A stretch of 64,000 nt of DNA from Streptomyces sp. NBC_00236 (GTDB taxonomy: Bacteria; Actinomycetota; Actinomycetes; Streptomycetales; Streptomycetaceae): assembly GCF_036195045.1 (NCBI RefSeq), contig NZ_CP108100.1, positions 4,836,001 through 4,900,000 of the forward strand. The letters are read 5' to 3'. The notes under the pieces were generated by a model. It saw nothing but the letters and a program-made list of their open reading frames with translations. It had not been told where the DNA came from and did not search any database. Both the position numbers and the translations under genes were made by a program. Below, piece by piece: positions 1 through 64,000 of the stretch (the first letter of the stretch is position 1; every line of letters begins with the position of its first letter).

Positions 1-15
1 CCCTTTCCCGAGCAC

Positions 16-525
16 ATGGAGCTCAGAGGGGAAGGCCTCGTCCTGCGCGACTGGACCGAGGACGACCTGGCCGTGATGCCGGATCTGTTCGACCACCCCG
101 ACACCGCGTACTGGACACCGCTCGTCTCCCCCTTCGACGAAGCCGCTTCCCGTGCCCGGCTGGACAAGGACCGGCGGCTGCGCGCGGAGGGCACGACCAT
201 CCTGCTCGCCATCACGACCGACGGCGGCGCGGCGCTCGGTGAGGTGATGCTGCGGCGCGCGCCCGAGGGCACGGAACTCGGCTACGCGGTCGGCCCGGCC
301 CACCGCGGCCAGGGGCTCGCCGCGCGGGCGGTGCGGGTGATGGCCGCGTACGCCTTCGAGGAACTGGGCGTGGAGCAGGTGATCCTGGAGCTGGAGGCCG
401 AGAACACGTCCAGCGTCGCGGTGGCGAAGAAGTCGGGCTTCAGCCGGCTGGACGTGCCGCTGATCGAGGGCGAGGAGAAGGGCCGGCCGTTCGTCCTGCA
501 GACGTGGGGTCTGAACCGTCCCTGA
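16..525 (+). CDS. GNAT family N-acetyltransferase
   Basis: A 169-residue single-domain protein of normal GNAT length that would transfer an acetyl group from acetyl-CoA to an amine; the substrate cannot be read from the sequence. The acetyl-CoA pyrophosphate loop is visible as HRGQGLA (residues 96-102), preceded by the beta-4 strand ELGYAVGP, and the C-terminal NTSSVAVAKKSGF segment is typical of RimJ/RimL-like members. The ATG at 16 is the only start visible because the window begins 15 bp upstream, so a longer N-terminus cannot be excluded. A second GNAT gene follows after 50 bp on the same strand, probably in the same transcript. Confidence 0.85.
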   Translation: MELRGEGLVLRDWTEDDLAVMPDLFDHPDTAYWTPLVSPFDEAASRARLDKDRRLRAEGTTILLAITTDGGAALGEVMLRRAPEGTELGYAVGPAHRGQGLAARAVRVMAAYAFEELGVEQVILELEAENTSSVAVAKKSGFSRLDVPLIEGEEKGRPFVLQTWGLNRP

Positions 526-575
526 GGCGAACGGGGCGATGATTCGTGCAGGCCGGTGAGGGGGAGGGGCGGGGC

Positions 576-1079
576 ATGACCACGTACGAGACGATGTCGT
601 TCCACCTGGAGACCGAGCGGCTGATCCTGCGGCCGTGGGCCGAGTCGGACGCCGCCGAGCTCACCGCCCTGTACGCCGAACGCGGCGAGGGGACACGCAC
701 GGTCGAGTACTCCCGCACGCTCATCGCGAAGCTGATCGCCGCGACGCAGACGACGGGGATCGCCCTGCTCCCCATCCAGCGCCGTGACGAGGGCGACTTC
801 ATCGGCTACTGCGGACTGATCATCGGCCGCTCCACCCTGGAGGAGCCCGAAATCGCGTACGAGCTCTTCCAGCGGGTGCACGGCCGCGGCTACGCCACCG
901 AGGCGGCCCGCGCGGTGCTCGATGCCGCTGCGGCGACCGGGCGGCCGCGGATCGGAGCGACCGTCGCCGCGTGGAACACCCCGTCGTTCCGCGTCCTGGA
1001 GAAGCTCGGGTTCGTGCGGGACCACGTCACCGTGGAGGACAAGGGCGAAGTGGTCTGGCTGACGCGCCCGTTGCCATGA
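576..1079 (+). CDS. GNAT family N-acetyltransferase, RimJ/RimL type
   Basis: A 167-residue acetyltransferase. The N-terminus ETERLILRPW (13-22) is the RimJ/RimL-type signature, HGRGYATEA (102-110) is the acetyl-CoA loop, and NTPSFRVLEKLGF (134-146) is the usual C-terminal motif. I chose the ATG at 576 because a purine-rich GGGGAGGGGCGGGG lies just before it; an in-frame GTG at 546 would add ten residues lacking family similarity. It probably forms a bicistronic unit with the preceding GNAT gene. Family relatives acetylate ribosomal protein N-termini or small molecules, and nothing here decides between these. Confidence 0.85.
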   Translation: MTTYETMSFHLETERLILRPWAESDAAELTALYAERGEGTRTVEYSRTLIAKLIAATQTTGIALLPIQRRDEGDFIGYCGLIIGRSTLEEPEIAYELFQRVHGRGYATEAARAVLDAAAATGRPRIGATVAAWNTPSFRVLEKLGFVRDHVTVEDKGEVVWLTRPLP

Positions 1080-1112
1080 GGCCCGGCATCGCGCGCGCCC
1101 GCCCGACCGTTC

Positions 1113-1910
1113 TCAGGACTCGACGGCCGCGTCCTCCAGCGCTTCCCTGATCGGTTCGTACTCCGTGGTCCACGCGTAGGGGCGCTCGTGAAGGTCCGTC
1201 ACCAGAAGGCCGAACAGTTCCGCGTCGAAGACGGCACCGAACAGACCACCGTCGATGGTGTGGGCGTTGACGACCACCGTGGGCGTGCCCGGTCCGATCG
1301 GATCGTCACCGGTCTGCTCGTACGCCTTCTGGGAAGCCGTGACGAAGGAGCTGTACTTCATCGTCCTGACCGCCCGGTCGAAGGCGTCGTCACGCAGCCC
1401 CGGGATCGACTTGGCCAGACTCAGGAGGAAGTCGGTCGTGAACCCGTCCCTGAGCTCGGCAACAGGCTGGTTCGCGATGAGCAGGGCGTGGTACTCGACG
1501 AACTTCCCCTTCTCCAGCGCGGCCCGCAGCGCGTTGACCGCTCGCTTCGAACCGTCGCCGCCGAGACGGTCGTCCTTGAAGGAGGCGAAGGTGTACTCGG
1601 CCTTGATCTCCCCCTTGAGCAGCAGCTCCTTGAGCCCCTTGGCCCCCGTCCGCTCGTACTCCTCGACGACGGGACACCGCGGATCCTCGTACACGTGCAC
1701 CGTCGAGCGTGCTTCGGGATTCCCGACCACGATCGTCGTCCCGTCAGAGGCCGGTCGTTCGGGCAGCAGTGTGGTGTTCGCGTAGCCGACCGTCTTGGTC
1801 CGTGCTGCCGGACGGGCGTCCTTCGCCTCGGTGGCGCCCGGTGCGCATCCCGCGAAGGCTCCGATGAGGCCCAGTGTGACGGCCGCCCGGACGGCTCTGT
1901 GGATCTCCAT
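1113..1910 (-). CDS. Lipoprotein with thioredoxin-like (DsbA/Thioredoxin_4) fold
   Basis: 265 residues when started at the ATG at 1910. The N-terminus has a short positive region, a hydrophobic stretch and the lipobox FAGC (Cys22), so the product should be an extracytoplasmic lipoprotein. The mature part has a thioredoxin-like layout: strand STVHVYEDPRCP (69-80), a long helical insert and a PTVVVNAHTIDGG loop with the cis-Pro position. Only one active-site cysteine is visible (C79 in CPVV), so it is probably not a normal CXXC disulfide oxidoreductase. The open frame extends to 2102, but that extension would bury the lipobox inside the protein. GGGAGGG lies about 11 nt before the chosen start. 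Confidence 0.75.
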   Translation of the reverse strand: MEIHRAVRAAVTLGLIGAFAGCAPGATEAKDARPAARTKTVGYANTTLLPERPASDGTTIVVGNPEARSTVHVYEDPRCPVVEEYERTGAKGLKELLLKGEIKAEYTFASFKDDRLGGDGSKRAVNALRAALEKGKFVEYHALLIANQPVAELRDGFTTDFLLSLAKSIPGLRDDAFDRAVRTMKYSSFVTASQKAYEQTGDDPIGPGTPTVVVNAHTIDGGLFGAVFDAELFGLLVTDLHERPYAWTTEYEPIREALEDAAVES

Positions 1911-2158
1911 TGAAATTCTGTCCCTCCCCTGTGAACAGGCGGACTCTACGCCTGCGGTGGCCACTGGTGCATCAGTGATTCGGGGCGCTTCGAGAAGGTC
2001 ACGGAGTCCGGCGAGGCGCGCGGCGCCCTCGCGCTCGTCAGGGGTGAGGCTTCGACTCACCGACGGGGAAGCGCACAGGGGGCAGCCCCGGTACCTGAGC
2101 ACGTGCGCCGTGCTGCCGGGCGCCAGCCTTCTGGTCCTCGAACCGCGCCTGCCGGGTC

Positions 2159-2341
2159 CGTGCCGGGCCGAACGGGCCCTTCACCGTGCTGGGAACGGCC
2201 GGCTCTCCCCGCCTCGCGTACTCCGGGACGCAGCGCGGCAGCCTGCTCGTGGCCGACTCCGATGAGGTCGGCATCCCGTCCCGGAAATATGCGATGCTGC
2301 GGGTCCAGGCCCTCAGCCCCGAGGAATCTCGGGCCTGTTGG
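2159..2341 (+). pseudogene. Remnant of an XRE/DUF5753 regulator C-terminus
   Basis: The frame reads AGPNGPFTVLG, then PRLAYSGTQRGSLLVADSDEV and ends in MLRVQALSPEESRA. This order (G-F-T-V-L, a Y-x-x-T strand, L-V-x-D-x-x-E-V, then A-L-S-P-E-E-S-R) matches the C-terminal end of DUF5753, the effector domain of Streptomyces Scr1/HTH_31 regulators. No HTH domain and no earlier DUF5753 sequence lie upstream in any frame, so this looks like a leftover of a deleted gene. The surrounding 1911-2546 stretch holds nothing else that I can support as a gene. Confidence 0.45.
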
Positions 2342-2546
2342 GTCGTCTGCTGGGAGAACAATGGGTCCTGCGCGCGTGGTTCAGGTTCAGCCGACGGCGG
2401 CGGGAGGGCGGCCCGTGTCGCCAAGTCCGCGCTCGTCCGGCCGCCTTACGTGTCCATGACTCGTTGAACTCCGAGGGCCCGGCGCTCCCGCCCACCGCTC
2501 GGGCCGCTTTCACCGCACACGTGGGCCGCTGAGGAAAGGGAGAACC

Positions 2547-3134
2547 GTGGGGGACTACTTCCAGACGATCGTCGACCTCGACGCCACCGAGCGGGACGCG
2601 CAGGAGCTCGGGGCCCGGGTCCTGGAGTGGCTGATCGCGGAAGGCATCGTGGCCGCCGAGCGGACCGACTGCGTCCTGGGCGGTGACGGGTACGGCCACG
2701 CGCCCGGCCCGCACTTCACCAAGGCCGTCGACGACCCGGACCCGGTCGAGCTGTGGTCCAACGGGGTCCATGTCGAGACCGGCCGTACCGTCTTCGACAG
2801 CGGCCAGGGAGACGCGGGCGCGGCCGTCTGTCCGCTCTGCCGGACCGAGATCCGGCTGGTAGACGAGATGTGGCAGCCCATCGAGTCGGCCTGGGAGCCC
2901 TTCAAGGGGCGATTCCATGACTGGGCCGAGGGCGGTGGCGAAGGGATCGTGCACTGCCCGTCCTGCGGAGGCTCCTCCGGCATCGCCCGGTGGAGCTGGG
3001 AGGACGACTACTACGCGTGCGGGCAGCTCGGGTTCACGTTCTGGGGCTGGGCGGAGCTCACCTCCGGCTTCACCCGGGAGGTCCGCCGCACACTGGGCGG
3101 CCACCGCACCGTGCTCCTCGCCGGAAAGCTGTAG
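2547..3134 (+). CDS. Hypothetical protein with four-cysteine zinc-ribbon-like motif
   Basis: 195 residues; I do not recognise the family beyond likely zinc binding. Two CXXC knuckles, C95-x-x-C98 (CPLC) and C137-x-x-C140 (CPSC), are spaced like a split zinc ribbon, and the C-terminal part is rich in aromatic residues (WSWEDDYY, FTFWGWAEL). There is no signal peptide or membrane segment, so it should be cytoplasmic. The GTG at 2547 follows AGGAAAGGGAG at good spacing. It faces the lipoprotein gene at 3207 across a shared hairpin terminator. Confidence 0.75.
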   Translation: MGDYFQTIVDLDATERDAQELGARVLEWLIAEGIVAAERTDCVLGGDGYGHAPGPHFTKAVDDPDPVELWSNGVHVETGRTVFDSGQGDAGAAVCPLCRTEIRLVDEMWQPIESAWEPFKGRFHDWAEGGGEGIVHCPSCGGSSGIARWSWEDDYYACGQLGFTFWGWAELTSGFTREVRRTLGGHRTVLLAGKL

Positions 3135-3152
3135 GGCGCGGGCCGGCCGCCG

Positions 3153-3184
3153 GCCGGGCATCCGTCCAGGACGAGATGCCCGGC
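3153..3184. terminator. Bidirectional hairpin terminator
   Basis: A perfect 10-bp inverted repeat, GCCGGGCATC (3153-3162) and GATGCCCGGC (3175-3184), with a 12-nt loop. It lies between the convergent genes ending at 3134 and 3207. No T-tract follows, as is common for streptomycete terminators. Confidence 0.7.
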
Positions 3185-3206
3185 GCGCGGACACGGAATC
3201 GGTTGG

Positions 3207-3869
3207 TCAGCTGGTCCAGAGGACCGGGCTGTCGCGGTACGCGTCACCCTCCTCGAACGAGGCGGCCGCGATGGGGTCGGTCTTCGTGGCGCTGAGCGAG
3301 CAGGTCTCGTACGACGCGCCCTTGGTGGTGAAGTCGCGGGGAGCGGATTCGCTGTCGCACTTGCCCTTGAGGTCGCCGATCAGGATGACGCCCGTGGGGC
3401 CGCCGCCTGCCAGCTTGCCGCGCAGCTTCAGCGAGGAGTACGACAGGTCGGTGCCGCCGACGTTCTCCACCTTCATCCGGATGTAGTAGGGCGTCATGCC
3501 CTTCGCCTTCTCGCCGAATGCGGACATGTCGGCCTCGGCACCCTTCTCGATCGCCGTGACCGTCACGGCGATCGTGCCCTTCTTGTCGGTCCCGTACTTG
3601 AACGGCACGACCGCCCGGTCACCGATCTTGAGCTTCGTGCCCGGCGCGGCGACGTCACCGCCGGCCGCATCGGCCGCGTCGTCACCGGTGTCCGCGGACG
3701 GGCTCTCGCTGCTCGGGTCCGACGATGCCGGGTCGGACGACGCCGGGGCGGAGGCCGAAGGCGACTCCTGCGCCGATGCCGAGTCCTCGCCGTCGTTGCA
3801 GGCCGTGAGGCCGAGCCCCAGGGTGCTGGTGAGGGCAACTGCGAAGACGATGCGTCCCTTGTGTGTCAT
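3207..3869 (-). CDS. Secreted lipoprotein, DUF4352-like
   Basis: 220 residues. A signal peptide ends in the lipobox LTAC (Cys24). A Ser/Pro/Asp-rich low-complexity linker follows (about residues 28-75), which would span the cell wall. The C-terminal 140 residues form a predicted beta-sandwich with the pattern VTVTAIEKG ... YYIRMKVENVGGTDLSY, as in DUF4352/telokin-like extracellular lipoproteins. Two cysteines (in KGKC and YETC) could form a disulfide. Function unknown; it appears monocistronic. Confidence 0.75.
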   Translation of the reverse strand: MTHKGRIVFAVALTSTLGLGLTACNDGEDSASAQESPSASAPASSDPASSDPSSESPSADTGDDAADAAGGDVAAPGTKLKIGDRAVVPFKYGTDKKGTIAVTVTAIEKGAEADMSAFGEKAKGMTPYYIRMKVENVGGTDLSYSSLKLRGKLAGGGPTGVILIGDLKGKCDSESAPRDFTTKGASYETCSLSATKTDPIAAASFEEGDAYRDSPVLWTS

Positions 3870-4063
3870 TTTGGCCTAACTGGCAGTGAGGGCTGCCCTG
3901 TACGACAGCCGGAACGTACAACAACTGGACGAAGCCCCCGGTCAGGCGACCGGATGCGACGGAGCGACACGCTGACGGCGGTGCGTCAACGAGGCGCGCC
4001 GCGACGCCCATCCCAGACTGCGGCGGGAATGACACAGGCTCGCCACAGGCGCGGCACAGGTAC

Positions 4064-4105
4064 GCGACGGGCGCGACCCCCTTGGAGGGAGGCCGCGCCC
4101 GTCGC
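4064..4105 (-). terminator. Terminator of the citrate synthase gene
   Basis: A perfect 12-bp inverted repeat, GCGACGGGCGCG (4064-4075) and CGCGCCCGTCGC (4094-4105), begins 18 nt past the citrate synthase stop codon. The 254-bp gap up to the lipoprotein start at 3869 shows nothing else. Confidence 0.65.
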
Positions 4106-4123
4106 TCTTCGGTTCCGGCAGCG

Positions 4124-5233
4124 TCAGTTACCGAGGTCCGCCAGCTGCTCGAACCCCGGGATCTCCCGCGGACTGCGCGTCGACGGGCCGACGTACTCCG
4201 CCGACGGGCGCACCAGGCGCCCCGTCCGCTTCTGCTCCAGGATGTGCGCCGACCAGCCCGCCGTACGCGCACACGTGAACATCGACGTGAACATGTGCGC
4301 CGGCACCTCCGCGAAGTCCAGCATGATCGCCGCCCAGAACTCCACGTTCGTCGCCAGCACCCGGTCCGGGCGCCGCGCGTGCAGCTCTTCCAGCGCGGCC
4401 TTCTCCAGCGCCTGCGCCACCTCGAACCTGGGCGCGCCCAACTCCTCCGCGGTCCGGCGCAGGACGCGTGCGCGCGGGTCCTCGGCCCGGTAGACGCGGT
4501 GGCCGAAGCCCATCAGGCGCTCGCCCCGGTCCAGGGCCTGCTTCACGTACGCGGTGGCGTCGCCGGTCCGTTCGATCTCCTCGATCATGCCGAGGACGCG
4601 GGACGGCGCGCCCCCGTGCAGCGGGCCCGACATCGCGCCCACCGCACCGGACAGCGCGGCGGCCACGTCGGCGCCGGTGGAGGCGATGACGCGGGCGGTG
4701 AACGTCGAGGCGTTCATGCCGTGCTCGGCGGCCGACGTCCAGTACGCGTCGACGGCCTTCACATGGCGCGGATCCGGCTCGCCGCGCCAGCGGATCATGA
4801 ACCGCTCCACGACGGATCCGGCCTTGTCGATCTCGCTCTGCGGCACCATCGGCCGGCCCTGTCCGCGCGCGGACTGCGCGACGTACGACAGCGCCATGAC
4901 GGCGGCCCGCGCCAGGTCGTTGCGGGCGGTCTCCTCGTCGATGTCCAGCAGCGGCTTCAGGCCCCACACGGGCGCGAGCATCGCCAGGGCGGACTGGACG
5001 TCGACCCGGATGTCACCGGAGTGCACCGGGATCGGGAACGGCTCGGCGGGCGGCAGGCCGGGAGCGAACGCCCCGTCGACCAGCAGGCCCCACACGTTGC
5101 CGAACGACACGTGGCCGACGAGATCCTCGATGTCGACGCCTCGGTACCGCAGCGAACCGCCTTCCTTGTCGGGTTCGGCGATCTCCGTTTCGAACGCGAC
5201 GACTCCTTCGAGTCCGGGTACGAAGTCGGACAT
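4124..5233 (-). CDS. Citrate synthase (short bacterial/archaeal type)
   Basis: 369 residues, the length of the small citrate/2-methylcitrate synthases rather than the hexameric E. coli GltA type. It condenses acetyl-CoA (or propionyl-CoA) with oxaloacetate. Family landmarks are visible: [14 protein letters not shown] near the N-terminus, the catalytic-His segment [21 protein letters not shown] for oxaloacetate/CoA contact, and [10 protein letters not shown] near the C-terminus. The ATG at 5233 is chosen because the homologous N-terminus [20 protein letters not shown] begins there; the upstream open frame to 5347 lacks family similarity. The gene is divergent from pdxH, with a shared 176-bp promoter region. 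Streptomycetes usually carry more than one citrate synthase, and the sequence does not settle whether this one prefers acetyl- or propionyl-CoA. Confidence 0.88.
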
Positions 5234-5409
5234 CAGGCGGCTCCCTCGGATCGGCGGCTGCGAGCGGGCCCCAGGGCCCACCCAAGATACTGGCGGGTTC
5301 CGACGTGACCGGGAAGCGTGACATCCGGCACAGCCTTCCCGTTCCACCGCGTTACGGCGGGGCGGACCTCCTTACGACCTGTGTCCGGCCGCTGCGGCAG
5401 GATGACACC

Positions 5410-6084
5410 GTGCCCACCGCAGACTCCTCCTTCGATTCCACCACTGATCCGGCCGCGATGCGCGAGCAGTACCGGTCCGAGGCCTTCACCGAGGACGGAC
5501 TCGCCGCCGATCCGATGCGGCAGTTCGCCCACTGGTTCCGGCAGGTCGCCGCCGGCGGCATGCTCCACGAGCCGAACGCCATGGTGGTGTCCACGGCGAC
5601 CCCCGAAGGCCGCCCGTCCTCCCGCACGGTCCTGCTGAAGATGTACGACGAGCGCGGCTTCGTGTTCTTCACCAACTACGACTCCCGCAAGGGCCGGGAA
5701 CTCACCGCCAACCCGCATGTCTCGCTGCTCTTCCCCTGGCACCCCCTGGCCCGCCAGGTCATCGTCACCGGCACCGCGTCCCGCGTTCCCCGCGACGAGA
5801 CGGTCGCCTACTTCCGCACCCGTCCCCACGGCTCCCAGCTCGGCGCGTGGGCGAGCGAGCAGTCGACGGTGATCGGCTCCCGGGAGGAGCTGATCCACCG
5901 CTACGAGGACCTTGAGGCCCGCTACCCGGAGGGCGAGAAGGTCCCCGCACCCCCGCACTGGGGCGGCTTCCGCGTCGTCCCCGACACCATCGAGTTCTGG
6001 CAGGGGCACGAGAACCGGCTTCACGACCGGCTGCGCTACGTGCGGGAAAGCGGGGCGTGGCGCGTGGAGCGGCTCTGCCCGTAG
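5410..6084 (+). CDS. pdxH: Pyridoxamine 5'-phosphate oxidase
   Basis: 224 residues. PdxH uses FMN and oxygen to oxidise pyridoxamine/pyridoxine 5'-phosphate to pyridoxal 5'-phosphate, the last step of vitamin B6 synthesis and salvage. Recognisable blocks are [10 protein letters not shown] at the N-terminus, the FMN-binding [19 protein letters not shown] and SRKGREL, then [15 protein letters not shown] and the C-terminal [16 protein letters not shown], which contacts PLP. The GTG at 5410 (MPTADSS...) with AGGA upstream is the best start; the frame is open from 5305 but has no similarity there. It is the only B6 gene in view. Confidence 0.93.
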
Positions 6085-6159
6085 GGCCCGGGGCGCGGGA
6101 CGCCCGTACCCTCAGCCGCGCCGCCCGGGAAACCACCGGCAAGGGAGCCGCCCCGGCAT

Positions 6160-6355
6160 GCAGAAACCCGCAGGCTCTGGTCCCTCCTTGCGGAGGAGCC
6201 GGCCGGACTTACCGGCGAGCCTGCGGGTCGGTGACTGCTTGGGATTGGCCGATGACCGGCCTGCACTGCAAGAGCGCGACAACGGGCGTCAGCCCGCAGT
6301 CACCTCACGAGTCCGAGAAGAAATCACTTCCGGAACACCTCCTTTCCCTACGTGT
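6160..6355 (-). ncRNA. Structured leader-like RNA with micro-ORF (candidate riboregulator)
   Basis: Reading the minus strand downstream of a promoter-like sequence: an 11-nt perfect Shine-Dalgarno match, a 12-codon ORF, then stem A (GGTGACTGC at 6304-6296 pairing with 6238-6230, enclosing smaller hairpins), and after one nucleotide stem B (12 bp, 6228-6217 with 6177-6166, enclosing two further hairpins) followed by GTTTCTGC. The 5' arm of stem A lies inside the last codons of the micro-ORF, the geometry of a ribosome-controlled attenuator. No minus-strand gene follows before pdxH, which converges on it, so it may be a stand-alone RNA. Stem B could also end pdxH transcription from the plus strand. 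Confidence 0.55.
6289..6327 (-). CDS. Micro-ORF of 12 codons with near-perfect ribosome binding site
   Basis: GTG at 6327 begins the peptide (M/V)ISSRTREVTAG and ends at TGA 6291-6289. The ribosome binding site GAAAGGAGGTG (6346-6336) is complementary over 11 nt to the 3' end of 16S rRNA, far stronger than at most genes in this window, with about 9-10 nt to the start codon. Such a signal before so short a frame suggests that translation itself is the regulatory event. Confidence 0.5.
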   Translation of the reverse strand: MISSRTREVTAG

Positions 6356-6361
6356 GGCTTC

Positions 6362-6390
6362 AGCCTAGGAAGCTCCCCGGCGCCGCACAA
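6362..6390 (-). promoter_or_regulatory. Promoter-like sequence for the structured RNA
   Basis: On the minus strand, TTGTGC (6390-6385) and TAGGCT (6367-6362) are separated by exactly 17 bp, resembling a sigma-HrdB -35/-10 pair. The start point would be near 6355, about 10 nt before the strong ribosome binding site. Confidence 0.5.
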
Positions 6391-6500
6391 CCGAATTATC
6401 GGAGCCATTGATTTCGGGGAAGTCGCTGTGTGCTGGGTCACGTTCGAGTTCAATGGTCTGACGTGCGGCAATGGCGGACACGACCTGTCGGGGGTCCGGG

Positions 6501-7883
6501 ATGAGTCCTTCCACGACCAGCGGAACGACCGACGCTCTCGGTCCCGAGGGTCCCAACGGTCCCGATCCGGCTCCCGGGGCGGAGCTGCTGGCGGCTCTCC
6601 TCGACGGGATGGACGCGGCCCTCTGCGCCTTCGACGCGGACGGGACCGTCACCCACTGGAACCGTGAGGCCGAGCGGATCCTCGGCTGGTCCGCCGAGGA
6701 GGCCGTCGGGCGGCCCGGGTTCGCCGGCTGGGCCGTGCGGCGGGCCGACGCGGGTGAGGTGCAGGGGCGGCTGATGGCCGTCATGGACGGGCCCGGGCGG
6801 CAGGTCCACGAGTTCGCGCTGCTGCGCAAGGACGGCGGGCGGGTGCTCGTACGGACCCAGTCGGCCGGGGTGCGGAGCGCGGACGGGAAGCCCGCCGGGG
6901 TGTACTGCGCGTTCAGCGAGGTCCATGCGCAGATCGACCTGGAGCGGTCCATCGCGCTGAGCGAGGCGCTGTTCGAGGACGCGTCGTGGGGTGTCGTCCT
7001 CGTGGACGTCGACCTGCGGCCGACCGTCGTCAACGCGCACGCGGCCCGCGCCCTGGGCGGTGGCCGGACGACGCTGCTGGGCCGGCCGCTCGGCGAGCTG
7101 ATCGTGCAGGGCGTCGAGGACCTGGAGGGCGCCCTCCAGCACGTACTGGCCGAGGGCGCACCGCCCGCGCCCGCCGAGCTGTGGGTGACGTTGCGGACGG
7201 GCGACGGCGACCGGCGCCGCTGCTGGCGCAGCGGCTTCCTGCGGCTGGCCTCGCCGCTCGCGGAGGAGCCGGTGCCGCTGGGCGTCGGCTGGCTGTTCCA
7301 GGACGTGACGGCGACGAAACTGGCGGCCCAGGAGGCGGACCGGTCCCGGTTCCGGTCCAGCCAGCTGCACCGCGCCTCACGCTCGGCCGCCGAGTGCGAG
7401 GACCCCATGGAGGCGGCCACGTCGTCGCTGGACTACGCCCTCGCGGGCTTCGCCGACCACGCGCTGATCGACCTGGTGGCGGGCGAGCGCCTGGTACGCG
7501 CCGCGGGAACCCCGTCCGACGCCCCGGGCCCGTGCCTGCCGGTGGCCGGCGGCGGCATCCCGTTGCGGTACGCCCCGGGCCACCCCGCCCTCCAGGCGGT
7601 GGACCGTACGGGCTCGGTGCGGGCGTCGGCGGGTGCCGGTTCGGCCCGGGCGGCCGGGGAGTGGGCGACGGAGCGCCGCTGGCCGGCCGACGCGGTGCAC
7701 GCGCTGTGCGTGGTGCTGCGGAGCCGGGGCCGGACCCTGGGCGTGGTGACGTTCCTGCGCTCCTCCCACCGCGCCGCGTTCGAGCGCCCGGACGCGGTGT
7801 ACGCGGAGAGCGTCGCGGACCGGGTGGCGGCGTCGGTGGACCTGCATCAGGCGACGAGCGGCCCCGCCCCGTCCCGCGCCTGA
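6501..7883 (+). CDS. PAS-PAS-GAF sensory protein without a visible output domain
   Basis: 460 residues. A first PAS domain lies at about 25-140 (LLDGMDAALCAFDADGTVTHWN, then GWSAEEAVGRP), a second at about 155-280 (FEDASWGVVLVDVDLRPTVVN), and a GAF-like region at about 300-450 (DYALAGFADHALIDLV ... LCVVLRSRGRTLGVVTFLR). There is no PP2C phosphatase, kinase or GGDEF domain, although in streptomycetes this architecture often precedes SpoIIE/PP2C outputs. The start at 6501 follows GGGGGTCCGGG; the earlier in-frame ATG at 6471 has no ribosome binding site. The ligand is unknown. Confidence 0.8.
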   Translation: MSPSTTSGTTDALGPEGPNGPDPAPGAELLAALLDGMDAALCAFDADGTVTHWNREAERILGWSAEEAVGRPGFAGWAVRRADAGEVQGRLMAVMDGPGRQVHEFALLRKDGGRVLVRTQSAGVRSADGKPAGVYCAFSEVHAQIDLERSIALSEALFEDASWGVVLVDVDLRPTVVNAHAARALGGGRTTLLGRPLGELIVQGVEDLEGALQHVLAEGAPPAPAELWVTLRTGDGDRRRCWRSGFLRLASPLAEEPVPLGVGWLFQDVTATKLAAQEADRSRFRSSQLHRASRSAAECEDPMEAATSSLDYALAGFADHALIDLVAGERLVRAAGTPSDAPGPCLPVAGGGIPLRYAPGHPALQAVDRTGSVRASAGAGSARAAGEWATERRWPADAVHALCVVLRSRGRTLGVVTFLRSSHRAAFERPDAVYAESVADRVAASVDLHQATSGPAPSRA

Positions 7884-8101
7884 AACGCGCCCCCGTTCCG
7901 GCCGCCGCCCGTTCCGGCTTGGGAGTGATGTGGGTGCAATTCGGGGTTGGTCGGGGTCCGGGGGGCGTCCACATCGCTTTCGATCGTGCGGTCGCTCAGG
8001 GGGCGGCGTGCGGTCGGGGCACTCGGGCTCGCCGCCGGCCTGCGGCATCGCGTCCGGTCAAACCCGTTCCCGCGGCGCAGCCGCAGACTGCGCGCCGACG
8101 G

Positions 8102-8665
8102 CTACCGCGCGGCCGGCAGATGCTGCCGGCGGAGGCGCGTGAAGGCGGTCGGGCCGGTGCGGTGCGGCAGGAACTCCTTGATGCGCTCGGCGCAGGCGCG
8201 CGGGCTCGCCGTACCCGTGTCGCACTCCAGGTCGTAGTCGCCGTGGGCGTGGACCGCGTCGTACTGGAGAGCCGCGAGCCCCGGCGGGCGGTCGCCCCGG
8301 GCCAGCTCGCGGCGGACCAGCTCGTCCAGCGGGCAGCGAACGCCGACGAACAGGACGTTCTCGGGCGGCAGCACCGTCAGGCAGTCGAGCAGCCGCCACG
8401 GCTCGCTCAGTACATGGTCGACCACGACGTCGTTGCCCACCTCGGCCATGGCCGCGATCGAGCGGTGGAAGCCCATCCTGGTCCGGCGCAGCGCGCCGTC
8501 GAGCTCCTGCGCCCCGAGCTCCCGCTTGCTGCGCATCGCGTTGAAGCTGTCGACCGCCAGGTGGAAGAAGACGCCGTCGTCGAGGATGTCCAGCAGCTCC
8601 CTGGCGATGCTGGACTTCCCCGAACTGGACGTCCCGTTGAGGAAGATGATCCGGCCGGATGTCAT
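8102..8665 (-). CDS. Chloramphenicol phosphotransferase-like P-loop kinase
   Basis: 187 residues, matching the CPT family (about 178-190 residues) named after the self-resistance kinase of the chloramphenicol producer. Walker A is GTSSSGKSS (11-19). The family motifs HLAVDSFNAM and VVVDHVLSEPWRL follow, the latter placing the catalytic Asp, and then VGVRCPLDELVRRELARGDR. It would phosphorylate a small hydroxylated substrate; whether that is chloramphenicol is not shown, because many actinomycetes carry CPT paralogues without that resistance. It is on the same strand as the SIS gene, 42 bp downstream of it, and may be cotranscribed. Confidence 0.82.
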   Translation of the reverse strand: MTSGRIIFLNGTSSSGKSSIARELLDILDDGVFFHLAVDSFNAMRSKRELGAQELDGALRRTRMGFHRSIAAMAEVGNDVVVDHVLSEPWRLLDCLTVLPPENVLFVGVRCPLDELVRRELARGDRPPGLAALQYDAVHAHGDYDLECDTGTASPRACAERIKEFLPHRTGPTAFTRLRRQHLPAAR

Positions 8666-8707
8666 GGCGGCATGCTCGCACGGTGCCTCGACGGGCCGGC
8701 GGGGCGG

Positions 8708-9463
8708 TCAGTGGCGGTAGAAGATCCGGTCCGCGTACTCCGTCATCACGCGCCCGTTCCACTCGTGGCCCCCGTCGACGTTGCCCGACCGCAGCAGCGG
8801 CGGCTCGACGCCCCGCTCCAGCAGGTTCTCCGCCGCGGCGGCCATCATCGACTGCATGATCGCGCTGGTGACGACCGTCGACGCGGGGGCGAAGGGGGCC
8901 TCGATGCCGTCGACGTCCAGTTCGGCGTCGCCGATGGAGATCTTGCTGTCGAGGACGATGTCGCAGTGGTCCCGGAGGAATCCGCCCGAGCTGTGCCGGG
9001 AGCGGGTGCCTTCCGCGTACGCGACGGAGGTGACGCCGATGACCTTCAGGCCCAGCGCGCGGGCGTTCAGCGCCATCTCGACCGGCAGGGCGTTGCGGCC
9101 GGAGAGCGAGATGATCACGAGGACGTCGCCCGCCTTCGCCGGGCTGGAGTCGAGCACCGCGCCCGCGAGGCCGTCGACCCGCTCCAGGGCGGAGCCGAGG
9201 GTCGCCGGCATGACGTCGACGCCGAGGGTGCCGGGGACGGCCAGCACGTTCATCAGGGCGAGGCCGCCCGCACGGTAGACGACGTCCTGGGCGGCCAGCG
9301 AGGAGTGTCCGGCGCCGAAGGCGAAGAGCCTGCCGCCGGCCACGACGGTGTCGGCGATCGCGGCACCGGCGGCCGCGATGGAGCCGGACTCCTCGTCGCG
9401 CACCCGCTCCAGCAGGCCGATCGCTGCGTCGAAGAACTGACCGGCCAGCTTGCTTTCGCTCAT
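8708..9463 (-). CDS. SIS-domain sugar-phosphate protein (UPF0309 family)
   Basis: 251 residues. One SIS domain fills the protein: GGRLFAFGAGHSSLAAQDV provides the phosphosugar loop, and IISLSGRNALPVEMA the second Ser-rich loop. It resembles the MurQ-like and UPF0309 proteins that bind N-acetylated amino sugar phosphates. A DasR-like box lies 60-75 bp before the start codon, which would tie the gene to N-acetylglucosamine metabolism. It is divergent from dmdR1, and the CPT-like kinase gene follows downstream. Confidence 0.82.
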   Translation of the reverse strand: MSESKLAGQFFDAAIGLLERVRDEESGSIAAAGAAIADTVVAGGRLFAFGAGHSSLAAQDVVYRAGGLALMNVLAVPGTLGVDVMPATLGSALERVDGLAGAVLDSSPAKAGDVLVIISLSGRNALPVEMALNARALGLKVIGVTSVAYAEGTRSRHSSGGFLRDHCDIVLDSKISIGDAELDVDGIEAPFAPASTVVTSAIMQSMMAAAAENLLERGVEPPLLRSGNVDGGHEWNGRVMTEYADRIFYRH

Positions 9464-9523
9464 CGAGGAGGGCCTTTCCGGCGGAGTGGGGGGTGTGCGG
9501 GACGTCCTTGCCGCCGATCACGT

Positions 9524-9539
9524 TGCGGTCTGGACCAGT
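9524..9539. promoter_or_regulatory. DasR-responsive element (dre)-like site
   Basis: TGCGGTCTGGACCAGT resembles the dre consensus (W-S-TGGTCTAGACCA-S-W), keeping both GGTC and GACCA half-sites. It sits between the divergent SIS gene and dmdR1; a TTGACA in minus-strand orientation adjoins it at 9548-9543. DasR is the GlcNAc-responsive GntR regulator of streptomycetes. Confidence 0.55.
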
Positions 9540-9623
9540 GACATGTCAATACCGCACAGGCCGCTCCGGGCCCCGCGGGGACAGCTCCTTCGGACGGTGC
9601 GGCACGGTTGTCGGCGCTATGCG

Positions 9624-10223
9624 TCAGAATTGGACGAGGGCCAGCGCACGACTGCATCGAGGGGCACGAATGTCCGGACTGATCGACACGACGGAGATGT
9701 ATCTCCGCACCATCCTCGAACTCGAAGAGGAAGGCGTGGTCCCCATGCGCGCCCGGATCGCTGAACGGCTGGACCAGAGCGGTCCCACCGTCAGCCAGAC
9801 GGTGGCGCGAATGGAGCGCGACGGCCTTGTGCAGGTCGCGGGGGACCGGCACCTGGAGCTGACGGAGGAAGGGCGCCGGCTGGCGACCCGCGTGATGCGC
9901 AAGCACCGGCTCGCCGAGTGTCTGCTCGTCGACGTGATCGGCCTGGAGTGGGAGCAGGTCCACGCCGAGGCGTGCAGGTGGGAGCACGTGATGAGCGAGG
10001 CCGTGGAGCGGCGGGTGCTGGAGCTGCTGCGCCACCCGACGGAGTCCCCGTACGGGAATCCCATCCCGGGACTGGAGGAGCTGGGCGAGAAGGCCGAGGC
10101 CGACCCGTTCCTCGACGCGAGCATGGTCAGCCTGGCGGAGCTCGACCCGGGCGCCGACGGCAAGACCGTGGTGGTCCGCCGGATCGGTGAGCCGATCCAG
10201 ACGGACGCCCAGCTGATGTACAC
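9624..10223 (-). other. Open frame antiparallel to dmdR1 (possible adm counterpart)
   Basis: A 199-codon open frame, rich in Ser and Arg, lies opposite dmdR1. In S. coelicolor an antiparallel gene, adm, overlapping dmdR1 has been reported to be translated. This frame is in the right place, but long antisense frames are common in such GC-rich DNA and I see no domain in it, so the identification rests on position only. Confidence 0.25.
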
Positions 10224-10362
10224 GCTGCGACGGGCGGGCGTGCAGCCCGGTTCGGTGGTCAGCGTGACGCAGTCGCCCGGCGGAGTGCTGGTCGGCAGCA
10301 GCGGAGAGGCGGCGGAACTGGACGCGGAGGTCGCGTCGCACGTGTTCGTGGCGAAGCGCTGA
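9670..10362 (+). CDS. dmdR1: Iron-dependent repressor, DtxR/IdeR family (DmdR1)
   Basis: 230 residues, the usual length of streptomycete DmdR1. The N-terminal winged HTH (MSGLIDTTEMYLRTILELEEEG ... SGPTVSQTVARMERDGLV) is followed by the metal-binding/dimerisation segment with MRKHRLAECLLVDVIGLEW and HAEACRWEHVMS, and then a C-terminal SH3-like domain (VVVRRIGEPIQ ... LRRAGVQPGSVV). With Fe(II) bound it represses siderophore and iron-uptake genes. The start at 9670 follows GAGGGGC and fits the family N-terminus; the frame is open from 9493. I found no clear iron box in this window, so its targets lie elsewhere. Confidence 0.93.
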   Translation: MSGLIDTTEMYLRTILELEEEGVVPMRARIAERLDQSGPTVSQTVARMERDGLVQVAGDRHLELTEEGRRLATRVMRKHRLAECLLVDVIGLEWEQVHAEACRWEHVMSEAVERRVLELLRHPTESPYGNPIPGLEELGEKAEADPFLDASMVSLAELDPGADGKTVVVRRIGEPIQTDAQLMYTLRRAGVQPGSVVSVTQSPGGVLVGSSGEAAELDAEVASHVFVAKR

Positions 10363-11034
10363 ACAGGGCACGGTGCTCAGCAGTCCGGAAGGAGCGGGCG
10401 GCGCTGCATCGGGTGCGGCGTTGAACGTGGCGATGCTCGGAGGATGAGCAGGCGCCGAAGTGCGGGTGGCGGACGATCAGCGGTTGCTGACGTCCGTTTT
10501 CCGTTTTTCCGTCCGGAATCGCAGCGCCCGGACGGATCGCGTGCCAGTCTGTGGCTGAGGGATACCTGAGAGTGTCGGCCGTCTGGCCGCGCGGTCGGGG
10601 AGGGGAGCAGGGAATGCGCCCGTCGTACTGGCATGTCCGGCCTGCGCACCGGGAGAGGCTTCCTGTGGTCCCGCAGGCCCTGTCCGCGTACCGCGAGAGT
10701 GCTCCCGCGGTCCCGCGGGCCCGGTCCGTGCACGCGGCCGTGGCGAGCGGTCCTGAAATGGCGGATGGCCCCGGCGCCGCAAGGCGCCGGGGCCTGTCCT
10801 CCCCTGTCCCGACCTGGAGCCCCGAGCTCTCGAGGTCGGTTCCCGCGAGCCCTCATCCCCGAGTGACCCGCCTCCCGGAGAAGATCTCCCCGCCGTGGCC
10901 GACGTCAATCCTGAGAGGCGGTCACTCGAACGAGCGGTGTTGTGTGCCGGAACCCGGTTTTCGAATAAAGGTTCGATAGTCTGGCCGACGCGACCACATG
11001 GTGATCGAGGGACCAGAAGGGGGTGCCAGAACAG
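10363..11034. other. 672-bp gene-poor interval with one strong hairpin
   Basis: No convincing coding frame: the open frames here lack normal third-position bias and domains. The most notable element is the GCAA-loop hairpin at 10767-10794. An AT-richer patch at 10490-10515 and another at 10955-10980 may belong to promoters, the latter for the hydrolase gene starting at 11035. Confidence 0.4.
10767..10794. terminator. GCAA-tetraloop hairpin
   Basis: A perfect 12-bp stem GGCCCCGGCGCC / GGCGCCGGGGCC closed by a GCAA (GNRA) tetraloop. It is 405 bp past the dmdR1 stop, so it may end a longer 3' transcript or an unannotated small RNA in this interval. Confidence 0.55.
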
Positions 11035-11979
11035 ATGGTGCGGCGCATCGATGTGACCGGAACCGACGGCGTACGCCTCGCGGCCTGGGAGTTCGCGGAT
11101 CCGCCCAAGGGGCGCGGGGAAGCGGAGCGCCCCGGAGGTGTCTTACTGCTCCACGGGCTGATGGGCCGGGCCTCGCACTGGGCCTCCACCGCCCGCTGGC
11201 TCGCCGAGCGGCACCGCGCGGTCGGCCTCGACCAGCGCGGACACGGCCGCAGCGAGAAACCGGCCGAGGGTCCGTACACCCGCGAGGCGTACGTCGCCGA
11301 CGCGGAAGCCGCGATCGAACAGCTCGGCCTCGCCCCCGTCACCCTCGTCGGGCACTCGATGGGAGCGCTCACCGCCTGGCAGCTCGCCGCGAAGCGCCCC
11401 GACCTCGTCCGGGCCCTGGTCATCTGCGACATGCGGGCCTCCGCGCTGGGCGCGGCCTCGCAGCGGGAGTGGGAGGACTGGTTCAGGTCCTGGCCGCTTC
11501 CGTTCGCCACCCTGTCCGACGTACGGAAGTGGTTCGGCGAGGACGACCCCTGGGTGGAACGGCCCAATCCGGCCCGCGGTGAGTTCTTCGCCGAGGTCAT
11601 GGCCGAGCGGGCCGACGGATGGCGGCCCGTCTTCTCCCGCCGGCAGATGCTCCGGTCCCGCGCCACCTGGGTCCACGACGCGCACTGGGAGGAGCTGGCC
11701 CAGGTCCGCTGCCCGACCCTGGTCCTCCGCGGCCTCGACGGCGAGCTGGGGAGGGCCGAGGCCCAGGAGATGGTCCGGGTGCTGCCCCGCGGGCAGTACG
11801 CGGAGGTGGCCGACGCCGGACACCTCGTCCACTACGACCGGCCCGAGGGCTGGCGCGCCGCGGTCGAACCCTTCCTGGAGCAGCTCGCCGAGGACGTCCG
11901 GGACGACCGGGAACCGGCGGCTCCCCGGGGCCCCGGGGCGGAGCCCGCCCGGTCCGTCCCGCCCGTCACCCCTTGCTGA
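11035..11979 (+). CDS. Alpha/beta-fold hydrolase
   Basis: 314 residues from the ATG at 11035. HGLMGRASHW gives the oxyanion region, GHSMGALTAW carries the nucleophile Ser in a GxSxG elbow, RCPTLVLRGLDGELG the acid strand and DAGHLVHYDRPEGW the catalytic His. The substrate is unknown; the family includes esterases, lactonases and dehalogenases. AAGGGGG lies 11 nt before this ATG, which favours it over the GTG at 11023, where the ribosome binding site would touch the codon. The 3' end overlaps the convergent ABC permease gene by 14 bp. The Pro/Arg-rich last 25 residues are probably disordered. Confidence 0.85.
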   Translation: MVRRIDVTGTDGVRLAAWEFADPPKGRGEAERPGGVLLLHGLMGRASHWASTARWLAERHRAVGLDQRGHGRSEKPAEGPYTREAYVADAEAAIEQLGLAPVTLVGHSMGALTAWQLAAKRPDLVRALVICDMRASALGAASQREWEDWFRSWPLPFATLSDVRKWFGEDDPWVERPNPARGEFFAEVMAERADGWRPVFSRRQMLRSRATWVHDAHWEELAQVRCPTLVLRGLDGELGRAEAQEMVRVLPRGQYAEVADAGHLVHYDRPEGWRAAVEPFLEQLAEDVRDDREPAAPRGPGAEPARSVPPVTPC

Positions 11980-13618
11980 CCGCCGTCAGGATCTCCGGCA
12001 GCCGGTCCGCCGTGCGGGGCGCGGCGACCCGCACCCCTGCCCAGGCGATCAGGGCCCCGTAGCCGGCCCCCAGCGGCAGCAGGAGCCACAGCCAGGTCTC
12101 CGCGTCGCCGAGATGCAGCCAGACCGTCAGGCCGATCACGGGGGAGCACAGCAGCGCCGCCGAGACCATGCCGCCGAAGATCGAGATCCAGGCGAGCCCG
12201 GCCTGCCCGGGCGCCACGTTCTTGAACGCACCGTCCTGCGGGATCGAGTACGGGAAGTTCGCCGAGGCCACCGCACCCGTGGCCAGCATCGCGCCCAGCA
12301 GCGCGAACGACAGCCCCATGACCTCCGGCAGTGCCCCCCAGTCCCCGAGCACCGCCGCCGTCAGGACCGTCACCAGAACCGTGTACGGCAGGGTGATCAG
12401 CAACAGGGCCAGCGCCCGCGCCCGCAGTTCCAGATACGCGTCACGGGTCGAGGAGATCGTCAGCGCCACCATCCAGAACGCCGAGGTGTCCTGCCCGAAC
12501 TGGTTGTACATCTGGATGCCGAGCATCCCGGCGCCGAAGCACGCGAAGTACAACGACCCCGTGCCCTGGAGGGCGTTGAACAGCGGCACGATCAGCCCGA
12601 TCGCCAGCGCCGTCACCCAGGCGGCCTTGGTCTTCGGGTCCCGGGCGACGTACCGCAGGCTGCGCTGCATCACCGTGCCGGTGCGGCCCTCGGGGAACAG
12701 CGCCCAGAAGCCGGAGCCGTCCGTGCCGGACTTCGTACCGGCCGGTTCGGCGGCGGAGAGCGTCGAGCCGTCGGGCTCCGTCATCAGCCTCTCCAGGCTG
12801 CGCCGCCACAGCACCAGCAGCAGGACGAGTGCGGCCGCGGAGAGGAGGAGTTGCACGGCGGCCCGCCCGTACGCCCCCTGGGACGCGGAGTCCACCGAGC
12901 CGATCGCCGAGGCCGGCGGCAGCCAGCGCACCACGTCCGCCGCCGGGTCGAGTGCGGAGAGCCCGCCGGCCTGACCGAGCCGCTGGACACCGAAGTTGAC
13001 GCCCTGGATCCCGACCGCGATCACGAGCCCGCTGAGCACCGCGAGATCGCGGCCCTTGCGCGAGGTCAGCAGCCGGGTGTTGGCCGTGGCGACGGCCCGC
13101 GCCAGCGCCACGCAGACCAGCAGGGTCAGCGGGGCCGCGAGGACGGCGAAGACCACCGCGCCCGCCCCGTGCACCAGCGCGGTCACCGATCCGGCCGCCA
13201 GGCACAGCGTGAACAGCGGGCCGATGCCGACCAGCGACGACACCAGGAGCGCGGTGATCAGGGGCCGGGGCCGCAGCGGAAGCATCACGAGGCGGCTCGG
13301 GTCGAGGGTCTCGTCGCCGGCGGCGAAGAAGAGCGGCATCACGGCCCAGCCGACCGCCAGGACCGCGGCCAGCAGCACGACGAGGGAACCCGCGTGGGCG
13401 TTGCCGCGCAGCGCGATCAGCCCGACCAGCTGTCCCAGGGCGATCAGCAGGGTCGCGACGACGGAGGCGATGTACACGGCCCGGCGGCCGGCCGACTGCC
13501 GCAGCCCGTTGCGGAGCAGGGCGAGCTTCAGCCGTACGAGAACGGGCACCAGCTCCGTGCCGCCCGGCGGGCGGCCTGCGCGGGGGCCCGAGGCGGCCGG
13601 GGCGTCGAGCACGCTCAT
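11966..13618 (-). CDS. ABC transporter permease
   Basis: 550 residues with about ten to twelve hydrophobic segments, for example AVYIASVVATLLIALGQLVG, SLVVLLAAVLAVGWAVMPLFF and the C-terminal LWLLLPLGAGYGALIAWAGV. It overlaps the upstream ATPase gene by 4 bp (ATGA), so the two are translationally coupled and form one transporter, most likely an exporter since no binding protein is present. The cargo is unknown. Confidence 0.82.
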   Translation of the reverse strand: MSVLDAPAASGPRAGRPPGGTELVPVLVRLKLALLRNGLRQSAGRRAVYIASVVATLLIALGQLVGLIALRGNAHAGSLVVLLAAVLAVGWAVMPLFFAAGDETLDPSRLVMLPLRPRPLITALLVSSLVGIGPLFTLCLAAGSVTALVHGAGAVVFAVLAAPLTLLVCVALARAVATANTRLLTSRKGRDLAVLSGLVIAVGIQGVNFGVQRLGQAGGLSALDPAADVVRWLPPASAIGSVDSASQGAYGRAAVQLLLSAAALVLLLVLWRRSLERLMTEPDGSTLSAAEPAGTKSGTDGSGFWALFPEGRTGTVMQRSLRYVARDPKTKAAWVTALAIGLIVPLFNALQGTGSLYFACFGAGMLGIQMYNQFGQDTSAFWMVALTISSTRDAYLELRARALALLLITLPYTVLVTVLTAAVLGDWGALPEVMGLSFALLGAMLATGAVASANFPYSIPQDGAFKNVAPGQAGLAWISIFGGMVSAALLCSPVIGLTVWLHLGDAETWLWLLLPLGAGYGALIAWAGVRVAAPRTADRLPEILTAVSKG

Positions 13619-14442
13619 CGGGCACCGCCGAGCCAGTCGAGGGCGGCGCTGTCGTCGCGGTCGCCCGCGCCGACGAGTTCCAGGAAGGCGTTCTGCAGCG
13701 AGGACGCGTCGCCGCGGACCTCGGCGAGGGTGCCCTGGGCGCGGATGGTGCCCGCCGCCATGACGGCCACCCAGTCGCAGAGCGACTCGACGAGTTCCAT
13801 CACATGGCTGGAGAAGACGACGGTGGCCCCCGAGCGGGTGTAGCGCTCCAGCACCCCGCGGATGGTCTGCGCCGACACCGGGTCGACGCCTTCGAACGGC
13901 TCGTCCAGGAACAGCACTTCGGGGTTGTGCAGCAGTGCGGCGGCGAGCCCGATCTTCTTGCGCATGCCCGTCGAGTAGTCGATGACCAGTTTGTGCTGGG
14001 CGCCCGCCAGGTCCAGGACGTCCAGCAGCTGAGTGGCCCTGCTGTCCACCTCCTCGCCGGGCAGACCGCGCAACCGGCCGGTGTAGGCGAGGAGTTCACG
14101 CCCCGAGAGACGTTCGAAGAGCCGCAGCCCCTCGGGCAGGACGCCGATGCGGGACTTCACCTCGACCGGGTCGCGCCAGACGTCACGGCCGCCGATCTCG
14201 ATCCGGCCCAGGTCCGGGCGGAGCAGACCGGTGACCATGGACAGGGTGGTGGTCTTGCCGGCGCCGTTGGGACCCACCAGCCCGATGAACTTGCCCGCGG
14301 GCAGCACCAGATCGATCCCGGCGACCGCGGTGTGTTCGCCGAACCGTTTCCACAGCCCTTCCACCCGTACCGCGGGCGTTTCCGCCCGTACGCCGGGCCT
14401 GACGGCCCGGTCGGCGTTGTCGCTGTCTGTCCGGTCCGGCAT
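13615..14442 (-). CDS. ABC transporter ATP-binding protein
   Basis: 275 residues. Walker A is GPNGAGKTT, the Q-loop region VGVLPEGLRLFERLSG, the signature STGMRKKIGLA and Walker B VLFLDEPFEGVD, with the switch His in SSHVMELVE. This is the CcmA/drug-exporter-type ABC fold with an N-terminal extension of about 20 residues. The start at 14442 is the ATG before PDRTDSDN; the longer open frame upstream has no similarity. Its stop overlaps the permease start (ATGA). Confidence 0.88.
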   Translation of the reverse strand: MPDRTDSDNADRAVRPGVRAETPAVRVEGLWKRFGEHTAVAGIDLVLPAGKFIGLVGPNGAGKTTTLSMVTGLLRPDLGRIEIGGRDVWRDPVEVKSRIGVLPEGLRLFERLSGRELLAYTGRLRGLPGEEVDSRATQLLDVLDLAGAQHKLVIDYSTGMRKKIGLAAALLHNPEVLFLDEPFEGVDPVSAQTIRGVLERYTRSGATVVFSSHVMELVESLCDWVAVMAAGTIRAQGTLAEVRGDASSLQNAFLELVGAGDRDDSAALDWLGGAR

Positions 14443-14480
14443 GCTGCACGCCCTTCGAAGTCCCCGTACTTGGGGACACC

Positions 14481-15158
14481 CTACGAAAGGCGCCCCCGCG
14501 CGTCGGCGGCTTCGCGCCCGCAGGCGTACGCGAGCGGGCTGATGAGCTCGTCCACCTCGGGCAGCCAGCGGTTGGCGGTGGAAGGACTGCGGGCCCACTG
14601 CACCACCCCGGTGCCGCCGACACGGGTCGGCGGGGCGGCGAGGTAGTGGCCCTCGCCCAGTCCGCGCAGACCGATGGCCCCCGCGTCCCAGCCGATCCTC
14701 CGGACAAGGGCGTCGGCCTTGGCGGCGGCGCCCGGCAGGACGAAGAACTGCATCCGGCGGTCGGGGGTGCGGGTGACCGGGCCGAGCGGCAGGCTCATCC
14801 GCTCCATCCGGGCCAGCGCCAGGAAGCCCGCCGACTCCGGTACGTCGATCGCGTCGAAGGCGCGTCCGGTCGGCAGCAGGATCGAGGAACGGGGGTGCTG
14901 GGACCACATCCGGCGGGCCGCCGCACCGCTGCCGGTGGCCCGGCCCGCCCAGTCGGCCCGGGTCGGGTGGGCGCCGGGCGCCGCGCAGGCCGCCTCGCCG
15001 CACGAGCACCGTTCCGTGCCGCCGGCCGGCTCCAGCCAGGTGCCCGGGCACACGTCCCAGTGCCGCTCCTCCGCGTACCGCACCGCGGCGTCGAGCAGCT
15101 GCTCGGCTCGCTGCTGGGGGATCTGTGCGGCTTCCATGACTCCGATGGGCTTTTCCAC
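14481..15158 (-). CDS. Bifunctional DNA primase/polymerase (prim-pol) domain protein
   Basis: 225 residues from the GTG at 15158 (MEKPIGVMEAAQ). The layout resembles the prim-pol domain family: a helical start, YAEERHWDVCPGTWLEP, a small CSCGEAACAAPGAHPTRADW cluster that may hold zinc, then ILLPTGRAFDAIDVPE as the metal-site strand. No helicase domain is attached, unlike plasmid replication proteins, so it is probably a stand-alone chromosomal homologue of unknown role. An ATG at 15137 with CGGAG before it is an alternative start. It is divergent from the XRE/TPR regulator. Confidence 0.65.
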   Translation of the reverse strand: MEKPIGVMEAAQIPQQRAEQLLDAAVRYAEERHWDVCPGTWLEPAGGTERCSCGEAACAAPGAHPTRADWAGRATGSGAAARRMWSQHPRSSILLPTGRAFDAIDVPESAGFLALARMERMSLPLGPVTRTPDRRMQFFVLPGAAAKADALVRRIGWDAGAIGLRGLGEGHYLAAPPTRVGGTGVVQWARSPSTANRWLPEVDELISPLAYACGREAADARGRLS

Positions 15159-15414
15159 GCACAGCACAACTCCCGCCGCCACCTGGGGTTACGGGCGTGG
15201 CGGCGCGGTTACGGTCCAACGCTTCCGCATGTGGGGCGCACTGGTGCACGGGTGGGGGCGCGCGGGAGGGACGTGGGCGGTGGGCGGGTAGCCACATACC
15301 GGAGATCCGGCACAGTTCGTTCGGCATCCTAGGGCGCGTGCCGGGAGGAAAGGGCGGAGACAGCTCAAAAGTGACCAACACGATGAATCGGCGAATTTCT
15401 CAGGCATATGTCGG

Positions 15415-15439
15415 GCAGTGATCCTTTACCGATCACTGC
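15415..15439. promoter_or_regulatory. Palindrome upstream of the XRE/TPR regulator (candidate operator)
   Basis: A perfect 9-bp inverted repeat, GCAGTGATC and GATCACTGC, separated by 7 bp (CTTTACC). It lies just before the CAGGGGGA ribosome binding site of the gene at 15458, where a bound protein would block transcription, so autoregulation is a reasonable guess. Confidence 0.45.
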
Positions 15440-15457
15440 GGCCTCAGGGGGACACAC

Positions 15458-16840
15458 ATGGCAGCCAGGCCTCTCGTCGCACGCCAGCCGAACGAACGGC
15501 TCCAGGCGCTCATTCAGGAAGCCGGATGCTCCAACGCGGGCCTCAGCCGCCGCGTCAACATGGTCGGGGCCGAGCGCGGGCTCGACCTCCGTTACGACAA
15601 GACCTCCGTGGCCCGCTGGCTGCGCGGGCAGCAACCACGCGGCAGGGCACCGGGCATCATCGCCGAGGCGCTCGGCCGCAAGCTCGGCCGTACGGTCACG
15701 ATCGACGAGATCGGCATGGCCAACGGCAAGAACCTGGCCTCCGGCGTCGGCCTGCAGTTCGCCCCGACGGTGGTCGGGGCGATCGAGCAGGTCTGCGAGC
15801 TGTGGCGCAGCGACGTCGGCCGCCGCGACTTCCTGTCCGGTTCCGCGGTCGCGTCCTCGGCACTGGTCGAGCCCAGCCGGGACTGGCTGATCACCGGCGC
15901 GGACCCGCAGGTGGCGCGGGTGGCCGGGGCCCGGGTCGGGATGCCGGACGTCGAGGCGGTGCGGGCGACGACGGCGGCGCTGGTCGACCTGGACCACCGC
16001 TTCGGCAGCGGCCATGTGCGGCCGGTTCTGGTGCACTACCTGAACAGCGTGGTCTCCGGGCTGCTCTCGGGGGCGTACCGCGAATCGACCGGGCGGCAGC
16101 TGTTCGCCGCGGTGGCGCGGCTCACCGAGCTCGCCGGGTACATGGCGATCGACACGGGCCAGCCGGGCCTCGCCCAGCGCTACTACATCCAGGCGCTGCG
16201 CCTCGCCCAGGCGGCGGGCGACCGGGCCTACGGGGGCTATGTGCTGGCCGCCTCGATGAGTCATCTCGCGGCCCAGCTCGGCAATCCGCGGGAGATCGCC
16301 CAGCTGGCCAGGGCGGCGCAGGAGGGAGCGCGCGGCAGGGTGACGCCTCGGGCGGAGGCGATGTTCTACGCGGCGGAGGCGCGCGGCCACGCGCTGCTCG
16401 GGGACGCCCGTACCACGCAGGTGGTGGCCGGCCGGGCGCTGACGGCGCTGGAGCAGGCCGATCCGGACAGCGGGGACGATCCCGACTGGATCACACACTT
16501 CGACCACGCCTATCTCGCCGACGAGTTGGCGCACTGCCACCGTGACCTCGGCCAGGCGGAGGCGGCCGCGCGCCGGGCGAAGGAGGCCCTGGGCGGCCTT
16601 CCGGAGTCCCGCGCCCGCCGCCGCGGCATCGGCCTGGCCCTGCTGGCCGCGGCGCAGGTGCAGCTGCGCGAGGTGGAGCAGGCCTGTCACACCGGGACGC
16701 GGGCGATGGAGCTGCTGGGCACGGTGCGCTCCAGCCGGGGCACGGAGTATCTGGACGACCTGCAACAGCGCCTCGTGCCGTACGGGGACGAGCCCGCGGT
16801 ACGGGAGTTCGGCGCCCGCCTGGAGCTCCAGGCGGCCTGA
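15458..16840 (+). CDS. XRE-family HTH regulator with TPR repeats
   Basis: 460 residues. The N-terminal 90 residues form an HTH-like domain (NERLQALIQEAGCSNAGLSR, then DKTSVARWLRGQQPRGRAPG). After a linker with the twin-Arg-like GRRDFLSGSAVASSAL come helical repeats from about 140 to the end, typical TPR pairs such as AQRYYIQALRLAQAAGDRAYGG and DLGQAEAAARRAKEALGGLP. Streptomycetes have many such proteins, some of which (the Nsd group) repress antibiotic production and development; no orthology is claimed. A palindrome lies directly upstream. TPR domains in this family may sense peptides. Confidence 0.82.
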   Translation: MAARPLVARQPNERLQALIQEAGCSNAGLSRRVNMVGAERGLDLRYDKTSVARWLRGQQPRGRAPGIIAEALGRKLGRTVTIDEIGMANGKNLASGVGLQFAPTVVGAIEQVCELWRSDVGRRDFLSGSAVASSALVEPSRDWLITGADPQVARVAGARVGMPDVEAVRATTAALVDLDHRFGSGHVRPVLVHYLNSVVSGLLSGAYRESTGRQLFAAVARLTELAGYMAIDTGQPGLAQRYYIQALRLAQAAGDRAYGGYVLAASMSHLAAQLGNPREIAQLARAAQEGARGRVTPRAEAMFYAAEARGHALLGDARTTQVVAGRALTALEQADPDSGDDPDWITHFDHAYLADELAHCHRDLGQAEAAARRAKEALGGLPESRARRRGIGLALLAAAQVQLREVEQACHTGTRAMELLGTVRSSRGTEYLDDLQQRLVPYGDEPAVREFGARLELQAA

Positions 16841-17016
16841 GGGGAGGACGCGTCCGGACCTGCGGTGCACGGGCGCCCCCTTAACTGCGTCGTGAGGGCG
16901 CTGGGCGTTACAGCCCGTGTGAAGGGGTCGTGAGTGACAACACGCGCTTGGCGAACGGCAGGGACCACCCGATAGCGTGAGCCGACGATTCCATAGGTTC
17001 ACACGTAGGAGTCCCG

Positions 17017-18549
17017 GTGACACAGAGCGGACAGGGTGACGAGCAGCAGCTCCCTGCTGTACGACCCGCGCACGAGGGCGTCGTGCTGCCCGCGGGCGGC
17101 GGCGAGCCCTGGACGCCGGGGGGACCCGCGGACCAGGCGGTCCCGGCCGGCGGTCAGCCGTGGGGGCAGCCCTGGGGACCGCAGACGTCCCACCAGGACG
17201 CCGCCCCGCAGGGCGGGTACGGGCAGGACCAGCAGGGCGGCGCGTACGGTCAGCAGCAGGGGCAGTACGGGCAGCAGCAGGCGCAGCACGGTCAGTACGG
17301 GCAGGGGCAGCAGGGTTCCGGGTACGGCCAGGCTCAGCAGCCGCAGCCGCCCGCACAGCCCCAGCACGGACAGCAACTCCAGCAGCCCCAGCAGTCCCCG
17401 CCGTCGCCGTACGCCATGCCGCTGCCGCCCGAGGCGGTGCCCGGCGCGAGCGGCGACGCGGACGCCACGCAGTACATCGCGGCGGTTCCGGCCGGTCCGG
17501 GGCCGGGCGGCCTGCCGCCGGAGGCACCCGCCGAGTCCACGCGGTTCCTCGGCCGTGACCCGCAGCAGGCGTACCCGCAGTCCGGCGGCCACGCCGCGCC
17601 GCCGCCCCCGCAGGGCGGCCAGGACGCCGACGCGACCCAGTACATACCGCCCGTGCCCGGTGGCGCCCCGTACGGCATCCGGCCCGGGGCACCCGGTGAG
17701 CGGCAGCCGCCCGCGGAGTTCGACAACCTCTTCCGCAGCGACGAACCCGCGGGCGCCACCCAGCAGATGCCCCGGTTCGACCCCACGCAGCAGCACCAGC
17801 AGCACCAGGGCGGGCAGCAGCAGTACCAGGGCGGGCCGCCCCCTCAGGCGTACCAGCAGGCGCCCCCGTACACGGGCCCCGAGCACGGGCTGCCGCAGAG
17901 CGGGCAGGACGGGCGGCGCAAGAAGTCCGCGCACGTCCCGCTGATCGCCGCGGTCGTCGTCGGCTGCGCCGTGATCGGGCTCGGGGCCGGCGCCCTGCTG
18001 AGCGGTGGCGACGAGAAGGGCGACGAGGCCAAGCAGCCGGTGGCGGCGGCGAGTTCACCCGCCTCCCAGCCCGCGACGCAGGCCGCTCCCGACCCGGCGA
18101 AGCCGCAGGCCGAGGCGCTCGACAAGCTGCTCGCGGACAGCAACAACAGCCGGTCCGCGGTGATCGGTGCGGTGGAGAAGGCCAAGAACTGCACCGACCT
18201 GGACAAGGCCGTGGCCGACCTCAAGGGCGCCGCCCAGCAGCGCCGCGATCTGGTGACCCGGCTCAAGGGGCTGTCGGTCGACAAGCTGCCGGACAACGTC
18301 CAGTTGGCCGCCTCCCTCACCAAGGCCTGGCAGGCGTCCGCCTCGGCGGACGACCACTACGCGGCCTGGGCCACGCAGGCCAAGAGCAAGAAGGTGTGCA
18401 AGAAGGGCAAGGCCCGTTTCACCACGCACTACCAGCAGGCCAATGTGCAGAGCGGCGAGGCGACCGCGGCCAAGAAGCAGGCATCCAGGCTGTGGAACGC
18501 CATCGCGACGAAGTACGGCCTGACGAAGCGGGCGTCCACCGCGCTCTGA
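17017..18549 (+). CDS. Gln/Gly/Pro-rich single-pass membrane protein
   Basis: 510 residues. Residues 1 to about 300 are low-complexity, dominated by Gln, Gly, Tyr and Pro, with YGQ-type repeats and two copies of DADATQYI. One transmembrane helix follows (HVPLIAAVVVGCAVIGLGAG, about 307-326), then a Lys/Ala-rich extracellular domain of about 180 residues with two cysteines (KNCTDL, KKVCKKG). The disordered part should be cytoplasmic and the helical part outside. The composition resembles streptomycete proteins found beside signalling kinases, but none is adjacent. GTG start with AGGAG. Confidence 0.75.
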   Translation: MTQSGQGDEQQLPAVRPAHEGVVLPAGGGEPWTPGGPADQAVPAGGQPWGQPWGPQTSHQDAAPQGGYGQDQQGGAYGQQQGQYGQQQAQHGQYGQGQQGSGYGQAQQPQPPAQPQHGQQLQQPQQSPPSPYAMPLPPEAVPGASGDADATQYIAAVPAGPGPGGLPPEAPAESTRFLGRDPQQAYPQSGGHAAPPPPQGGQDADATQYIPPVPGGAPYGIRPGAPGERQPPAEFDNLFRSDEPAGATQQMPRFDPTQQHQQHQGGQQQYQGGPPPQAYQQAPPYTGPEHGLPQSGQDGRRKKSAHVPLIAAVVVGCAVIGLGAGALLSGGDEKGDEAKQPVAAASSPASQPATQAAPDPAKPQAEALDKLLADSNNSRSAVIGAVEKAKNCTDLDKAVADLKGAAQQRRDLVTRLKGLSVDKLPDNVQLAASLTKAWQASASADDHYAAWATQAKSKKVCKKGKARFTTHYQQANVQSGEATAAKKQASRLWNAIATKYGLTKRASTAL

Positions 18550-18565
18550 GCCCGGCGGACCGCCC

Positions 18566-19846
18566 TCAGCCGGTCGCGCTGGCGTCCGACAGCGTCTTCG
18601 TCACGTCCACGAAGCCCTTGCTGTCGGCGACCAGCCGGCCGTCGCGCACGACCTGGAACGTCACCTTGCTGTTCACGATGCGCGGATACGAGGACGAGCC
18701 GATCATGTCCTCGTAACGCCAGCGCAGGGCGGGGGTGAGGCCGCCCGTGTCCACCCGGGTGCCCTTGTTGAGGGCCTTGGTGACCTTCCGGGCCGTGATG
18801 TGCGCCTCGTCCAGCGACTCGACGATCGACTTCAGGGCGGTGTAGGCGATCCAGGTCGTCTGTACGCCCGTGTCGTCCGGATCGATGCGGTTGTCTCCGA
18901 AGGCGTGCTTGCCGATCACGTCCCGCATCAGGTCCCAGCGCGTATCGCCGGGGGCCGGGTACCACCCGGTGACGTACGCGCCCTCGAACGGGCTGTCGCG
19001 ACCGCCGGTGCGGTCGATGAGCGGCTGGCCGATGCTGCCGAGGACCGAGGAGATCCGCACCGATCCGCCGGCCGGCTCCAGCCGCCGGAAGGAGTCGAAG
19101 AAGGTCTCCGTGCGGTCGCCGAGCACGGCCGTCACGCAGCCGCCGTCCTCGCCCGCTCCCGTCAGTGCGCGCCCGGCCGCCCCGTCGTACGACGTGGCCC
19201 CCTCGTCCGCCCGGACGTCGACCGGTGCGGGCCGGCGGGCCTCGGTGAGGCCGGTGTTGAGGAGCCACGCCTGGCTGTCGCCGCCCAGGGTGTCGGGACG
19301 CACCAGGGAGACCTGGTCGCAGGTGGCGGCCAGCTGCTTCGCGTTGCCCGCCAGGAGCGCCGACTGGCCGCCGGTGACCGGGTAGGACATATAGCTCCGG
19401 AACTCCTCCTCGGAGGCGCCGTAGCCGCCGATGTACGGGATCCCGGCCACTTCGAGCGGTGCCATGAACGCCCGCCCGTGCCGGCTGTAGGAGCCGAGGA
19501 CCGCGACGGCCTTCTCCTTGACCGCCCGGCGGGCGCAGTTGCCCGCGCCGATCGAGCTGTCCTGCTCGTCGCAGGTGACCACGCGCAGCTCGTGCCCGTC
19601 GATGCCGCCCTCGCCGTTGATCCAGCGGGCGTACGTCTGCGCCATCGCGGTCATGCCGGCCATGTTGGCGGCGTCCGGCCCCGCGGCACCGCTCGGGGCC
19701 CAGGTCACGACGGTGACGGGCTCCCTGGAGTCCCCCGAGGCCCCAGGGAGCACACCGCAGCCGGTCATCAGCAGAGCCCCTGCCGCCACCGCACCGGTGA
19801 GCAATCTGAAGGGGCGGGGGGAGAGGGGGCGTCGCCGTCCGGTCAT
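18566..19846 (-). CDS. Branched-chain amino acid-type solute-binding lipoprotein
   Basis: 426 residues. The signal sequence ends in the lipobox MTGC. The mature part follows the type I periplasmic-binding (Leu/Ile/Val-binding) fold: YARWINGEGGIDGHELRVV, CARRAVKEKAVAVLGSYSRHG, IPYIGGYGASEEEF and ITARKVTKALNKGTRVDTGG. No permease or ATPase genes adjoin, so it may serve a distant transporter or act as a sensor. The start at 19846 is set by the signal peptide. It converges on the Gln-rich gene with 16 bp between stops. Confidence 0.82.
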   Translation of the reverse strand: MTGRRRPLSPRPFRLLTGAVAAGALLMTGCGVLPGASGDSREPVTVVTWAPSGAAGPDAANMAGMTAMAQTYARWINGEGGIDGHELRVVTCDEQDSSIGAGNCARRAVKEKAVAVLGSYSRHGRAFMAPLEVAGIPYIGGYGASEEEFRSYMSYPVTGGQSALLAGNAKQLAATCDQVSLVRPDTLGGDSQAWLLNTGLTEARRPAPVDVRADEGATSYDGAAGRALTGAGEDGGCVTAVLGDRTETFFDSFRRLEPAGGSVRISSVLGSIGQPLIDRTGGRDSPFEGAYVTGWYPAPGDTRWDLMRDVIGKHAFGDNRIDPDDTGVQTTWIAYTALKSIVESLDEAHITARKVTKALNKGTRVDTGGLTPALRWRYEDMIGSSSYPRIVNSKVTFQVVRDGRLVADSKGFVDVTKTLSDASATG

Positions 19847-19969
19847 GGACCCAGACACTTCCCGTCCCCGGGTAACGCCGCAGTGTGCTCCGTTCAACGC
19901 TCGGTGACGTCCAGGTGAATTGCAGGGGGCCGTACGGAAAGCCGAAAAGGGAACGTACGATCGACAACC

Positions 19970-20464
19970 GTGCAGCAAGGTTCCGAGAACTCTTCCCGTC
20001 GCGGCCGTCGCTCCTCCACCATGGGCGGCATGCCGCTCAATGACATTCCGTGGTGGCGCTGGCGCAGCAACGTGCGCTCGGCGCTGCACATGCTCTCCGA
20101 CCCCGTCTTCCATCACGAGTGCTGGCTGGCCGGCCGGGAGGGATACGGCGACGTCACCGACGCCGTGTACCGCCTGGTCGAGGACACCTGGCTCGACAAC
20201 TGGTCCGCCGAGAAGTACGTCGGCACGGTCTTCCGGGACTCCGGTGAGGCCGCCCTCGTCGACGTCGCCGTGCTGCGGGTGCTGCGCATCATGCACCAGG
20301 TCGGCGCGGACGCCCCCGTCTCCGCCTACCTGGAGCACCACGGCTGGCCGGAGGCCGTCAGGGCCGCCCGCGAGGCCCATGTGCTGCTCGCCACGAACGA
20401 CGGCGAGGACCCGGACGTCCCGCCGCGCTCACTGGACGTGCTCCGCATCATGACTAGGAGCTGA
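19970..20464 (+). CDS. Conserved actinobacterial hypothetical protein
   Basis: 164 residues, not assigned to a function. The core from about residue 25 (NDIPWWRWRSNVRSALHML) is helical and rich in Trp and His, without signal peptide or membrane helix. GTG at 19970 has AAAGGGAA upstream; the ATG at 20022 would give a shorter form. It is followed by purU after 42 bp on the same strand and may share its transcript. Confidence 0.65.
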   Translation: MQQGSENSSRRGRRSSTMGGMPLNDIPWWRWRSNVRSALHMLSDPVFHHECWLAGREGYGDVTDAVYRLVEDTWLDNWSAEKYVGTVFRDSGEAALVDVAVLRVLRIMHQVGADAPVSAYLEHHGWPEAVRAAREAHVLLATNDGEDPDVPPRSLDVLRIMTRS

Positions 20465-20506
20465 GAGGCCGCCTCGTAAAGGTTGACGGTGTGGCACGCT
20501 ACGGGG

Positions 20507-21385
20507 ATGACCGCACCGCAGCCTGCTGACACCGCCCCCGAGCAGTACGTCCTCACCCTCTCGTGCCCCGACAAACAGGGCATCGTGCACGCCGTGTCGA
20601 GTTATCTCTTCATGACGGGCTGCAACATCGAGGACAGCCAGCAGTTCGGGGACCACGACACGGGTCTGTTCTTCATGCGCGTCCACTTCTCGGCGGACAG
20701 CCCGGTGACGCCGGAGAAGCTGCGGGCGAGCTTCGCGGCGATCGGTGACTCCTTCCGGATGGACTGGCAGATCCACCGTTCCTCGGAGCGGATGCGGATC
20801 GTGCTGATGGTCAGCAAGTTCGGCCACTGCCTCAACGACCTGCTGTTCCGGTCCCGGATCGGGGCCCTGCCGGTCGACATCGCGGCGGTCGTCTCCAACC
20901 ACACGGACTTCGCCGAACTGGTCGCCTCGTACGACATCCCCTTCCGCCACATCCCCGTGAACAGGGAGAACAAGGCAGAGGCGGAGGCACAGCTGCTGGA
21001 GCTCGTGCGCGAGGAGAACGTGGAGCTCGTCGTCCTGGCCCGCTACATGCAGGTCCTCTCGGACGATCTGTGCAAGCAGCTCAGCGGCCGGATCATCAAC
21101 ATCCACCACTCGTTCCTGCCGAGCTTCAAGGGCGCCAAGCCGTACCACCAGGCGCACGCCCGCGGGGTGAAGCTCATCGGTGCGACGGCGCACTACGTCA
21201 CGGCCGACCTCGACGAGGGGCCGATCATCGAGCAGGAGGTCGAGCGGGTGGGCCACGGCGTCACGCCGGACCAGCTGGTCGCCATCGGGCGCGATGTGGA
21301 GTGCCAGGCCCTGGCGCGCGCGGTGAAGTGGCACGCGGAGCGGCGCATCCTGCTGAACGGCCGCCGTACGGTGATCTTCGCCTAG
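20507..21385 (+). CDS. purU: Formyltetrahydrofolate deformylase
   Basis: 292 residues. PurU hydrolyses 10-formyl-tetrahydrofolate to formate and tetrahydrofolate, balancing the one-carbon pool and feeding PurT. An N-terminal ACT domain (YVLTLSCPDKQGIVHAVSSY, about 15-85) is followed by the formyltransferase-fold domain with the catalytic N-H-D set: IINIHHSFLPSFKGAKPYHQ and HYVTADLDEGPIIEQ. The ATG at 20507 is preferred over the GTG at 20483. Confidence 0.94.
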   Translation: MTAPQPADTAPEQYVLTLSCPDKQGIVHAVSSYLFMTGCNIEDSQQFGDHDTGLFFMRVHFSADSPVTPEKLRASFAAIGDSFRMDWQIHRSSERMRIVLMVSKFGHCLNDLLFRSRIGALPVDIAAVVSNHTDFAELVASYDIPFRHIPVNRENKAEAEAQLLELVREENVELVVLARYMQVLSDDLCKQLSGRIINIHHSFLPSFKGAKPYHQAHARGVKLIGATAHYVTADLDEGPIIEQEVERVGHGVTPDQLVAIGRDVECQALARAVKWHAERRILLNGRRTVIFA

Positions 21386-21397
21386 GGCGGGTGTCGG

Positions 21398-22699
21398 TCA
21401 CAGCCTGCTGAGCGAGGCCGCCGCGAAGAGCACGTCCCGGATCGCGTCCCGGTCCCCGCGCTGACCGGCCGCGGCCTCCACGGGCGGCACGTGCCCCGCC
21501 ACCAGCTGGCAGAACTCGACCCCGTCCAGCGCGACCTGCGCCACCGTGTGATCGGGCGAACCGAGAGCGGCGGGGGAGTCCAGCGCGATGTACCAGTTGC
21601 CGCCGCCGGAGCCCTCGACCTCCAGATGGAGCGAGCGGCCCGGCGACCCCGCCGTCACCAGCCGGCGGGCCGGACCGGCCAGGCCCGCCCGGCGTCGTTC
21701 GGCCAGGGCGGCCGGCAGGAGCCGCGCGGCCAGATCGATCATGCGGTGCAGATGGGCGGCGGCGGGCGGCTCGTACGGGTAGTCCACCGCCTCGGCGATG
21801 TCACCGGCGTGCACCCAGCACTCGAAGGCGCGGTCCAGCAGCGCGTCCTGCAACGGCAGGGCGAAGTCGCCGTACGAGACGGAGAGATCCGAGACGCCGC
21901 GCCCCGCGAAGGACACGGTGCGGATGAGGGTGTGGCTCTGGTCGCGCCATGGTTCGCGGACGGTGCGGGTCGGCGGACGCCGGGCGGCCGACCAGTACGT
22001 CTCGGTGCGCGGGGCGGGGGCGAGCGGCAGCTCTGAGCCCCGGCGCGGGATGCCGGGGACGCTGTCGGCGAGCGGGTCGTCGAGACCGAGGGCGGTGCTG
22101 ACCAGGCCGTCGACGGTCATCAGATGACCGATGACGCCGGCGACCGTCGTCTTGCGGTTCACCCCGCGCTCGCCCTCGAACCACTTCAGCCGTACCGGGG
22201 CGTGCCACTCGGAGTCACCGATGTCGCGCAGCAGCGCGTCGAGCCGGGCCGTCTCCGCGTCGTACGGGGAGGCCCACCCCGGAACCGGGATCCTGGCCGG
22301 CCGGCGGCTCAGGCAGTTCTCCAGCACCCGGCTCCGGAGCATCGGATCCAGGTCCAGGCTGCGGTCCGTGTGCAGCAGGCCGACCGCGTCCCGCAGGCGC
22401 AGCGCCTCGTCCGCGCACGGGGCGCACTCCGTGAGGTGCGCCTCGACGGCCTCGGTCTCCGCGGCCGAGCACGCGGTCAGCGCCCAGGCTCCGAGAAGGG
22501 CCTTCAGGACGCGGTGCGACAGCTTCGGGGCGGGCGGTTCCGCGTCGGGTTCCTGGATCACGGAGACGGCCTTCGGTGGCGGGACGAACCGGTCGGGGCC
22601 GAAGTCGTCGGCGGCGGCCCGTGGGCCCGGTATGCGCCGGGCGCCCCGCACCTCGTCGTCCCGTCCGTCCGCCTCGTGGCCGTCCGGGTCGTCGGTCAC
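21398..22699 (-). CDS. Anti-sigma factor: zinc finger fused to a maleylpyruvate isomerase-like domain
   Basis: 433 residues. After an acidic N-terminus, HRVLKALLGAWALTACSAAE leads into the zinc-finger motif HLTECAPCADEA (H-x3-C-x2-C, zf-HC2 type), which would bind the ECF sigma factor. From about residue 160 the protein resembles the mycothiol-dependent maleylpyruvate isomerase / DinB-like N-terminal domain (ETARLDALLRDIGDSEWHAP, then GVIGHLMTVDGLVSTALGLD). There is no transmembrane segment, so it is a soluble anti-sigma factor. The GTG start overlaps the sigma factor stop by 4 bp (GTGA), giving coupled synthesis. Confidence 0.78.
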   Translation of the reverse strand: MTDDPDGHEADGRDDEVRGARRIPGPRAAADDFGPDRFVPPPKAVSVIQEPDAEPPAPKLSHRVLKALLGAWALTACSAAETEAVEAHLTECAPCADEALRLRDAVGLLHTDRSLDLDPMLRSRVLENCLSRRPARIPVPGWASPYDAETARLDALLRDIGDSEWHAPVRLKWFEGERGVNRKTTVAGVIGHLMTVDGLVSTALGLDDPLADSVPGIPRRGSELPLAPAPRTETYWSAARRPPTRTVREPWRDQSHTLIRTVSFAGRGVSDLSVSYGDFALPLQDALLDRAFECWVHAGDIAEAVDYPYEPPAAAHLHRMIDLAARLLPAALAERRRAGLAGPARRLVTAGSPGRSLHLEVEGSGGGNWYIALDSPAALGSPDHTVAQVALDGVEFCQLVAGHVPPVEAAAGQRGDRDAIRDVLFAAASLSRL

Positions 22700-23313
22700 A
22701 GCGGCCGCCCGTATCCGGGCGGCGAGGAGCCCTCCAGCGGACGGGTGTGCGCGGTGGACAGCAGTTGCAGCCCGAGCCGCAGCCGGCGACGCGCCTCGTC
22801 CTCGGTGACCCCGAGGTCGGTCGCGGTCTGCCGGTAGTCGCGGCGCTGGATGTACGCGAGCTCCAGCGCGGCCCGCAGCGGCGCGGGCATGGACGCGACG
22901 ATGTAGTCGGCCCGGGCCGCCGCGGTGGCCAGCCGCACCCGCTCCTCCAGGTCGGCCGGGGCGAAGCCGGCCGCGTCGTCCCCGTCGTCGTCCTCGCGGA
23001 CGCCGTACTCGTCGTCCGTCCGCGCGGCGGCGGCCCTGCGCAGCCGCTGCACGGACTCGCGGTGCGTGAGCCGGGCGACCCAGGCGCGCATCGAGCCCTG
23101 CTTGGGGTCGTACGCGTTCGGGTTCTCCCACACGTAGCCGAACACCTCGCGGGTCACGAGGTCCGCGGCGCTCTCGTCGTCCAGCATCCGGCTGGCCTGA
23201 CTGTGCACGAGGGAGGCGAACCGGTCGTAGAGCTCACCGAGGGCCGCGGCCTCGCCGCGTGCCAGCCGCTGCTGCATGCTGCGGTCCCAGCGGGGTGGTG
23301 CGTTTTTAGCCAT
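22696..23313 (-). CDS. ECF RNA polymerase sigma factor
   Basis: 205 residues. Region 2 spans about 18-95 (LGELYDRFASLVHSQASRML, VTREVFGYVWENPNAYDPK, ARLTHRESVQRLRR) and region 4 about 135-190 (MPAPLRAALELAYIQRRDYR, then DLGVTEDEARRRLRLGLQLL). The linker carries an acidic run (EDDDGDD). Its gene and the zinc-finger anti-sigma gene are translationally coupled. A divergent 313-bp region separates it from the STAS gene and presumably holds both promoters. Confidence 0.87.
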   Translation of the reverse strand: MAKNAPPRWDRSMQQRLARGEAAALGELYDRFASLVHSQASRMLDDESAADLVTREVFGYVWENPNAYDPKQGSMRAWVARLTHRESVQRLRRAAAARTDDEYGVREDDDGDDAAGFAPADLEERVRLATAAARADYIVASMPAPLRAALELAYIQRRDYRQTATDLGVTEDEARRRLRLGLQLLSTAHTRPLEGSSPPGYGRPL

Positions 23314-23626
23314 ACGACCCCCAGCCCTGTCCCGTCAGGGCCTCGTGCCCTGTACCCCTCGTCACATCGAATGTAGTCGGCAAGGCTGACCGAGCACGCC
23401 CCTTTACGGCAAGTACGTCCCCGCGATCGCCCTGGATGGTAGGGAATGCGGCGCCCCGCAGGGTCGGAATCGGACCCGAAGTGATCATTTCTGCCCGAAA
23501 CCGTTCTGGGCCTTCCTGCGGGGGGCGGTGTTTCATGGGGAGTACGCCGGGGCAGCCGCGAGGAGGAACGCAAACTTCCGGATCACTGGAATCCCCCGGG
23601 ATCCCCGGAGCGAGAGGCCCAGTCGC

Positions 23627-24001
23627 GTGACACTGAGAGTGGCCGAGACCGAGCGGGGCGAGTGGACCGTTCTGCACATGCACGGCGAACTGGACCTGGT
23701 GACCTCACCCGTCGTCCGCCAGTCCGTCCACGACGCGGTGGCGGTGGGCCGCCACAACGTCGTGCTGGACCTCTCCGAGGTCTTCTTCTGCGACTCCAGT
23801 GGCGTCGGTGTCCTGATCGCCTCCCGCCGTCTGATGCGCTCCTGCGGGGGCCGGCTGCGGCTGATCCTGCCCGCGCGGGGCGCCGAGGACGGCTCCCACG
23901 TCAACCGGGTGCTCGGTGCGCTGGGCGTACGGCGGCTGTTCGAGGTCTACCCGGACTGGGACTCCGCCGTCGACGACGAAGCCCAGCCGCTCTCGGCCTG
24001 A
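23627..24001 (+). CDS. STAS-domain anti-sigma factor antagonist
   Basis: 124 residues, a complete single STAS domain of the SpoIIAA/RsbV type. GELDLVTSPVV gives the first strand-turn, and VFFCDSSGVGVLIASR carries the conserved phosphorylatable Ser pair. Such proteins release a sigma factor by binding an RsbW-like kinase when unphosphorylated. The RsbW-like protein at 30598 is a possible but distant partner. The GTG at 23627 gives the normal family N-terminus. Confidence 0.88.
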   Translation: MTLRVAETERGEWTVLHMHGELDLVTSPVVRQSVHDAVAVGRHNVVLDLSEVFFCDSSGVGVLIASRRLMRSCGGRLRLILPARGAEDGSHVNRVLGALGVRRLFEVYPDWDSAVDDEAQPLSA

Positions 24002-24104
24002 ACGGCCGCCACCGCCCGCCCGCGGCGGACATTAATACCGGGTTGTCACACTGGTGACGCGCGTAAGTGACACGTGACGCCTGCGGGCGTCGTACGCTCC
24101 CCGC

Positions 24105-24626
24105 ATGGACAGCGCAGAGTATGAGCGCAAGATCGCCTTCCGCTTCGCCGCCTTCGACCAGGACGGCAACGGATACATCGATCGCGCGGATTTCAGTGCC
24201 GCCGCGGCCCGTCTGCTCACCGAATTCGGTACGACGGCCCGCTGCGACAAGGGCCAGGCGCTCTACAGCGGCGCCGAGGCGTTCTGGCAGGGCATGGCGG
24301 GCATCGCCGACGTTGACGGGGACCAGCGGGTCACCCGGGAGGAATTCGTGGGCGGCGCGGTGAAACGCCTCCGCGACAACCCCGAGCGCTTCGCGGAGAT
24401 CGCCCGCCCCTTCCTGCGGGCGGCGATCGCCGTGGCCGACCCGGAGAACGACGGCGCCGCCGCGGTGTCCGCCGTCGAGCGGGCCCTGCGGGTCCTCGGC
24501 GCGAGCGCGGACGCGGCGGCGTTCGCGGCGCAGAGCCTGGACGCGGACCGGGACGGGCGGATCGCGGAGGCGGACGCGGTGGCGGCGTTCGCCGCGTATG
24601 TCACTGTGATCGAGCCTGACGCGTAG
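24105..24626 (+). CDS. EF-hand calcium-binding protein
   Basis: 173 residues, calerythrin-like length. Three canonical EF-hand loops are visible: DQDGNGYIDRAD (18-29), DVDGDQRVTREE (about 69-80) and DADRDGRIAEAD near the C-terminus. A fourth, DPENDGAAAVSA, is degenerate and probably does not bind calcium. Cytoplasmic, with no signal peptide. Streptomycetes encode several such proteins with suspected roles in aerial growth; no specific member is claimed. Confidence 0.88.
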   Translation: MDSAEYERKIAFRFAAFDQDGNGYIDRADFSAAAARLLTEFGTTARCDKGQALYSGAEAFWQGMAGIADVDGDQRVTREEFVGGAVKRLRDNPERFAEIARPFLRAAIAVADPENDGAAAVSAVERALRVLGASADAAAFAAQSLDADRDGRIAEADAVAAFAAYVTVIEPDA

Positions 24627-24683
24627 CCCTTGGGCGGGCGGCGGCGGTGCTTTGACCTTGCCCCTGTCCGGGGCGCGGGTTTT

Positions 24684-25097
24684 GTCCTCAAGCGCCGGAC
24701 GGGCTTGTGTGCGGCCCCGCCGCGGGGTGCGCCTGTGTGCGGTGGGTGGGGGTGGGGTCCCTCCGGGGAGACTCCTCAAAAATGGCGTGTGTACCCCGGT
24801 ACGTAAACGACCCGGGTCGTACGCCATTTTCTGCGGGGACTCCCCTGCACGCCCCCACCCGGCATCGCCTGCGTCTGCACGCCGGTGGGACTGCTGCCGC
24901 AGACGCAAGGCGGCCGGTCCGGGGCCGTGCAGGGGAGTCCCCGCAGGACGACGAACGGATACCGGGGTCCGCTGCGTGGGACTGGAAACGTTCGTCGTTT
25001 GAGGAGACGCCCCGGAGGGGCACCGGACCCCACCCGGGGGTCAAGGCGCACCCCGCGGAGCAAGCCGCACAAACAAGCCCGTCCGGCGCTTGAGGAC
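24684..25097. repeat. Large nested inverted repeat (cruciform-like intergenic element)
   Basis: A 414-bp element bounded by perfect 24-bp inverted arms (24684-24707 and 25074-25097; core TCAAGCGCCGGACGGGCTTG). Inside, further arms pair symmetrically: CTCCTCAAA (24772-24780) with TTTGAGGAG (24998-25006), and a perfect 19-bp pair (24833-24851 with 24926-24944). Within each half sits a secondary hairpin: AAAATGGCGT/ACGCCATTTT (24779-24788 and 24821-24830) and ACGACGAACG/CGTTCGTCGT (24948-24957 and 24989-24998). It lies between convergent genes and has no coding content. It resembles the short intergenic palindromes common in Streptomyces but is much more elaborate, perhaps nested insertions of MITE-like units. 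Confidence 0.7.
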
Positions 25098-25108
25098 GGA
25101 ACCCCGCC

Positions 25109-26650
25109 TCACGCGAACCGTTCGCGCAGCTGGTACTTCAGGACCTTGCGGAGCGCCTCGTTGCGGGGCAGCGCGTCGACCAGTTCCAGTTGCTCCGGGA
25201 GCTTGTGGACCGACAGGCCCTCGCCCCGCAGGTAGGCCGTCAGCTCGGGGAGGGTGAGTGCGGCGGCGCCGGGGGGCTGTTCCACCACCGCGCAGACGCG
25301 TTCGCCGCGTGACTGGTCCGGGAGGCCGATCACCGCCGCGTCGCCCACGCCGGGGTGGCGGGCCAGGAGGTCCTCTATCTCCTTCGCCGAGATGTTCTCG
25401 CCCTTGCGGATGATGATGTCCTTCAGCCGGCCGGTGAGCACGAGGTGCCCGCTCGGCCGGACATGCCCGACGTCCCCCGTGATCAGGAAGCCCTCGGCGT
25501 CGAAGGGGGAGGGGGAGGTGGACGCCAGGTAGCCCCGGCAGACCGCCTCGCCCCGGAGCCGTACCTCGCCGTCCGTCCCGTGCGGCACCGGCTTGCCGTC
25601 CTCGTCGGTGATCCGGATCTCCATGCCCTCGGGCGGGCGGCCCTCCGTCTCGGCGAGGTGTTCCACCGTGTCGTCGGGGGCGCCCATCGTGATCATCGGG
25701 ACCTCGGTCATGCCGTAGCCGTGGGTGAGCTGGACGCCCATCTCGCGGACCACCGCGTGGTACAGCTCGGGGGGTTTCGGGGCGCCGCCGCCGGCCAGCA
25801 GCCGGAGGGTGGGGACGACCGGGCGGCCCGGGTCCTTGCGCTGTTCCGCCAGGAACATCGAGTAGAACGCGGTGGAGCCCCCTGCGACCGTGACCCCGTG
25901 GCGCCGATAGCCCGCAAGGGCGTCCGGCATCGCGAAGTGCTCGAAGAGGACTGCGGGGAAGCCGTAGAGGAGGAGCATCACCGCGTAGTCCGGGCCGCCG
26001 ACGTGGGCGAACGGGAAGGCCACCGAGCCGATGTCGTCCGCCGACAGGTGCAGCGCGTGGGCCAGGCAGGAGCCGCCCGCGATCAGGCTGCGGTCGGTGT
26101 GCAGGACGCCCTTCGGGTCGGACGTGGTGCCCGAGGTCCAGTAGATCCAGCGCACCGCCGTGCCGTCGGAGGGCGGTGGGGGCAAGAAGGAAGGGTCGCC
26201 GTCCGGGAGGGTGTCGTACGCCTCGATGAGCTCCGGCGGGTGTGCGAGGTCCGCGGAGAGGCGGGCGGCCATCGCGGTGTGGTCGAAGCCGCGCCAGGTG
26301 CCCGGCACCGCGAAGTACTCCGCCTTCGACTCGCGCAGGGCGAAGCCGACCTCGCGGTCGCGGTAGAAGGGGATGACGGGGCTCTGCACTGCCCCGATCC
26401 GGGCCAGTGCGAAGGAGAGCAGCGCCGTTTCGAGGCGCGTCGGCAGTTGCCAGGCGACGACGGTGCCGGGGCGTACGCCCAGGGCGTACAGGCCCGCCGC
26501 CACCCGTTCGGCCCGGGTGCGCAGTTCGCCGAAGGTGAGCGTGCGGTCGTCCTGGATCAGGAAGGTCCGCTCCGGCGTCAGGGCGGCCCGGCGTTCGATG
26601 AGCTCCCAGAAGGTGCCCGATGCACCCAGGGCGTGTGCGGTCTCGTTCAC
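25109..26650 (-). CDS. AMP-forming acyl-CoA synthetase/ligase
   Basis: 513 residues, full length for the ANL superfamily. Activates a carboxylic acid with ATP and CoA. Motifs: phosphate loop YWTSGTTSDPKG (A3), HGYGMTEVPM (A5), EGFLITGDVGHVRPSGHL with the ribose-binding Asp (A7), and GRLKDIIIRKGENIS (A8 hinge). The usual catalytic Lys of A10 is near the C-terminus (RNEALRKVLKY). GTG start at 26650; a 15-bp palindromic operator lies 16 bp upstream. The substrate is unknown; the neighbouring acyl-CoA dehydrogenases suggest a medium-size or cyclic acid. Confidence 0.87.
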   Translation of the reverse strand: MNETAHALGASGTFWELIERRAALTPERTFLIQDDRTLTFGELRTRAERVAAGLYALGVRPGTVVAWQLPTRLETALLSFALARIGAVQSPVIPFYRDREVGFALRESKAEYFAVPGTWRGFDHTAMAARLSADLAHPPELIEAYDTLPDGDPSFLPPPPSDGTAVRWIYWTSGTTSDPKGVLHTDRSLIAGGSCLAHALHLSADDIGSVAFPFAHVGGPDYAVMLLLYGFPAVLFEHFAMPDALAGYRRHGVTVAGGSTAFYSMFLAEQRKDPGRPVVPTLRLLAGGGAPKPPELYHAVVREMGVQLTHGYGMTEVPMITMGAPDDTVEHLAETEGRPPEGMEIRITDEDGKPVPHGTDGEVRLRGEAVCRGYLASTSPSPFDAEGFLITGDVGHVRPSGHLVLTGRLKDIIIRKGENISAKEIEDLLARHPGVGDAAVIGLPDQSRGERVCAVVEQPPGAAALTLPELTAYLRGEGLSVHKLPEQLELVDALPRNEALRKVLKYQLRERFA

Positions 26651-26666
26651 GGCGAACCCCTCACAG

Positions 26667-26681
26667 CTGACGGGTAGTCAG
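26667..26681. promoter_or_regulatory. 15-bp palindromic operator, copy 1
   Basis: CTGACGGGTAGTCAG, a member of the CTGACG-NNN-CGTCAG family with one mismatch between the arms. It is 16 bp upstream of the acyl-CoA ligase start codon, overlapping the expected transcription start, so binding should repress. Confidence 0.6.
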
Positions 26682-26754
26682 ATCGTGCGGAGAGCGTAGA
26701 GCGCTGCGCCTTGTCGGTCCAGGGGTGCGGGGCTAGCCTGTGGGCGACGTCAAT

Positions 26755-26769
26755 CTGACGGGTCATCAG
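26755..26769. promoter_or_regulatory. 15-bp palindromic operator, copy 2
   Basis: CTGACGGGTCATCAG, 25 bp upstream of the amidohydrolase ATG. With copy 1 (centres 88 bp apart) it brackets the divergent promoter region between the ligase and the amidohydrolase-dehydrogenase operon. Confidence 0.6.
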
Positions 26770-26794
26770 AAATGCGTGCGCCGAAGGGGACACC

Positions 26795-27988
26795 ATGACG
26801 GAACTGCCTCGGATCGTCAGCGTCGACGACCATGTGATCGAGCCGCCGCACCTCTTCTCGACCTGGCTGCCCGCCAAGTACCGCGAGCGCGGACCGCAGC
26901 CCCTGACCGCGGGCATCGGCGAGCTGGCGTACACCGGCGGCAAGTACGTCATCACGATGGACCCGGACGGGCCGCCGACCGACTGGTGGATCTACGAGGA
27001 CCTCAAGTTCCCGTACAAGCGGAACATCGCCGCCGTGGGTTTCGACCGGGACGACATGACGCTGGAGGGGATCACCCGGGCCGAGATGCGGCGGGGGTGC
27101 TGGGACCCCGTCGAGCGGCTGAAGGACATGGACCTCAACCATGTCGAGGCGAGCCTCTGCTTTCCCACCTTCCCGCGCTTCTGCGGGCAGACCTTCGCCG
27201 AGGCCCACGACAAGGAGGTCGCGCTCGCCTGTGTGCGCGCGTACAACGACTGGATGGTCGAGGAGTGGTGCGGGGACAGCGGCGGCCGGCTGATCCCGCT
27301 CTGCATCATCCCGCTCTGGGACATCGATCTGGCCGTTGCGGAGATCAGGCGGAACGCCGCGCGGGGAGTGCGGGCGGTGACCTTCTCGGAGATCCCGACC
27401 TATCTGGGGCTGCCGTCGATCCACACCGGGTACTGGGACCCGTTCTTCGCCGTCTGCCAGGAGACCGGCACGGTCGTGAACATGCACATCGGCTCCAGCT
27501 CGCAGATGCCGGCCGCCTCGCCGGACGCCCCGCCGGCCGTCCAGGCCTCGCTCTCCTTCAACAACGCGATGGCCTCGATGATGGACTTCCTGTTCAGCGG
27601 GGTGCTGGTGAAGTTCCCGCAGCTCAAGCTCGCGTACAGCGAGGGCCAGATGGGCTGGATCCCGTACGCCCTGGAGCGCGCCGACGACGTCTGGGAGGAG
27701 CACCGGGCCTGGGGAGGGGTGCGCGATCTGATTCCCGAGCCGCCGTCCACGTACTACTACCGGCAGATGTTCTGCTGCTTCTTCCGCGACAAGCACGGCG
27801 TCGCGTCGCTCGATGTCGTCGGGCGTGACAACGCGACGTTCGAGACGGACTACCCGCACGTGGACTCGACCTTCCCGCACACCAAGGAGGTCGCGCTCGA
27901 CCACGTCAAGGGACTGGACGACGAGACCGTCTACAAACTGATGCGCGGGAACGCGATCCGGATGCTCGGTCTCGACCTCGACAAGTAG
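26795..27988 (+). CDS. Amidohydrolase-2 family metal-dependent hydrolase/decarboxylase
   Basis: 397 residues, TIM-barrel amidohydrolase_2 (ACMSD/hydroxybenzoate-decarboxylase-like) family. SVDDHVIEPPHLFSTWLP holds the N-terminal metal position (D-x-H variant), VNMHIGSSSQMP a middle His, and NATFETDYPHVDSTFPHT the C-terminal Asp/His site. Members hydrolyse cyclic amides or decarboxylate aromatic acids; actinobacterial homologues near acyl-CoA genes are common, but their reaction is mostly unknown. First gene of an operon with two acyl-CoA dehydrogenases, separated from the next gene by only 11 bp. Confidence 0.85.
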   Translation: MTELPRIVSVDDHVIEPPHLFSTWLPAKYRERGPQPLTAGIGELAYTGGKYVITMDPDGPPTDWWIYEDLKFPYKRNIAAVGFDRDDMTLEGITRAEMRRGCWDPVERLKDMDLNHVEASLCFPTFPRFCGQTFAEAHDKEVALACVRAYNDWMVEEWCGDSGGRLIPLCIIPLWDIDLAVAEIRRNAARGVRAVTFSEIPTYLGLPSIHTGYWDPFFAVCQETGTVVNMHIGSSSQMPAASPDAPPAVQASLSFNNAMASMMDFLFSGVLVKFPQLKLAYSEGQMGWIPYALERADDVWEEHRAWGGVRDLIPEPPSTYYYRQMFCCFFRDKHGVASLDVVGRDNATFETDYPHVDSTFPHTKEVALDHVKGLDDETVYKLMRGNAIRMLGLDLDK

Positions 27989-27999
27989 GCGCGCACGTC

Positions 28000-29157
28000 A
28001 TGGACCTTGCGTACACGGAGGAAGAGGAAGCCTTTCGGGCGCGGCTGCGGGAGTGGCTGGGTTCGGTGCTCCCGGGGCTGCCCGGGAAGCCGGACCCCGG
28101 TGACTGGCCGGGGCGCAGGGCGTACGACGCCGGCTGGCAGCGGCTGTTGTACGACGCCGGGTACGCGGGGCTGCACTGGCCCGCCGACGCCGGTGGCCGG
28201 GGCGCCACACCCACGCAGCACCTGATCTTCCTGGAGGAGACGGAGCGGGCCGGGGCGCCCTACGTCGGGGCGAACTTCGTCGGGCTGCTGCACGCCGGAC
28301 CCACCGTCGCGGCCGAGGGCACCGCCGAACAGCGGGCCCGCTGGCTGCCGCCGGTGCTGCGGGGCGAGGAGATGTGGTGCCAGGGGTTCAGCGAGCCGGA
28401 CGCGGGATCGGACCTGGCCTCGCTGCGGACCCGGGCGGTGCGCGACGGCGACGACTACGTGGTGAGCGGGCAGAAGATCTGGACCTCGCACGCGGAGGTC
28501 GCCGACTGGTGCGAGCTGCTGGTGAGGACGGACGCGCAGGCGCCGAAGCACCGGGGCATCAGCTGGCTCGCCATGCGGATGGACAGTCCGGGGGTCACGG
28601 TCAGGCCGCTGCGGACGCTGGCCGGGTCCACCGAGTTCGCCGAGATGTTCCTCGACGAGGTGCGGGTGCCCGTCTCGCACCGCGTCGGGGCGGAGAACGA
28701 CGGCTGGCGGGTCACCATGGTCACGCTCTCGTTCGAGCGCGGGACGGCCTTCGTCGGCGAGGTCGTCGCCTGCCGCCGGACGCTGGACGCGCTGGCCGCC
28801 GAGGCCCGCAGGAACGGGCGCTGGGACGATGCGGTGCTGCGCCGGAGGCTGGGCAGGCTGAGTGCCGAGCTCCGGGCGCTGTGGCGGCTCACCCAGTGGA
28901 ACGTCAGTGAGGCGCAGGCCAGTGGGGGAGTGCCCGGGATCGGCGGTTCGGTCTTCAAGCTGCGGTACTCGCATGTCCGCCAGGAGCTGTACGAGGCGGC
29001 GGCCGAGGTGCTCGGGGCCACGGACGCCCTGGATCTGGACCAGGAGTGGGTGCTGGACCGGCTCTCCTCGCTCTCGTACACGATCGCGGCCGGTACTTCG
29101 CAGATCCAGCGGAACATCGTCGCCGAGCGGATTCTCGGCCTGCCGAAGGGGCGGTGA
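28000..29157 (+). CDS. Acyl-CoA dehydrogenase, large subunit-like
   Basis: 385 residues, complete ACAD. N-terminal helices begin MDLAYTEEEEAFRARLREWL; the FAD/substrate strand WCQGFSEPDAGSDLASLRTR is canonical, as are QKIWTSHAEVADWCEL and the C-terminal SLSYTIAAGTSQIQRNIVAE. It would introduce an alpha,beta double bond in an acyl-CoA, using electron-transfer flavoprotein. The next gene encodes a shorter ACAD 7 bp away, suggesting the two form a hetero-oligomer as in actinobacterial steroid side-chain degradation. Confidence 0.88.
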   Translation: MDLAYTEEEEAFRARLREWLGSVLPGLPGKPDPGDWPGRRAYDAGWQRLLYDAGYAGLHWPADAGGRGATPTQHLIFLEETERAGAPYVGANFVGLLHAGPTVAAEGTAEQRARWLPPVLRGEEMWCQGFSEPDAGSDLASLRTRAVRDGDDYVVSGQKIWTSHAEVADWCELLVRTDAQAPKHRGISWLAMRMDSPGVTVRPLRTLAGSTEFAEMFLDEVRVPVSHRVGAENDGWRVTMVTLSFERGTAFVGEVVACRRTLDALAAEARRNGRWDDAVLRRRLGRLSAELRALWRLTQWNVSEAQASGGVPGIGGSVFKLRYSHVRQELYEAAAEVLGATDALDLDQEWVLDRLSSLSYTIAAGTSQIQRNIVAERILGLPKGR

Positions 29158-29164
29158 GCGGGGA

Positions 29165-30112
29165 GTGGACTTCCAGCTCTCGGAGGACCAGCGCGCCCTG
29201 CGGGCGGGGATACGGGGCCTGCTCGCCGGCCGGTTCGACAGGGACCGGATGCGGGCGGCGCACGAGCGGGGAGGGGGCGTGGACCGGGCGCTGTGGCGGG
29301 AGCTCGGTGCGGCCGGGTTCTTCGCGCTGCGGCTCCCGGAGGCGGCGGGCGGGGTCGGTCTCGGACTGCCCGAATCCGTACTCTTGTTCGAGGAGGTGGG
29401 GCGGGCGCTGCTGCCCGGACCGCTGGCCGCCACCCAGCTGGCCGCGGGCGCGGTGAAGGGGGCGGCCGAGGGTGAGGCCGTGGTCGCGCTGGCGGAGGCG
29501 GGGCGGCCCGTGGGGCACCTGGAGGGGGCCGACGCGCTGCTGGTCCTGGACGGGGACCGGACGCGGCTGGTGAGCGGCGGGGCGCTGCGACGGCTGGTGG
29601 ACGAGGCCCGGCCCGTGCGGTCGCTGGATCCGGGTACGCCGTTGTGGCGGGTGCCGGACCTGTCCGCGTACGAGGGCGAGGTGCTGCCCGACGGGGCGCG
29701 GCTGCGGTGCGAGGGTGCGCTGCTGGCCGCGGCCGAACAGCTCGGCAGTGCCGCCCGCAGCCTGGAGGCGGCCGTCCAACACGCCGGTTCGCGGGAACAG
29801 TTCGGTGTGCCGATCGGGGCGTTCCAGGCGGTCAAACATCTGTGTGCCGGAATGCTGGTGCGCGCCGAGCCGGCCCGCACTGCCGTCTACGCGGCCGCGG
29901 TGACCGGCGACCCGGTGGAGGCCGCCGGGGCCAAGCTCCTTGCCGACGAGGCGGCCGTCGACAACGCCCGCGACTGCCTCCAGGTGCACGGCGGCATGGG
30001 CTTCACCTGGGAGGCGGATGTCCATCTGCGTCTCAAGCGGGCCTGGCTGCGGTCCGGGCAGTGGCTGACGGCGGCGGACGCGGAGGAGGTGCTGGCGGCC
30101 GATCTGGGCTGA
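29165..30112 (+). CDS. Acyl-CoA dehydrogenase, short partner subunit
   Basis: 315 residues, about 60-70 shorter than a normal ACAD. The N-terminal helical domain (VDFQLSEDQRALRAGIRGLL) and C-terminal domain (AAEQLGSAARSLEAAVQHAG, DCLQVHGGMGFTWEADVHL) are present, but the middle beta domain is reduced and lacks the canonical W-x-x-x-T-E/S-P-x-x-G-S-D motif seen in its neighbour. It probably acts as the second half of a heteromeric enzyme. GTG start; AAGGGGCGG lies about 10 nt upstream, overlapping the preceding gene's end. Confidence 0.83.
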   Translation: MDFQLSEDQRALRAGIRGLLAGRFDRDRMRAAHERGGGVDRALWRELGAAGFFALRLPEAAGGVGLGLPESVLLFEEVGRALLPGPLAATQLAAGAVKGAAEGEAVVALAEAGRPVGHLEGADALLVLDGDRTRLVSGGALRRLVDEARPVRSLDPGTPLWRVPDLSAYEGEVLPDGARLRCEGALLAAAEQLGSAARSLEAAVQHAGSREQFGVPIGAFQAVKHLCAGMLVRAEPARTAVYAAAVTGDPVEAAGAKLLADEAAVDNARDCLQVHGGMGFTWEADVHLRLKRAWLRSGQWLTAADAEEVLAADLG

Positions 30113-30567
30113 GCGGGGTGCAAGGGTGCCCCGTGCACGCAGGTGACGCGACGGGCCCCAGAGGTTCACGCTGCGGAGTGACGCAGCGCAGTCGGTACGT
30201 CCCGATACCGGCTTGTGTCCTATGCGTAATTCGTCACGGGCCGGAGTCGGCGCCGGGCTCGGGTACGCTCCGTTGGATGCGAGTGGTTCTGGAACCTGGC
30301 GATCCGGATGTGGCCTGTGCGGCGACTCCGGTCCGCGAGAGGTGCCCTGCTCGTGATCCACGCGGAAGCGCCGGGCCTGCCGGGGAAGCGATTCCCGGGG
30401 TGACTGCGCGCCTCTGTTCGACTCTCCGCAACGTGCGTCGCACAGTATGCACCACGCGTACTCCTTCGCGTTGGAATATGCCCGAAGCGCTTGTTGCGGT
30501 GACTGTACGTCAACCATGCTGTCTCGTAAGGGAATCACGTTCCGTGACCCTGAGGAGGCGCGAGGCG

Positions 30568-30594
30568 ATGTGTCCGCCGGTTCGGATGGTGTGA
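30568..30594 (+). CDS. Leader micro-ORF (8 codons) ahead of the RsbW-like gene
   Basis: ATG TGT CCG CCG GTT CGG ATG GTG TGA, preceded by a strong GAGGAGG (30552-30558). The GTG start of the next gene lies 4 nt past its stop and has no ribosome binding site of its own, so the ribosome probably reaches it by reinitiation. The rest of the 485-bp interval from 30113 shows no other gene. Confidence 0.45.
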   Translation: MCPPVRMV

Positions 30595-30597
30595 GCG

Positions 30598-31122
30598 GTG
30601 CAGGTGCTTCAGGTTCAGTTGGAGGTCGGGCCCGACCCCGCGGAGGTCGGACGGGCCCGCAGATGGGCGCGTTCGAGGCTCGTCGGATCCGGGATAGGAG
30701 ACGACGAGCCGCTGGCCGAGACGCTCATCCTGCTCATCTCGGAGCTGGTCACGAACGCGGTCGTGCACACGGGCTGTCCGGCCGTGCTGCGCATGCTGTT
30801 CGGCTCGACCGGGGCCCCGGGCAATGCCGGGACCGTCCGGGTCGAGGTGGCCGACACCAGCTGCCGCCCGCCGCAGCAGCGGCACGCGGAGGGCGAGGAC
30901 ACCGGCGGCCGCGGCCTTGAACTGGTCGACGGCCTGGCCGACCGCTGGGGCTGGCAGCCGGAAGGTGCGGGCAAGCGCATCTGGTGCGAGGTCGACCGCG
31001 GTATCCCGCTGATCCAGGTGCAGATGCAGCCAGGCCCTCCCGAGCGCGAGAATGCCGACGGCTGCGGCGCGGGCGCCGCGTACGAGGCACACGAGGCGCA
31101 CGCGGGCAGCCACCGCGCGTAG
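30598..31122 (+). CDS. RsbW-like anti-sigma kinase / HATPase_c_2 protein
   Basis: 174 residues. A single histidine-kinase-like ATPase domain: N-box LISELVTNAVVHTG, G1-like VEVADTSCRPP and G2-like GGRGLELVDGLADRWGW. Such proteins are abundant in Streptomyces and either phosphorylate STAS partners or bind sigma factors. The start is fixed within two codons by an in-frame TGA at 30592. The C-terminal 25 residues (ENADGCGAGAAYEAHEAHAG) are low-complexity. Convergent with the cyclase gene. Confidence 0.85.
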   Translation: MQVLQVQLEVGPDPAEVGRARRWARSRLVGSGIGDDEPLAETLILLISELVTNAVVHTGCPAVLRMLFGSTGAPGNAGTVRVEVADTSCRPPQQRHAEGEDTGGRGLELVDGLADRWGWQPEGAGKRIWCEVDRGIPLIQVQMQPGPPERENADGCGAGAAYEAHEAHAGSHRA

Positions 31123-31219
31123 GGCCTCTCGTTCGGATCAGGCCGGGCTCGCGGGGTCCGGCGCGCCCACCCGCGCACGGGGCGGCCGGTATGGCGGGTT
31201 CCGTGCGCGCGGCGGCGGC

Positions 31220-32146
31220 TCAGAGGATCGCGACCGGGGCGACCGGCGTGCCGGTGGCGCCGACGAAGGGCTCCGGCATGGCGGAGAGCAGGAAGGCGTA
31301 GCGCCCCGCGTCCGCACAGGCTGTGGACAAGTCCTCCAGGTTCCAGTTCTGGCCCTGGAGCATGCCCATCTCGACCAGGTCGAGTGCGTGCACCCCCAGC
31401 CACAGGTCCTCGATCTCCGGCGGGAAGATCTCGAAGGTCAGCGTGTCATTGGCGACCGCGGCCACGTCGCGGGCCCGGAACCACTCCGGCGTGCGGATCG
31501 ACAGGCCCGGTGACGGATACCCGTAGGCGTTCTTGTCCCCGGAGAGGTACACCTGCACCTGTCCCGTCCGTACGAGGACGATGTCCCCGGACCGTACCCT
31601 GACCCCGGCCAGTTCCTCGGCCGCCTCCAGGTCCTCGGGGGTGACCGCGTGGCCGCCCGGCAGCCGGTCCACGCCGTGGGCACGGGCGACGTCGAGGAGG
31701 ACCCCGCGCGAGACGATGTGCGGCGCCTTGTCGATGCCGCTGAACTGCGCGCCGCCGTGGGCGGTGATCGTGGCCGCCGGCCGCCCGTTGTAGATCTTCC
31801 CCGAGTGCGAGGCGTGGGTGAGCGCGTCCCAGTGGGTCGCGGCCTGGAGCCCCAGGACGGCGGTGTCGTCGCTGGTGGCGACGGTGCCGGGGCCGAAGAT
31901 CTCCTGATTGATCTGGACCATGGTGTGCAGCGGATTGACCCGCCCGGGGATCAGCCCGCTCTGTACGCCGTCCTGCTGGAGCGGCAGGGCGAGCGCGATA
32001 CGTCGGCCGCTGCGGACGGTGGCCGCCGCCTCCTGTACGACCTCGTCGGTGATGAGGTTGAGGGTGCCGATCTCGTCGTCGGCACCCCAGCGACCCCAGT
32101 TGTTCACGCGCTTGGCGAGGTCGTGGAACTCGGCCGGCAAAGACAT
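31220..32146 (-). CDS. Cyclase family / kynurenine formamidase-like metal hydrolase
   Basis: 308 residues. The family metal motif H-W-D-x-x-x-H appears in AATHWDALTHASHSGKIYNG; GVLLDVARAHGVDRLPGGHA and SGDIVLVRTGQVQ are further conserved blocks. N-terminus NNWGRWGADDEIGTLNLIT is typical of the actinobacterial cyclase subfamily that acts on ring or amide substrates. AGGAGG lies 7 nt before the ATG. Divergent from the SDR gene, with a palindromic operator between them, so probably coregulated. Confidence 0.86.
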   Translation of the reverse strand: MSLPAEFHDLAKRVNNWGRWGADDEIGTLNLITDEVVQEAAATVRSGRRIALALPLQQDGVQSGLIPGRVNPLHTMVQINQEIFGPGTVATSDDTAVLGLQAATHWDALTHASHSGKIYNGRPAATITAHGGAQFSGIDKAPHIVSRGVLLDVARAHGVDRLPGGHAVTPEDLEAAEELAGVRVRSGDIVLVRTGQVQVYLSGDKNAYGYPSPGLSIRTPEWFRARDVAAVANDTLTFEIFPPEIEDLWLGVHALDLVEMGMLQGQNWNLEDLSTACADAGRYAFLLSAMPEPFVGATGTPVAPVAIL

Positions 32147-32175
32147 GGCGCCTCCTGGGGCTTGTGCCGGTGGAC

Positions 32176-32207
32176 CTGATGACCCATAGAATCTAACGGT
32201 CCGTCAG
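32176..32207. promoter_or_regulatory. Palindromic operator copy 3 with adjacent degenerate copy
   Basis: CTAACGGTCCGTCAG at 32193-32207 is one arm mismatch from the family consensus, 22 bp before the SDR start. Immediately beside it CTGATGACCCATAGA (32176-32190) matches the reverse complement of copy 2 in 12 of 15 positions. A double site could serve both divergent promoters. Confidence 0.55.
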
Positions 32208-32229
32208 AAACCGCGGGAAGGGGCCGGGC

Positions 32230-33147
32230 ATGGGGAACTTCTTGGCAGGCAAGGTCGTGGCAGTGACGGGTGCCGGGCGCGGCATCGGGCGGGCCGTCGC
32301 GCTCGCCGCGGCGGCGGAGGGGGCGAGGGTCGTGGTCAACGACTACGGCGTCTCCATCGAGGGAGGTGAGCCCGCCAGCGAGATAGCGGAGTCCGTCGTC
32401 AAGGAGATCGTGGCGGCGGGCGGCGAAGCGGTCGCGGTGGCGGACGACATCTCCACGATGGCCGGCGGACAGCGGGTCGTGGACACCGCGCTGGCGGAGT
32501 TCGGCCGGATCGACGGGGTCGTCTGCGTGGCCGGGATCCTGCGTGAACGCATGCTCTTCAACATGTCCGAGGCGGAGTGGGACCCCGTGGTCGCCACCCA
32601 TCTCAAGGGCACGTTCACCGTTTTCCGGGCGGCCTCCGCGGTGATGCGCAAACAGGAGGGCGCCGGCACGCTCATCGGCTTCACCAGCGGCAACCACCAG
32701 GGCAGCGTCGCCCAGGCGAACTACAGCGCGGCCAAGGGCGGCATCATCTCGCTGGTCCGCAGCGCGGCGCTGGGCCTCCACAAGTACGGCGTCACGGCGA
32801 ACGCGGTCGCGCCGGTGGCGCGGACCCGGATGTCCGCGAACGTCCCCATGGAGTTGAAGGAGATCGGCGAACCGGAGGACGTGGCGGCACTCGTCGTCTA
32901 CCTGCTCAGCGAGCGCGCCCGCGCGGAGAGGATCACCGGCCAGGTGTACACGATCGCGGGCCCGAAGATCGCGGTCTGGGCCCAGCCGAGGGAACTGCGC
33001 GCGGGGTACGCGGAAGGGGCGGCGTGGACTCCGGAACGCATCGCGGACTTCCTGCCCGGGACGGTCGGGACGGACCCGATGCCGATGCTGGCGCAGCTGG
33101 AGGAGATGGCGGCGGCGGCCAAGGCCGCGGCGCGGCCGAACGCGTAG
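32230..33147 (+). CDS. SDR-family 3-hydroxyacyl-CoA dehydrogenase-like oxidoreductase
   Basis: 305 residues. Rossmann cofactor motif TGAGRGIG (15-22 region) and catalytic Ser ... YSAAKGG (Tyr-x-x-x-Lys). The length and the insert VVNDYGVSIEGGEPASEIAE resemble the SDR domain of peroxisomal multifunctional enzyme 2 and actinobacterial acyl-CoA SDRs, so oxidation of a 3-hydroxyacyl-CoA with NAD+ is likely. The C-terminal tail beyond 250 (AQPRELRAGYAEGAAWTPER) is also typical of that group. A palindromic operator lies just upstream. Confidence 0.87.
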   Translation: MGNFLAGKVVAVTGAGRGIGRAVALAAAAEGARVVVNDYGVSIEGGEPASEIAESVVKEIVAAGGEAVAVADDISTMAGGQRVVDTALAEFGRIDGVVCVAGILRERMLFNMSEAEWDPVVATHLKGTFTVFRAASAVMRKQEGAGTLIGFTSGNHQGSVAQANYSAAKGGIISLVRSAALGLHKYGVTANAVAPVARTRMSANVPMELKEIGEPEDVAALVVYLLSERARAERITGQVYTIAGPKIAVWAQPRELRAGYAEGAAWTPERIADFLPGTVGTDPMPMLAQLEEMAAAAKAAARPNA

Positions 33148-33214
33148 CCGGGTGAGCCTTCCCGCCCCGGGGCGGGCGCCTGCCACCGCCTCTGCGGCAC
33201 GGGTTCCTTCCCCT

Positions 33215-33295
33215 TGCGGGGTGGGGCGGCCCGCATTCGTCCCTGCGGGGTGGGGCGGGCGCGGATTCGTTCCTGCGGGGTGGAGTGGGCCTGTG
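33215..33295. repeat. Tandem repeat of about 30 bp, 2.6 copies
   Basis: Units starting TGCGGGGTGGGGCGG recur at 33215, 33244 and 33274 (periods 29 and 30), each followed by GCATTCGT or GGATTCGT. Non-coding, between the SDR gene and the inverted repeat at 33341. Confidence 0.6.
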
Positions 33296-33340
33296 TCCTC
33301 CTGCCTGAGGGGGCTTGCCCTGCGGGAGCGGGGCGTGAAA

Positions 33341-33477
33341 TCAAGCCCCTCCGGCGATTGAGGAGCGGGGGTGCGGGGGCGGAGCCCCCGGTCGGGGCCG
33401 AGCTCCGGTTGCCTGGCGCGGGCGCGTCGCCGGGGCGCTGCCCCGGACCCCGCTCCTCACTCGCCGGAGGGGCTTGA
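33341..33477. repeat. Inverted repeat with 30-bp arms (same family as the 24.7 kb element)
   Basis: Arms 33341-33370 and 33448-33477 are inverted copies differing at one position. The outer sequence TCAAGCCCCTCCGGCGATTG is related to the arm of the 24.7 kb element. The 77-bp centre is GC-rich with smaller repeats (CGGGGGCGGAGCCCCCG). The 423-bp gap 33148-33570 holds only these repeats and the promoter region of the alcohol dehydrogenase gene. Confidence 0.65.
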
Positions 33478-33570
33478 TCTGGCCACGTACACGCACAAGT
33501 GCGGGAAGCACACCGGCAATTCAAGGAACACCACCGCCGAGCGCGTGCTCGGCCCAGCGAGGGAGTCGAG

Positions 33571-34620
33571 ATGAGAGGCGTCGTCTTCGACGGCAAACGG
33601 ACCGAGGTCGTCGACGACCTGGAGATACGCGACCCCGGCCCCGGCGAGGTGCTGGTGGGCATCGCCGCGGCCGGGCTCTGCCACAGCGATCTGTCGGTGA
33701 TCGACGGGACGATCCCGTTCCCGCTGCCGGTCGTGCTCGGCCACGAGGGCGCCGGCGTCGTCGAGGCGGTCGGCGCAGGCGTGAGCCATGTCGCGCCCGG
33801 CGACCATGTGGCCCTGTCCACGCTCGCCAGCTGCGGCGCCTGCGCGCAGTGCGACCGGGGAAGGCCCACGATGTGCCGCAAGGCGATCGGCATGCCGGGG
33901 CAGCCGTTCTCGCGCGGCGGGAAACCGCTGTACCAGTTCGCGTCCAACTCGGCCTTCGCCGAACGGACCCTGGTCAAGGCCGTGCAGGCGGTGAAGATCC
34001 CCGCCGACCTGCCCCTGACCTCGGCCGCCCTGATCGGCTGCGGGGTGCTGACGGGAGTCGGAGCCGTACTCAACCGGGCCAAGGTCGACCGCGGCGAGAG
34101 CGTCGTCGTCATCGGCACCGGCGGCATCGGGCTCAACGTGATCCAGGGCGCGCGGATCGCCGGAGCGCTGACCATCGTCGCGGTCGACTCCAACCCCGAC
34201 AAGGAGGCCGTGGCCCGGCAGTTCGGCGCCACGCACTTCCTCACCTCGGCGGAGGGCGTCAAGGAGATCCTGCCGCACGGCGCCGACCACGCCTTCGAGT
34301 GCGTGGGTCGCACCGAGCTGATCCGTACCGCGATCGACCTGCTGGACCGGCACGGCCAGGCGATCCTGCTCGGCGTGCCGGCGGCGACGGCCGAGGCGTC
34401 GTTCCTGGTCTCGTCGATGTACCTGGACAAGTCGATCCTGGGCTGCCGCTACGGCTCCTCGCGGCCGCAGCGCGACATCGCGCTGTACGCGGAGCTGTAC
34501 CGCGAGGGCCGGCTGCTGCTGGACGAACTGGTCACCGAGACCTACCCGGTGGAGGACTTCGCCAAGGCGGCGGACGACGCGCACCACGGGCGGGTGGCCC
34601 GGGGCGTGCTGGTGTTCTAG
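33571..34620 (+). CDS. Zinc-dependent alcohol dehydrogenase (MDR superfamily)
   Basis: 349 residues. Catalytic zinc ligands appear in AGLCHSDLSV and VLGHEGAGVVEAVG; the structural zinc cysteines are in ASCGACAQCDRGRPTMCRKA; the nucleotide motif is VIGTGGIGLNVIQGA followed by an acidic VAVDSNPDK, which favours NAD. It resembles the mycobacterial AdhE/AdhB class acting on medium alcohols or aldehydes. Start at 33571 with GAGGGAG. No palindromic operator lies upstream, so it may not share the regulon. Confidence 0.88.
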   Translation: MRGVVFDGKRTEVVDDLEIRDPGPGEVLVGIAAAGLCHSDLSVIDGTIPFPLPVVLGHEGAGVVEAVGAGVSHVAPGDHVALSTLASCGACAQCDRGRPTMCRKAIGMPGQPFSRGGKPLYQFASNSAFAERTLVKAVQAVKIPADLPLTSAALIGCGVLTGVGAVLNRAKVDRGESVVVIGTGGIGLNVIQGARIAGALTIVAVDSNPDKEAVARQFGATHFLTSAEGVKEILPHGADHAFECVGRTELIRTAIDLLDRHGQAILLGVPAATAEASFLVSSMYLDKSILGCRYGSSRPQRDIALYAELYREGRLLLDELVTETYPVEDFAKAADDAHHGRVARGVLVF

Positions 34621-34634
34621 GCCCTGACACTCCT

Positions 34635-35645
34635 CTAGGCCCTGACACCGCGCGGCCGGGCCCCGGCCGCCGTCGACCGGAACGTCCGCCGGTACATCGT
34701 CGGCGACACCCCCAGCGCCGCCTGCAGATGCTGCCGGAGGGAGGTGGGGGTGCCGAAGCCGGCGTCACGCGCGATCCGGTCGACCGACAGATCGGTGGAC
34801 TCCAGCAGCCGGCGGGCCAGCTCCACCCGCTGCTGGGTCAGCCACTGGACCGGGCTGATCCCGACCTCCTCGCGGAACCGCCGGGTGAACGTCCGTACGC
34901 TCATCGACTCCTGCTGCGCCATGTCGCGCAGCAGGATCGGCGACTCCAGCCGGCCGAGCGCCCAGGCCCGGGCGGTGGTCGTGGCCGAGACGCCCGGGTC
35001 GGGGAGCGGGCGCTGGATGTACTGGGCCTGGCCGCCGTCGCGGTGCGGCGGTACGACCGTGCGCCGGGCGACGTCGTTGGCGACGGCGGTGCCGTGGTCG
35101 CGGCGCACGATGTGCAGGCAGAGGTCGATGCCGGCGGCGACCCCGGCGGACGTGAGGACGTCCCCGTCGTCGATGAACAGGACGTCGGGATCGACCCGGA
35201 CGGCGGGGAACAGCTTCTGGAAGTGGTCGGCGGCGGACCAGTGGGTGGTGGCCGGGCGCCCGTCGAGGTATCCGGCCGCGGCGAGGACGTAGCCGCCGGT
35301 GCAGATGGAGACCATCCGCGTGCCGGGCCTGATGTGCGCGAACGCGGCGGCGAGCTCGTCCGTCAGCCGGCCCTCGGTGTAGACGGGGCCGAGTTCGTAG
35401 CTGGCGGGGATCACCACGGTGTCGGCCGTGGCGAGCGCCTCCGGGCCGTTCTCGACGGTGATCGTGAAGTCCGCGTCGGTGCTGACCGGGCCGGGCGGCC
35501 GGATCGAGCAGGTCACGACTTCGTACAGTTTCCGGCCTCGGTTCAGCGGCTCGGAACCGAGCGAACGGCCGAAAATCCTTTGAGGGATGCCCAGTTCGAA
35601 GGGGAGCAGCCCATCGAGGGCGAGAACGACGACCCGGTGCGGCAC
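34635..35645 (-). CDS. GlxA-type AraC-family transcriptional regulator
   Basis: 336 residues. An N-terminal DJ-1/PfpI-like amidotransferase fold (VVVLALDGLLPFELGIPQRI ... MVSICTGGYVLAAAGYLDGR) is fused to a C-terminal double AraC HTH (LRDMAQQESMSVRTFTRRFR, VDRIARDAGFGTPTSLRQHL). Family members such as GlxA/FtrA sense small metabolites or oxidative modification. GTG at 35645 with GGGAG at good spacing is preferred; upstream codons lack similarity. Divergent from the MFS gene, which it may control. Confidence 0.87.
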   Translation of the reverse strand: MPHRVVVLALDGLLPFELGIPQRIFGRSLGSEPLNRGRKLYEVVTCSIRPPGPVSTDADFTITVENGPEALATADTVVIPASYELGPVYTEGRLTDELAAAFAHIRPGTRMVSICTGGYVLAAAGYLDGRPATTHWSAADHFQKLFPAVRVDPDVLFIDDGDVLTSAGVAAGIDLCLHIVRRDHGTAVANDVARRTVVPPHRDGGQAQYIQRPLPDPGVSATTTARAWALGRLESPILLRDMAQQESMSVRTFTRRFREEVGISPVQWLTQQRVELARRLLESTDLSVDRIARDAGFGTPTSLRQHLQAALGVSPTMYRRTFRSTAAGARPRGVRA

Positions 35646-35703
35646 GGTACGGACTCCCTTCGCACTAGCTGGTGTAGACCATAAGCTGATACATGTCCTC
35701 GGT

Positions 35704-36993
35704 GTGAAGGAAAAGTCAGCAGACCTCGCGGGCATTCCCGCCGCGGATCATGAAGGCGCTCCGCGCGATGCGCCGCCCCTGCCGTGTGCGCCCCTCGGAC
35801 CGGACCGGCTCTGGAACCGCAACTTCCGGCTCTTCTTCGTGGCCCGGACCGCCGCCCTCTTCGGCGACGGAATGATCCCGGTGGCGCTCACCGCGGGGCT
35901 GCTGGGAGCCGGGCGGCCGCACTCCTCGGTGGGATTCGCGCTGGCGGCCTGGATGGGCCCGCTGGCCCTGTTCGTCCTCTTCGGCGGCGTCCTGGCGGAT
36001 CGTTTCACCCCGCGCCGGATGATGATCATCGCTGACGCGCTGCGGCTGATCGGCGCCTCGGTGCTCGCGGTCTCCTTCGCCACCGGCAACCCGCCGCTGT
36101 GGGCGGTGTACGCGCTGAGCGCGGTGGCCGGTGTGGGGGCGGCGCTCTTCCAGCCGGGGGTCGCTTCGACCACCCCGCGGGTGGCGACGGACGTGCAGCG
36201 CGGCAATGCGGTGCTGCGGGTGTCCGAGGCGCTGATGACCATGGCCGGCCCGGCGTTCGCGGGCATGCTCGTCGGGCTGGCGAGCGCCGGCGCGGTCTAC
36301 GCGGCCAATGCGGCGACGTTCCTGGTCTCCGGTGTCTGCCTCTTCCTGCTGCGGCTCGCGCCCGCCCCGTCGGACGAGGCGCCGCGCGGGACGTTCGTCG
36401 CGGAACTGGTCGACGGCTGGCGCGAGTTCAGGGCGCGCAGCTGGCTGTGGGGCGTGATCGCGATCTGGACGGTGTACGGCTTCGCCGTGCTCGGGCCGAT
36501 GCTCCCGCTGACCGCCGTCGAGGTCACCGAGGCGCACGGCTCGGGGACGTACGGCGCGATGATGGCGGTGAACGGCGCGGGCAGCGTCCTCGGCGGCCTG
36601 CTGGCCCTGCGGCTGCGCCCGCGCCGCCCGCTGACCGCGGGGGCCTTCGCCCTGACCGGGGTGTGCGTGAACCTGGTGGTGCTGGGGCTCGGGCTGCCGG
36701 TGCTCGCGCTGGGGGCCGGACAGTTCGTGGCGGGCGCGGCGTTCGCGTTCTGGCTGGTGATGTGGTCGACGACCGTGCAGACGCATGTACCGCCGGAGGC
36801 GCTGAACCGGCTGCACGCGTACGACGTGGCCGGCTCGCTGCTGATGCTGGCGGCGGGCCGCGCGCTGGCCGGACCGGTCGCGGACCGGCTGGGCGCCCCG
36901 GAGGTGCTGCTCGCCGGTGCGGTGATCAACATGCTGGCGGTGGGCGTCCTGCTGGCGGCCCGGCCGATCCGGCGGCTGGAGCGGATCGGGTGA
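35704..36993 (+). CDS. MFS transporter, likely efflux
   Basis: 429 residues, about 11-12 transmembrane helices. LWNRNFRLFFVARTAALFGDGM begins the first helix and LADRFTPRRMMIIADALR is the conserved A-loop between helices 2 and 3. Profile similar to the macrolide-efflux-like (MFS_3/MFS_1) group. The GTG at 35704 has no ribosome binding site; a TAAGCT at 35682 could place transcription start very near it. An imperfect palindrome with TGGT-GTAG-ACCA at 35670-35681 lies in the shared promoter region with the AraC gene. Confidence 0.82.
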   Translation: MKEKSADLAGIPAADHEGAPRDAPPLPCAPLGPDRLWNRNFRLFFVARTAALFGDGMIPVALTAGLLGAGRPHSSVGFALAAWMGPLALFVLFGGVLADRFTPRRMMIIADALRLIGASVLAVSFATGNPPLWAVYALSAVAGVGAALFQPGVASTTPRVATDVQRGNAVLRVSEALMTMAGPAFAGMLVGLASAGAVYAANAATFLVSGVCLFLLRLAPAPSDEAPRGTFVAELVDGWREFRARSWLWGVIAIWTVYGFAVLGPMLPLTAVEVTEAHGSGTYGAMMAVNGAGSVLGGLLALRLRPRRPLTAGAFALTGVCVNLVVLGLGLPVLALGAGQFVAGAAFAFWLVMWSTTVQTHVPPEALNRLHAYDVAGSLLMLAAGRALAGPVADRLGAPEVLLAGAVINMLAVGVLLAARPIRRLERIG

Positions 36994-37403
36994 GCGGGCG
37001 AAGTGTTCCCCGCATCCGGGGAGTTGCGGCCGGGGCGGCCGTGCTGACCGTCGCGGCCGGGCTCGGAGTGCGTACCGTGGCGGACGGAGCGGTCGCCAAG
37101 TACGCGGGTGACGCGCTCTACACCGTCCTGGTCTGCGCCCTCGTCGTTCTGTGCGCCCCCCGCGCCCGGCCGCTCGCCGTGGCCGGTGCCGGACTGGGGA
37201 TCAGCTGGGCGGTGGAGTTCTTCCAGCTCACCGGCGTACCCGCCGAACTGTCCGAACGCAGCGCGGTGGCACGGCTGGTGTTCGGCTCGACGTTCAACGC
37301 GCCCGACCTGTTCTGGTACGCGGTGGGAGCGACGGCCGTCTGGGCGGCTCACCGTGCGGTTATTTGCGGCGGGCCCGTTCCTCGGACTGCTGCATCTCGA
37401 TGA
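36990..37403 (+). CDS. DUF2809 family small membrane protein
   Basis: 137 residues with four hydrophobic segments (GVAAGAAVLTVAAGLGVRTV, ALYTVLVCALVVLCA, PLAVAGAGLGISWAVEFFQL, DLFWYAVGATAVWAAHR). The WAVEFFQLTGVP motif is characteristic of DUF2809. The GTG start overlaps the MFS stop (GTGA), so it is translationally coupled and possibly an accessory to that transporter. Its 3' end overlaps a convergent gene by 44 bp. Confidence 0.78.
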   Translation: MSGRSVPRIRGVAAGAAVLTVAAGLGVRTVADGAVAKYAGDALYTVLVCALVVLCAPRARPLAVAGAGLGISWAVEFFQLTGVPAELSERSAVARLVFGSTFNAPDLFWYAVGATAVWAAHRAVICGGPVPRTAASR

Positions 37404-37689
37404 CCCGCAGGACGTGTTCGGTGGTCTGCCGGCGCGCACTGCCCGCGACGAGCAGCGCCGAGCCGGCCACCGAGAGGGGCGCGGAGACGGCCAGGAGGAT
37501 CAGCTGCGTGGACATGGTGCCGTCCAGCTCGCAGATCGACGCGCGGGAGCAGTAGAACGAGTCGTCCTGGTCCCACATCAGGAAGCCCAGCCGCACCCAC
37601 AACCCACAGGCCACGAGCAGCAGAACGGCCCCCCAGCCCTGCATCAGCGCCGACCTGTGGTGGAAGTGCTGACGTTCGACCCACTGCAT
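37360..37689 (-). CDS. Small two-helix membrane protein
   Basis: 109 residues. Two hydrophobic helices: WGAVLLLVACGLWVRLGFLM (about 18-37) and LILLAVSAPLSVAGSALLVA (about 60-79), with a short loop containing two cysteines (YCSRASIC) outside. The C-terminus is a charged amphipathic helix (TTEHVLRVIEMQQSEERARR). ATG at 37689 follows GGGGG. Function unknown. Confidence 0.65.
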   Translation of the reverse strand: MQWVERQHFHHRSALMQGWGAVLLLVACGLWVRLGFLMWDQDDSFYCSRASICELDGTMSTQLILLAVSAPLSVAGSALLVAGSARRQTTEHVLRVIEMQQSEERARRK

Positions 37690-37895
37690 GCGAGACCCCC
37701 GGGACGCGGACGGAGCGGCGCGGACGCGTGGGCCCGCTCCGTGTGCGGTGTGCCCGGCCGCCGATCGACGCAGATCGTACGCGTATGCGAGAAGCCGGCT
37801 TCCGGACGGTGTCGGGGAACGCGTGGCCCGATCCCTGCGAACCATGTCCTCCGGGCCACTCGTGGGAGGGGCCGCGGAGGCCGGATGCTGGCGGC

Positions 37896-39212
37896 GTGAC
37901 CCAGACAACGGAACCCGCCACCAGCGACGACAGCCCGCGGACCGGCCACGAGGCCCCCCGGCCCCGCCGCATTCACCGCGCCTGGATCGTCGCCGCCGTC
38001 GCCTTCGTGACGATCATCGGCGGCGCCGCCTTCAACGCCCTGCCCGGGCTGCTGATCGACCCTCTGCACGAGGACTTCGGGTGGTCGCGCGGGGAGATCG
38101 GGCTGGCCGTCTCGATCGACATGGCGCTGTACGGGCTCACCGCGCCGTTCGCCGCGGCGCTGATGGACCGGTTCGGCATCCGCCGGGTCGTGGTCGTCGC
38201 CCTCAGCGCCGTGGCGGCCGGTGCGCTGGCCAGCGTCTGGATGACCGCGGCCTGGCAGCTGATGATCTACTGGGGGCTGCTCGTCGGGCTCGGCACCGGC
38301 GCGATGGCGATGTCCTTCTCCGCGACGGTCACCAACCGCTGGTTCGTCGCCCGCCGGGGCCTGGTCACCGGCATCCTCACCGCGGCCGGCGCCTCGGGGC
38401 AGCTCGTCTTCCTGCCCCTGTGCGCCTGGATCGTCGACCGGCACGGCTGGCAGCCCGCCTCGGTGACCGTCGCCCTGGCCGCCCTGGCCGTCGTCCCGTT
38501 CGTCATGCTCCTGATGCGCGACCACCCGGCCGACGTGGGCCTCGCCCCGTACGGCGGTGAGTACGTCGCCAAGCCCGCGCCCGCACGCGGGGCGGCGAGG
38601 CGCACCGTACGCGTCCTGTTCGACGCGGCCCGCACCGGACCGTTCTGGCTGCTGGCCGGGTCCTTCGCGATCTGCGGTGCCTCCACCAACGGTCTGATCC
38701 GCACCCACTTCGTGCCCTCGGCCCACGACCACCACATGCCGATCACCGCGGCGGCCTCGCTGCTCGCCGTCATCGGGATCTTCGACATCATCGGCACGGT
38801 CTTCTCCGGCTGGCTCACCGACCGCTTCGACGCCCGCCGGCTGCTGGCCGTCTACTACGCCCTGCGAGGCGTCTCGCTCCTCTTCCTTCCGGTTCTGATG
38901 TCCGCCACCGTGGAGCCGCCGATGATCTTCTTCATCGTCTTCTACGGCCTCGACTGGGTCGCCACGGTCCCGCCGACCCTGGCCCTGTGCCGGGAGCAGT
39001 ACGGCGAGGACAGCGCGATCGTCTTCGGCTGGGTCCTCGCCTCCCACCAGGTGGGCGCGGCGCTGGTGGCGTTCCTCGGCGGGGTGGCGCGCGACCACTT
39101 CGGCTCGTACGACGTGGTCTGGTACGCGGCGGGGGCGCTCTGCGCGATGGCGGCGCTGATGGCACTGATGATCCGCCGGGTGAAGGGGCTGCCCGCGGCC
39201 GTCGCGGGGTGA
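37896..39212 (+). CDS. MFS transporter, oxalate/formate antiporter-like
   Basis: 438 residues, twelve predicted helices. The FNALPGLLIDPLHEDFGWSR start and GEIGLAVSIDMALYGLTAPF match the carboxylate (OFA/monocarboxylate) MFS group, with ALMDRFGIRRVVVVALSAVA as the A-loop. An organic-acid substrate would suit the catabolic genes around it. GTG start at 37896 with GGAGG upstream. The 3' end shows a partial duplication: GCCGTCGCGGGGTGAGCCG recurs 39 bp later, including the stop codon. Confidence 0.84.
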   Translation: MTQTTEPATSDDSPRTGHEAPRPRRIHRAWIVAAVAFVTIIGGAAFNALPGLLIDPLHEDFGWSRGEIGLAVSIDMALYGLTAPFAAALMDRFGIRRVVVVALSAVAAGALASVWMTAAWQLMIYWGLLVGLGTGAMAMSFSATVTNRWFVARRGLVTGILTAAGASGQLVFLPLCAWIVDRHGWQPASVTVALAALAVVPFVMLLMRDHPADVGLAPYGGEYVAKPAPARGAARRTVRVLFDAARTGPFWLLAGSFAICGASTNGLIRTHFVPSAHDHHMPITAAASLLAVIGIFDIIGTVFSGWLTDRFDARRLLAVYYALRGVSLLFLPVLMSATVEPPMIFFIVFYGLDWVATVPPTLALCREQYGEDSAIVFGWVLASHQVGAALVAFLGGVARDHFGSYDVVWYAAGALCAMAALMALMIRRVKGLPAAVAG

Positions 39213-39257
39213 GCCGATCGGTCGATGGCGGCGGACGCCGTCGCGGGGTGAGCCGGC

Positions 39258-39899
39258 TCAGCCGCTGAAGCGTCCGAACGACCCGCGGTGGAAGAGCAGC
39301 GGACCCTCTCCGTCTTCGTCCGCCGTCGCCCCCAGCGCCTCCACCCGGCCGACGACGATCAGGTGGTCGCCGCCGGTGTGGACGGCCTGGATGCGGCAGT
39401 CGACCCACGCGGGCACGTCGTGCAGCAGGGGCGAACCGGTCGCGGGCGCGGGGGAGTGCGCCACTCCGGCGAACTTGTCGGCCCCGCTCACCGCGAAGCC
39501 CCGGCACAGCGCGCCCTGGTCCGCGCCCAGGATGTTGACGCAGAAGGCCCCGGCGCGGGCGATGCGGGGCCAGGTCGTCGACGTACGGGCGACCATGAAC
39601 GTGACCAGTGGCGGGTCCAGCGAGAGCGAGGAGAACGACTGGCAGGCGAAGCCCGCCGGGCCGGCCGATCCGTCGGCGTCGCCCGGGTCGTGTGCCGTGA
39701 CCACGGTGACCCCGCTCGCGAAGTGCCCCAGGACGCGCCGGAACTCGCCCCGGTCGAGCGGCAGCCGCTCGTCCTCGGCGACGGCCCGCAGCGAGGGCCG
39801 CGGCAGCGGATCGACCCGCTCCGGGCCGACGGCCGTCGGAGCGCCGACGGACCTGAGATAGCGGACTGCGGTTGCGGCCATGCCTGCGTGTCCCATCAC
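39258..39899 (-). CDS. Flavin reductase (HpaC/HsaB-like)
   Basis: 213 residues. Flavin reductase-like split-barrel domain from about 50: LDRGEFRRVLGHFASGVTVV, then GFACQSFSSLSLDPPLVTFM, RAGAFCVNILGADQGALCRG and WVDCRIQAVHTGGDHLIVVG. It supplies reduced FMN/FAD to a two-component monooxygenase. No oxygenase partner is adjacent. The ATG of MAATAVRY at 39881 is an alternative start. A perfect-armed palindromic operator lies 13 bp upstream of the first start. Confidence 0.87.
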   Translation of the reverse strand: MMGHAGMAATAVRYLRSVGAPTAVGPERVDPLPRPSLRAVAEDERLPLDRGEFRRVLGHFASGVTVVTAHDPGDADGSAGPAGFACQSFSSLSLDPPLVTFMVARTSTTWPRIARAGAFCVNILGADQGALCRGFAVSGADKFAGVAHSPAPATGSPLLHDVPAWVDCRIQAVHTGGDHLIVVGRVEALGATADEDGEGPLLFHRGSFGRFSG

Positions 39900-39912
39900 C
39901 CCTCGATTAGAG

Positions 39913-39927
39913 CTGACGATGCGTCAG
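39913..39927. promoter_or_regulatory. 15-bp palindromic operator, copy 4 (perfect arms)
   Basis: CTGACG-ATG-CGTCAG, perfect 6-bp arms, 13 bp upstream of the flavin reductase start and 101 bp from the divergent PAP2 gene. Confidence 0.65.
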
Positions 39928-40028
39928 ATGGGAAGGGCGGGGAAGGAAGGACCCCCGACCTTCGTCAGGGGTGACCCCTGCCGTTCGGCCCGGGAGTCCC
40001 GCCGCCGTCGCGCCTACGTTCGGGCCCC

Positions 40029-41021
40029 ATGAGAAGAGAAACCGGAAGCCGGACCCGGAACGCACGGCCCCTGGTCGCCTGCGCGGTCCTCGGGGCGGGA
40101 GCGGCCACCGTCATGGGCCTCGCCCCGGGAGGCCTGGGGACCGAACGGGCCGTGGAGGTGACGGACGGCGCCTCGGCGTCGGTATACCGCTCGGTGACCG
40201 GGGCGGTGGACGACGTACCCGCCTGGGCGGGAACGTTGCTGGAAGCAGCCTGTGACGGGATGCTGGTGGCCCTCGGACTGCTGCTGGTGTGGGTCTGGTG
40301 GCGTGCCGTACGGCGGGGTGACACCCAGGTCTCCGCCGGTGCGGTGCTCATCGGGTCCGGCACCGTGCTCGCCTACGCGATCAGTGAGGCCGTGAAGCTC
40401 GTCGTCGACGAGGAGCGCCCCTGCCGGGTACTGCTCCACGGCGCGGCGGCGCTCGCCGAGTGCCCGTCACCGGGTGACTGGTCCTTCCCGAGCAACCACG
40501 CCACCCTCGCGGCCGGTCTGGGCGTGGGCCTGGCACTGCTGCGGCCCCGACTGGCCGCCGTCACCCTGCCCTTGGCAGCGGCGGCGGCGCTGCTGAGGGT
40601 TCTGGTGGGGGCGCACTATCCGCACGACGTGCTGGCCGGTGCGGTGCTCGGAGGCTCGGTGGCCGCGGCCGTACTGCTCGCTTTCCTGCCGCTCGCCCGG
40701 GCGGCGGCGTCAGCGATCGGCGGGCGGCTGCGCGGGGGAGGCGACCCCGGCCTCGTGGGCGACGACCGCGGCGGCGGCCCGGTTGTCCACGCCCAGCCGG
40801 GCCAGGATGGAGCTCACATGGGCCTTGACCGTCCCCTCGACCAGGTGGAGCCGGCGCGCGATCTGCCCGTTGGACAGCCCGCCGCCGAGGAAGGCCAGCA
40901 CGTCGCGTTCCCGGGCGGTGAGCGCGCGGACCCGTTCCCGGGCGGCGGTACGGCGGCCTGCCAGGGCGCCCGCGCCCGTCGCCGAGAGATGGGCGACGAC
41001 CCGGGCCGCGACCTTCGGTGA
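40029..41021 (+). CDS. PAP2-superfamily phosphatase with antisense-overlapping C-terminus
   Basis: The open frame has 330 codons. Residues 1 to about 230 are a PAP2 membrane phosphatase: KLVVDEERPCRVLL (K-x6-R-P), PSNHATLAAGLGVG (PSxH) and LVGAHYPHDVLAGA (S/A-R-x5-H-x3-D variant), with several transmembrane helices. It would dephosphorylate undecaprenyl pyrophosphate or phosphatidic acid. The last 100 codons run opposite the response regulator gene and have no PAP2 similarity. Either the protein truly carries this tail or a stop was lost by mutation; a normal end would be near 40730. Confidence 0.75.
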   Translation: MRRETGSRTRNARPLVACAVLGAGAATVMGLAPGGLGTERAVEVTDGASASVYRSVTGAVDDVPAWAGTLLEAACDGMLVALGLLLVWVWWRAVRRGDTQVSAGAVLIGSGTVLAYAISEAVKLVVDEERPCRVLLHGAAALAECPSPGDWSFPSNHATLAAGLGVGLALLRPRLAAVTLPLAAAAALLRVLVGAHYPHDVLAGAVLGGSVAAAVLLAFLPLARAAASAIGGRLRGGGDPGLVGDDRGGGPVVHAQPGQDGAHMGLDRPLDQVEPARDLPVGQPAAEEGQHVAFPGGERADPFPGGGTAACQGARARRREMGDDPGRDLR

Positions 41022-41396
41022 CAGGTAGGCGGCGCCGTCGGCCACCGCGCGGACTCCCGCGATCAGCTCCTCGGGCTCACCCGACTTGATCAGGAAACCG
41101 GCGGCGCCGCCCCCGAGCGCCTGGAGGATGTAGTCGTCCTCGCCGAAGGTCGTCAGCATCACGACGCCCGTCGCCGGGACGGTGCGCCGGATCTCGGCAG
41201 CCGCCTCGATGCCGTTGGTCCCCGGCATCCGGATGTCGAGCACGGCCACGTGCGGGTGGTGACGGTGCACCTGCTCCACGGCCTCGTGGCCGTCCGACGC
41301 CTCGGCGACGATCTCGATGCCCGGATCGGTGGAGAGCACAGCACGCACCCCGGCACGGATCATCGGCTCGTCGTCGGCGATGAGGACGCGGATCAT
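40710..41396 (-). CDS. NarL/LuxR-family response regulator
   Basis: 228 residues. Receiver domain with acidic pair (IADDEP), phospho-acceptor Asp in VAVLDIRMPGTNG, Thr in VVMLTTFGEDD and Lys in GFLIKSGEPEEL; C-terminal LuxR HTH (LTARERDVLAFLGGGLSNGQ ... EGTVKAHVSSILARLG). The ATG at 41396 follows GGAAG. The histidine kinase gene is immediately upstream, giving a complete two-component pair. Its 3' half overlaps the PAP2 open frame on the other strand by 312 bp. Confidence 0.9.
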   Translation of the reverse strand: MIRVLIADDEPMIRAGVRAVLSTDPGIEIVAEASDGHEAVEQVHRHHPHVAVLDIRMPGTNGIEAAAEIRRTVPATGVVMLTTFGEDDYILQALGGGAAGFLIKSGEPEELIAGVRAVADGAAYLSPKVAARVVAHLSATGAGALAGRRTAARERVRALTARERDVLAFLGGGLSNGQIARRLHLVEGTVKAHVSSILARLGVDNRAAAAVVAHEAGVASPAQPPADR

Positions 41397-41434
41397 CTGT
41401 CTTCCTTCGTGGTGCGGGAGGGGGCGTGCGGCGT

Positions 41435-42862
41435 TCACGGGGCGAGTGCCTCCTTGGACAGCAGTCTGCCGTCCCGGAAGCAGAGCCGGTACGCGTCCCC
41501 GGACCGGTCATCGAAGCGGTCGGCGGTCATCGCGTAGTACACACACGTGACGCCCGGTCCCTTCGGCTCCCCGGCCACCGGCCGCTGCCTGGTCTCGCGT
41601 TCGGGCAGCAGGTGGGCGACCGAGGCCCGTTCCTGGCCCACCCGGAGCCGTGCGTAGTCGCCCGGGTGCAGGACGGACTGCCGGGCCGAGTGGATGTCCC
41701 ACCCCATGAGCGCGGCGCTCAGCACCGCCCACGCCGCCAGTGGCAGCACGACGGCGAGGACCAGGGCCCGGCGGACGCGGCTGCGGGCGCGCCGGTGCTC
41801 CGGGGGCAGGTCCTGCCGGACGGCTTCGGGCGCGGCGGTGGGGAGGAGTTGGACGGGCGGGGTGTGCGGGAGGCGCGCGACGACCGCGAAGCCGTCGGCG
41901 TACGGGCCGTGGGTGAAGGTGCCCCCCGCCAGCCGTACGCGTTCGTCCAGCCCGATCAGCCCCAGCCCGGTGCCGGGGGCGCCCGACCAGCCCGTGGTTC
42001 CGGGCGGCGGGCCGTTCTCGACCCGTACCGTCGTCACCCCGCCTCCGTGGACCAGCCGCACGTCCACCCGGGCCCGCGGCGCGTGCTTGGCCGCGTTCGT
42101 CAGGGCCTCCTGGACGACGCGGTGGGCGGCCCGTGCGGCCGGCGGGGGCATGGCCGCGGCGTCGCCCTCGGTGTGGAGGGCGACCGGGAGACCGGCGGCG
42201 GCCGCCTCCGCGACCAGCCGGGGAATGCCGGTGCCGGGCGGTCCGGGCGGCCCGTCGTCAGCCTCCTCGCGCAGGAGGCCGATCACCTCGCCGAGCCGCT
42301 CCACCGAGGCGGCCGCCCGGGCCCGGATCTCGCCGGCCGCTGCCCGGTGGACCTCGTCCAGCCCGGGAGCGAGTTTGAGGGCGCCGGCCGACAGGGCGAT
42401 GAGGCTCAGCTCGTGCCCGAGGACGTCGTGCACGTCCTGCGCGATGCGGGCCCGCTCACGGGACCGGGCCTGCTCCGCGACGAGCTGCTGCTCGCGCTCC
42501 AGCCGGGCCGCCCGCTCCCAGCCGGCCCGTACGAGCTCCTGGTACTGACGCCAGAACCGTCCCGCGAACCACGGCAGCATCGCGGCCACCACGACCACCG
42601 CGACGAACCGCCCCGCCATCAGCAGCCAGGAAGGCACCAGGGCAACCGCCACCACTCCACCGGCCACCAGCGTGACGAGCACCAGAAGGGTCGGCCCGGT
42701 CCTGCCCGGCTCGCGCCCGGCGAGGAACGCCGTCACCGCGGCAGGCAGCGCCCACCACAGGCTGACCGTGCTCAGTGCGACGCAGGCCCCGGCGGCCACG
42801 GTCAGCAGGCTCCCCGGTGCGGCGGCCCGCCGGGCCGCGTCGCTGATCGTCGCTCTCTCCAC
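41435..42862 (-). CDS. Sensor histidine kinase (HisKA_3) with C-terminal extension
   Basis: 475 residues. Four to five N-terminal helices (VALSTVSLWWALPAAVTAFL, GPTLLVLVTLVAGGVVAVAL ...), dimerisation/phospho-His block ERARIAQDVHDVLGHELSLI, and ATPase domain with N-box VVQEALTNAAKHAPRARVDV and G-box GTGLGLIGLDERV. Unusually, after the ATPase domain (about residue 350) a further transmembrane helix (ALVLAVVLPLAAWAVLSAAL) and an extracellular segment of about 85 residues follow. GTG at 42862 is chosen as MERATISD; upstream sequence is not family-like. Pairs with the adjacent response regulator. Confidence 0.86.
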   Translation of the reverse strand: MERATISDAARRAAAPGSLLTVAAGACVALSTVSLWWALPAAVTAFLAGREPGRTGPTLLVLVTLVAGGVVAVALVPSWLLMAGRFVAVVVVAAMLPWFAGRFWRQYQELVRAGWERAARLEREQQLVAEQARSRERARIAQDVHDVLGHELSLIALSAGALKLAPGLDEVHRAAAGEIRARAAASVERLGEVIGLLREEADDGPPGPPGTGIPRLVAEAAAAGLPVALHTEGDAAAMPPPAARAAHRVVQEALTNAAKHAPRARVDVRLVHGGGVTTVRVENGPPPGTTGWSGAPGTGLGLIGLDERVRLAGGTFTHGPYADGFAVVARLPHTPPVQLLPTAAPEAVRQDLPPEHRRARSRVRRALVLAVVLPLAAWAVLSAALMGWDIHSARQSVLHPGDYARLRVGQERASVAHLLPERETRQRPVAGEPKGPGVTCVYYAMTADRFDDRSGDAYRLCFRDGRLLSKEALAP

Positions 42863-43028
42863 CCGGCCGACCGTACGCAACCGGAGGCTGCGGCGGCACT
42901 GCCGAAAGTCAGGGGTGCCCGACGCCCGCACATGGAGGTTGGCCGCGGCTTCCCGTACAGCGGCGACACCGGGTGGCGCAGCGGATACCCGGAGTTGTCA
43001 CAAGTGGGGGAGCGAAAGGAGATGCGAG

Positions 43029-43592
43029 ATGACCAGTGCGCCCGACTACGGGCAGGGCATCGACTCCGAACGCGCCCTGAAATGCGCGGTACAGCGCATC
43101 CGCGGAGATCGTGTCCAGATCATCGAGGGGATCATCGAGCCCGTGTCACCGACCTGGGAGCACGAACGCGCCGCCCGGGTGGTCCGCCGCCAGATCGAGG
43201 ACCGTGTCGACGCACTCGGATGCGTCGAGGGCTCGGGGAACCTGGACCTGCCCGGCTCGTCGAACTGGTACGTCCCCGACATCGCCGTCGTACCCGAGGC
43301 GCTCGCCAAGGGCGGCGGGGCTCTGCTCCCCGACCAGACGCTTCTCGTCGTGGAAGTCACGTCCGAGTCGGACGCGGAGACCGACCGGGTCGTGAAGCGC
43401 CGCCGGTACGCCGAGTACCGTGCCCCCCTCTACCTCCTCGTCGACCGGATCGAAGGCAGCGTCACCCTGTTCTCGGAGCCCGGCGATCTCGGGTACACCC
43501 ACGTGGACGGCCCGCACCCGTTCGGTACGGTTCTGCGGCTGCCGGACCCGTTCGGCCTGGACCTGGACACGAGCGGGCTGTCCCCCGCGTGA
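43029..43592 (+). CDS. Uma2/DUF820 family putative endonuclease
   Basis: 187 residues. PD-(D/E)XK-like Uma2 fold: YVPDIAVVPE contains the conserved P-D, LLVVEVTSESDAETDRVVKR the E-V-T-S-x-S and following Lys, and YRAPLYLLVDR the last strand. These proteins are common in cyanobacteria and streptomycetes; nuclease activity is inferred from fold only. AAAGGAG at good spacing before the ATG at 43029. Convergent with the hydratase gene with 12 bp between. Confidence 0.85.
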   Translation: MTSAPDYGQGIDSERALKCAVQRIRGDRVQIIEGIIEPVSPTWEHERAARVVRRQIEDRVDALGCVEGSGNLDLPGSSNWYVPDIAVVPEALAKGGGALLPDQTLLVVEVTSESDAETDRVVKRRRYAEYRAPLYLLVDRIEGSVTLFSEPGDLGYTHVDGPHPFGTVLRLPDPFGLDLDTSGLSPA

Positions 43593-43604
43593 CGCGGGCG
43601 CCCC

Positions 43605-44474
43605 TCACACGCCCCGGTACTTCGGCACCCGCCGCTCCACGAAGCTCGCCACGCCCTCGTTGGCGTCCTGCGTCGTCATGTTGATCTCCTGAGCCATCGC
43701 CTCGGCCGCGAACGCCGTGGTCCGGTCCGCGTCCAGCGACGCGTTGACGAGCTGCTTCGTGAGGGCGATCGCGCGGGTGGGTCCCTCGGCCAGGCGCTGG
43801 GCCCAGGCCTTCGCCGTAGCCGCCAGCTCCTCGTCCGGGACCGTCCGGTTGACCAGGCCCAGACGCTCCGCCTCCGCCGCCGGCAGCGAGTCGCCGAAGA
43901 ACATCAGCTCCTTGGCGCGCTGCGGGCCGATCAGGCGCGGCAGCAGGTACGCCCCACCGCCGTCCGGTACGAGGCCGCGGCGCACGAACACCTCGATGAA
44001 CGTGGCCGACTCGGCGGCCAGCACCAGGTCGCAGGCGAACGCGAGATGCGCGCCGATGCCCGCCGCCGTGCCGTTGACCGCCGCGAGGACGGGCTTCTCG
44101 CAGTCCAGGACCGCGGCGATCAGGCGCTGAGCACCGAGCCGGATCGTACGGGCCACGTCGCCCGGGACCCGGTCGCCGGTGGCGGGGGAACGGGTGGCTT
44201 GGGAACCGGTGGCCGGGGCGCCGCGAAGGTCGGCGCCCGCGCAGAAGCCGCGGCCGGTGGCGGTGAGGACCACGGCCCGGATGCCGGGGTCGGCGGAGGC
44301 CTCGCCGAGCAGGGCGATGATGCGTTCGCGCTGGTCCCAGGTGACGGCGTTCATCGCCGCGGGGCGGTTGAGCGTGATCCACGAGACGCCGTTGTCAGTG
44401 GCGTGGAGTATCAATGATTCAGGCGATCCGGACGGGTCGGCGTGGTCAGTGGTGTCTTCGGGGGAGGACGGCAT
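43605..44474 (-). CDS. Enoyl-CoA hydratase/isomerase
   Basis: 289 residues, crotonase fold. NGVSWITLNRPAAMNAVTWD is the N-terminal signature, GRGFCAGADLRG forms the first oxyanion-hole strand and AVNGTAAGIGAHLAFACDLV the second; Glu positions FIEVFVRRGLVPDGG match hydratases. A Pro/Ala/Thr/Gly repeat (ATGSQATRSPATGD) sits in the loop after the first oxyanion strand. Would hydrate a 2-enoyl-CoA. The NDP-forming synthetase gene lies 67 bp upstream on the same strand, likely one operon under the two operators at 46828-46866. Confidence 0.88.
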   Translation of the reverse strand: MPSSPEDTTDHADPSGSPESLILHATDNGVSWITLNRPAAMNAVTWDQRERIIALLGEASADPGIRAVVLTATGRGFCAGADLRGAPATGSQATRSPATGDRVPGDVARTIRLGAQRLIAAVLDCEKPVLAAVNGTAAGIGAHLAFACDLVLAAESATFIEVFVRRGLVPDGGGAYLLPRLIGPQRAKELMFFGDSLPAAEAERLGLVNRTVPDEELAATAKAWAQRLAEGPTRAIALTKQLVNASLDADRTTAFAAEAMAQEINMTTQDANEGVASFVERRVPKYRGV

Positions 44475-44541
44475 GAGGCAGCTCCTGGGCGGGTGGTGGG
44501 CCCGGTGGCGGGGTGGGCGGTCGGCGTGGTGGCGGGGTCGG

Positions 44542-46770
44542 TCAGCGGCAGACCGCCAGCGCGTCCAGGGCGACGGCGCCCTGGCCCCGGCCCAGCACCA
44601 TCAGCGGGTTGATGTCGAGCTCGACGAGGTCGTCGCCGAGTTCCAGGGCCATCCGCTGCACCCGCAGGACGACTTCGACGAGGGCGTCCACATCCACCGG
44701 CGGACCGCCCCGCACGCCTTCCAGCAGTGCCCGGCCGCGCAGTTCGCCGAGCATCGCCCGCGCCTGGTCCTCGCCGAACGGCGGCACGCGCACCGCCGCG
44801 TCGTGCAGCACCTCGACGAGTACGCCTCCGAGGCCGACCGTCACCGTCGGTCCGAACAGGGCGTCCTGCGTGACGCCGACCATCATCTCGACGCCCCGCT
44901 CGATCATCTGGCAGACCAGGATGCCGTCCAGCTCGACGTCCTCGTAGCGCGCGATGTCGGTGAGTTCGCGATAGGCGTCCCGCACCTGGCTGGCGGAGGT
45001 GAGACCGACCTTGACCAGGCCCAGTTCCGTCTTGTGCGCCAGCCGCGCGCCGGACGCCTTCATGACGACGGGGTAGCCGACGAGCCCCGCCGCCCGGACG
45101 GCCGCCGCGGCGCTGGTCACCAACTGCTCGCGGGGCACCCGGATTCCGTACGCGCGCAGCAGCTGCTTCGCCGCGTGCTCGCTCAGCTGGTGGCCCGGGC
45201 GCATCAGTGCCTGCGCCTTGCGGAAGGAGGGCGACGGGGTGCGCGGCGCCTCGTCGAACGGGGAGCGGTAGGAGGCGGTGAACCGGTGGTGGTCCAGATA
45301 CGCCTTCACCGCGGTGATGCAGTTGCCGAACGTACGGAAGGTGGCGACGCGGGACGAGCCGAGCAGCGTCGTGCGGTAGGCGTCCTCGGTGCCGACCGGC
45401 GACCCCCAGATCACGCACACCAGCTTGTCCGTGGCCTCCGCCGCGTCCACCAGGTCCTGCGCGAGCTTGTCGCTCATCGGCGGGAAGGGGCCGGTGATCG
45501 GACAGATCAGCACCCCGACCTCCGGGTCGGCGAGGATCGCGTCGATGATCTTCCGGCCGCGCCAGTCGCCGACCGGGTGGCCGCCGTTGTCGACCGGGTT
45601 CGCCACGTTCAGGTAGGAGGGGATCCAGGTGTGGAGTTCGGCCTGCTTCGCCTCGGACAGGACCGGGAGCGACAGACCGGCCTCCGTCGCCAGGTCCGAG
45701 AAGTGCGCGCCCGTGCCGCCCGAGATCGAATACACCACGACGCCGTCGGCGAGGGGCTTGCGGGCCCGGGCCAGGAGGGCCGCGGTGTCCTGGAGTTCGT
45801 CGAGGCCGTCCACCCGGATCACGCCGAACTGCCGCATCGCCGCGTCGACGACCTGGTCGGCGCCGGTCAGCTTGCCGGTGTGTGACGCGGCCATCCTGGC
45901 CCCCGTCTCCGTACGTCCCACCTTGACCGCCACCACCGGGACCCCGGCCCGCGCGGCGCGGTCCGCGGCGAGCAGGAAGGAGCGCCCGTCCTTGAGCCCT
46001 TCGACGTAGCAGGCGATCGCCCCGACCTCGGGGCGCTGCGAGAAGTACGCGATGAAGTCGGAGGTCTCCAGATCGGCCTCGTTGCCCGTGGGAGCCCAGT
46101 GCGAGAGCCGCACGCCCAGCTCCTGGAGCGTGTAGACGGGGCGTCCCTGGTGGCCGGACTGGGTGATCAGCGCGATCGCCGGCCCGTCCAGGTCGTCGCG
46201 GAACTCCTCGAAGGCGTTGAGGTTGGTGTTCGGGCCGAGCAGCCGCAGCCCCGACCGCTCGACGGCGGCGGCCAGCCGGGCCTGTGCGGCGGCGCCCTCC
46301 GCACCGGTCTCGGCGAATCCGGAGGCGAAGGCGACGGCGAACTTCACCTTGGCCTGCGCGAGTTCCTCGATCACGGGGAGCGGGTCGCCGACCAGCAGGA
46401 CCGCCAGGTCCACCTGTTCCGGCAGATCGGCGACGGAGGGAGCGCAGGCCCGGCCGAAGACGGACTCGCGGGTGGGGTGCACCGGATGCAGCCGTGCCCC
46501 GACGCGCTCGGCCCAGGCGATCAGCTGACGGGTGATCCCGGTGTTGGGGCGTCCCTCGGTGTCGGACGCGCCGATGACGGCGACGGACTCCGGCCGGAAG
46601 AACCGGTCCAGATCCGGTACGGGCGCGTGCAGCGGGCGGCCGCTGACGTCGAGGTCGCCCTCCGCGGCGGCGGCCGCCATGCTGTGGACGGCGGCGTGCG
46701 GTTCCTCGCCGCAGGCCACCACCCTGGCGCGGAAGTCGGTGGTGAGGGTGCCGTGAGTCGATCCAAGCAT
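44542..46770 (-). CDS. NDP-forming acyl-CoA synthetase (acetate-CoA ligase type)
   Basis: 742 residues. Domain order: CoA-binding Rossmann domain (FRPESVAVIGASDTEGRPNT, about 55-185), succinyl-CoA-ligase-like domains (GRTETGARMAASHTGKLTGA, VYSISGGTGAHFSDLATEAG) and a C-terminal ATP-grasp domain (LLRAYGIRVPREQLVTSAAA, YPVVMKASGARLAHKTELGL, ELDINPLMVLGRG). It interconverts acyl-CoA + ADP/Pi and acid + ATP. In actinobacteria such proteins usually accompany acyl-CoA catabolism. ATG at 46770; two palindromic operators upstream. Confidence 0.87.
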   Translation of the reverse strand: MLGSTHGTLTTDFRARVVACGEEPHAAVHSMAAAAAEGDLDVSGRPLHAPVPDLDRFFRPESVAVIGASDTEGRPNTGITRQLIAWAERVGARLHPVHPTRESVFGRACAPSVADLPEQVDLAVLLVGDPLPVIEELAQAKVKFAVAFASGFAETGAEGAAAQARLAAAVERSGLRLLGPNTNLNAFEEFRDDLDGPAIALITQSGHQGRPVYTLQELGVRLSHWAPTGNEADLETSDFIAYFSQRPEVGAIACYVEGLKDGRSFLLAADRAARAGVPVVAVKVGRTETGARMAASHTGKLTGADQVVDAAMRQFGVIRVDGLDELQDTAALLARARKPLADGVVVYSISGGTGAHFSDLATEAGLSLPVLSEAKQAELHTWIPSYLNVANPVDNGGHPVGDWRGRKIIDAILADPEVGVLICPITGPFPPMSDKLAQDLVDAAEATDKLVCVIWGSPVGTEDAYRTTLLGSSRVATFRTFGNCITAVKAYLDHHRFTASYRSPFDEAPRTPSPSFRKAQALMRPGHQLSEHAAKQLLRAYGIRVPREQLVTSAAAAVRAAGLVGYPVVMKASGARLAHKTELGLVKVGLTSASQVRDAYRELTDIARYEDVELDGILVCQMIERGVEMMVGVTQDALFGPTVTVGLGGVLVEVLHDAAVRVPPFGEDQARAMLGELRGRALLEGVRGGPPVDVDALVEVVLRVQRMALELGDDLVELDINPLMVLGRGQGAVALDALAVCR

Positions 46771-46827
46771 CGTTCCGCCCACTCCTGCTCGAAAGTCCGT
46801 CGGCACGCGCGGTGCCCGGGCACAAAA

Positions 46828-46866
46828 CTGACGCTCTGTCAGGTTACTGAACTGACGGCCCGTCAG
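46828..46866. promoter_or_regulatory. Paired palindromic operators, copies 5 and 6
   Basis: CTGACGCTCTGTCAG (46828-46842) and CTGACGGCCCGTCAG (46852-46866), centres 24 bp apart, 57 and 81 bp upstream of the acyl-CoA synthetase start. The second has perfect arms. Paired sites suggest cooperative binding. Confidence 0.65.
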
Positions 46867-46900
46867 GAATGGGCGTGCAGGGAAAGGTTGAGAGCGGAGC

Positions 46901-46952
46901 TCCGGAAGGACCTGAGAGCGGTGGTCCGGAAGGACCTGAGAGCGGTGGTCCG
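46901..46952. repeat. Tandem 24-bp repeat, two copies plus part
   Basis: Units beginning TCCGGAAGGACCTGAGAGCG at 46901 and 46925, with a third start at 46949. They run into the hairpin at 46938-46979. Non-coding. Confidence 0.6.
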
Positions 46953-46979
46953 GGATCCTGCCACCGGACCACCGCTCTC
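46938..46979. terminator. 16-bp stem hairpin
   Basis: GAGAGCGGTGGTCCGG (46938-46953) and its perfect complement (46964-46979) with a 10-nt loop. It would stop minus-strand transcription from the monooxygenase gene before it reaches the operators of the synthetase gene. Confidence 0.65.
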
Positions 46980-47002
46980 GACCTCGGGACGCCCCACGGG
47001 CG

Positions 47003-47152
47003 TCAGAGTGCGGCGACGACCTCCTCGGCGACGCGCTCGCCCGAGCGGACGGCGCCGTCCGTCCCCGCTCCGACGGGCGCGCGCAGCGCGGCGCCGTAGC
47101 GGGTCAGGGTGCCGGGCGGGACGTGGCTGACCGGGCCACCACGGAAGGTGGG
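47003..47152 (-). pseudogene. C-terminal fragment of a flavin amine oxidase
   Basis: On the minus strand the frame reads FRGGPVSHVPPGTLTRYG, then AALRAPVG, then TDGAVRSGERVAEEVVAAL and stop. This is the C-terminal end of FAD monoamine/putrescine oxidases, but the expected segment between APVG and DGAVRSGE, which normally has H-W-A-G-T-E and the FAD-contacting W-x-G-Y-M, is deleted in frame. No upstream oxidase sequence remains. It lies between the monooxygenase stop and the hairpin. A 29-bp direct repeat (47187-47215 and 47248-47276) covers the monooxygenase end and may be a scar of the same event. Confidence 0.6.
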
Positions 47153-47273
47153 TCTCGTTGTCCCGGCGCTGGAGCACGAACCGGTCGGGGTCTTCGCGCG
47201 GGCGGGGACGGATCACGGCCGGGTCCGGTTTCCCGGCCGACGACTGCGGGGTCTTCGCGCGGGCGGGGGCGGA

Positions 47274-48464
47274 TCAAACGCTGCGCGCCAGCCGCTTCGC
47301 GATCTTCTGTGCGTCCAGGGCCATTTCGCGGAACATGCCGCTGATCGGGTTGGTGAACCCGGTGAAGTACAGGCCGGGCGCCTGCTTCGGCGTGCGGCCG
47401 CCGTGCGCCACCGGACGGCCCCGCGCGTCCAGCACCCCGAGATGGCCGACCAGCGGTTCCAGGGCCCGCCGATAGCCGGTCGCGGCGATCACCGTGTCCG
47501 GGGTGATCCGGGTCCCGTCCGCCAGCACCACCGCGTCCTCGTCGAACGACTCGACGGCCGCCACCGGTACCACCCGGCCGTCCTTCACCGCGTCGATCAG
47601 TCCCACGTCCTGGACCGGGATCGCCCCGTCCTTGACCCGGGAGTACAGGCCCGTGTCCGGGCGGGGCAGCCCCTGTTCCGCGAGGTCGGGCACCGCGACG
47701 CGGGCCATCAGCCCACCCGCCCGGTCGACGAGCGCGACGGGCAGCCGGCGCACCAGGATGCCCGTCGCCTGTGCGGGCCAGCCCGCCGTGGAGCGGCGCA
47801 CGATGTGCGGGACGGTGCGCACCGCGAGCCGTACGCGCGCCGCGCCGCCCTCCACCAGGTCGACGGCGATCTCCGCGCCCGTGTTGCCGACGCCCACGAC
47901 GAGGACGTCCTGGCCCGCGTACGGAGCCGGGTTGCGGTACGCGGAGGCATGCAGCAGTTCGCCGGTGAAGGTGTCGCGTCCGGACCAGTCGGGGATCCGC
48001 GGGGTGTGGTTGTAGCCGGTGGCCACGACCACGGCCCGGCCGGTCAGTTCCCGTCCGCCGGTCGCGGTCAGCCGCCATCCGGTGCCGTCGGCCGCCCGGT
48101 CGACGCGGGAGACCTCGACGCCCGTCACCACTTCCAGCTCGTGGTGCTCGGCGTACTTCTCCAGGTAGCGCACCACGTCGTCCCGGGAGACCCAGCGGCC
48201 GAACCTGCGGGGCATGGGCAGCCCGGGCAGGGCGGACCAGCGCCGGGTGGTGTGCAGGTGCAGCCGGTCGTAGTGGCGCCGCCAGGACGCCCCCACGTCC
48301 GCGGACTTCTCCAGGACGACCGCGCGGACCCCCTGCTCGCGCAGGGCCGCGGCGGCGGCCAGGCCGCCCGGACCGCCGCCGATGACGTAGACCGGTCGGT
48401 CCTCGGTGATGTCGGTGGGGGCCGGGGTATTGCTGCTACCGGCGGTAGGTGTGCTGTCGGACAT
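47274..48464 (-). CDS. Flavin-containing monooxygenase (YUCCA/Baeyer-Villiger-like)
   Basis: 396 residues. FAD motif YVIGGGPGGLAAAAALREQG, NADPH motif VVGVGNTGAEIAVDLVEGGA, and the ATG-type motif VVVATGYNHTPRIPDW; YFTGFTNPISGMFREMALDA near the C-terminus. Architecture fits the class B flavoprotein monooxygenases that oxygenate N, S or ketone carbons. Bears a Thr/Pro/Ser-rich N-terminal 20 residues. Divergent from the DoxX operon across a region with a palindromic operator (copy 7), which is 112 bp from this start and so mainly placed for DoxX. Confidence 0.87.
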   Translation of the reverse strand: MSDSTPTAGSSNTPAPTDITEDRPVYVIGGGPGGLAAAAALREQGVRAVVLEKSADVGASWRRHYDRLHLHTTRRWSALPGLPMPRRFGRWVSRDDVVRYLEKYAEHHELEVVTGVEVSRVDRAADGTGWRLTATGGRELTGRAVVVATGYNHTPRIPDWSGRDTFTGELLHASAYRNPAPYAGQDVLVVGVGNTGAEIAVDLVEGGAARVRLAVRTVPHIVRRSTAGWPAQATGILVRRLPVALVDRAGGLMARVAVPDLAEQGLPRPDTGLYSRVKDGAIPVQDVGLIDAVKDGRVVPVAAVESFDEDAVVLADGTRITPDTVIAATGYRRALEPLVGHLGVLDARGRPVAHGGRTPKQAPGLYFTGFTNPISGMFREMALDAQKIAKRLARSV

Positions 48465-48575
48465 GGTTCGGAGCGTAATCGCGCGCCCCCTTGATGGGTC
48501 TCGGTCAAGACCGGAATCGATTGCGAATTGATCACGGGTGCGCGCCTCTTGCGCGGGCCGCCGCCATCGGGTGAA

Positions 48576-48590
48576 CTGACGTACCGTCAG
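48576..48590. promoter_or_regulatory. 15-bp palindromic operator, copy 7 (perfect arms)
   Basis: CTGACG-TAC-CGTCAG, 23 bp before the DoxX start codon, in the divergent region with the monooxygenase gene. Confidence 0.65.
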
Positions 48591-48613
48591 ATCCAGCGAA
48601 CGGGAGGCCCCAC

Positions 48614-49066
48614 ATGCGGACGATCTGGCTCGACGGAGCCCAATGGCTCGCCGTGCTCCGAATAGGCCTCGGCCTGTGGTGGCTGGAGAGCTGGCGCCAC
48701 AAGGACAAGAAGGGCTGGTTCGAACGCGGCACCGGCATCGCCTGGGCGTCGGACGTCGCGGGCAAGCACCGCTGGCCGATGGTCCGGACCGGCTTCGAGA
48801 AGATCGTCGCGCCCCGGCCGAAGGCCATGGCGTACCTCGTCGTCTACGCGGAACTGGCCCTGGGCCTGGGCCTGGTGACCGGCCTCCTGACCCCGGTCGC
48901 GCTCGTCGCCGGGCTGCTGCTCAATCTGCTCTACCTGGTGCTGATGATCCACGACTGGGCCGAGCAGGGACAGAACGCGATGATGGCGCTGATCTCCCTC
49001 GTCGCGCTGTTCGCGATGTCCTGGCAGGCCTGGTCCCTGGACCGGGCGTTCGGGCTCTTCCTGTGA
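48614..49066 (+). CDS. DoxX family membrane protein
   Basis: 150 residues with four hydrophobic segments, e.g. AVLRIGLGLWWLESW (about 13-27), LVVYAELALGLGLVTGLLTP and ALVAGLLLNLLYLVLMIHDW. The G-L-x-x-W-x-x-E/S-W-R pattern is typical of the DoxX/SURF4-like group, thought to serve in membrane redox. ATG with GGGAGG. The next gene overlaps by 4 bp (GTGA), so this is the head of a four-gene operon with the OB-fold, SDR and thioesterase genes. Confidence 0.85.
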   Translation: MRTIWLDGAQWLAVLRIGLGLWWLESWRHKDKKGWFERGTGIAWASDVAGKHRWPMVRTGFEKIVAPRPKAMAYLVVYAELALGLGLVTGLLTPVALVAGLLLNLLYLVLMIHDWAEQGQNAMMALISLVALFAMSWQAWSLDRAFGLFL

Positions 49067-49479
49067 CGGGCGCGGTGCGGGCTCCCCGCTACGACCTCCC
49101 GGAACCCGACGCGTTCACCCGCCCCTACTGGGACGCCGCCGCCGAGGGGCATCTGCTGCTGCGGCACTGCCGCGCCTGCGACCGGGCGCATCACTACCCG
49201 CGCGAGTTCTGCCCGCACTGCTGGAGCGAGGAGGTCGACTGGGTGCGGGCGAGCGGCCGGGCCACGCTCTACACCTGGTCCGTCGTCCACCGCAACGACC
49301 TGCCGCCGTTCGGCGGCCGTGTCCCGTACGTCGCCGCGGTCGTCGATCTCGCGGAGGGGCCGCGGATGATGACGGAGGTCGTGGAGTGCGAGGAGAGCGC
49401 CCTCGCCATCGGGATGGAGCTGCGGGTGACGTTCCGGCGGGAGGAGGGGTGCGAGGCGGTGGCGGTCTTCCGGCCCTGA
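49063..49479 (+). CDS. DUF35/OB-fold zinc-ribbon protein (Zn-ribbon acyl-CoA-binding)
   Basis: 138 residues. N-terminal zinc ribbon CRACDRAHHYPREFCPHC (two CXXC-type knuckles) then an OB-fold domain (GRATLYTWSVVHRNDLPPFG, VPYVAAVVDLAEGPRMMTEV). These proteins normally bind acyl-CoA and partner with a non-decarboxylating thiolase or SCP2-type aldolase; no thiolase is present here, so the partner is elsewhere. Overlaps DoxX by 4 bp. Confidence 0.86.
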   Translation: MTGAVRAPRYDLPEPDAFTRPYWDAAAEGHLLLRHCRACDRAHHYPREFCPHCWSEEVDWVRASGRATLYTWSVVHRNDLPPFGGRVPYVAAVVDLAEGPRMMTEVVECEESALAIGMELRVTFRREEGCEAVAVFRP

Positions 49480-49625
49480 GCGGGGCGTGCGGGAACGGTG
49501 CCCCCACCGGACGGGGCGTGCGGGGACGGTGTCCCGCCCAGCGGGACGGCGTGCGGCCCGGAGGGGCCGTACCGGTTTGGATGCGTAACGCCGGTTCTGT
49601 TGCCCCGACTGCTGGGAGTACGCAC

Positions 49626-50393
49626 ATGTCACTCGAAGGACGCGTCGCGATCGTCACCGGCGCCGGGGACGGCATCGGAGCCGCCGTGGCCCGGCGGTTC
49701 GCCGCCGAAGGGGCCCGGGTCGTGGTCGCGGAGCTGAACGAGGAGACCGGCCGCGCCACGGCCGAGGAGATCGGCGGCCGCTTCGTGCGCACCGACGTCA
49801 GTGACCGGGCGCAGGTGCTGGCGATGGTCGACACCGCCGTACGGGAATGGGGCAGCGTCGACATCCTGGTCAACAACGCCTGGGGAGCGGGCGATGTCGG
49901 CCGGGTCGAGAACAAGACCGACGAGATGCTGGCCCGCGGTCTGGGCGTGGGCTTCTACGGGCCGTTCTGGGCGATGCAGGCGGCGTTCGCGCACATGAAG
50001 GCGCGGGGATGGGGCCGGGTCATCAACATGTGCAGCCTCAACGGCGTGAACGCCCACATGGGAACCCTGGAGTACAACACGGCCAAGGAGGCCCTGCGCA
50101 CCCTGACCCGGACCGCCGCCCGAGAGTGGGCCCCCACCGGGGTCGTCGTCAACGCGATCTGCCCGGGCGCGAAGAGCGCGGCCTTCCGGCGGATGATGAG
50201 CGAGCACCCGGAACTGGAGGGGCAGGCCGACGCCACGAACCCCATGGGGCGGGTCGGTGACCCCGACCAGGACATCGCCCCGGTCGCCGCGTTCCTCGCG
50301 GGCGAGGGCGCTCGCTACGTCACCGGCAACACGCTCTTCGTCGACGGCGGGTCGCACATCAACGGCGTCGCCTGGGCCCCGGACCTGCCGTGA
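49626..50393 (+). CDS. SDR-family oxidoreductase
   Basis: 255 residues, classical SDR. Cofactor motif TGAGDGIG, NNAWG replacing NNAG, catalytic Ser in CSLNG, Y-N-T-A-K as the Tyr-Lys pair, and a C-terminal VTGNTLFVDGGSHINGV. Would oxidise or reduce a hydroxy/keto-acyl substrate. ATG follows GGGAG. The last codons and following bases are duplicated in tandem (50370-50489). Confidence 0.88.
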   Translation: MSLEGRVAIVTGAGDGIGAAVARRFAAEGARVVVAELNEETGRATAEEIGGRFVRTDVSDRAQVLAMVDTAVREWGSVDILVNNAWGAGDVGRVENKTDEMLARGLGVGFYGPFWAMQAAFAHMKARGWGRVINMCSLNGVNAHMGTLEYNTAKEALRTLTRTAAREWAPTGVVVNAICPGAKSAAFRRMMSEHPELEGQADATNPMGRVGDPDQDIAPVAAFLAGEGARYVTGNTLFVDGGSHINGVAWAPDLP

Positions 50394-50489
50394 CCGGCCT
50401 TGCCGGGAAGGCACGGCCGGGACCCGGGCGCCTGGGCCCCGGACCTGCCGTGACCGGCCTTGCGGGGACTACGCGGCCGGGACCCGGGC
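50370..50489 (+). repeat. 60-bp tandem duplication of the SDR 3' end
   Basis: Copies 50370-50429 and 50430-50489 share GCCTGGGCCCCGGACCTGCC and continue alike, differing only around TGCCGGGAAGGCACGG versus TGCGGGGACTACGCGG. The first copy carries the real last codons and stop; the second repeats them downstream. Confidence 0.8.
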
Positions 50490-50557
50490 GGCGGTCGGCA
50501 TCCGTGCGGTGACACGCTGGTGTTCCTTGATCCGCACAGCCGCGAGGGAACCACCGC

Positions 50558-51340
50558 ATGAGCACCGGCAGCTATTACGAGCGCATCGACGCACACAGCT
50601 TCAAGCCCACCGCCCACGCGAGCGGTGCGTGGAGCACGGACGAAGTGCACTTCAGCCCGCTCGGTGGCCTCATCACCCACGCCATCGACCGGCACCTGGC
50701 CGACCGGCCGGGCGAGCCGCTCCTGCTGTCCCGGATCAGCTTCGACATCCTCGGCCGGCTCGCCCTCGACACGTGCGAGATCCGGGTCGAGACCATCCGG
50801 CCCGGCCGCACCATCGAACTGGTCGAAGCCGTCGCCCTCATCGGCGACCGTCCCGTCGTACGCGCCAGGGCCTGGTGCCTCGCCTCCGGCGACACCGGCG
50901 CCGTCGCCGGTGGAGAGGCCGACCGGCTCACCCCTCCCGAGGCGCTCGCACCCTGGCCCATGGCCGATCTCTGGCCGGGCGGCTACATCGCGTCCCTCGA
51001 CGTCCGTCCGCTCGCGCCGCCCCGGCCGGGCCGTACGGCGGCCTGGATCTCCACGCCCCTCGACCTCGTCGCGGGCGAACCCGCCGGCCCGCTCGCGTCG
51101 TACGTCGCGCTCGTCGACACCGCCAACGGCATCGCCGTACGCGAGCAGCCCACCGCCTGGATGTTCCCGAACGTCGACCTGACCATCCACCTGCACCGCC
51201 GGCCCGGGGGCGACTGGACCGGGCTCGACACCACGGTCGTGTTCGGCCCCACCGGCCAGGGCATCACCAGCACGGTCCTGCACGACATCCACGGCCCCGT
51301 CGGCCGGGCCGAGCAGATCCTCACCGTCCGGCCCTCGTGA
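50558..51340 (+). CDS. Acyl-CoA thioesterase (double-hotdog, TesB-like)
   Basis: 260 residues. Two hotdog halves: YYERIDAHSFKPTAHASGAW and LGGLITHAIDRHL in the first, RPGRTAAWISTPLDLVAGEP and YVALVDTANGIAVREQPTAW in the second, with the active Asp/Thr region VALVDTANG. It would release free acid and CoA from acyl-CoA. Probably the last gene of the DoxX operon, although 164 bp separate it from the SDR stop. Confidence 0.82.
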   Translation: MSTGSYYERIDAHSFKPTAHASGAWSTDEVHFSPLGGLITHAIDRHLADRPGEPLLLSRISFDILGRLALDTCEIRVETIRPGRTIELVEAVALIGDRPVVRARAWCLASGDTGAVAGGEADRLTPPEALAPWPMADLWPGGYIASLDVRPLAPPRPGRTAAWISTPLDLVAGEPAGPLASYVALVDTANGIAVREQPTAWMFPNVDLTIHLHRRPGGDWTGLDTTVVFGPTGQGITSTVLHDIHGPVGRAEQILTVRPS

Positions 51341-51415
51341 AGCGGCGGTGTTCGGGCCGGACGGACGGGACCGGCTTCACCTCGGGTTCCGCGTACGGTC
51401 GGGCCCGACCGGTCT

Positions 51416-52081
51416 TCACCCCAGCCGCTGCACGCTGATGGACCACGGGCCGTCGGAGCGGGCGTGGACGAGGCAGGGACCGGGCAGCGGCGCCTCGCCC
51501 CGCCACGGGCCGATGTGGTTGGCCAGCTCGTCCAGGAAACCGCTGCCGTCCGTCTCGAAGGTGTCGACGAGGAAGTAGCCGCCGTCGTCCGACTGCGGGT
51601 CGCCCTCGTAGCGGAGCGTCGCGATGCCCGGGCCGCCCTCGTAGCGCAGGACGTCCGATGCGGGCCGCCGCGCATGGTCGTCCAGGGGCAGTGCGCTCGA
51701 CACCGAGGTCGCTTCGATCGTCCACGGCCCGTCGGCCTGGACCCGGAGCGCCCGCACGGACCTGTCGTCGGCGTTGACCAGCGAGCGGCAGGAGAAGGGC
51801 CCGTCGGTGTACACCAGTTGGCTCTGCGACTGGAGGTCCGGGCCCAGCGCGTCCACGACGAAATGGCCGGCCCCGTGGTGGGTGATGTCCAGAACGACCG
51901 GTCCCGCTCCGGTCGTCAGCGGTGCGACCTGGTTGCCGTCGCCGCCCACGCGTTGCAGCACCGGTCCACCCGCGGTGAGCAGCGGAGGCGCCTGCCCGGA
52001 CGCTCCTGCGGTCTTGGTGACTCCGACGAGGGGTGTCACGCCGGGGTCCTGCTCCGTGCGATCCCGCTGGAACCACTTCAT
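51416..52081 (-). CDS. Hypothetical protein with repeated beta-rich modules
   Basis: 221 residues, no signal peptide or membrane helix. The sequence looks like two similar beta-rich units: GHFVVDALGPDLQSQSQLVY ... FSCRSLVNADDRSVRALRVQ and YFLVDTFETDGSGFLDELAN ... CLVHARSDGPWSISV, each ending DGPW-x-I. This suggests an internal duplication of a carbohydrate-binding-like or AIM24-like fold. AGGAG before the ATG. Unassigned; on the same strand as the eCIS genes but probably independent. Confidence 0.65.
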   Translation of the reverse strand: MKWFQRDRTEQDPGVTPLVGVTKTAGASGQAPPLLTAGGPVLQRVGGDGNQVAPLTTGAGPVVLDITHHGAGHFVVDALGPDLQSQSQLVYTDGPFSCRSLVNADDRSVRALRVQADGPWTIEATSVSSALPLDDHARRPASDVLRYEGGPGIATLRYEGDPQSDDGGYFLVDTFETDGSGFLDELANHIGPWRGEAPLPGPCLVHARSDGPWSISVQRLG

Positions 52082-52127
52082 CGACAGCTCCTCGGCCACG
52101 TGGTGTGCGGCATTGCGCCGGCGCGGC

Positions 52128-52718
52128 TCAACGCGACAGTTCCTTGCGCCTTCTGCGGCGCTCCCGGAGGTTCGGGTGGCGGACGACCACGCCGCCCGCG
52201 CCGCACGAACCCGTGATCCGGAGCACGGGCGTGCCGGGCAGCCGTTCACCCGTGGTCTTGTCCTTCAGCCCGCCGAAGCCGAGATCCAGCGCGTCCGTGT
52301 CCGCCTTCCAGCCCTCCGGGACCACGAACACCACCCCGGCCATCTGCGCGTCCACCTCCACGTCGATCTCGCGCAGCCGGCACTCGGCCTGCGTGAAGTC
52401 GAGGAGCACGCTGCCCATGCCCCCGTACGCGACAATCCGCGGCGGCACCTTCCAGCGGCCCGTCCGCTGTGCGCCGTGGATGCCGCCCTTGAGGACCAGC
52501 GGCTCGCCCGATTCGATCACGACCGGTCCCAGGTCGTCGGTGAGCGGGGCGAGTTCGGCGTGCGTCTTGGCCGTGAGGGCCAGGCCCAGGCGCTCGTCCA
52601 GTTCCTCAAGATCGATGCGGCCCTCGGCCGCCGCCTCCCGCAGTTGTTCCACGACCGCTTCACGGTCGGCGTCGGAGGCGCGCATACGGCCGGCGGATCG
52701 GGCGGGTTCGGCAGTCAT
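52128..52718 (-). CDS. DUF1707 domain protein (LiaF-like C-terminus)
   Basis: 196 residues. N-terminal DUF1707: RMRASDADREAVVEQLREAA, then DLEELDERLGLALTAKTHAE (residues about 11-55). The C-terminal half is beta-rich (VLKGGIHGAQRTGRWKVPPR ... ALDLGFGGLKDKTT) like cell-wall-active antibiotic response proteins (LiaF type), without the usual transmembrane segments. Common in actinobacteria with no fixed function. Adjacent to the eCIS ATPase but not evidently part of that locus. Confidence 0.78.
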   Translation of the reverse strand: MTAEPARSAGRMRASDADREAVVEQLREAAAEGRIDLEELDERLGLALTAKTHAELAPLTDDLGPVVIESGEPLVLKGGIHGAQRTGRWKVPPRIVAYGGMGSVLLDFTQAECRLREIDVEVDAQMAGVVFVVPEGWKADTDALDLGFGGLKDKTTGERLPGTPVLRITGSCGAGGVVVRHPNLRERRRRRKELSR

Positions 52719-52780
52719 GAAGCAGATGATACGGACGGTGGTACGGGAGTCCAGCGCTCCGGATGGGCAGCGCGGCCCGG

Positions 52781-54946
52781 TCAGTCCGCCCGTCGGGCGC
52801 GCTCCAGCCAGGGGCCGAACTCGCTGTCCAGGACCAGTCGTCCGAGCTTGCGGTACTCGGCGAGTACGGCCGAGACGAGCTGATCGGTGTCCAGGGGGCG
52901 GCCCGACTCCGCGGCCTGGTAGGCGGCGGTGACCGCGCAGGCACGGATGGAGCCGCCCGTCAGCTCGAAACGCTCCGCACAGGTCCGCAGGTCGAGGCCC
53001 GGTGCGCGGGGGATCTCCGTGCCCAGGCAGCGTTCCCACAGGGCGAGGCGCTGCTCCGCGTCCGGTACGGGGAAGTCGGCGACCACGTCGAGGCGGCGGG
53101 TGAAGGCCTCGTCGAGGTTGGCCCGCAGATTGGTGGTGAGGACGGCGATGCCGTCGAAGGACTCGATCCGCTGGAGGAGGTAGGCCGACTCCACGTTGGC
53201 GTGCCGGTCCTGGGCGTCCTTGACCTGCGAGCGCTTCCCGAAGACGGCGTCCGCCTCGTCGAACAGCAGCACCGCGTTGACGTCGGACGCCTCGACGAAG
53301 ATCCGCTCCAGGTTCTTCTCGGTCTCACCGATGTACTTGTCCACCACGGAGGACAGGTCCACGACGTAGAGCTCCATGCCCAGATCGGCCGCCACCACCT
53401 CCGCCGACATGGTCTTGCCCGTCCCGGACTCGCCGGCGAACAGCGCGACGATGCCCCGGCCCCGGCCGCCGCCCGGCCGCATCCGCCACCGGCCGAGCAC
53501 CTGCTCGCGGTGGCGTGCGCGCAGCGCCAGGTCGGACAGCTGGCGGCGGGTCGACGGGGGCAGCACGAGGTCGTCCCAGCCGACCGTGGGCTCGATGCGG
53601 CGGGCGAGCCGTGCCAGCCCCGCCCCGTTCTGGGCCCGCACGGCGGTGCGCAGGTCCCGGGCCTCCACCGGGCGTCCCTCCAGACCGGCCAGCCGGGAGG
53701 CGACGGTGGCGGCCCTGCGGATCTGGCCGGAGTCGAGGCGGTAGGCGCGGGTGGCGTCGACCAGGTGCGCGTCGGCCGTCGCGGTGCCGGCGGCGAGGCC
53801 GGCCGGGGCACCGGCCCCGGTGAGTGCCCGGCGCCACCGTCGTGCCGCGTCCGCCGGGTCCGGGGGCGGGACCGGGACCGTCACCGGGCTCTCGGCGGAC
53901 CACAACGGGTCCCAGTGCTTCTTTCCGTACACGATCAGCGGGGAGCCGCCGCCCACTGCCTCGCAGAGCGCGTCGATCAGGCCGGCGCCCTTGGGCTGCT
54001 CGGGGGTGAGCGTCTCCAGCGGCCCGAGGACGAGACCGCCGCCGCTCAGCCGCGCCTCGGTCGCCAGGATCCGCGCCGTCCGCAGTGGCTCCGGGGCGGC
54101 GGCCAGCGCGGTGGCGTCCACCACCAGCGGTCGGAGCCCGGCCACGAGGAGCGCGTCCGCCGCGAGCCGGCCGGGGTCGCCGCCGCGGTCCAGCAGATGC
54201 ACCAGGCCGCTGCCGGTGCCCAGCGCCGCCGCGACCCGCAGCGTCGTCGGACACGGGTCGGGCTCCTCCTGCGGCCCGGCGACGCGGACGAGACCGTGCA
54301 GCCTGCCGTCCACTGTGTCGTCGCCGAGCAGATGCGCGGTGACCCGGTCCGGTACGCGCAGTACCCGTGAGAGCAGCGGGCGTTCGGCCTCCAGTACCTC
54401 CACCAGGCCGGACGCGACCAGCGGGGCGGACGGGGCGAAGCGGAAGCGGCCGGGGCCCGCGGCGGGCAGTTCGCAGAGTTCGAGGGCCAGGCCGGTCGTC
54501 GCGCGCCGCCGGGTGAGGTCGTCGTTGAGATAGCCGTAGAGCCGCTCGAACCGTGCGTCGATGTCCGGGGCCATCGCGACCAGCAGCATATCGAGGTCCG
54601 GCGCGACCAGGCCGAAACGCTCCGCGAGGGCCGCGATCCGGCCCCCGGCCGGTGAGTCGGGGGAGTCAGGCGAGTCCGGTGCGGCGTCGGCGCCGTACGC
54701 CGGGACAGGGAGGAACGCGTCGCGGGAGTCCAGGATCCGCTCGGCCGCCGCCGGGGTCAGATACTGCCCCCGGTACGGATCGTTCGGTTCCGGATCGGTC
54801 TCCAGGCGCAGCGCGACCGCGTGCCGTACCCGTCGCTCGATGTCCCCCAGCCGTGCCCAGAGTTCCTCGATGTCCGCCGCCGGGGTGCCGCCCGGCTCCC
54901 GGACAGCCGGCTCCCGGACGCCCGGGGCCCGATACGCCGTGGTCAC
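52781..54946 (-). CDS. AAA+ ATPase of an extracellular contractile injection system
   Basis: 721 residues, the length of eCIS/PVC15-type ATPases. The N-terminal 450 residues contain a degenerate, winged-helix-like region (VAPDLDMLLVAMAPDIDARF) and a second weak ATPase-like part. The AAA+ module has Walker A GESGTGKT (505-512), Walker B VLLFDEAD (about 559-566), sensor 1 VLTTNLRANLDEAF and an arginine finger in TRRLD. In eCIS loci this ATPase aids assembly of sheath or cap. Overlaps the DUF4255 gene upstream by 4 bp. Confidence 0.87.
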   Translation of the reverse strand: MTTAYRAPGVREPAVREPGGTPAADIEELWARLGDIERRVRHAVALRLETDPEPNDPYRGQYLTPAAAERILDSRDAFLPVPAYGADAAPDSPDSPDSPAGGRIAALAERFGLVAPDLDMLLVAMAPDIDARFERLYGYLNDDLTRRRATTGLALELCELPAAGPGRFRFAPSAPLVASGLVEVLEAERPLLSRVLRVPDRVTAHLLGDDTVDGRLHGLVRVAGPQEEPDPCPTTLRVAAALGTGSGLVHLLDRGGDPGRLAADALLVAGLRPLVVDATALAAAPEPLRTARILATEARLSGGGLVLGPLETLTPEQPKGAGLIDALCEAVGGGSPLIVYGKKHWDPLWSAESPVTVPVPPPDPADAARRWRRALTGAGAPAGLAAGTATADAHLVDATRAYRLDSGQIRRAATVASRLAGLEGRPVEARDLRTAVRAQNGAGLARLARRIEPTVGWDDLVLPPSTRRQLSDLALRARHREQVLGRWRMRPGGGRGRGIVALFAGESGTGKTMSAEVVAADLGMELYVVDLSSVVDKYIGETEKNLERIFVEASDVNAVLLFDEADAVFGKRSQVKDAQDRHANVESAYLLQRIESFDGIAVLTTNLRANLDEAFTRRLDVVADFPVPDAEQRLALWERCLGTEIPRAPGLDLRTCAERFELTGGSIRACAVTAAYQAAESGRPLDTDQLVSAVLAEYRKLGRLVLDSEFGPWLERARRAD

Positions 54947-55650
54947 CGGGCCGGACCTCCACGCCTGCGGCGGCCCGGCGGGAGCTGCCGTTCACGTTCC
55001 GCGGCGAAGCCCTGCCCGCGGGGCTCGGACGCCCCGTCGTAGCGCAGCCGCCGCCCCGGCTCCGTGGGCTCGCCGTCGGCCTCGGGCACCGTCCGTACCA
55101 GCAGACCCTCGGTGACCGGCGGCCCTGCGGCCACCACCTCTCCGCCGAGCGGCGCCCAGACCCGCAGGTCGATCGCGGCCTTGAGCTCGCCGCCGAGTGC
55201 GGACCACACGTCCACGGTCGACGGCCGGTCGCCGGAACCCGCCGAGGCGGCCTCCATCTCCACGGTCATCCCGAGCGCGGCAAGGCTGCCCGTGAGCATC
55301 CGGGCGGGCAGGACGTCCGTACGGATCAGGCAGCGCAACACCTCGGAGAGCAGGCGGTGTTCGTCCTGCGGGCGGTTGGTCCACGCGGTCAGCAGATAGG
55401 TCAGTTCGAACCAGCGCGGCGGCGTCCGCCGCCCCGTGACCACGCCCTCGTCGTCGTACTCCTCGCTCGTTCCGGTACGGCGGCGGGTGGCGTCCTCGCG
55501 GATGCCGTAGAGGAAGACGCTGACCGTGGGGGCGTTGCGCCGCGCGGACCAGTCCTTCGTGGGGGCGTCGAAGACCAGGTCCACGCCGCTGTCCTGGAGC
55601 CCGGCGTCGACCAGCAACAGCCGCAGCCCCTCGTCGACTTCGTGGATCAC
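54943..55650 (-). CDS. DUF4255 protein (eCIS Pvc16-like cap protein)
   Basis: 235 residues. The DUF4255/Pvc16_N pattern is visible: IHEVDEGLRLLLVDAG, DLVFDAPTKDWSARRNAPTV, LYGIREDATRRR and WFELTYLLTAWTNRPQDEHR. It is the cap protein that closes the tube/sheath in PVC-type particles. The C-terminal 35 residues are Arg/Pro/Gly-rich. Start overlaps the propeller gene stop (4 bp), and its own stop overlaps the ATPase start, so the three are translationally coupled. Confidence 0.86.
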   Translation of the reverse strand: MIHEVDEGLRLLLVDAGLQDSGVDLVFDAPTKDWSARRNAPTVSVFLYGIREDATRRRTGTSEEYDDEGVVTGRRTPPRWFELTYLLTAWTNRPQDEHRLLSEVLRCLIRTDVLPARMLTGSLAALGMTVEMEAASAGSGDRPSTVDVWSALGGELKAAIDLRVWAPLGGEVVAAGPPVTEGLLVRTVPEADGEPTEPGRRLRYDGASEPRGQGFAAERERQLPPGRRRRGGPAR

Positions 55651-58600
55651 CTGCGCCCCACCTCGTCCGGGGGCACGATGGTGCCGCCGACCACCAGGAA
55701 GTCGGTGGTGACCGGGCTGAATCCCGGCCCCGACGCGGTGATGGTGCGCGGTCCCGTCCGGTCCTTCACCAGGATCAGCAACTGCGCGATGAAGGTGCCG
55801 TCACCGAGCGGGCGGGCCGGCGGCGCGGTCGCGGTGATCCCGGGCTTCCAGGTGAGCTTCACCGGAACGCCGGGCGGGAAGTCCTTGCCGCGCACGGACG
55901 TGACGAACCCCGGTTTGCCGACCTCGGGCACCGAGACGATGCGCGGCTGGAGGATGCGCAGCGGGATCCGGGAGACGTTGTCGCCGCGGTCCGCGTCGGT
56001 GCCGGTCGTGGTCAGCGTCCCGGTGACGCTGGTCCGCAGTGCCCGGTCCGGGGCGAGCACCACCCGCAGGACGGACCTGGCGCCCGGCGTCAGGTCGGGC
56101 AGCGCGCACACCCCGCCCGCGCAGCCGGCCGGAAGGGTCGTCACCGGAATCCCGGCGGGCAGCCCGAGGCGGAGCCGCAGACCGGTGGCGAGCGCGTTCT
56201 TCCCGTTGCGCACGGTGTACGTCACCACGACCCGCCCGCCGACGTATCCGGGGCTGGGCTGGGCCCGCACGGCGACGCCGGGGCCCGCCTCGGGCTCGGG
56301 CGGCAGCGGGACGGGCGGCTGCGCGGGCGGTGCCGGAGCCGGTGACGGGGGAGTGGTGTGGGGCGGGGCGGGCGTGGGCGCCGAGGGGGTCGGATCGGGC
56401 AGCTCGGGGACGTCGCGGACCCGGACGTCCGTTGCGGTGTCGTTGTCCGTGGGGTTCGGGTCGACGACGGCTCCGGTGACGGACCAGCCGATCTGCCAGG
56501 GCCCCGTCGTCACGCCGGTGAGCGTTGCGGTGACCTCCACCTTGCCGCCGGGCGCGAGCAGGCCGAGATCACAGCTCGGCAGCAGGTCGGCGGCGCAGGG
56601 ACCGGCGGGGGTGGCGAGCTCCTCCAGGCGTACGCCCGGCGGGGTGTCGGCGACGAACGTGGTGCCGGGGGAGGGGGCCGGGCCGCGGTTGGTGACGGTG
56701 ACCGTCAACGACACCGAGGAGCCGGCCTCCACCGACGGGCCGACGGGCTGTGCGGTCACGGCCAGGTCGACCGACTGGCGGAAGGCGGGCTCCTTCTGGC
56801 GGCCCGGAAGCGTCGCGGTCCGCGCGGTCAACGTGCCGGTGGCGAGGTCGAGTTCGGACAGCTGCTCGGGGGAGTTCGGCGCGATGTCCCGGCGGTGGCT
56901 CAGGACCAGCCGCTTGGCGTCCGGTGACCAGGCCACGTCACGCGGCTGGTACGGCCCGGTCGCCGTGACGTCCGGGATCTGCTCGCCGCACGCGTCGGGG
57001 TCGTTGCGCCGGTCGGACGGCAGCACGACCCGGCAGCCGGTTCCGGTGGGCGAGGTGACGACGATGCTCGCCCGGTGGTTGATCTGATCGGCCCGGTCCT
57101 TGCGGTTGAAGGCGATGGACGTGCCGTCGGGGGAGAACGCGGGGCTGTCGTCGATCACCTTGCACTCGCCGGGGCAGCCGGTGACGCTGAGGTCCTGCTG
57201 CCGGCTCAGGTCCATGTCCCGCTGCTGGCCGAGGTCCTTCACCTGGGCGGTCCAGACGTGCTTGATGCCGCCGAGGCCCCGGATCACCTCATTACGCGTG
57301 AAAGCCAGGGTGGTGCCGTCCGCGGACCAGGCGGGCTGGGCGTCCTGGCCGGCCACCTCCCCCGCGGGCGGGACCACCTTGCCGATGATCTTCTTCGTGG
57401 CGACATCGGCGACCAGCACCTGGCTGGGGCCCGCCGCGTCACCGACGCCTCCCGGAGAGGTCCGGGTGAACGCCATCCGCGTACCGTCCGGCGAGAAGGA
57501 GGGGTCGGTGTCCCAGTCGCCGGCGCCCCGCCCCTCCAGGTCCATCACCTCCGCGTGCATCCCGTCGGTGTCGGTCAGCCAGATCCGCTGGACCCGCACG
57601 CCGCCGACGTCCTGGAAGCGGGTCACGGCGATGTTCAGGCCGTTCGGCGTGTAGGTCTGACGCTCGGTCCAGGGGTCGTAGCCCTCCGAGGGGTGGAACA
57701 GCGGATCCTTGGCGGGGTCGTCACTGGTGTTGGTGAGGGCCTTCGGGTCCTCGCGCAGCACGTCGAGCCGGAGGTCCCGGGGGTCCGAGCCGTCCTGCCG
57801 GATGTCCTGGAGCGTGACGACGTCGGGTTTCACGGTGGTCCTGCGGGTGACGACCACCGTCGGGGTGCCCGCCCGCACGAGTACGGCCGGAGACTCCACC
57901 GTCCGGTCCTCGTCGAGTTCCTTCACCGGTTCGGGGTCGTCGAGGGTGTCGGTCCGGTACACATGGTCGTAGACGGAGCACCCGCAGTCCGTGTTGGGGC
58001 TGAGGAAGTACAGACCTTCGCCGTTCGGCAGCCAGGCGGCCGAGCGGGTTCCCCAGCCGGCGAAGGCGCCGGTCAGCAGGGGGCGTCCGGTGCCCGGACC
58101 GTCGGTGACCCGCAGCCGGTTCCCGGTGTCGGTGTCCGACTCGGGTTCCTGGTGCAGGGTGTAGACGAGGATCTGCCGGTGGTCCGCGTCGTTCACCGGG
58201 TTCCACTCCGGCTCGCTCGCGTCGCCCTCCGCCGGGTTGCTGACACAGGTCACCGCCCCACCGGACAGGTCCCGTTGATAGATCTGCGTGCCCTTCTCCG
58301 GGCCGCCGTCGCTCGCGTACGCGATGCGGGTGCCGTCCGGGGAGAGCGTCGGGTGGGTCTCGTTCGCGGCGGTGTCCGTCAGCCGCTGCGGATCGGAGGA
58401 GCCGTCGACGGCGACCGACCAGAGGTCACGCTGCGCGGCCTGCCCGGCGCGCGGCTCCGCCGAGTCGAACACCACGGTCTGCCCGTCGACGGAGAGTTCG
58501 GGGTGCGCGGCGTCACGGCCGGTGGTGAGCCGGAGCACGGAACCGTCCGTCCGGCGCACGTACACCTGGGGCTTCGCCTCGTCGCGCAGGCTCGTGAAGA

Positions 58601-58901
58601 CCAGCGTGCTGCCGCGCCCGAAGGCGTCCTGGTCGTAGTGGGCGGGACCGGATGCGAACAGGTCCGCGCTGGTCGTCCCGGACGAACGCTCCCCGAGACT
58701 GCGATGCCCGGTACCGGCGTAGGCGATCCGCGCGGTGTCCGCGGGAGCCGCGTCCGAGGCGGCGGCCGCCGGTGTCGCGCCCTGTGGGACGGACACGGAA
58801 CCCGCCACCAGCAGCGGGGCCAGCAACACCACGACACCGCTCAGCCGGCGCAACCGGGTACGGCGTGCCGGGCCAGCAGGACCGCCCACGGTCCACCTCA
58901 C
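55647..58901 (-). CDS. Large secreted beta-propeller protein with DUF11/CARDB and IPT-like domains
   Basis: 1084 residues. The signal peptide spans about 1-48 (RLSGVVVLLAPLLVAGSVSV ... AAAA). Residues about 55-700 hold WD40-like/TolB repeats (THPTLSPDGTRIAYASDGG, DPSFSPDGTRMAFTR, SPAFSPDGTSIAFNRKDR, DVAWSPDAKRLVLSHRR). Then come DUF11-type domains (VDLAVTAQPVGPSVEAGSSV, about 715-830), a Pro-rich linker (TPSAPTPAPPHTTPPSPAPA), a second such domain and a C-terminal IPT-like module. There is no membrane anchor. It sits inside the coupled ATPase/cap gene set, so it should have a role in the injection system, perhaps extracellular docking. A GTG at 58889 preceded by GAGGTGG is an alternative start. 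Confidence 0.8.
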   Translation of the reverse strand: MRWTVGGPAGPARRTRLRRLSGVVVLLAPLLVAGSVSVPQGATPAAAASDAAPADTARIAYAGTGHRSLGERSSGTTSADLFASGPAHYDQDAFGRGSTLVFTSLRDEAKPQVYVRRTDGSVLRLTTGRDAAHPELSVDGQTVVFDSAEPRAGQAAQRDLWSVAVDGSSDPQRLTDTAANETHPTLSPDGTRIAYASDGGPEKGTQIYQRDLSGGAVTCVSNPAEGDASEPEWNPVNDADHRQILVYTLHQEPESDTDTGNRLRVTDGPGTGRPLLTGAFAGWGTRSAAWLPNGEGLYFLSPNTDCGCSVYDHVYRTDTLDDPEPVKELDEDRTVESPAVLVRAGTPTVVVTRRTTVKPDVVTLQDIRQDGSDPRDLRLDVLREDPKALTNTSDDPAKDPLFHPSEGYDPWTERQTYTPNGLNIAVTRFQDVGGVRVQRIWLTDTDGMHAEVMDLEGRGAGDWDTDPSFSPDGTRMAFTRTSPGGVGDAAGPSQVLVADVATKKIIGKVVPPAGEVAGQDAQPAWSADGTTLAFTRNEVIRGLGGIKHVWTAQVKDLGQQRDMDLSRQQDLSVTGCPGECKVIDDSPAFSPDGTSIAFNRKDRADQINHRASIVVTSPTGTGCRVVLPSDRRNDPDACGEQIPDVTATGPYQPRDVAWSPDAKRLVLSHRRDIAPNSPEQLSELDLATGTLTARTATLPGRQKEPAFRQSVDLAVTAQPVGPSVEAGSSVSLTVTVTNRGPAPSPGTTFVADTPPGVRLEELATPAGPCAADLLPSCDLGLLAPGGKVEVTATLTGVTTGPWQIGWSVTGAVVDPNPTDNDTATDVRVRDVPELPDPTPSAPTPAPPHTTPPSPAPAPPAQPPVPLPPEPEAGPGVAVRAQPSPGYVGGRVVVTYTVRNGKNALATGLRLRLGLPAGIPVTTLPAGCAGGVCALPDLTPGARSVLRVVLAPDRALRTSVTGTLTTTGTDADRGDNVSRIPLRILQPRIVSVPEVGKPGFVTSVRGKDFPPGVPVKLTWKPGITATAPPARPLGDGTFIAQLLILVKDRTGPRTITASGPGFSPVTTDFLVVGGTIVPPDEVGRR

Positions 58902-59192
58902 AGTCTGGTCGATGGTTCTCCAGCTCGAGCATCGTGGGCGCGGGGGACGATGGGCAGGGGCCGGAGTACCCGGGGCGGGGGAAGACCTGGTGCCCTTTGC
59001 GGCCCCGGCGGACGTACGGGCGGACAGCCCTTACGACCTGGTGCACGATAGCGAGCGGGCTCCCGGCGCCCTGCGACTCCGCCTCCGACGTTGTCGTCGG
59101 TCAACGACGCTCCGCGTCGCCTCCCTCCTCCGCCTTGGATTCGAAGCCGCATGACGCCGCTCGCTGATCCGCTCTCATCGTGCACCAGGTCG

Positions 59193-60686
59193 TTAGTAAT
59201 GGTCCGTCTCGTTGTTCCACCGGTGACTGGCCCTCTTCGTCACGTCCTGGACGTCCTTGACGAACAGCTGGAACAGCAGTTGCGTCGCCTCGGTCTCCGA
59301 TCCGAGACTGAGACTGAAGTCGCCGTGGCTCTCGAGCTTCATGCCGATGCGCCCGGTGAGGTTGCCCTCGCCGCCCGAGCCCGTCTCGAACTGGCTGTTC
59401 TCGCCGTGGATCCTGCGCAGGGCCTCGGGTGCGCCGGTGTTCCCGGCCAGGGCCATGTGCTCCGGTGTGAACAGGTGCCGGTGGGCGCCGGGCTTGAGCG
59501 TGAACTCGAGTACGCGGGTCGGCGGGCCGTCGACGAGCCGGCCGTTGCCGGCCCTCGCCCCCATCTCGTAGTGCTGCTCGTGGTTGCGCCTGTAGTACTC
59601 GTACGCCTGGTCCATGTCACCGAGGTGCTTCTTGACCGGCATGGCTCCGACGCTGGAATCCGCAACGTTCTTGTCCGCGTGGAAGTTCTGGGTGGCCGAC
59701 GCGCCCTGGTTCCTGTCGCCCTCCAGCCACGCCTCGGTGCCTGCGTGCTTGCCGGCGCCCTTCCATTCCATGATCGCGTCAGCCTCCTCGACGGTCATCG
59801 TCCGGAAGAGCCGCAGCTCCTTCTCCTGCGGGCCCGCGTTGCGCAGATCCCTGAGGAGCTTCTTCGCCACGTCCCTGAGGATCGTGGGGAGTTCCCGCTT
59901 CGACCCCGACGCCTTGGGAGCCACGGCGGCGCTGTTCCCGGCCTGCTCCTGCCAGTACCTGTGGGTCCAGAGGTCCTGGATGTTCTCCGGGTCCTGGACG
60001 ACGCGCTGTACGGCCCCGGTCCGCGCGGAGCGCTGTGCCGTGTCCGGTCCGGACGTCTGCCGGACGGCGGCCCGGCCGGAGAGGGCACGGCGCGCGTTCG
60101 CCTCGGCCTCGCGCTCGAAGCGGTCGGCGGGGTCGGACACCCGCAGCCCGCTCCCGTTGTCCGTCCCGGCCACCGGGCCCAGGCGCTGCTGGATGACGTG
60201 GGTGAGCTCGTGGGCGAGGGTGTGCCGGTCGCCTCCGCCGTCGCCGATCACGACGTGATCGCCGGAGGTGTAGGCGCGGGCCCCGATCTCGGCGGCCGAG
60301 CGCCGGGCGGTGGCGTCGTCGTGGATGCGGACCGTGGAGAAGTCCGCGCCCAGGCGGGACTCCATGTCGGTGCGGGTGGCCTCGTCCAGCGGCCGTCCGC
60401 CGGAGCGCAGCACATCGGGCACGGCGGAACGCTGCACCGCAGCCTGCCCCGGCTGCTCGTGACCTTCGCCGGCGACCTGCGGAGCCGGCTCGGCGGCGTA
60501 CGTACCGGAGTGTCCCGCCTGCCGCAGCATCTGGACGACGTCGGCGTTGCCGGCGCCGCGCAGCAGGGCGAGCCGCACGGGGGAGGGCGGGCTCGCGGCA
60601 CTCGTCGCCGGAGCCGTGACGGCCGGGCGTACCGGACCGCGCGCCTCACCGGCGGCGGGCGACTTGCCGGGGTTGTGCGTACGCAT
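59193..60686 (-). CDS. DUF4157 protein with unassigned C-terminal domain (candidate eCIS effector)
   Basis: 497 residues. After a low-complexity N-terminus with helix VRLALLRGAGNADVVQMLRQ, the DUF4157 domain covers about 84-166 (PDVLRSGGRPLDEATRTDME, DFSTVRIHDDATARRSAAEI, YTSGDHVVIG) with metalloprotease-like H159-E-L-T-H163. DUF4157 marks proteins linked to eCIS particles, often as cargo leader. Residues 230-497 form another domain that I cannot assign; ELRLFRTMTVEEADAIMEW (290-308) resembles the first strand-helix of ADP-ribosyltransferase-like toxins, but the full R-S-E set is not evident. The start at 60686 follows GAGAGG. The 291-bp gap to the propeller gene holds no gene. Confidence 0.8.
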   Translation of the reverse strand: MRTHNPGKSPAAGEARGPVRPAVTAPATSAASPPSPVRLALLRGAGNADVVQMLRQAGHSGTYAAEPAPQVAGEGHEQPGQAAVQRSAVPDVLRSGGRPLDEATRTDMESRLGADFSTVRIHDDATARRSAAEIGARAYTSGDHVVIGDGGGDRHTLAHELTHVIQQRLGPVAGTDNGSGLRVSDPADRFEREAEANARRALSGRAAVRQTSGPDTAQRSARTGAVQRVVQDPENIQDLWTHRYWQEQAGNSAAVAPKASGSKRELPTILRDVAKKLLRDLRNAGPQEKELRLFRTMTVEEADAIMEWKGAGKHAGTEAWLEGDRNQGASATQNFHADKNVADSSVGAMPVKKHLGDMDQAYEYYRRNHEQHYEMGARAGNGRLVDGPPTRVLEFTLKPGAHRHLFTPEHMALAGNTGAPEALRRIHGENSQFETGSGGEGNLTGRIGMKLESHGDFSLSLGSETEATQLLFQLFVKDVQDVTKRASHRWNNETDHY

Positions 60687-60892
60687 GGGGAGCACGCCTC
60701 TCTGCTCTCTGCGGGCGGATCCCTGCGGGTGATCTCTGCCGGCCGGTCGGATGCTTGTTCCTGGATATCGCGGCCGGGGCGGTGCGGTGAAGGGCGAGGG
60801 GTGCACAGAACGCTGCCCTTCCGGAACCGCGACCGGGCCGCCGACGGTCGCGGAGCCCGGTGCGGCCCGCCCCGCGGAGCCCCGGGCACCGC

Positions 60893-60914
60893 GGGGGCAA
60901 CGCCCGTTGCCCCC
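60893..60914 (-). terminator. Hairpin after the LuxR regulator gene
   Basis: GGGGGCAACG (60893-60902) and CGTTGCCCCC (60905-60914), a 10-bp perfect inverted repeat around CC, starting 46 nt past the regulator stop. It could separate regulator transcription from the DUF4157 gene. Confidence 0.5.
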
Positions 60915-60959
60915 GGGGCCCGTGGGCGCGGGCTCCGGGGGGTGGAGCCCAGGGACACC

Positions 60960-61691
60960 TCAGATGAGGCCGTGCCGCATGGCGTAGCCCACCGCGTGGG
61001 CCCGGTTGCGCAGTTCCAGCCGGGCCGCCACCTCGTGGAGCACGTTCTTGACGGTCCGTTCGGAGTACGAGGTCTTCTGCGCGATCTCCGCGGTGCCGTA
61101 GCCCTCCGACACCAGCCTGATCATCTCCGCCTCCCGCGCGGTGAGGGTGGAGAGCGAGAGCCCCCGGGGGTCCAGGACCGTGCGGTGAAGGCTGCTGACG
61201 TGGTCGAGGAGTTTCCCGAGCAGGTCGCCCGGCAGCACTCCTTCGCCCTTCGCGATCGCCGTGACCAGATGGACGAGACGGTCCTGGTCGGCCTCGCCAC
61301 GCCTCAGCACGGCGGCGACCCCGTACTCGATCAGGGTCTGCAGCGCCCCCGTCTCGAAGAAGCCGACGACGAGCCCGGTGCGGGTGGCGGTGTTGCGCTG
61401 GAGGCGGTGCAGGAGCTGGACGGTGGGCTCGTTCACCATGTCCACCACTACTAAGGAGACCTGCGCCCGGTCGGCCTCCTCTTCCGGTATCAGCTCTATC
61501 TCCGGCCGCATGCGCAACTGGTGCACCATGCCGGTCTGCAGGATCAGGTCCTCCGCGTACACGGCCACGGAGACCCGGCCCCCCGGTGACGCCGCCTGCG
61601 TGCCCTCCGTGCGTTGCTCCGGCACGGAGGGGCCGCGGCTGCGGCCGCCCCCCGTCACGGGCGGCGTCACTTCTTTCGTGATCATGGTCAT
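60960..61691 (-). CDS. LuxR-type regulator with a TTA codon at the eCIS locus
   Basis: 243 residues. N-terminal receiver-like region (RVSVAVYAEDLILQTGMVHQ ... QVSLVVVDMVNEPTVQLLHR) lacking a clear phosphorylation pocket, then a LuxR HTH (LSTLTAREAEMIRLVSEGYG, SYSERTVKNVLHEVAARLEL). The Leu in QVSLVVV is encoded by TTA (61454-61452), the codon read by the developmentally limited bldA tRNA. Divergent from the membrane Ig-like protein gene and the sheath operon, so a likely switch for the injection system. ATG at 61691 follows AGGAAG; a second ATG is two codons later. Confidence 0.85.
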   Translation of the reverse strand: MTMITKEVTPPVTGGGRSRGPSVPEQRTEGTQAASPGGRVSVAVYAEDLILQTGMVHQLRMRPEIELIPEEEADRAQVSLVVVDMVNEPTVQLLHRLQRNTATRTGLVVGFFETGALQTLIEYGVAAVLRRGEADQDRLVHLVTAIAKGEGVLPGDLLGKLLDHVSSLHRTVLDPRGLSLSTLTAREAEMIRLVSEGYGTAEIAQKTSYSERTVKNVLHEVAARLELRNRAHAVGYAMRHGLI

Positions 61692-61917
61692 GTGCTCGTC
61701 TTCCTCAGCTACTTCCGCAGGTTCCCCGATAGGTGGTTGCGCCGGTTTCCGGTAAGTCGGGTGTCGTGCACGTTCCTCCCGGCCCCGGGCAGGGGGACCT
61801 GGCGCGCGGGCAGGGTGCGAGGAGACGGCGCGGGTGTTCCGCCGGGGCACCGGACCTGCCCGCACGTTGCCCTCCCGCCTCTGCTGCCGGGAGCGGGGCG
61901 CGGCCTAACGTCGCATC

Positions 61918-63246
61918 GTGACCACATCTGCCGAATTCGACATATCCACGGTGACGGTGTCGCCGGGCGCCGAAGCGACGACCACGCTGACCGTGCGCAA
62001 CGACGGCGACATCGTCGAGGCGTACACCCTCGAAGTGGTCGGCGACTGCGCGGCGTGGGCCACGGTCGAACCGGCGCGGGTCTCCCTCTACCCGGGCACC
62101 TCCGAGACCGTGACGGTGCGGCTCGCGCCGCCCCGGTCCCACGAGGTCAAGGCGGGCGAAGTACCCCTGGGCGTACGCGTCCTGCCGGCGGAGCACCCCG
62201 AATCGGTGGCCGTGCCCGAGGCGACGGTGGTCGTCGAGCCGTTCCGTGAACTGCGGACGCGACTGGAGCCGGGCCGGCGCAGGGGCTGGCTGGGTGCCCG
62301 GTTCCGGGCCTCGGTGCAGAACCGTGGGAACGCTCCCGTGGACGTCGTGTTCACCGCGAAGCAGGAGGGGGAGGAGCTCCGCCTCGCCTTCACACCGGAG
62401 CGCCTGAGCCTGAAGCCGGGCGAGTCCGCCGAGTCGGGCCTGCGGGTGCGGGCCCGGAAACTGATCTGGTTCGGCGCCCCCACCACCTGGCCGTTCGAGG
62501 TCCGGGTGGCGGAGAGCGAGGGGGCGGAGGCGGAGGCCGACCGGCCCGGCCGGCCGGAGCCCCTGCCCGGTGAGTTCGCGCAACTTCCGCTGCTTCCGAA
62601 GTGGTTGCTGATCGTCCTGGCGGCCCTGCTCGCGCTGCTGGTCGCGTGGTTCGCGCTGGTGCGCCCCGCCGTCCGCAGCACCGCGAAGGAGGCGGCCGCC
62701 GCGGCGGCCCAGGAGGAGAACAAGGCCCGGCCGCAGGGCGGTGCGACGACCGGTGGCACCACGGGCGGCGGCGATCCGGCCGGAGGGCAGGGCCAGGAGA
62801 AGGGGGCGAGCGCCGGAACAGGGACGGACGGTACCGGCGGTGCCGGTACGGGCGGTTCGGGTTCGACGGGCGGCGGCGGGGCGGACGCCCAGCAGAGCTC
62901 GCAGACCATCGACGTGCAGACGGAGGCCGGTGCCGAGAGGGACGGGACCTATCCGGTCCCGGTAGGAAAGGTCTTCGGCGTCACCGACATCGTGGTGGCG
63001 AACTTCCAGGGAGACGAAGGGGTGCTGACCATCTCCTTCGGCGAGCGGAAGATCACCACCATTGCGCTGGAGACGTTCCGCAACCAGGACTATCACTGGG
63101 TCACCCCCATTCGGATACAACAGAATGACAAGGTCACCGTTTCCGTGACCTGTTCCAAACCCGGGACTCCGGCGACCGGTAAGCAGGCCTCCAAGTGCCA
63201 CCAAGTACTCAATGTCAGTGGTGTGCTGAGCGATTTCACGCCGTAG
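61918..63246 (+). CDS. Membrane-anchored Ig-like (COG1470-type) protein at the eCIS locus
   Basis: 442 residues. Two Ig-like/NEW3-type beta-sandwiches (VTVSPGAEATTTLTVRNDGD, about 10-105; ARFRASVQNRGNAPVDVVFT, about 125-200), one transmembrane helix (WLLIVLAALLALLVAWFALV, about 226-245), an Ala/Gly/Thr-rich linker and a C-terminal beta domain with two cysteines (VTCSKPG, SKCHQVL). Without an N-terminal signal peptide, the Ig-like part probably stays in the cytoplasm and the C-terminus outside. Such a protein could tether the particle to the membrane. GTG start, divergent from the LuxR gene. Confidence 0.78.
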   Translation: MTTSAEFDISTVTVSPGAEATTTLTVRNDGDIVEAYTLEVVGDCAAWATVEPARVSLYPGTSETVTVRLAPPRSHEVKAGEVPLGVRVLPAEHPESVAVPEATVVVEPFRELRTRLEPGRRRGWLGARFRASVQNRGNAPVDVVFTAKQEGEELRLAFTPERLSLKPGESAESGLRVRARKLIWFGAPTTWPFEVRVAESEGAEAEADRPGRPEPLPGEFAQLPLLPKWLLIVLAALLALLVAWFALVRPAVRSTAKEAAAAAAQEENKARPQGGATTGGTTGGGDPAGGQGQEKGASAGTGTDGTGGAGTGGSGSTGGGGADAQQSSQTIDVQTEAGAERDGTYPVPVGKVFGVTDIVVANFQGDEGVLTISFGERKITTIALETFRNQDYHWVTPIRIQQNDKVTVSVTCSKPGTPATGKQASKCHQVLNVSGVLSDFTP

Positions 63247-63550
63247 GAACGATAGCGCCGGATTCCTGCCCCTCCGTTCCGGGAGCATGAACAAACAGGG
63301 TCCCTGCCAGCGGAAACCTCCACATGGCGGCGCGCCGGGGTGTGGTCCTGAACACACCCGTCCGGATCGGGAACCAAGGGAACGGGCGGGCCCTGGCCGG
63401 TGATTGACGGTCTTCCGCGGTGGATTCCCCGCCCTTTGCCGAGGACGGCATCCGCTCGGACCGCGCACACCCCGCTCACCGGAGCGCGTCAGGGTGTCCA
63501 GAGGGCCGAACGGCCGTGGAAATCCGGCCGGTTCGGCCCCGTCGGCCCAG

Positions 63551-63569
63551 TAGTTTCTGGCTGAAACTA
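63551..63569. promoter_or_regulatory. Palindrome upstream of the sheath gene, site 1
   Basis: TAGTTTC-TGGCT-GAAACTA, perfect 7-bp arms, 246 bp before the sheath start codon in the 568-bp intergenic region. A candidate activator or repressor site. Confidence 0.45.
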
Positions 63570-63598
63570 ATCCTCGCGACGGAGGGCGGGTCACAGGG

Positions 63599-63628
63599 AT
63601 TCCGAGCGAAATATTTCGGTGGCGGAAT
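63599..63628. promoter_or_regulatory. Nested palindrome upstream of the sheath gene, site 2
   Basis: ATTCCG (63599-63604) and CGGAAT (63623-63628) enclose the perfect 12-bp palindrome CGAAATATTTCG (63607-63618). It is the AT-richest spot in this region and lies 30 bp after site 1. Confidence 0.5.
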
Positions 63629-63814
63629 GTGAGAAAGGCCTCCCCCGGGCCGCAGGGCCCTCGCAGGGCCTCCGCGGGACTCCCGGGCGCCCGGGGCGGG
63701 GGTGCCCGGGAAGGCAGTCACCCTGCCCCGTGGCCAGGACTTTGAGGCCTACATCCCGCAGGCACCCCGGGCAAGACTGAACAAGCGAACGACTGACCAC
63801 CCGAAGGAGCGAGC

Positions 63815-64000
63815 ATGCCGTCGTACCTCACCCCAGGTGTATACGTGGAGGAGGTGCAGTCCGGAGCACGGCCCATCGAGGGAGTCGGCACCGCGGTCGC
63901 CGCCTTCGTCGGGTTCGCGGAGACGGGCCCCTTCCACCGGCCGACGCTGGTGACGAGCTGGGACCAGTACGTATCGGCCTTCGGCACCTTCACGCCCGAC
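63815..64000 (+). CDS. Contractile injection system tail sheath protein (5' part only)
   Basis: The first 62 residues are present; the gene runs past the window end. SYLTPGVYVEEVQSGARPIE followed by VGTAVAAFVGFAETGPFHRP is the conserved N-terminus of phage-tail/eCIS sheath proteins, and LVTSWDQYVSAFGTF is the next conserved block. The sheath contracts to drive the inner tube. ATG follows AAGGAG. It is expected to head the structural operon (tube, baseplate, spike). Confidence 0.9.
   Translation, partial: MPSYLTPGVYVEEVQSGARPIEGVGTAVAAFVGFAETGPFHRPTLVTSWDQYVSAFGTFTPD

Follow-up and report, generated by a model that had tools for sequence, protein, structure and literature searches.

The palindrome with the core CTGACGnnnCGTCAG (extended consensus ATCTGACGnnnCGTCAGAT) probably serves as the operator in a catabolic regulon spanning the genome of Streptomyces sp. 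NBC_00236, regulated most likely by the TetR-family protein encoded at genome positions 4926670-4927317, 26.7 kb past the end of the 64,000-nucleotide stretch analyzed here (the window). A first-pass annotation had put forward a regulon for acyl-CoA catabolism with a TetR-type repressor whose gene lies outside the window; the genes that adjoin the sites and a candidate gene of the predicted type support this reading. One candidate regulator would thereby link about twenty promoter regions, with 25 sites between them; many of these regions precede genes of unknown substrate. From these data we infer TetR binding, repression, the ligand class and the substrate.

Palindromes and Adjoining Genes in the Window

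Seven palindromes with at most one arm mismatch occur in the window, whereas 100 dinucleotide shuffles averaged 0.53 and none of them reached seven (largest count 3). There are no palindromes with exactly two mismatches, and at up to three mismatches the 54 seen, against 74.5 expected, are no excess; the set of sites is thus sharply bounded. The palindrome observation in the window is confirmed: on recheck, the coordinates and letters given for all seven sites in the first-pass annotation were exact, as was their division into three with perfect arms (39913, 46852 and 48576) and four with one arm mismatch (26667, 26755, 32193 and 46828), and fresh gene calls likewise place all of them between genes. 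A degenerate neighbor described at 32176 is absent among the matrix matches of at least 11 bits and was rejected as an eighth site. Five sites had been placed 13-25 bp before start codons, which holds for four of them (16, 25, 22 and 23 bp), whereas the site at 39913 lies at 31 bp and comes to 13 bp only if an upstream GTG is used.

Operator O1, CTGACGGGTAGTCAG (26667..26681, 23.8 bits), is located 16 bp before the start of a minus-strand acyl-CoA (AMP-forming) ligase gene (25109..26650; PF00501, 1.6e-66) and 113 bp before a plus-strand gene for an amidohydrolase-fold protein (26795..27988; PF04909), from which operator O2, CTGACGGGTCATCAG (26755..26769, 27.2 bits), is separated by 25 bp. Upstream of O2 on the plus strand, putative promoter elements can be discerned by eye (26711..26739), with TTGTCG (26711-26716) and TAGCCT (26734-26739) spaced by 17 bp; their columns are largely conserved in an alignment of 30 loci. 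For the ligase, a conserved block upstream of O1 contains a possible -10-like element, also read by eye (TACGCT, 26693..26698, minus strand). A sigma-70 scan returned no promoter at 26600-26850.

The amidohydrolase-fold protein is a predicted dinuclear oxygenase, with DitZ (known by its PDB name only) and PtmU3 as its nearest solved relatives (8uyr, 9.3e-55; 6omp, 6.8e-37). PtmU3 and AibH2 have been described as amidohydrolase-related dinuclear oxygenases, AibH2 having six metal ligands, three His and three carboxylate (PMC10811679, PMC7782822). All six AibH2-type ligand residues appear to be present, as its D-x-H, H, E and D..H residues match the AibH2 ligand list by eye via the DitZ and PtmU3 alignments, not through a residue-by-residue alignment with AibH2 itself. 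The DitZ enzyme, in the right sense of the name, was not found in the literature searched. The amidohydrolase gene is followed on the same strand by genes for an acyl-CoA dehydrogenase with all three domains (28000..29157; PF00441/PF02770/PF02771; nearest solved relatives Tcur3483 and 4x28) and a short acyl-CoA dehydrogenase (29165..30112), for which the nearest NCBIfam model, IpdE2, scores below cut-off; matches that fall short of the curated Pfam or NCBIfam thresholds serve as hints only.

The operator CTAACGGTCCGTCAG (32193..32207, 26.3 bits) lies 22 bp before a plus-strand short-chain dehydrogenase (SDR) gene (32230..33147; PF13561) and 46 bp before a divergent minus-strand gene for a cyclase-family protein (31220..32146; PF04199, 5.5e-22), which the first-pass annotation had not listed. 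A flavin reductase gene (39258..39881, minus strand; PF01613, 1.9e-40) is preceded by CTGACGATGCGTCAG (39913..39927, 27.3 bits). The pair reported before an acyl-CoA synthetase gene is indeed there: CTGACGCTCTGTCAG (46828..46842, 25.6 bits) and CTGACGGCCCGTCAG (46852..46866, 25.8 bits), 24 bp apart start to start, lie 57 and 81 bp from the start of a minus-strand gene for an NDP-forming-type enzyme (44542..46770; PF13549/PF13607/PF13380; 8wzu, 4.8e-93), with an enoyl-CoA hydratase family gene downstream (43605..44474, minus strand; PF00378, 2.7e-56).

The last site, CTGACGTACCGTCAG (48576..48590, 27.7 bits), is found 23 bp before a plus-strand gene for a DoxX-like membrane protein (48614..49066; PF07681, 1.2e-4, 23 bits for a cut-off of 23.6) and 111 bp before a divergent minus-strand gene for an FMO-like flavin monooxygenase (47274..48464; PF13738, PF00743). 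Plus-strand genes for a ChsH2-type OB-fold/zinc-ribbon protein (49063..49479; PF01796, PF12172), an apparently accessory SDR (49626..50393) and an acyl-CoA thioesterase (50558..51340; PF20789, PF13622) follow. A search for the SDR in 60 other Streptomyces genomes, with 44 candidates scored in each, gave no match at E ≤ 1e-80, and it was dropped as a second case of promoter conservation within the window; the DoxX-OB-SDR operon thus seems to be accessory.

Genome-Wide Distribution of the Motif

With a matrix built from 40 of these very sites and applied to about 0.96 Mb of the 8.33 Mb, 38 sites of at least 20 bits were identified in the stretches read, 35 of them intergenic and 3 within called genes; the same stretches reversed gave none. 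Matches scattered through coding sequence had been named as evidence that would speak against the regulon. Instead, the nine perfect copies that the genome contains all lie between genes, as do 35 of the 38 strong sites, where intergenic bases make up 16.6% of the stretches read.

For most strong intergenic sites (31/35), no more than 120 bp separate the end of the site from a called start codon. This proximity argues against a reading in which the ligand-loaded protein recruits polymerase near promoters, as an activator like the FasR-type TetR proteins would, and so does the position of the sites in the ligase and amidohydrolase promoters, downstream of the -10-like boxes as judged by eye. 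The fold nearest to the candidate regulator is moreover that of a repressor, EthR, by 3 Z units (going by PDB titles), and we regard activation as very unlikely.

A search of the whole genome found 104 places with at most one mismatch, compared with 29 for the reversed pattern. Gene calls were set against 80 of these; the other 24 are a non-random subset, and in about two thirds of them the mismatch falls on arm positions at which the motif differs little from its control in number (59 vs 44), so that the 43 of 71 one-mismatch copies found to be intergenic is an upper figure. By mismatch class, real and reversed counts were 59 vs 7, 59 vs 44 and 87 vs 29. The control is probably not composition-matched, since a small genome without the amidohydrolase (G189) still has 15 forward and 2 control matches. 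For this reason the reversed-pattern counts were rejected as a main statistic and serve as side numbers, and the case rests on site position and conservation. Genomes that have the amidohydrolase (43) show a higher median count of CTGACGN5TCAG, 83, than the 18 without it, 49.5. Some of the latter group are nevertheless high, such as G190 at 131.

When the neighbors of the strong intergenic sites are considered, 25 of the 35 sites adjoin genes or operons with acyl-CoA or redox functions, in line with the acyl-CoA catabolic reading. Seven lie beside genes without a catabolic link, which is a point against it; two are ambiguous and one was not domain-scanned. The first-pass annotation expected a thiolase elsewhere, and two thiolase-family genes with a site at their start are located 23-35 kb past the window (genome positions 4923397-4924575 and 4934057-4935205). 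Together, the targets suggest breakdown of bulky steroid- or terpenoid-like acids as CoA thioesters.

Conservation of the Sites

The sites and where they lie, the families of genes that they precede, the conservation of two promoters and the association of regulator gene and site are computed results. At E ≤ 1e-100 the amidohydrolase has matches in 43 of 61 Streptomyces, its own genome included. Among the best 30 of these 43, the locus of the window included, the ligase/amidohydrolase promoters contain a site in 30/30 Streptomyces loci and both sites in 29. Over these loci the arms of O1 are 93% conserved and its spacer 46%, the arms of O2 98% and its spacer 29%, in a promoter region with a mean identity of 0.59.

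Beyond the window, we compared the 80 TetR loci listed as matches by a contig scan, which include no Sporichthyaceae even though a protein of family f13 led the query. Among these loci, the thiolase adjoining the TetR gene has a site within 250 bp upstream in 22/22 cases, against a background of 148/1292 called genes, and 45 of the 53 loci without that thiolase have no strong site in the 1-8.5 kb interval that follows the TetR gene. This tracking of site against gene uses the thiolase alone; a tblastn search with an acyl-CoA dehydrogenase gave a match in 1/75 loci, owing perhaps to low-complexity masking or to real absence. Loss of the sites before orthologous genes had been named as the other observation that would count against the regulon; they are kept in all 30 ligase/amidohydrolase and all 22 thiolase loci.

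These patterns bear on whether the palindromes could be RNA hairpins or an iterated repeat (terminator, uptake or chromosome-organizing) rather than operators. Such a role would fit Sporichthya polymorpha, where, of the 36 perfect copies read, 15 are inside coding sequences and another 12 separate convergent genes. In the present genome, the perfect copies are all intergenic and the strong ones precede starts, the arms are conserved with free spacers before orthologous genes, and the presence of sites follows the thiolase and not the locus; we therefore consider a repeat or hairpin extremely improbable here. Sporichthyaceae make up 5 of the 21 genomes with at least six copies, and most copies read there are not promoter sites, which is why the family was dropped as support for the regulator. 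The identical, abundant palindrome (109-218 perfect copies in Sporichthya) behaves differently in these organisms and was excluded from the argument.

The Candidate TetR Regulator

A TetR-type regulator encoded elsewhere had been predicted, and the candidate gene (genome positions 4926670-4927317) sits between two thiolase genes. Its product matches TetR_N at 26.8 bits (Pfam cut-off 24) and, in its C-terminal domain, PF19352 (TetR_C_38) at 245 bits. The model of a 95% identical relative has ten helices (pLDDT 93), with an all-helical ligand-binding C-terminal domain. The gene is present in 61/61 Streptomyces genomes.

It had further been expected that the regulator gene would carry the site in its own promoter. 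This is borne out for orthologues outside Streptomyces, 20 of 23 of which have a site of at least 14 bits within 300 bp upstream, and only in part within Streptomyces, where a half-degenerate palindrome of 12.3 bits with two arm mismatches lies over the TetR start codon. Twelve of the 13 Streptomyces loci in the class sample have this weak copy, and the site at the TetR gene is absent in 4/80 of the loci listed. Orthologues in families f4 and f19 are without a site upstream, and in f16 a gap of 229-265 bp separates the sites from the matched start, so that they are relevant only to a true start lying further upstream; the open frames there are longer. Site and regulator co-occur across several families, including a 5-to-3 contrast inside family f14, in a survey that scored at most 20 candidates per genome and in which absences are therefore soft.

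The regulon might be real and yet be bound by another regulator, of the TetR_N or another family, the cluster TetR being a target or a neighbor. At least 129 TetR_N matches exist in the genome (150 scored of 318 first-look candidates), the Streptomyces copy over the TetR start is weak, and the TetR gene is retained where few sites remain, as in G134, a Streptomyces with one perfect copy; it may thus have another role. Against this, no site of at least 18 bits was seen by eye in the promoter of any listed TetR_N gene in the portion of the genome scored, a second TetR gene close by (4913222) is preceded by nothing above 8.6 bits, and site and cluster TetR stay together across the families mentioned above. 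On balance, a different regulator appears unlikely, and the cluster TetR is preferred.

Comparison With Known Systems and Proposed Mechanism

The operators of KstR and KstR2 are short palindromes, from whose motifs the operator described here presumably differs. The candidate TetR has no match to the KstR equivalog NF033703 at E ≤ 1e-3. The likeness lies in the arrangement proposed here, a TetR-type repressor over a large lipid-degradation gene set, as described for lipid and cholesterol degradation under KstR/KstR2 in mycobacteria (PMC1995591, PMC3068626). In contrast to those regulons, luciferase-like and amidohydrolase-fold proteins are among the targets here.

By both solved fold and sequence profile, the candidate is nearest to EthR of Mycobacterium tuberculosis, at about 18% identity. 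EthR is a repressor with a long hydrophobic pocket that acts at one monooxygenase gene, where several dimers bind a long operator; here, by contrast, one dimer-sized palindrome occurs in many promoters. The acyl-CoA-sensing FadR, FasR and DesT are also among the fold neighbors and are likened to the candidate by their TetR fold, with operators that we take to be different. Written with N, the motif was not found in open-licence papers (most subscription journals lie outside that scope), shorter motif strings led to no such regulon that we noticed among the literature matches listed, and the operators seen in a table passage of PMC3511530 include no match.

We propose that, without inducer, a TetR dimer on the palindrome would block transcription, in the best-conserved promoter from a position just downstream of the -10-like element. 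A bulky hydrophobic acid entering the cell, as the free acid or its CoA thioester, would fill the helical C-terminal pocket, upon which the dimer would release the DNA. Ligases, acyl-CoA dehydrogenases, hydratases, thiolase/aldolase-type proteins and SDRs would then be induced jointly with the luciferase-like and amidohydrolase-fold oxygenases and their reductases, and TetR may limit its own expression via the half-degenerate copy over its start codon. More tentatively, and with the odds rather against it, TetR could be the master repressor, throughout the genus, of an undescribed pathway by which Streptomyces degrades bulky polycyclic (steroid- or diterpenoid-like) acids as CoA thioesters. 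Dinuclear oxygenases of the DitZ/PtmU3 type and luciferase-like enzymes would take part in it, and such a CoA thioester would be the inducer. From the ligand that frees the repressor, the substrate of the acyl-CoA clusters would follow, and the well-defined pair of operator and candidate repressor may serve as a sensor.

Palindromic sites in the window and across the genome

The 15-bp palindrome with arms CTGACG and CGTCAG around a 3-bp spacer defines a regulon that is real and conserved, with a strong candidate regulator, a TetR protein whose binding, direction of control and ligand are predicted. The regulon would belong to a known kind, TetR-controlled acyl-CoA catabolism, as a new member. 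The seven copies in the window (starting at 26667, 26755, 32193, 39913, 46828, 46852 and 48576) have exactly the positions and mismatch numbers given in the first-pass annotation, against 0.53 copies expected from dinucleotide shuffles (0 of 100 shuffles reached seven). Gene calls place all seven between genes, as had been proposed, and the Pfam families agree with the genes listed around them. One site is common to the SDR gene and a divergent cyclase-family gene, and another to the DoxX operon and a divergent FMO-like monooxygenase. Since the 64-kb window holds no copy with exactly two mismatches and no excess of copies with up to three, the group is sharply bounded; an eighth site proposed at 32176 is absent among matches of 11 bits or more to the site-scoring matrix.

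On the 8.33-Mb genome contig, of which the window covers 4836001-4900000, 104 places match with at most one mismatch, nine of them perfectly. Genes were called with a codon-usage script on fetched stretches (0.96 Mb) holding 80 of these places. Intergenic sequence holds 9/9 perfect copies and 43/71 one-mismatch copies but makes up just 16.6% of the bases in these stretches. The 43/71 is an upper figure because the 24 places outside the stretches are non-random, about two thirds having the type of mismatch that hardly exceeds the control. Training a matrix on 40 intergenic sites yielded an extended consensus, ATCTGACGnnnCGTCAGAT, whose spacer is unconstrained. With a threshold of 20 bits, this matrix picks out 38 sites in the fetched stretches (35 intergenic) and none in their reversed sequence, the training set overlapping the test set. 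A start codon lies within 120 bp of the site end for 31 of the 35 strong intergenic sites.

A candidate TetR regulator

As the first-pass annotation had noted, no TetR gene lies within the window. The candidate is located at genome 4926670-4927317, 26.7 kb past the window end, within a run of sites that continues beyond it (genome 4924580, 4924687, 4935260 and 4940767); the genome has at least 129 TetR_N matches (150 of 318 candidates scored). A weak, half-degenerate copy of the site, CTGACGGCATGACAG, contains the start codon of the candidate gene, and was not seen in 4 of 80 TetR loci. Across 78/80 loci, the majority base has an average frequency of 0.945 at positions -8 to -1, compared with 0.72 at -60 to -11; part of this conservation could be a -10 box (TAAGCT, read by eye) of a leaderless transcript.

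Outside Streptomyces, a site of at least 14 bits is present between -300 and +18 of the match in 20 of 23 orthologues; of 920 windows drawn at random from these loci, 105 have one. The 23 are non-independent (five Sporichthyaceae, five f14, four f16, three Catenulispora, two Actinomadura, and one each of f4, f12, f19 and Yinghuangia; f numbers denote families of the class sample). The f16 sites are 229-265 bp ahead of the matched TetR start. Orthologues under 14 bits are those of f4 (1.0), f19 (-1.2) and one Sporichthyaceae locus (13.5), and the f4 and f19 genomes (G027, G019) contain zero perfect palindromes. The f4 orthologue (locus L119), with one in-frame TGA in the match and no upstream operator, is possibly a decaying gene.

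Regulator and sites occur together. The TetR gene was found at E<=1e-20 in 31 of 148 class-sample genomes, a search scoring at most 20 candidates per genome, such that some absences may be misses. All 21 genomes with six or more perfect palindromes carry it, and TetR-negative genomes have at most five; ten TetR-carrying genomes have fewer than six. Within f14, perfect copies number 14, 14, 13, 14 and 7 with the gene (n=5) versus 0, 0 and 1 without it (n=3). The gene is present in 61/61 Streptomyces genomes, with a second regulon amidohydrolase 12-22 kb away in 32 of the 33 that have both on one contig, and a window-type amidohydrolase within 70 kb in 26/34.

Five Sporichthyaceae genomes (G012, G031, G046, G059 and G072) hold 109-218 copies each of the perfect palindrome CTGACGnnnCGTCAG (control 0-1), and among spacers of 0-7 bases only the 3-base spacer occurs. 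In Sporichthya polymorpha (G012), 36 of 135 copies were read: 15 fall inside coding sequence and 12 in the gaps separating convergent genes, where the arms contain both stop codons in four cases and one in six. This looks like an iterated genomic palindrome, something other than a regulon operator. As the G012 copies read are mostly coding or convergent-intergenic, Sporichthyaceae copies were excluded from the regulon argument; the 16 remaining genomes with at least six copies and TetR are ten Streptomyces, five f14 and one f16. Three G012 copies (L210:5001, L211:4001, L212:2001) have about 30 bp of flank in common, which suggests an insertion-sequence end or other repeat.

Conservation of the sites

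The window amidohydrolase (26795-27988, +), which shares its promoter region with the divergent ligase, has matches at E<=1e-100 in 43/61 Streptomyces genomes, its own included. Among the best 30 of these 43 loci (the window's own among them), an upstream site is found in 30/30 and both sites in 29/30. Identity to the window is 93% and 98% in the arms, 46% and 29% in the 3-bp spacers and 59% over the whole 230-bp region; conserved arms with a variable spacer are the mark of a protein that recognises the arms whatever the spacer sequence. A thiolase of >60% identity is encoded in 22 of the 80 listed TetR-gene loci, with a site within 250 bp upstream in 22/22, compared with 148/1292 called genes across all 80 loci. 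Both gene sets agree with the anticipated conservation of sites before orthologous genes. The thiolase is missing in 53 of the 75 loci whose length allows a judgement, and in 45 of these 53 the interval from 1 to 8.5 kb downstream of TetR contains no strong site. For the SDR of the DoxX operon, no match was obtained at the chosen cut-off among the 60 other genomes searched.

Target genes, a possible substrate and a probable mechanism

Neighbouring genes were scanned for 34 of the 35 strong intergenic sites. For 25 sites, in about 21 intergenic regions, the neighbour is a gene or operon of acyl-CoA or redox type. Target families comprise those of CoA chemistry (acyl-CoA dehydrogenases, AMP- and NDP-forming ligases, thiolase-family proteins, ChsH2-type OB proteins, and a MaoC hydratase 158 bp from its site, with an ABC ATPase gene nearer), redox proteins (SDRs, luciferase-like oxygenases, a P450, a ferredoxin-reductase type protein, an old-yellow-enzyme relative, a flavin reductase) and amidohydrolases. 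Neighbours are ambiguous at two sites (a polyketide-cyclase/lipid-transport protein; an ABC ATPase) and unrelated at seven, which may be chance: M23 and NlpC/P60 peptidase-family proteins, an aspartate decarboxylase, a GH75 protein, an F5/8-type-C protein and two secreted-looking proteins without a Pfam match.

The nearest solved relatives of the window amidohydrolase are DitZ and PtmU3, and residues aligned to the six AibH2 metal ligands are apparently present, by eye. PtmU3 is reported to be a hydroxylase in diterpenoid biosynthesis that takes CoA-linked substrates (PMC7782822), and its class goes by the name amidohydrolase-related dinuclear oxygenases (PMC10811679). The short acyl-CoA dehydrogenase (29165-30112) has IpdE2 as its nearest model, at a score below the cut-off of that model. 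The long one (28000-29157) is closest to Tcur3483 and 4x28, which are steroid side-chain enzymes. Together, these likenesses point tentatively to bulky polycyclic acids as the regulon substrates, a best guess that may well be wrong.

In the ligase/amidohydrolase promoter region, each operator is immediately preceded by a -10-like box, TAGCCT (26734-26739, +) or TACGCT (26698-26693, -); a consensus promoter scan detected neither box. A TetR dimer on an operator just past the box would block polymerase, and ligand binding by TetR would release the dimer.

Other features nearby

The window contains a match to the actinobacterial small RNA family Ms_IGR-5 at 6158-6355 (-), scoring 89 bits (gathering score 45). 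In fetched locus L018, the gene at 11692 is preceded, at about 11560-11680, by short tandem repeats of a roughly 16-bp unit (ACGAGCGTCACCACGG). Judged by eye from the translations, the gene run at positions 3815-16014 of locus L017 (from window 63815), whose first gene encodes a phage-tail-sheath-like protein, is probably a contractile injection system.
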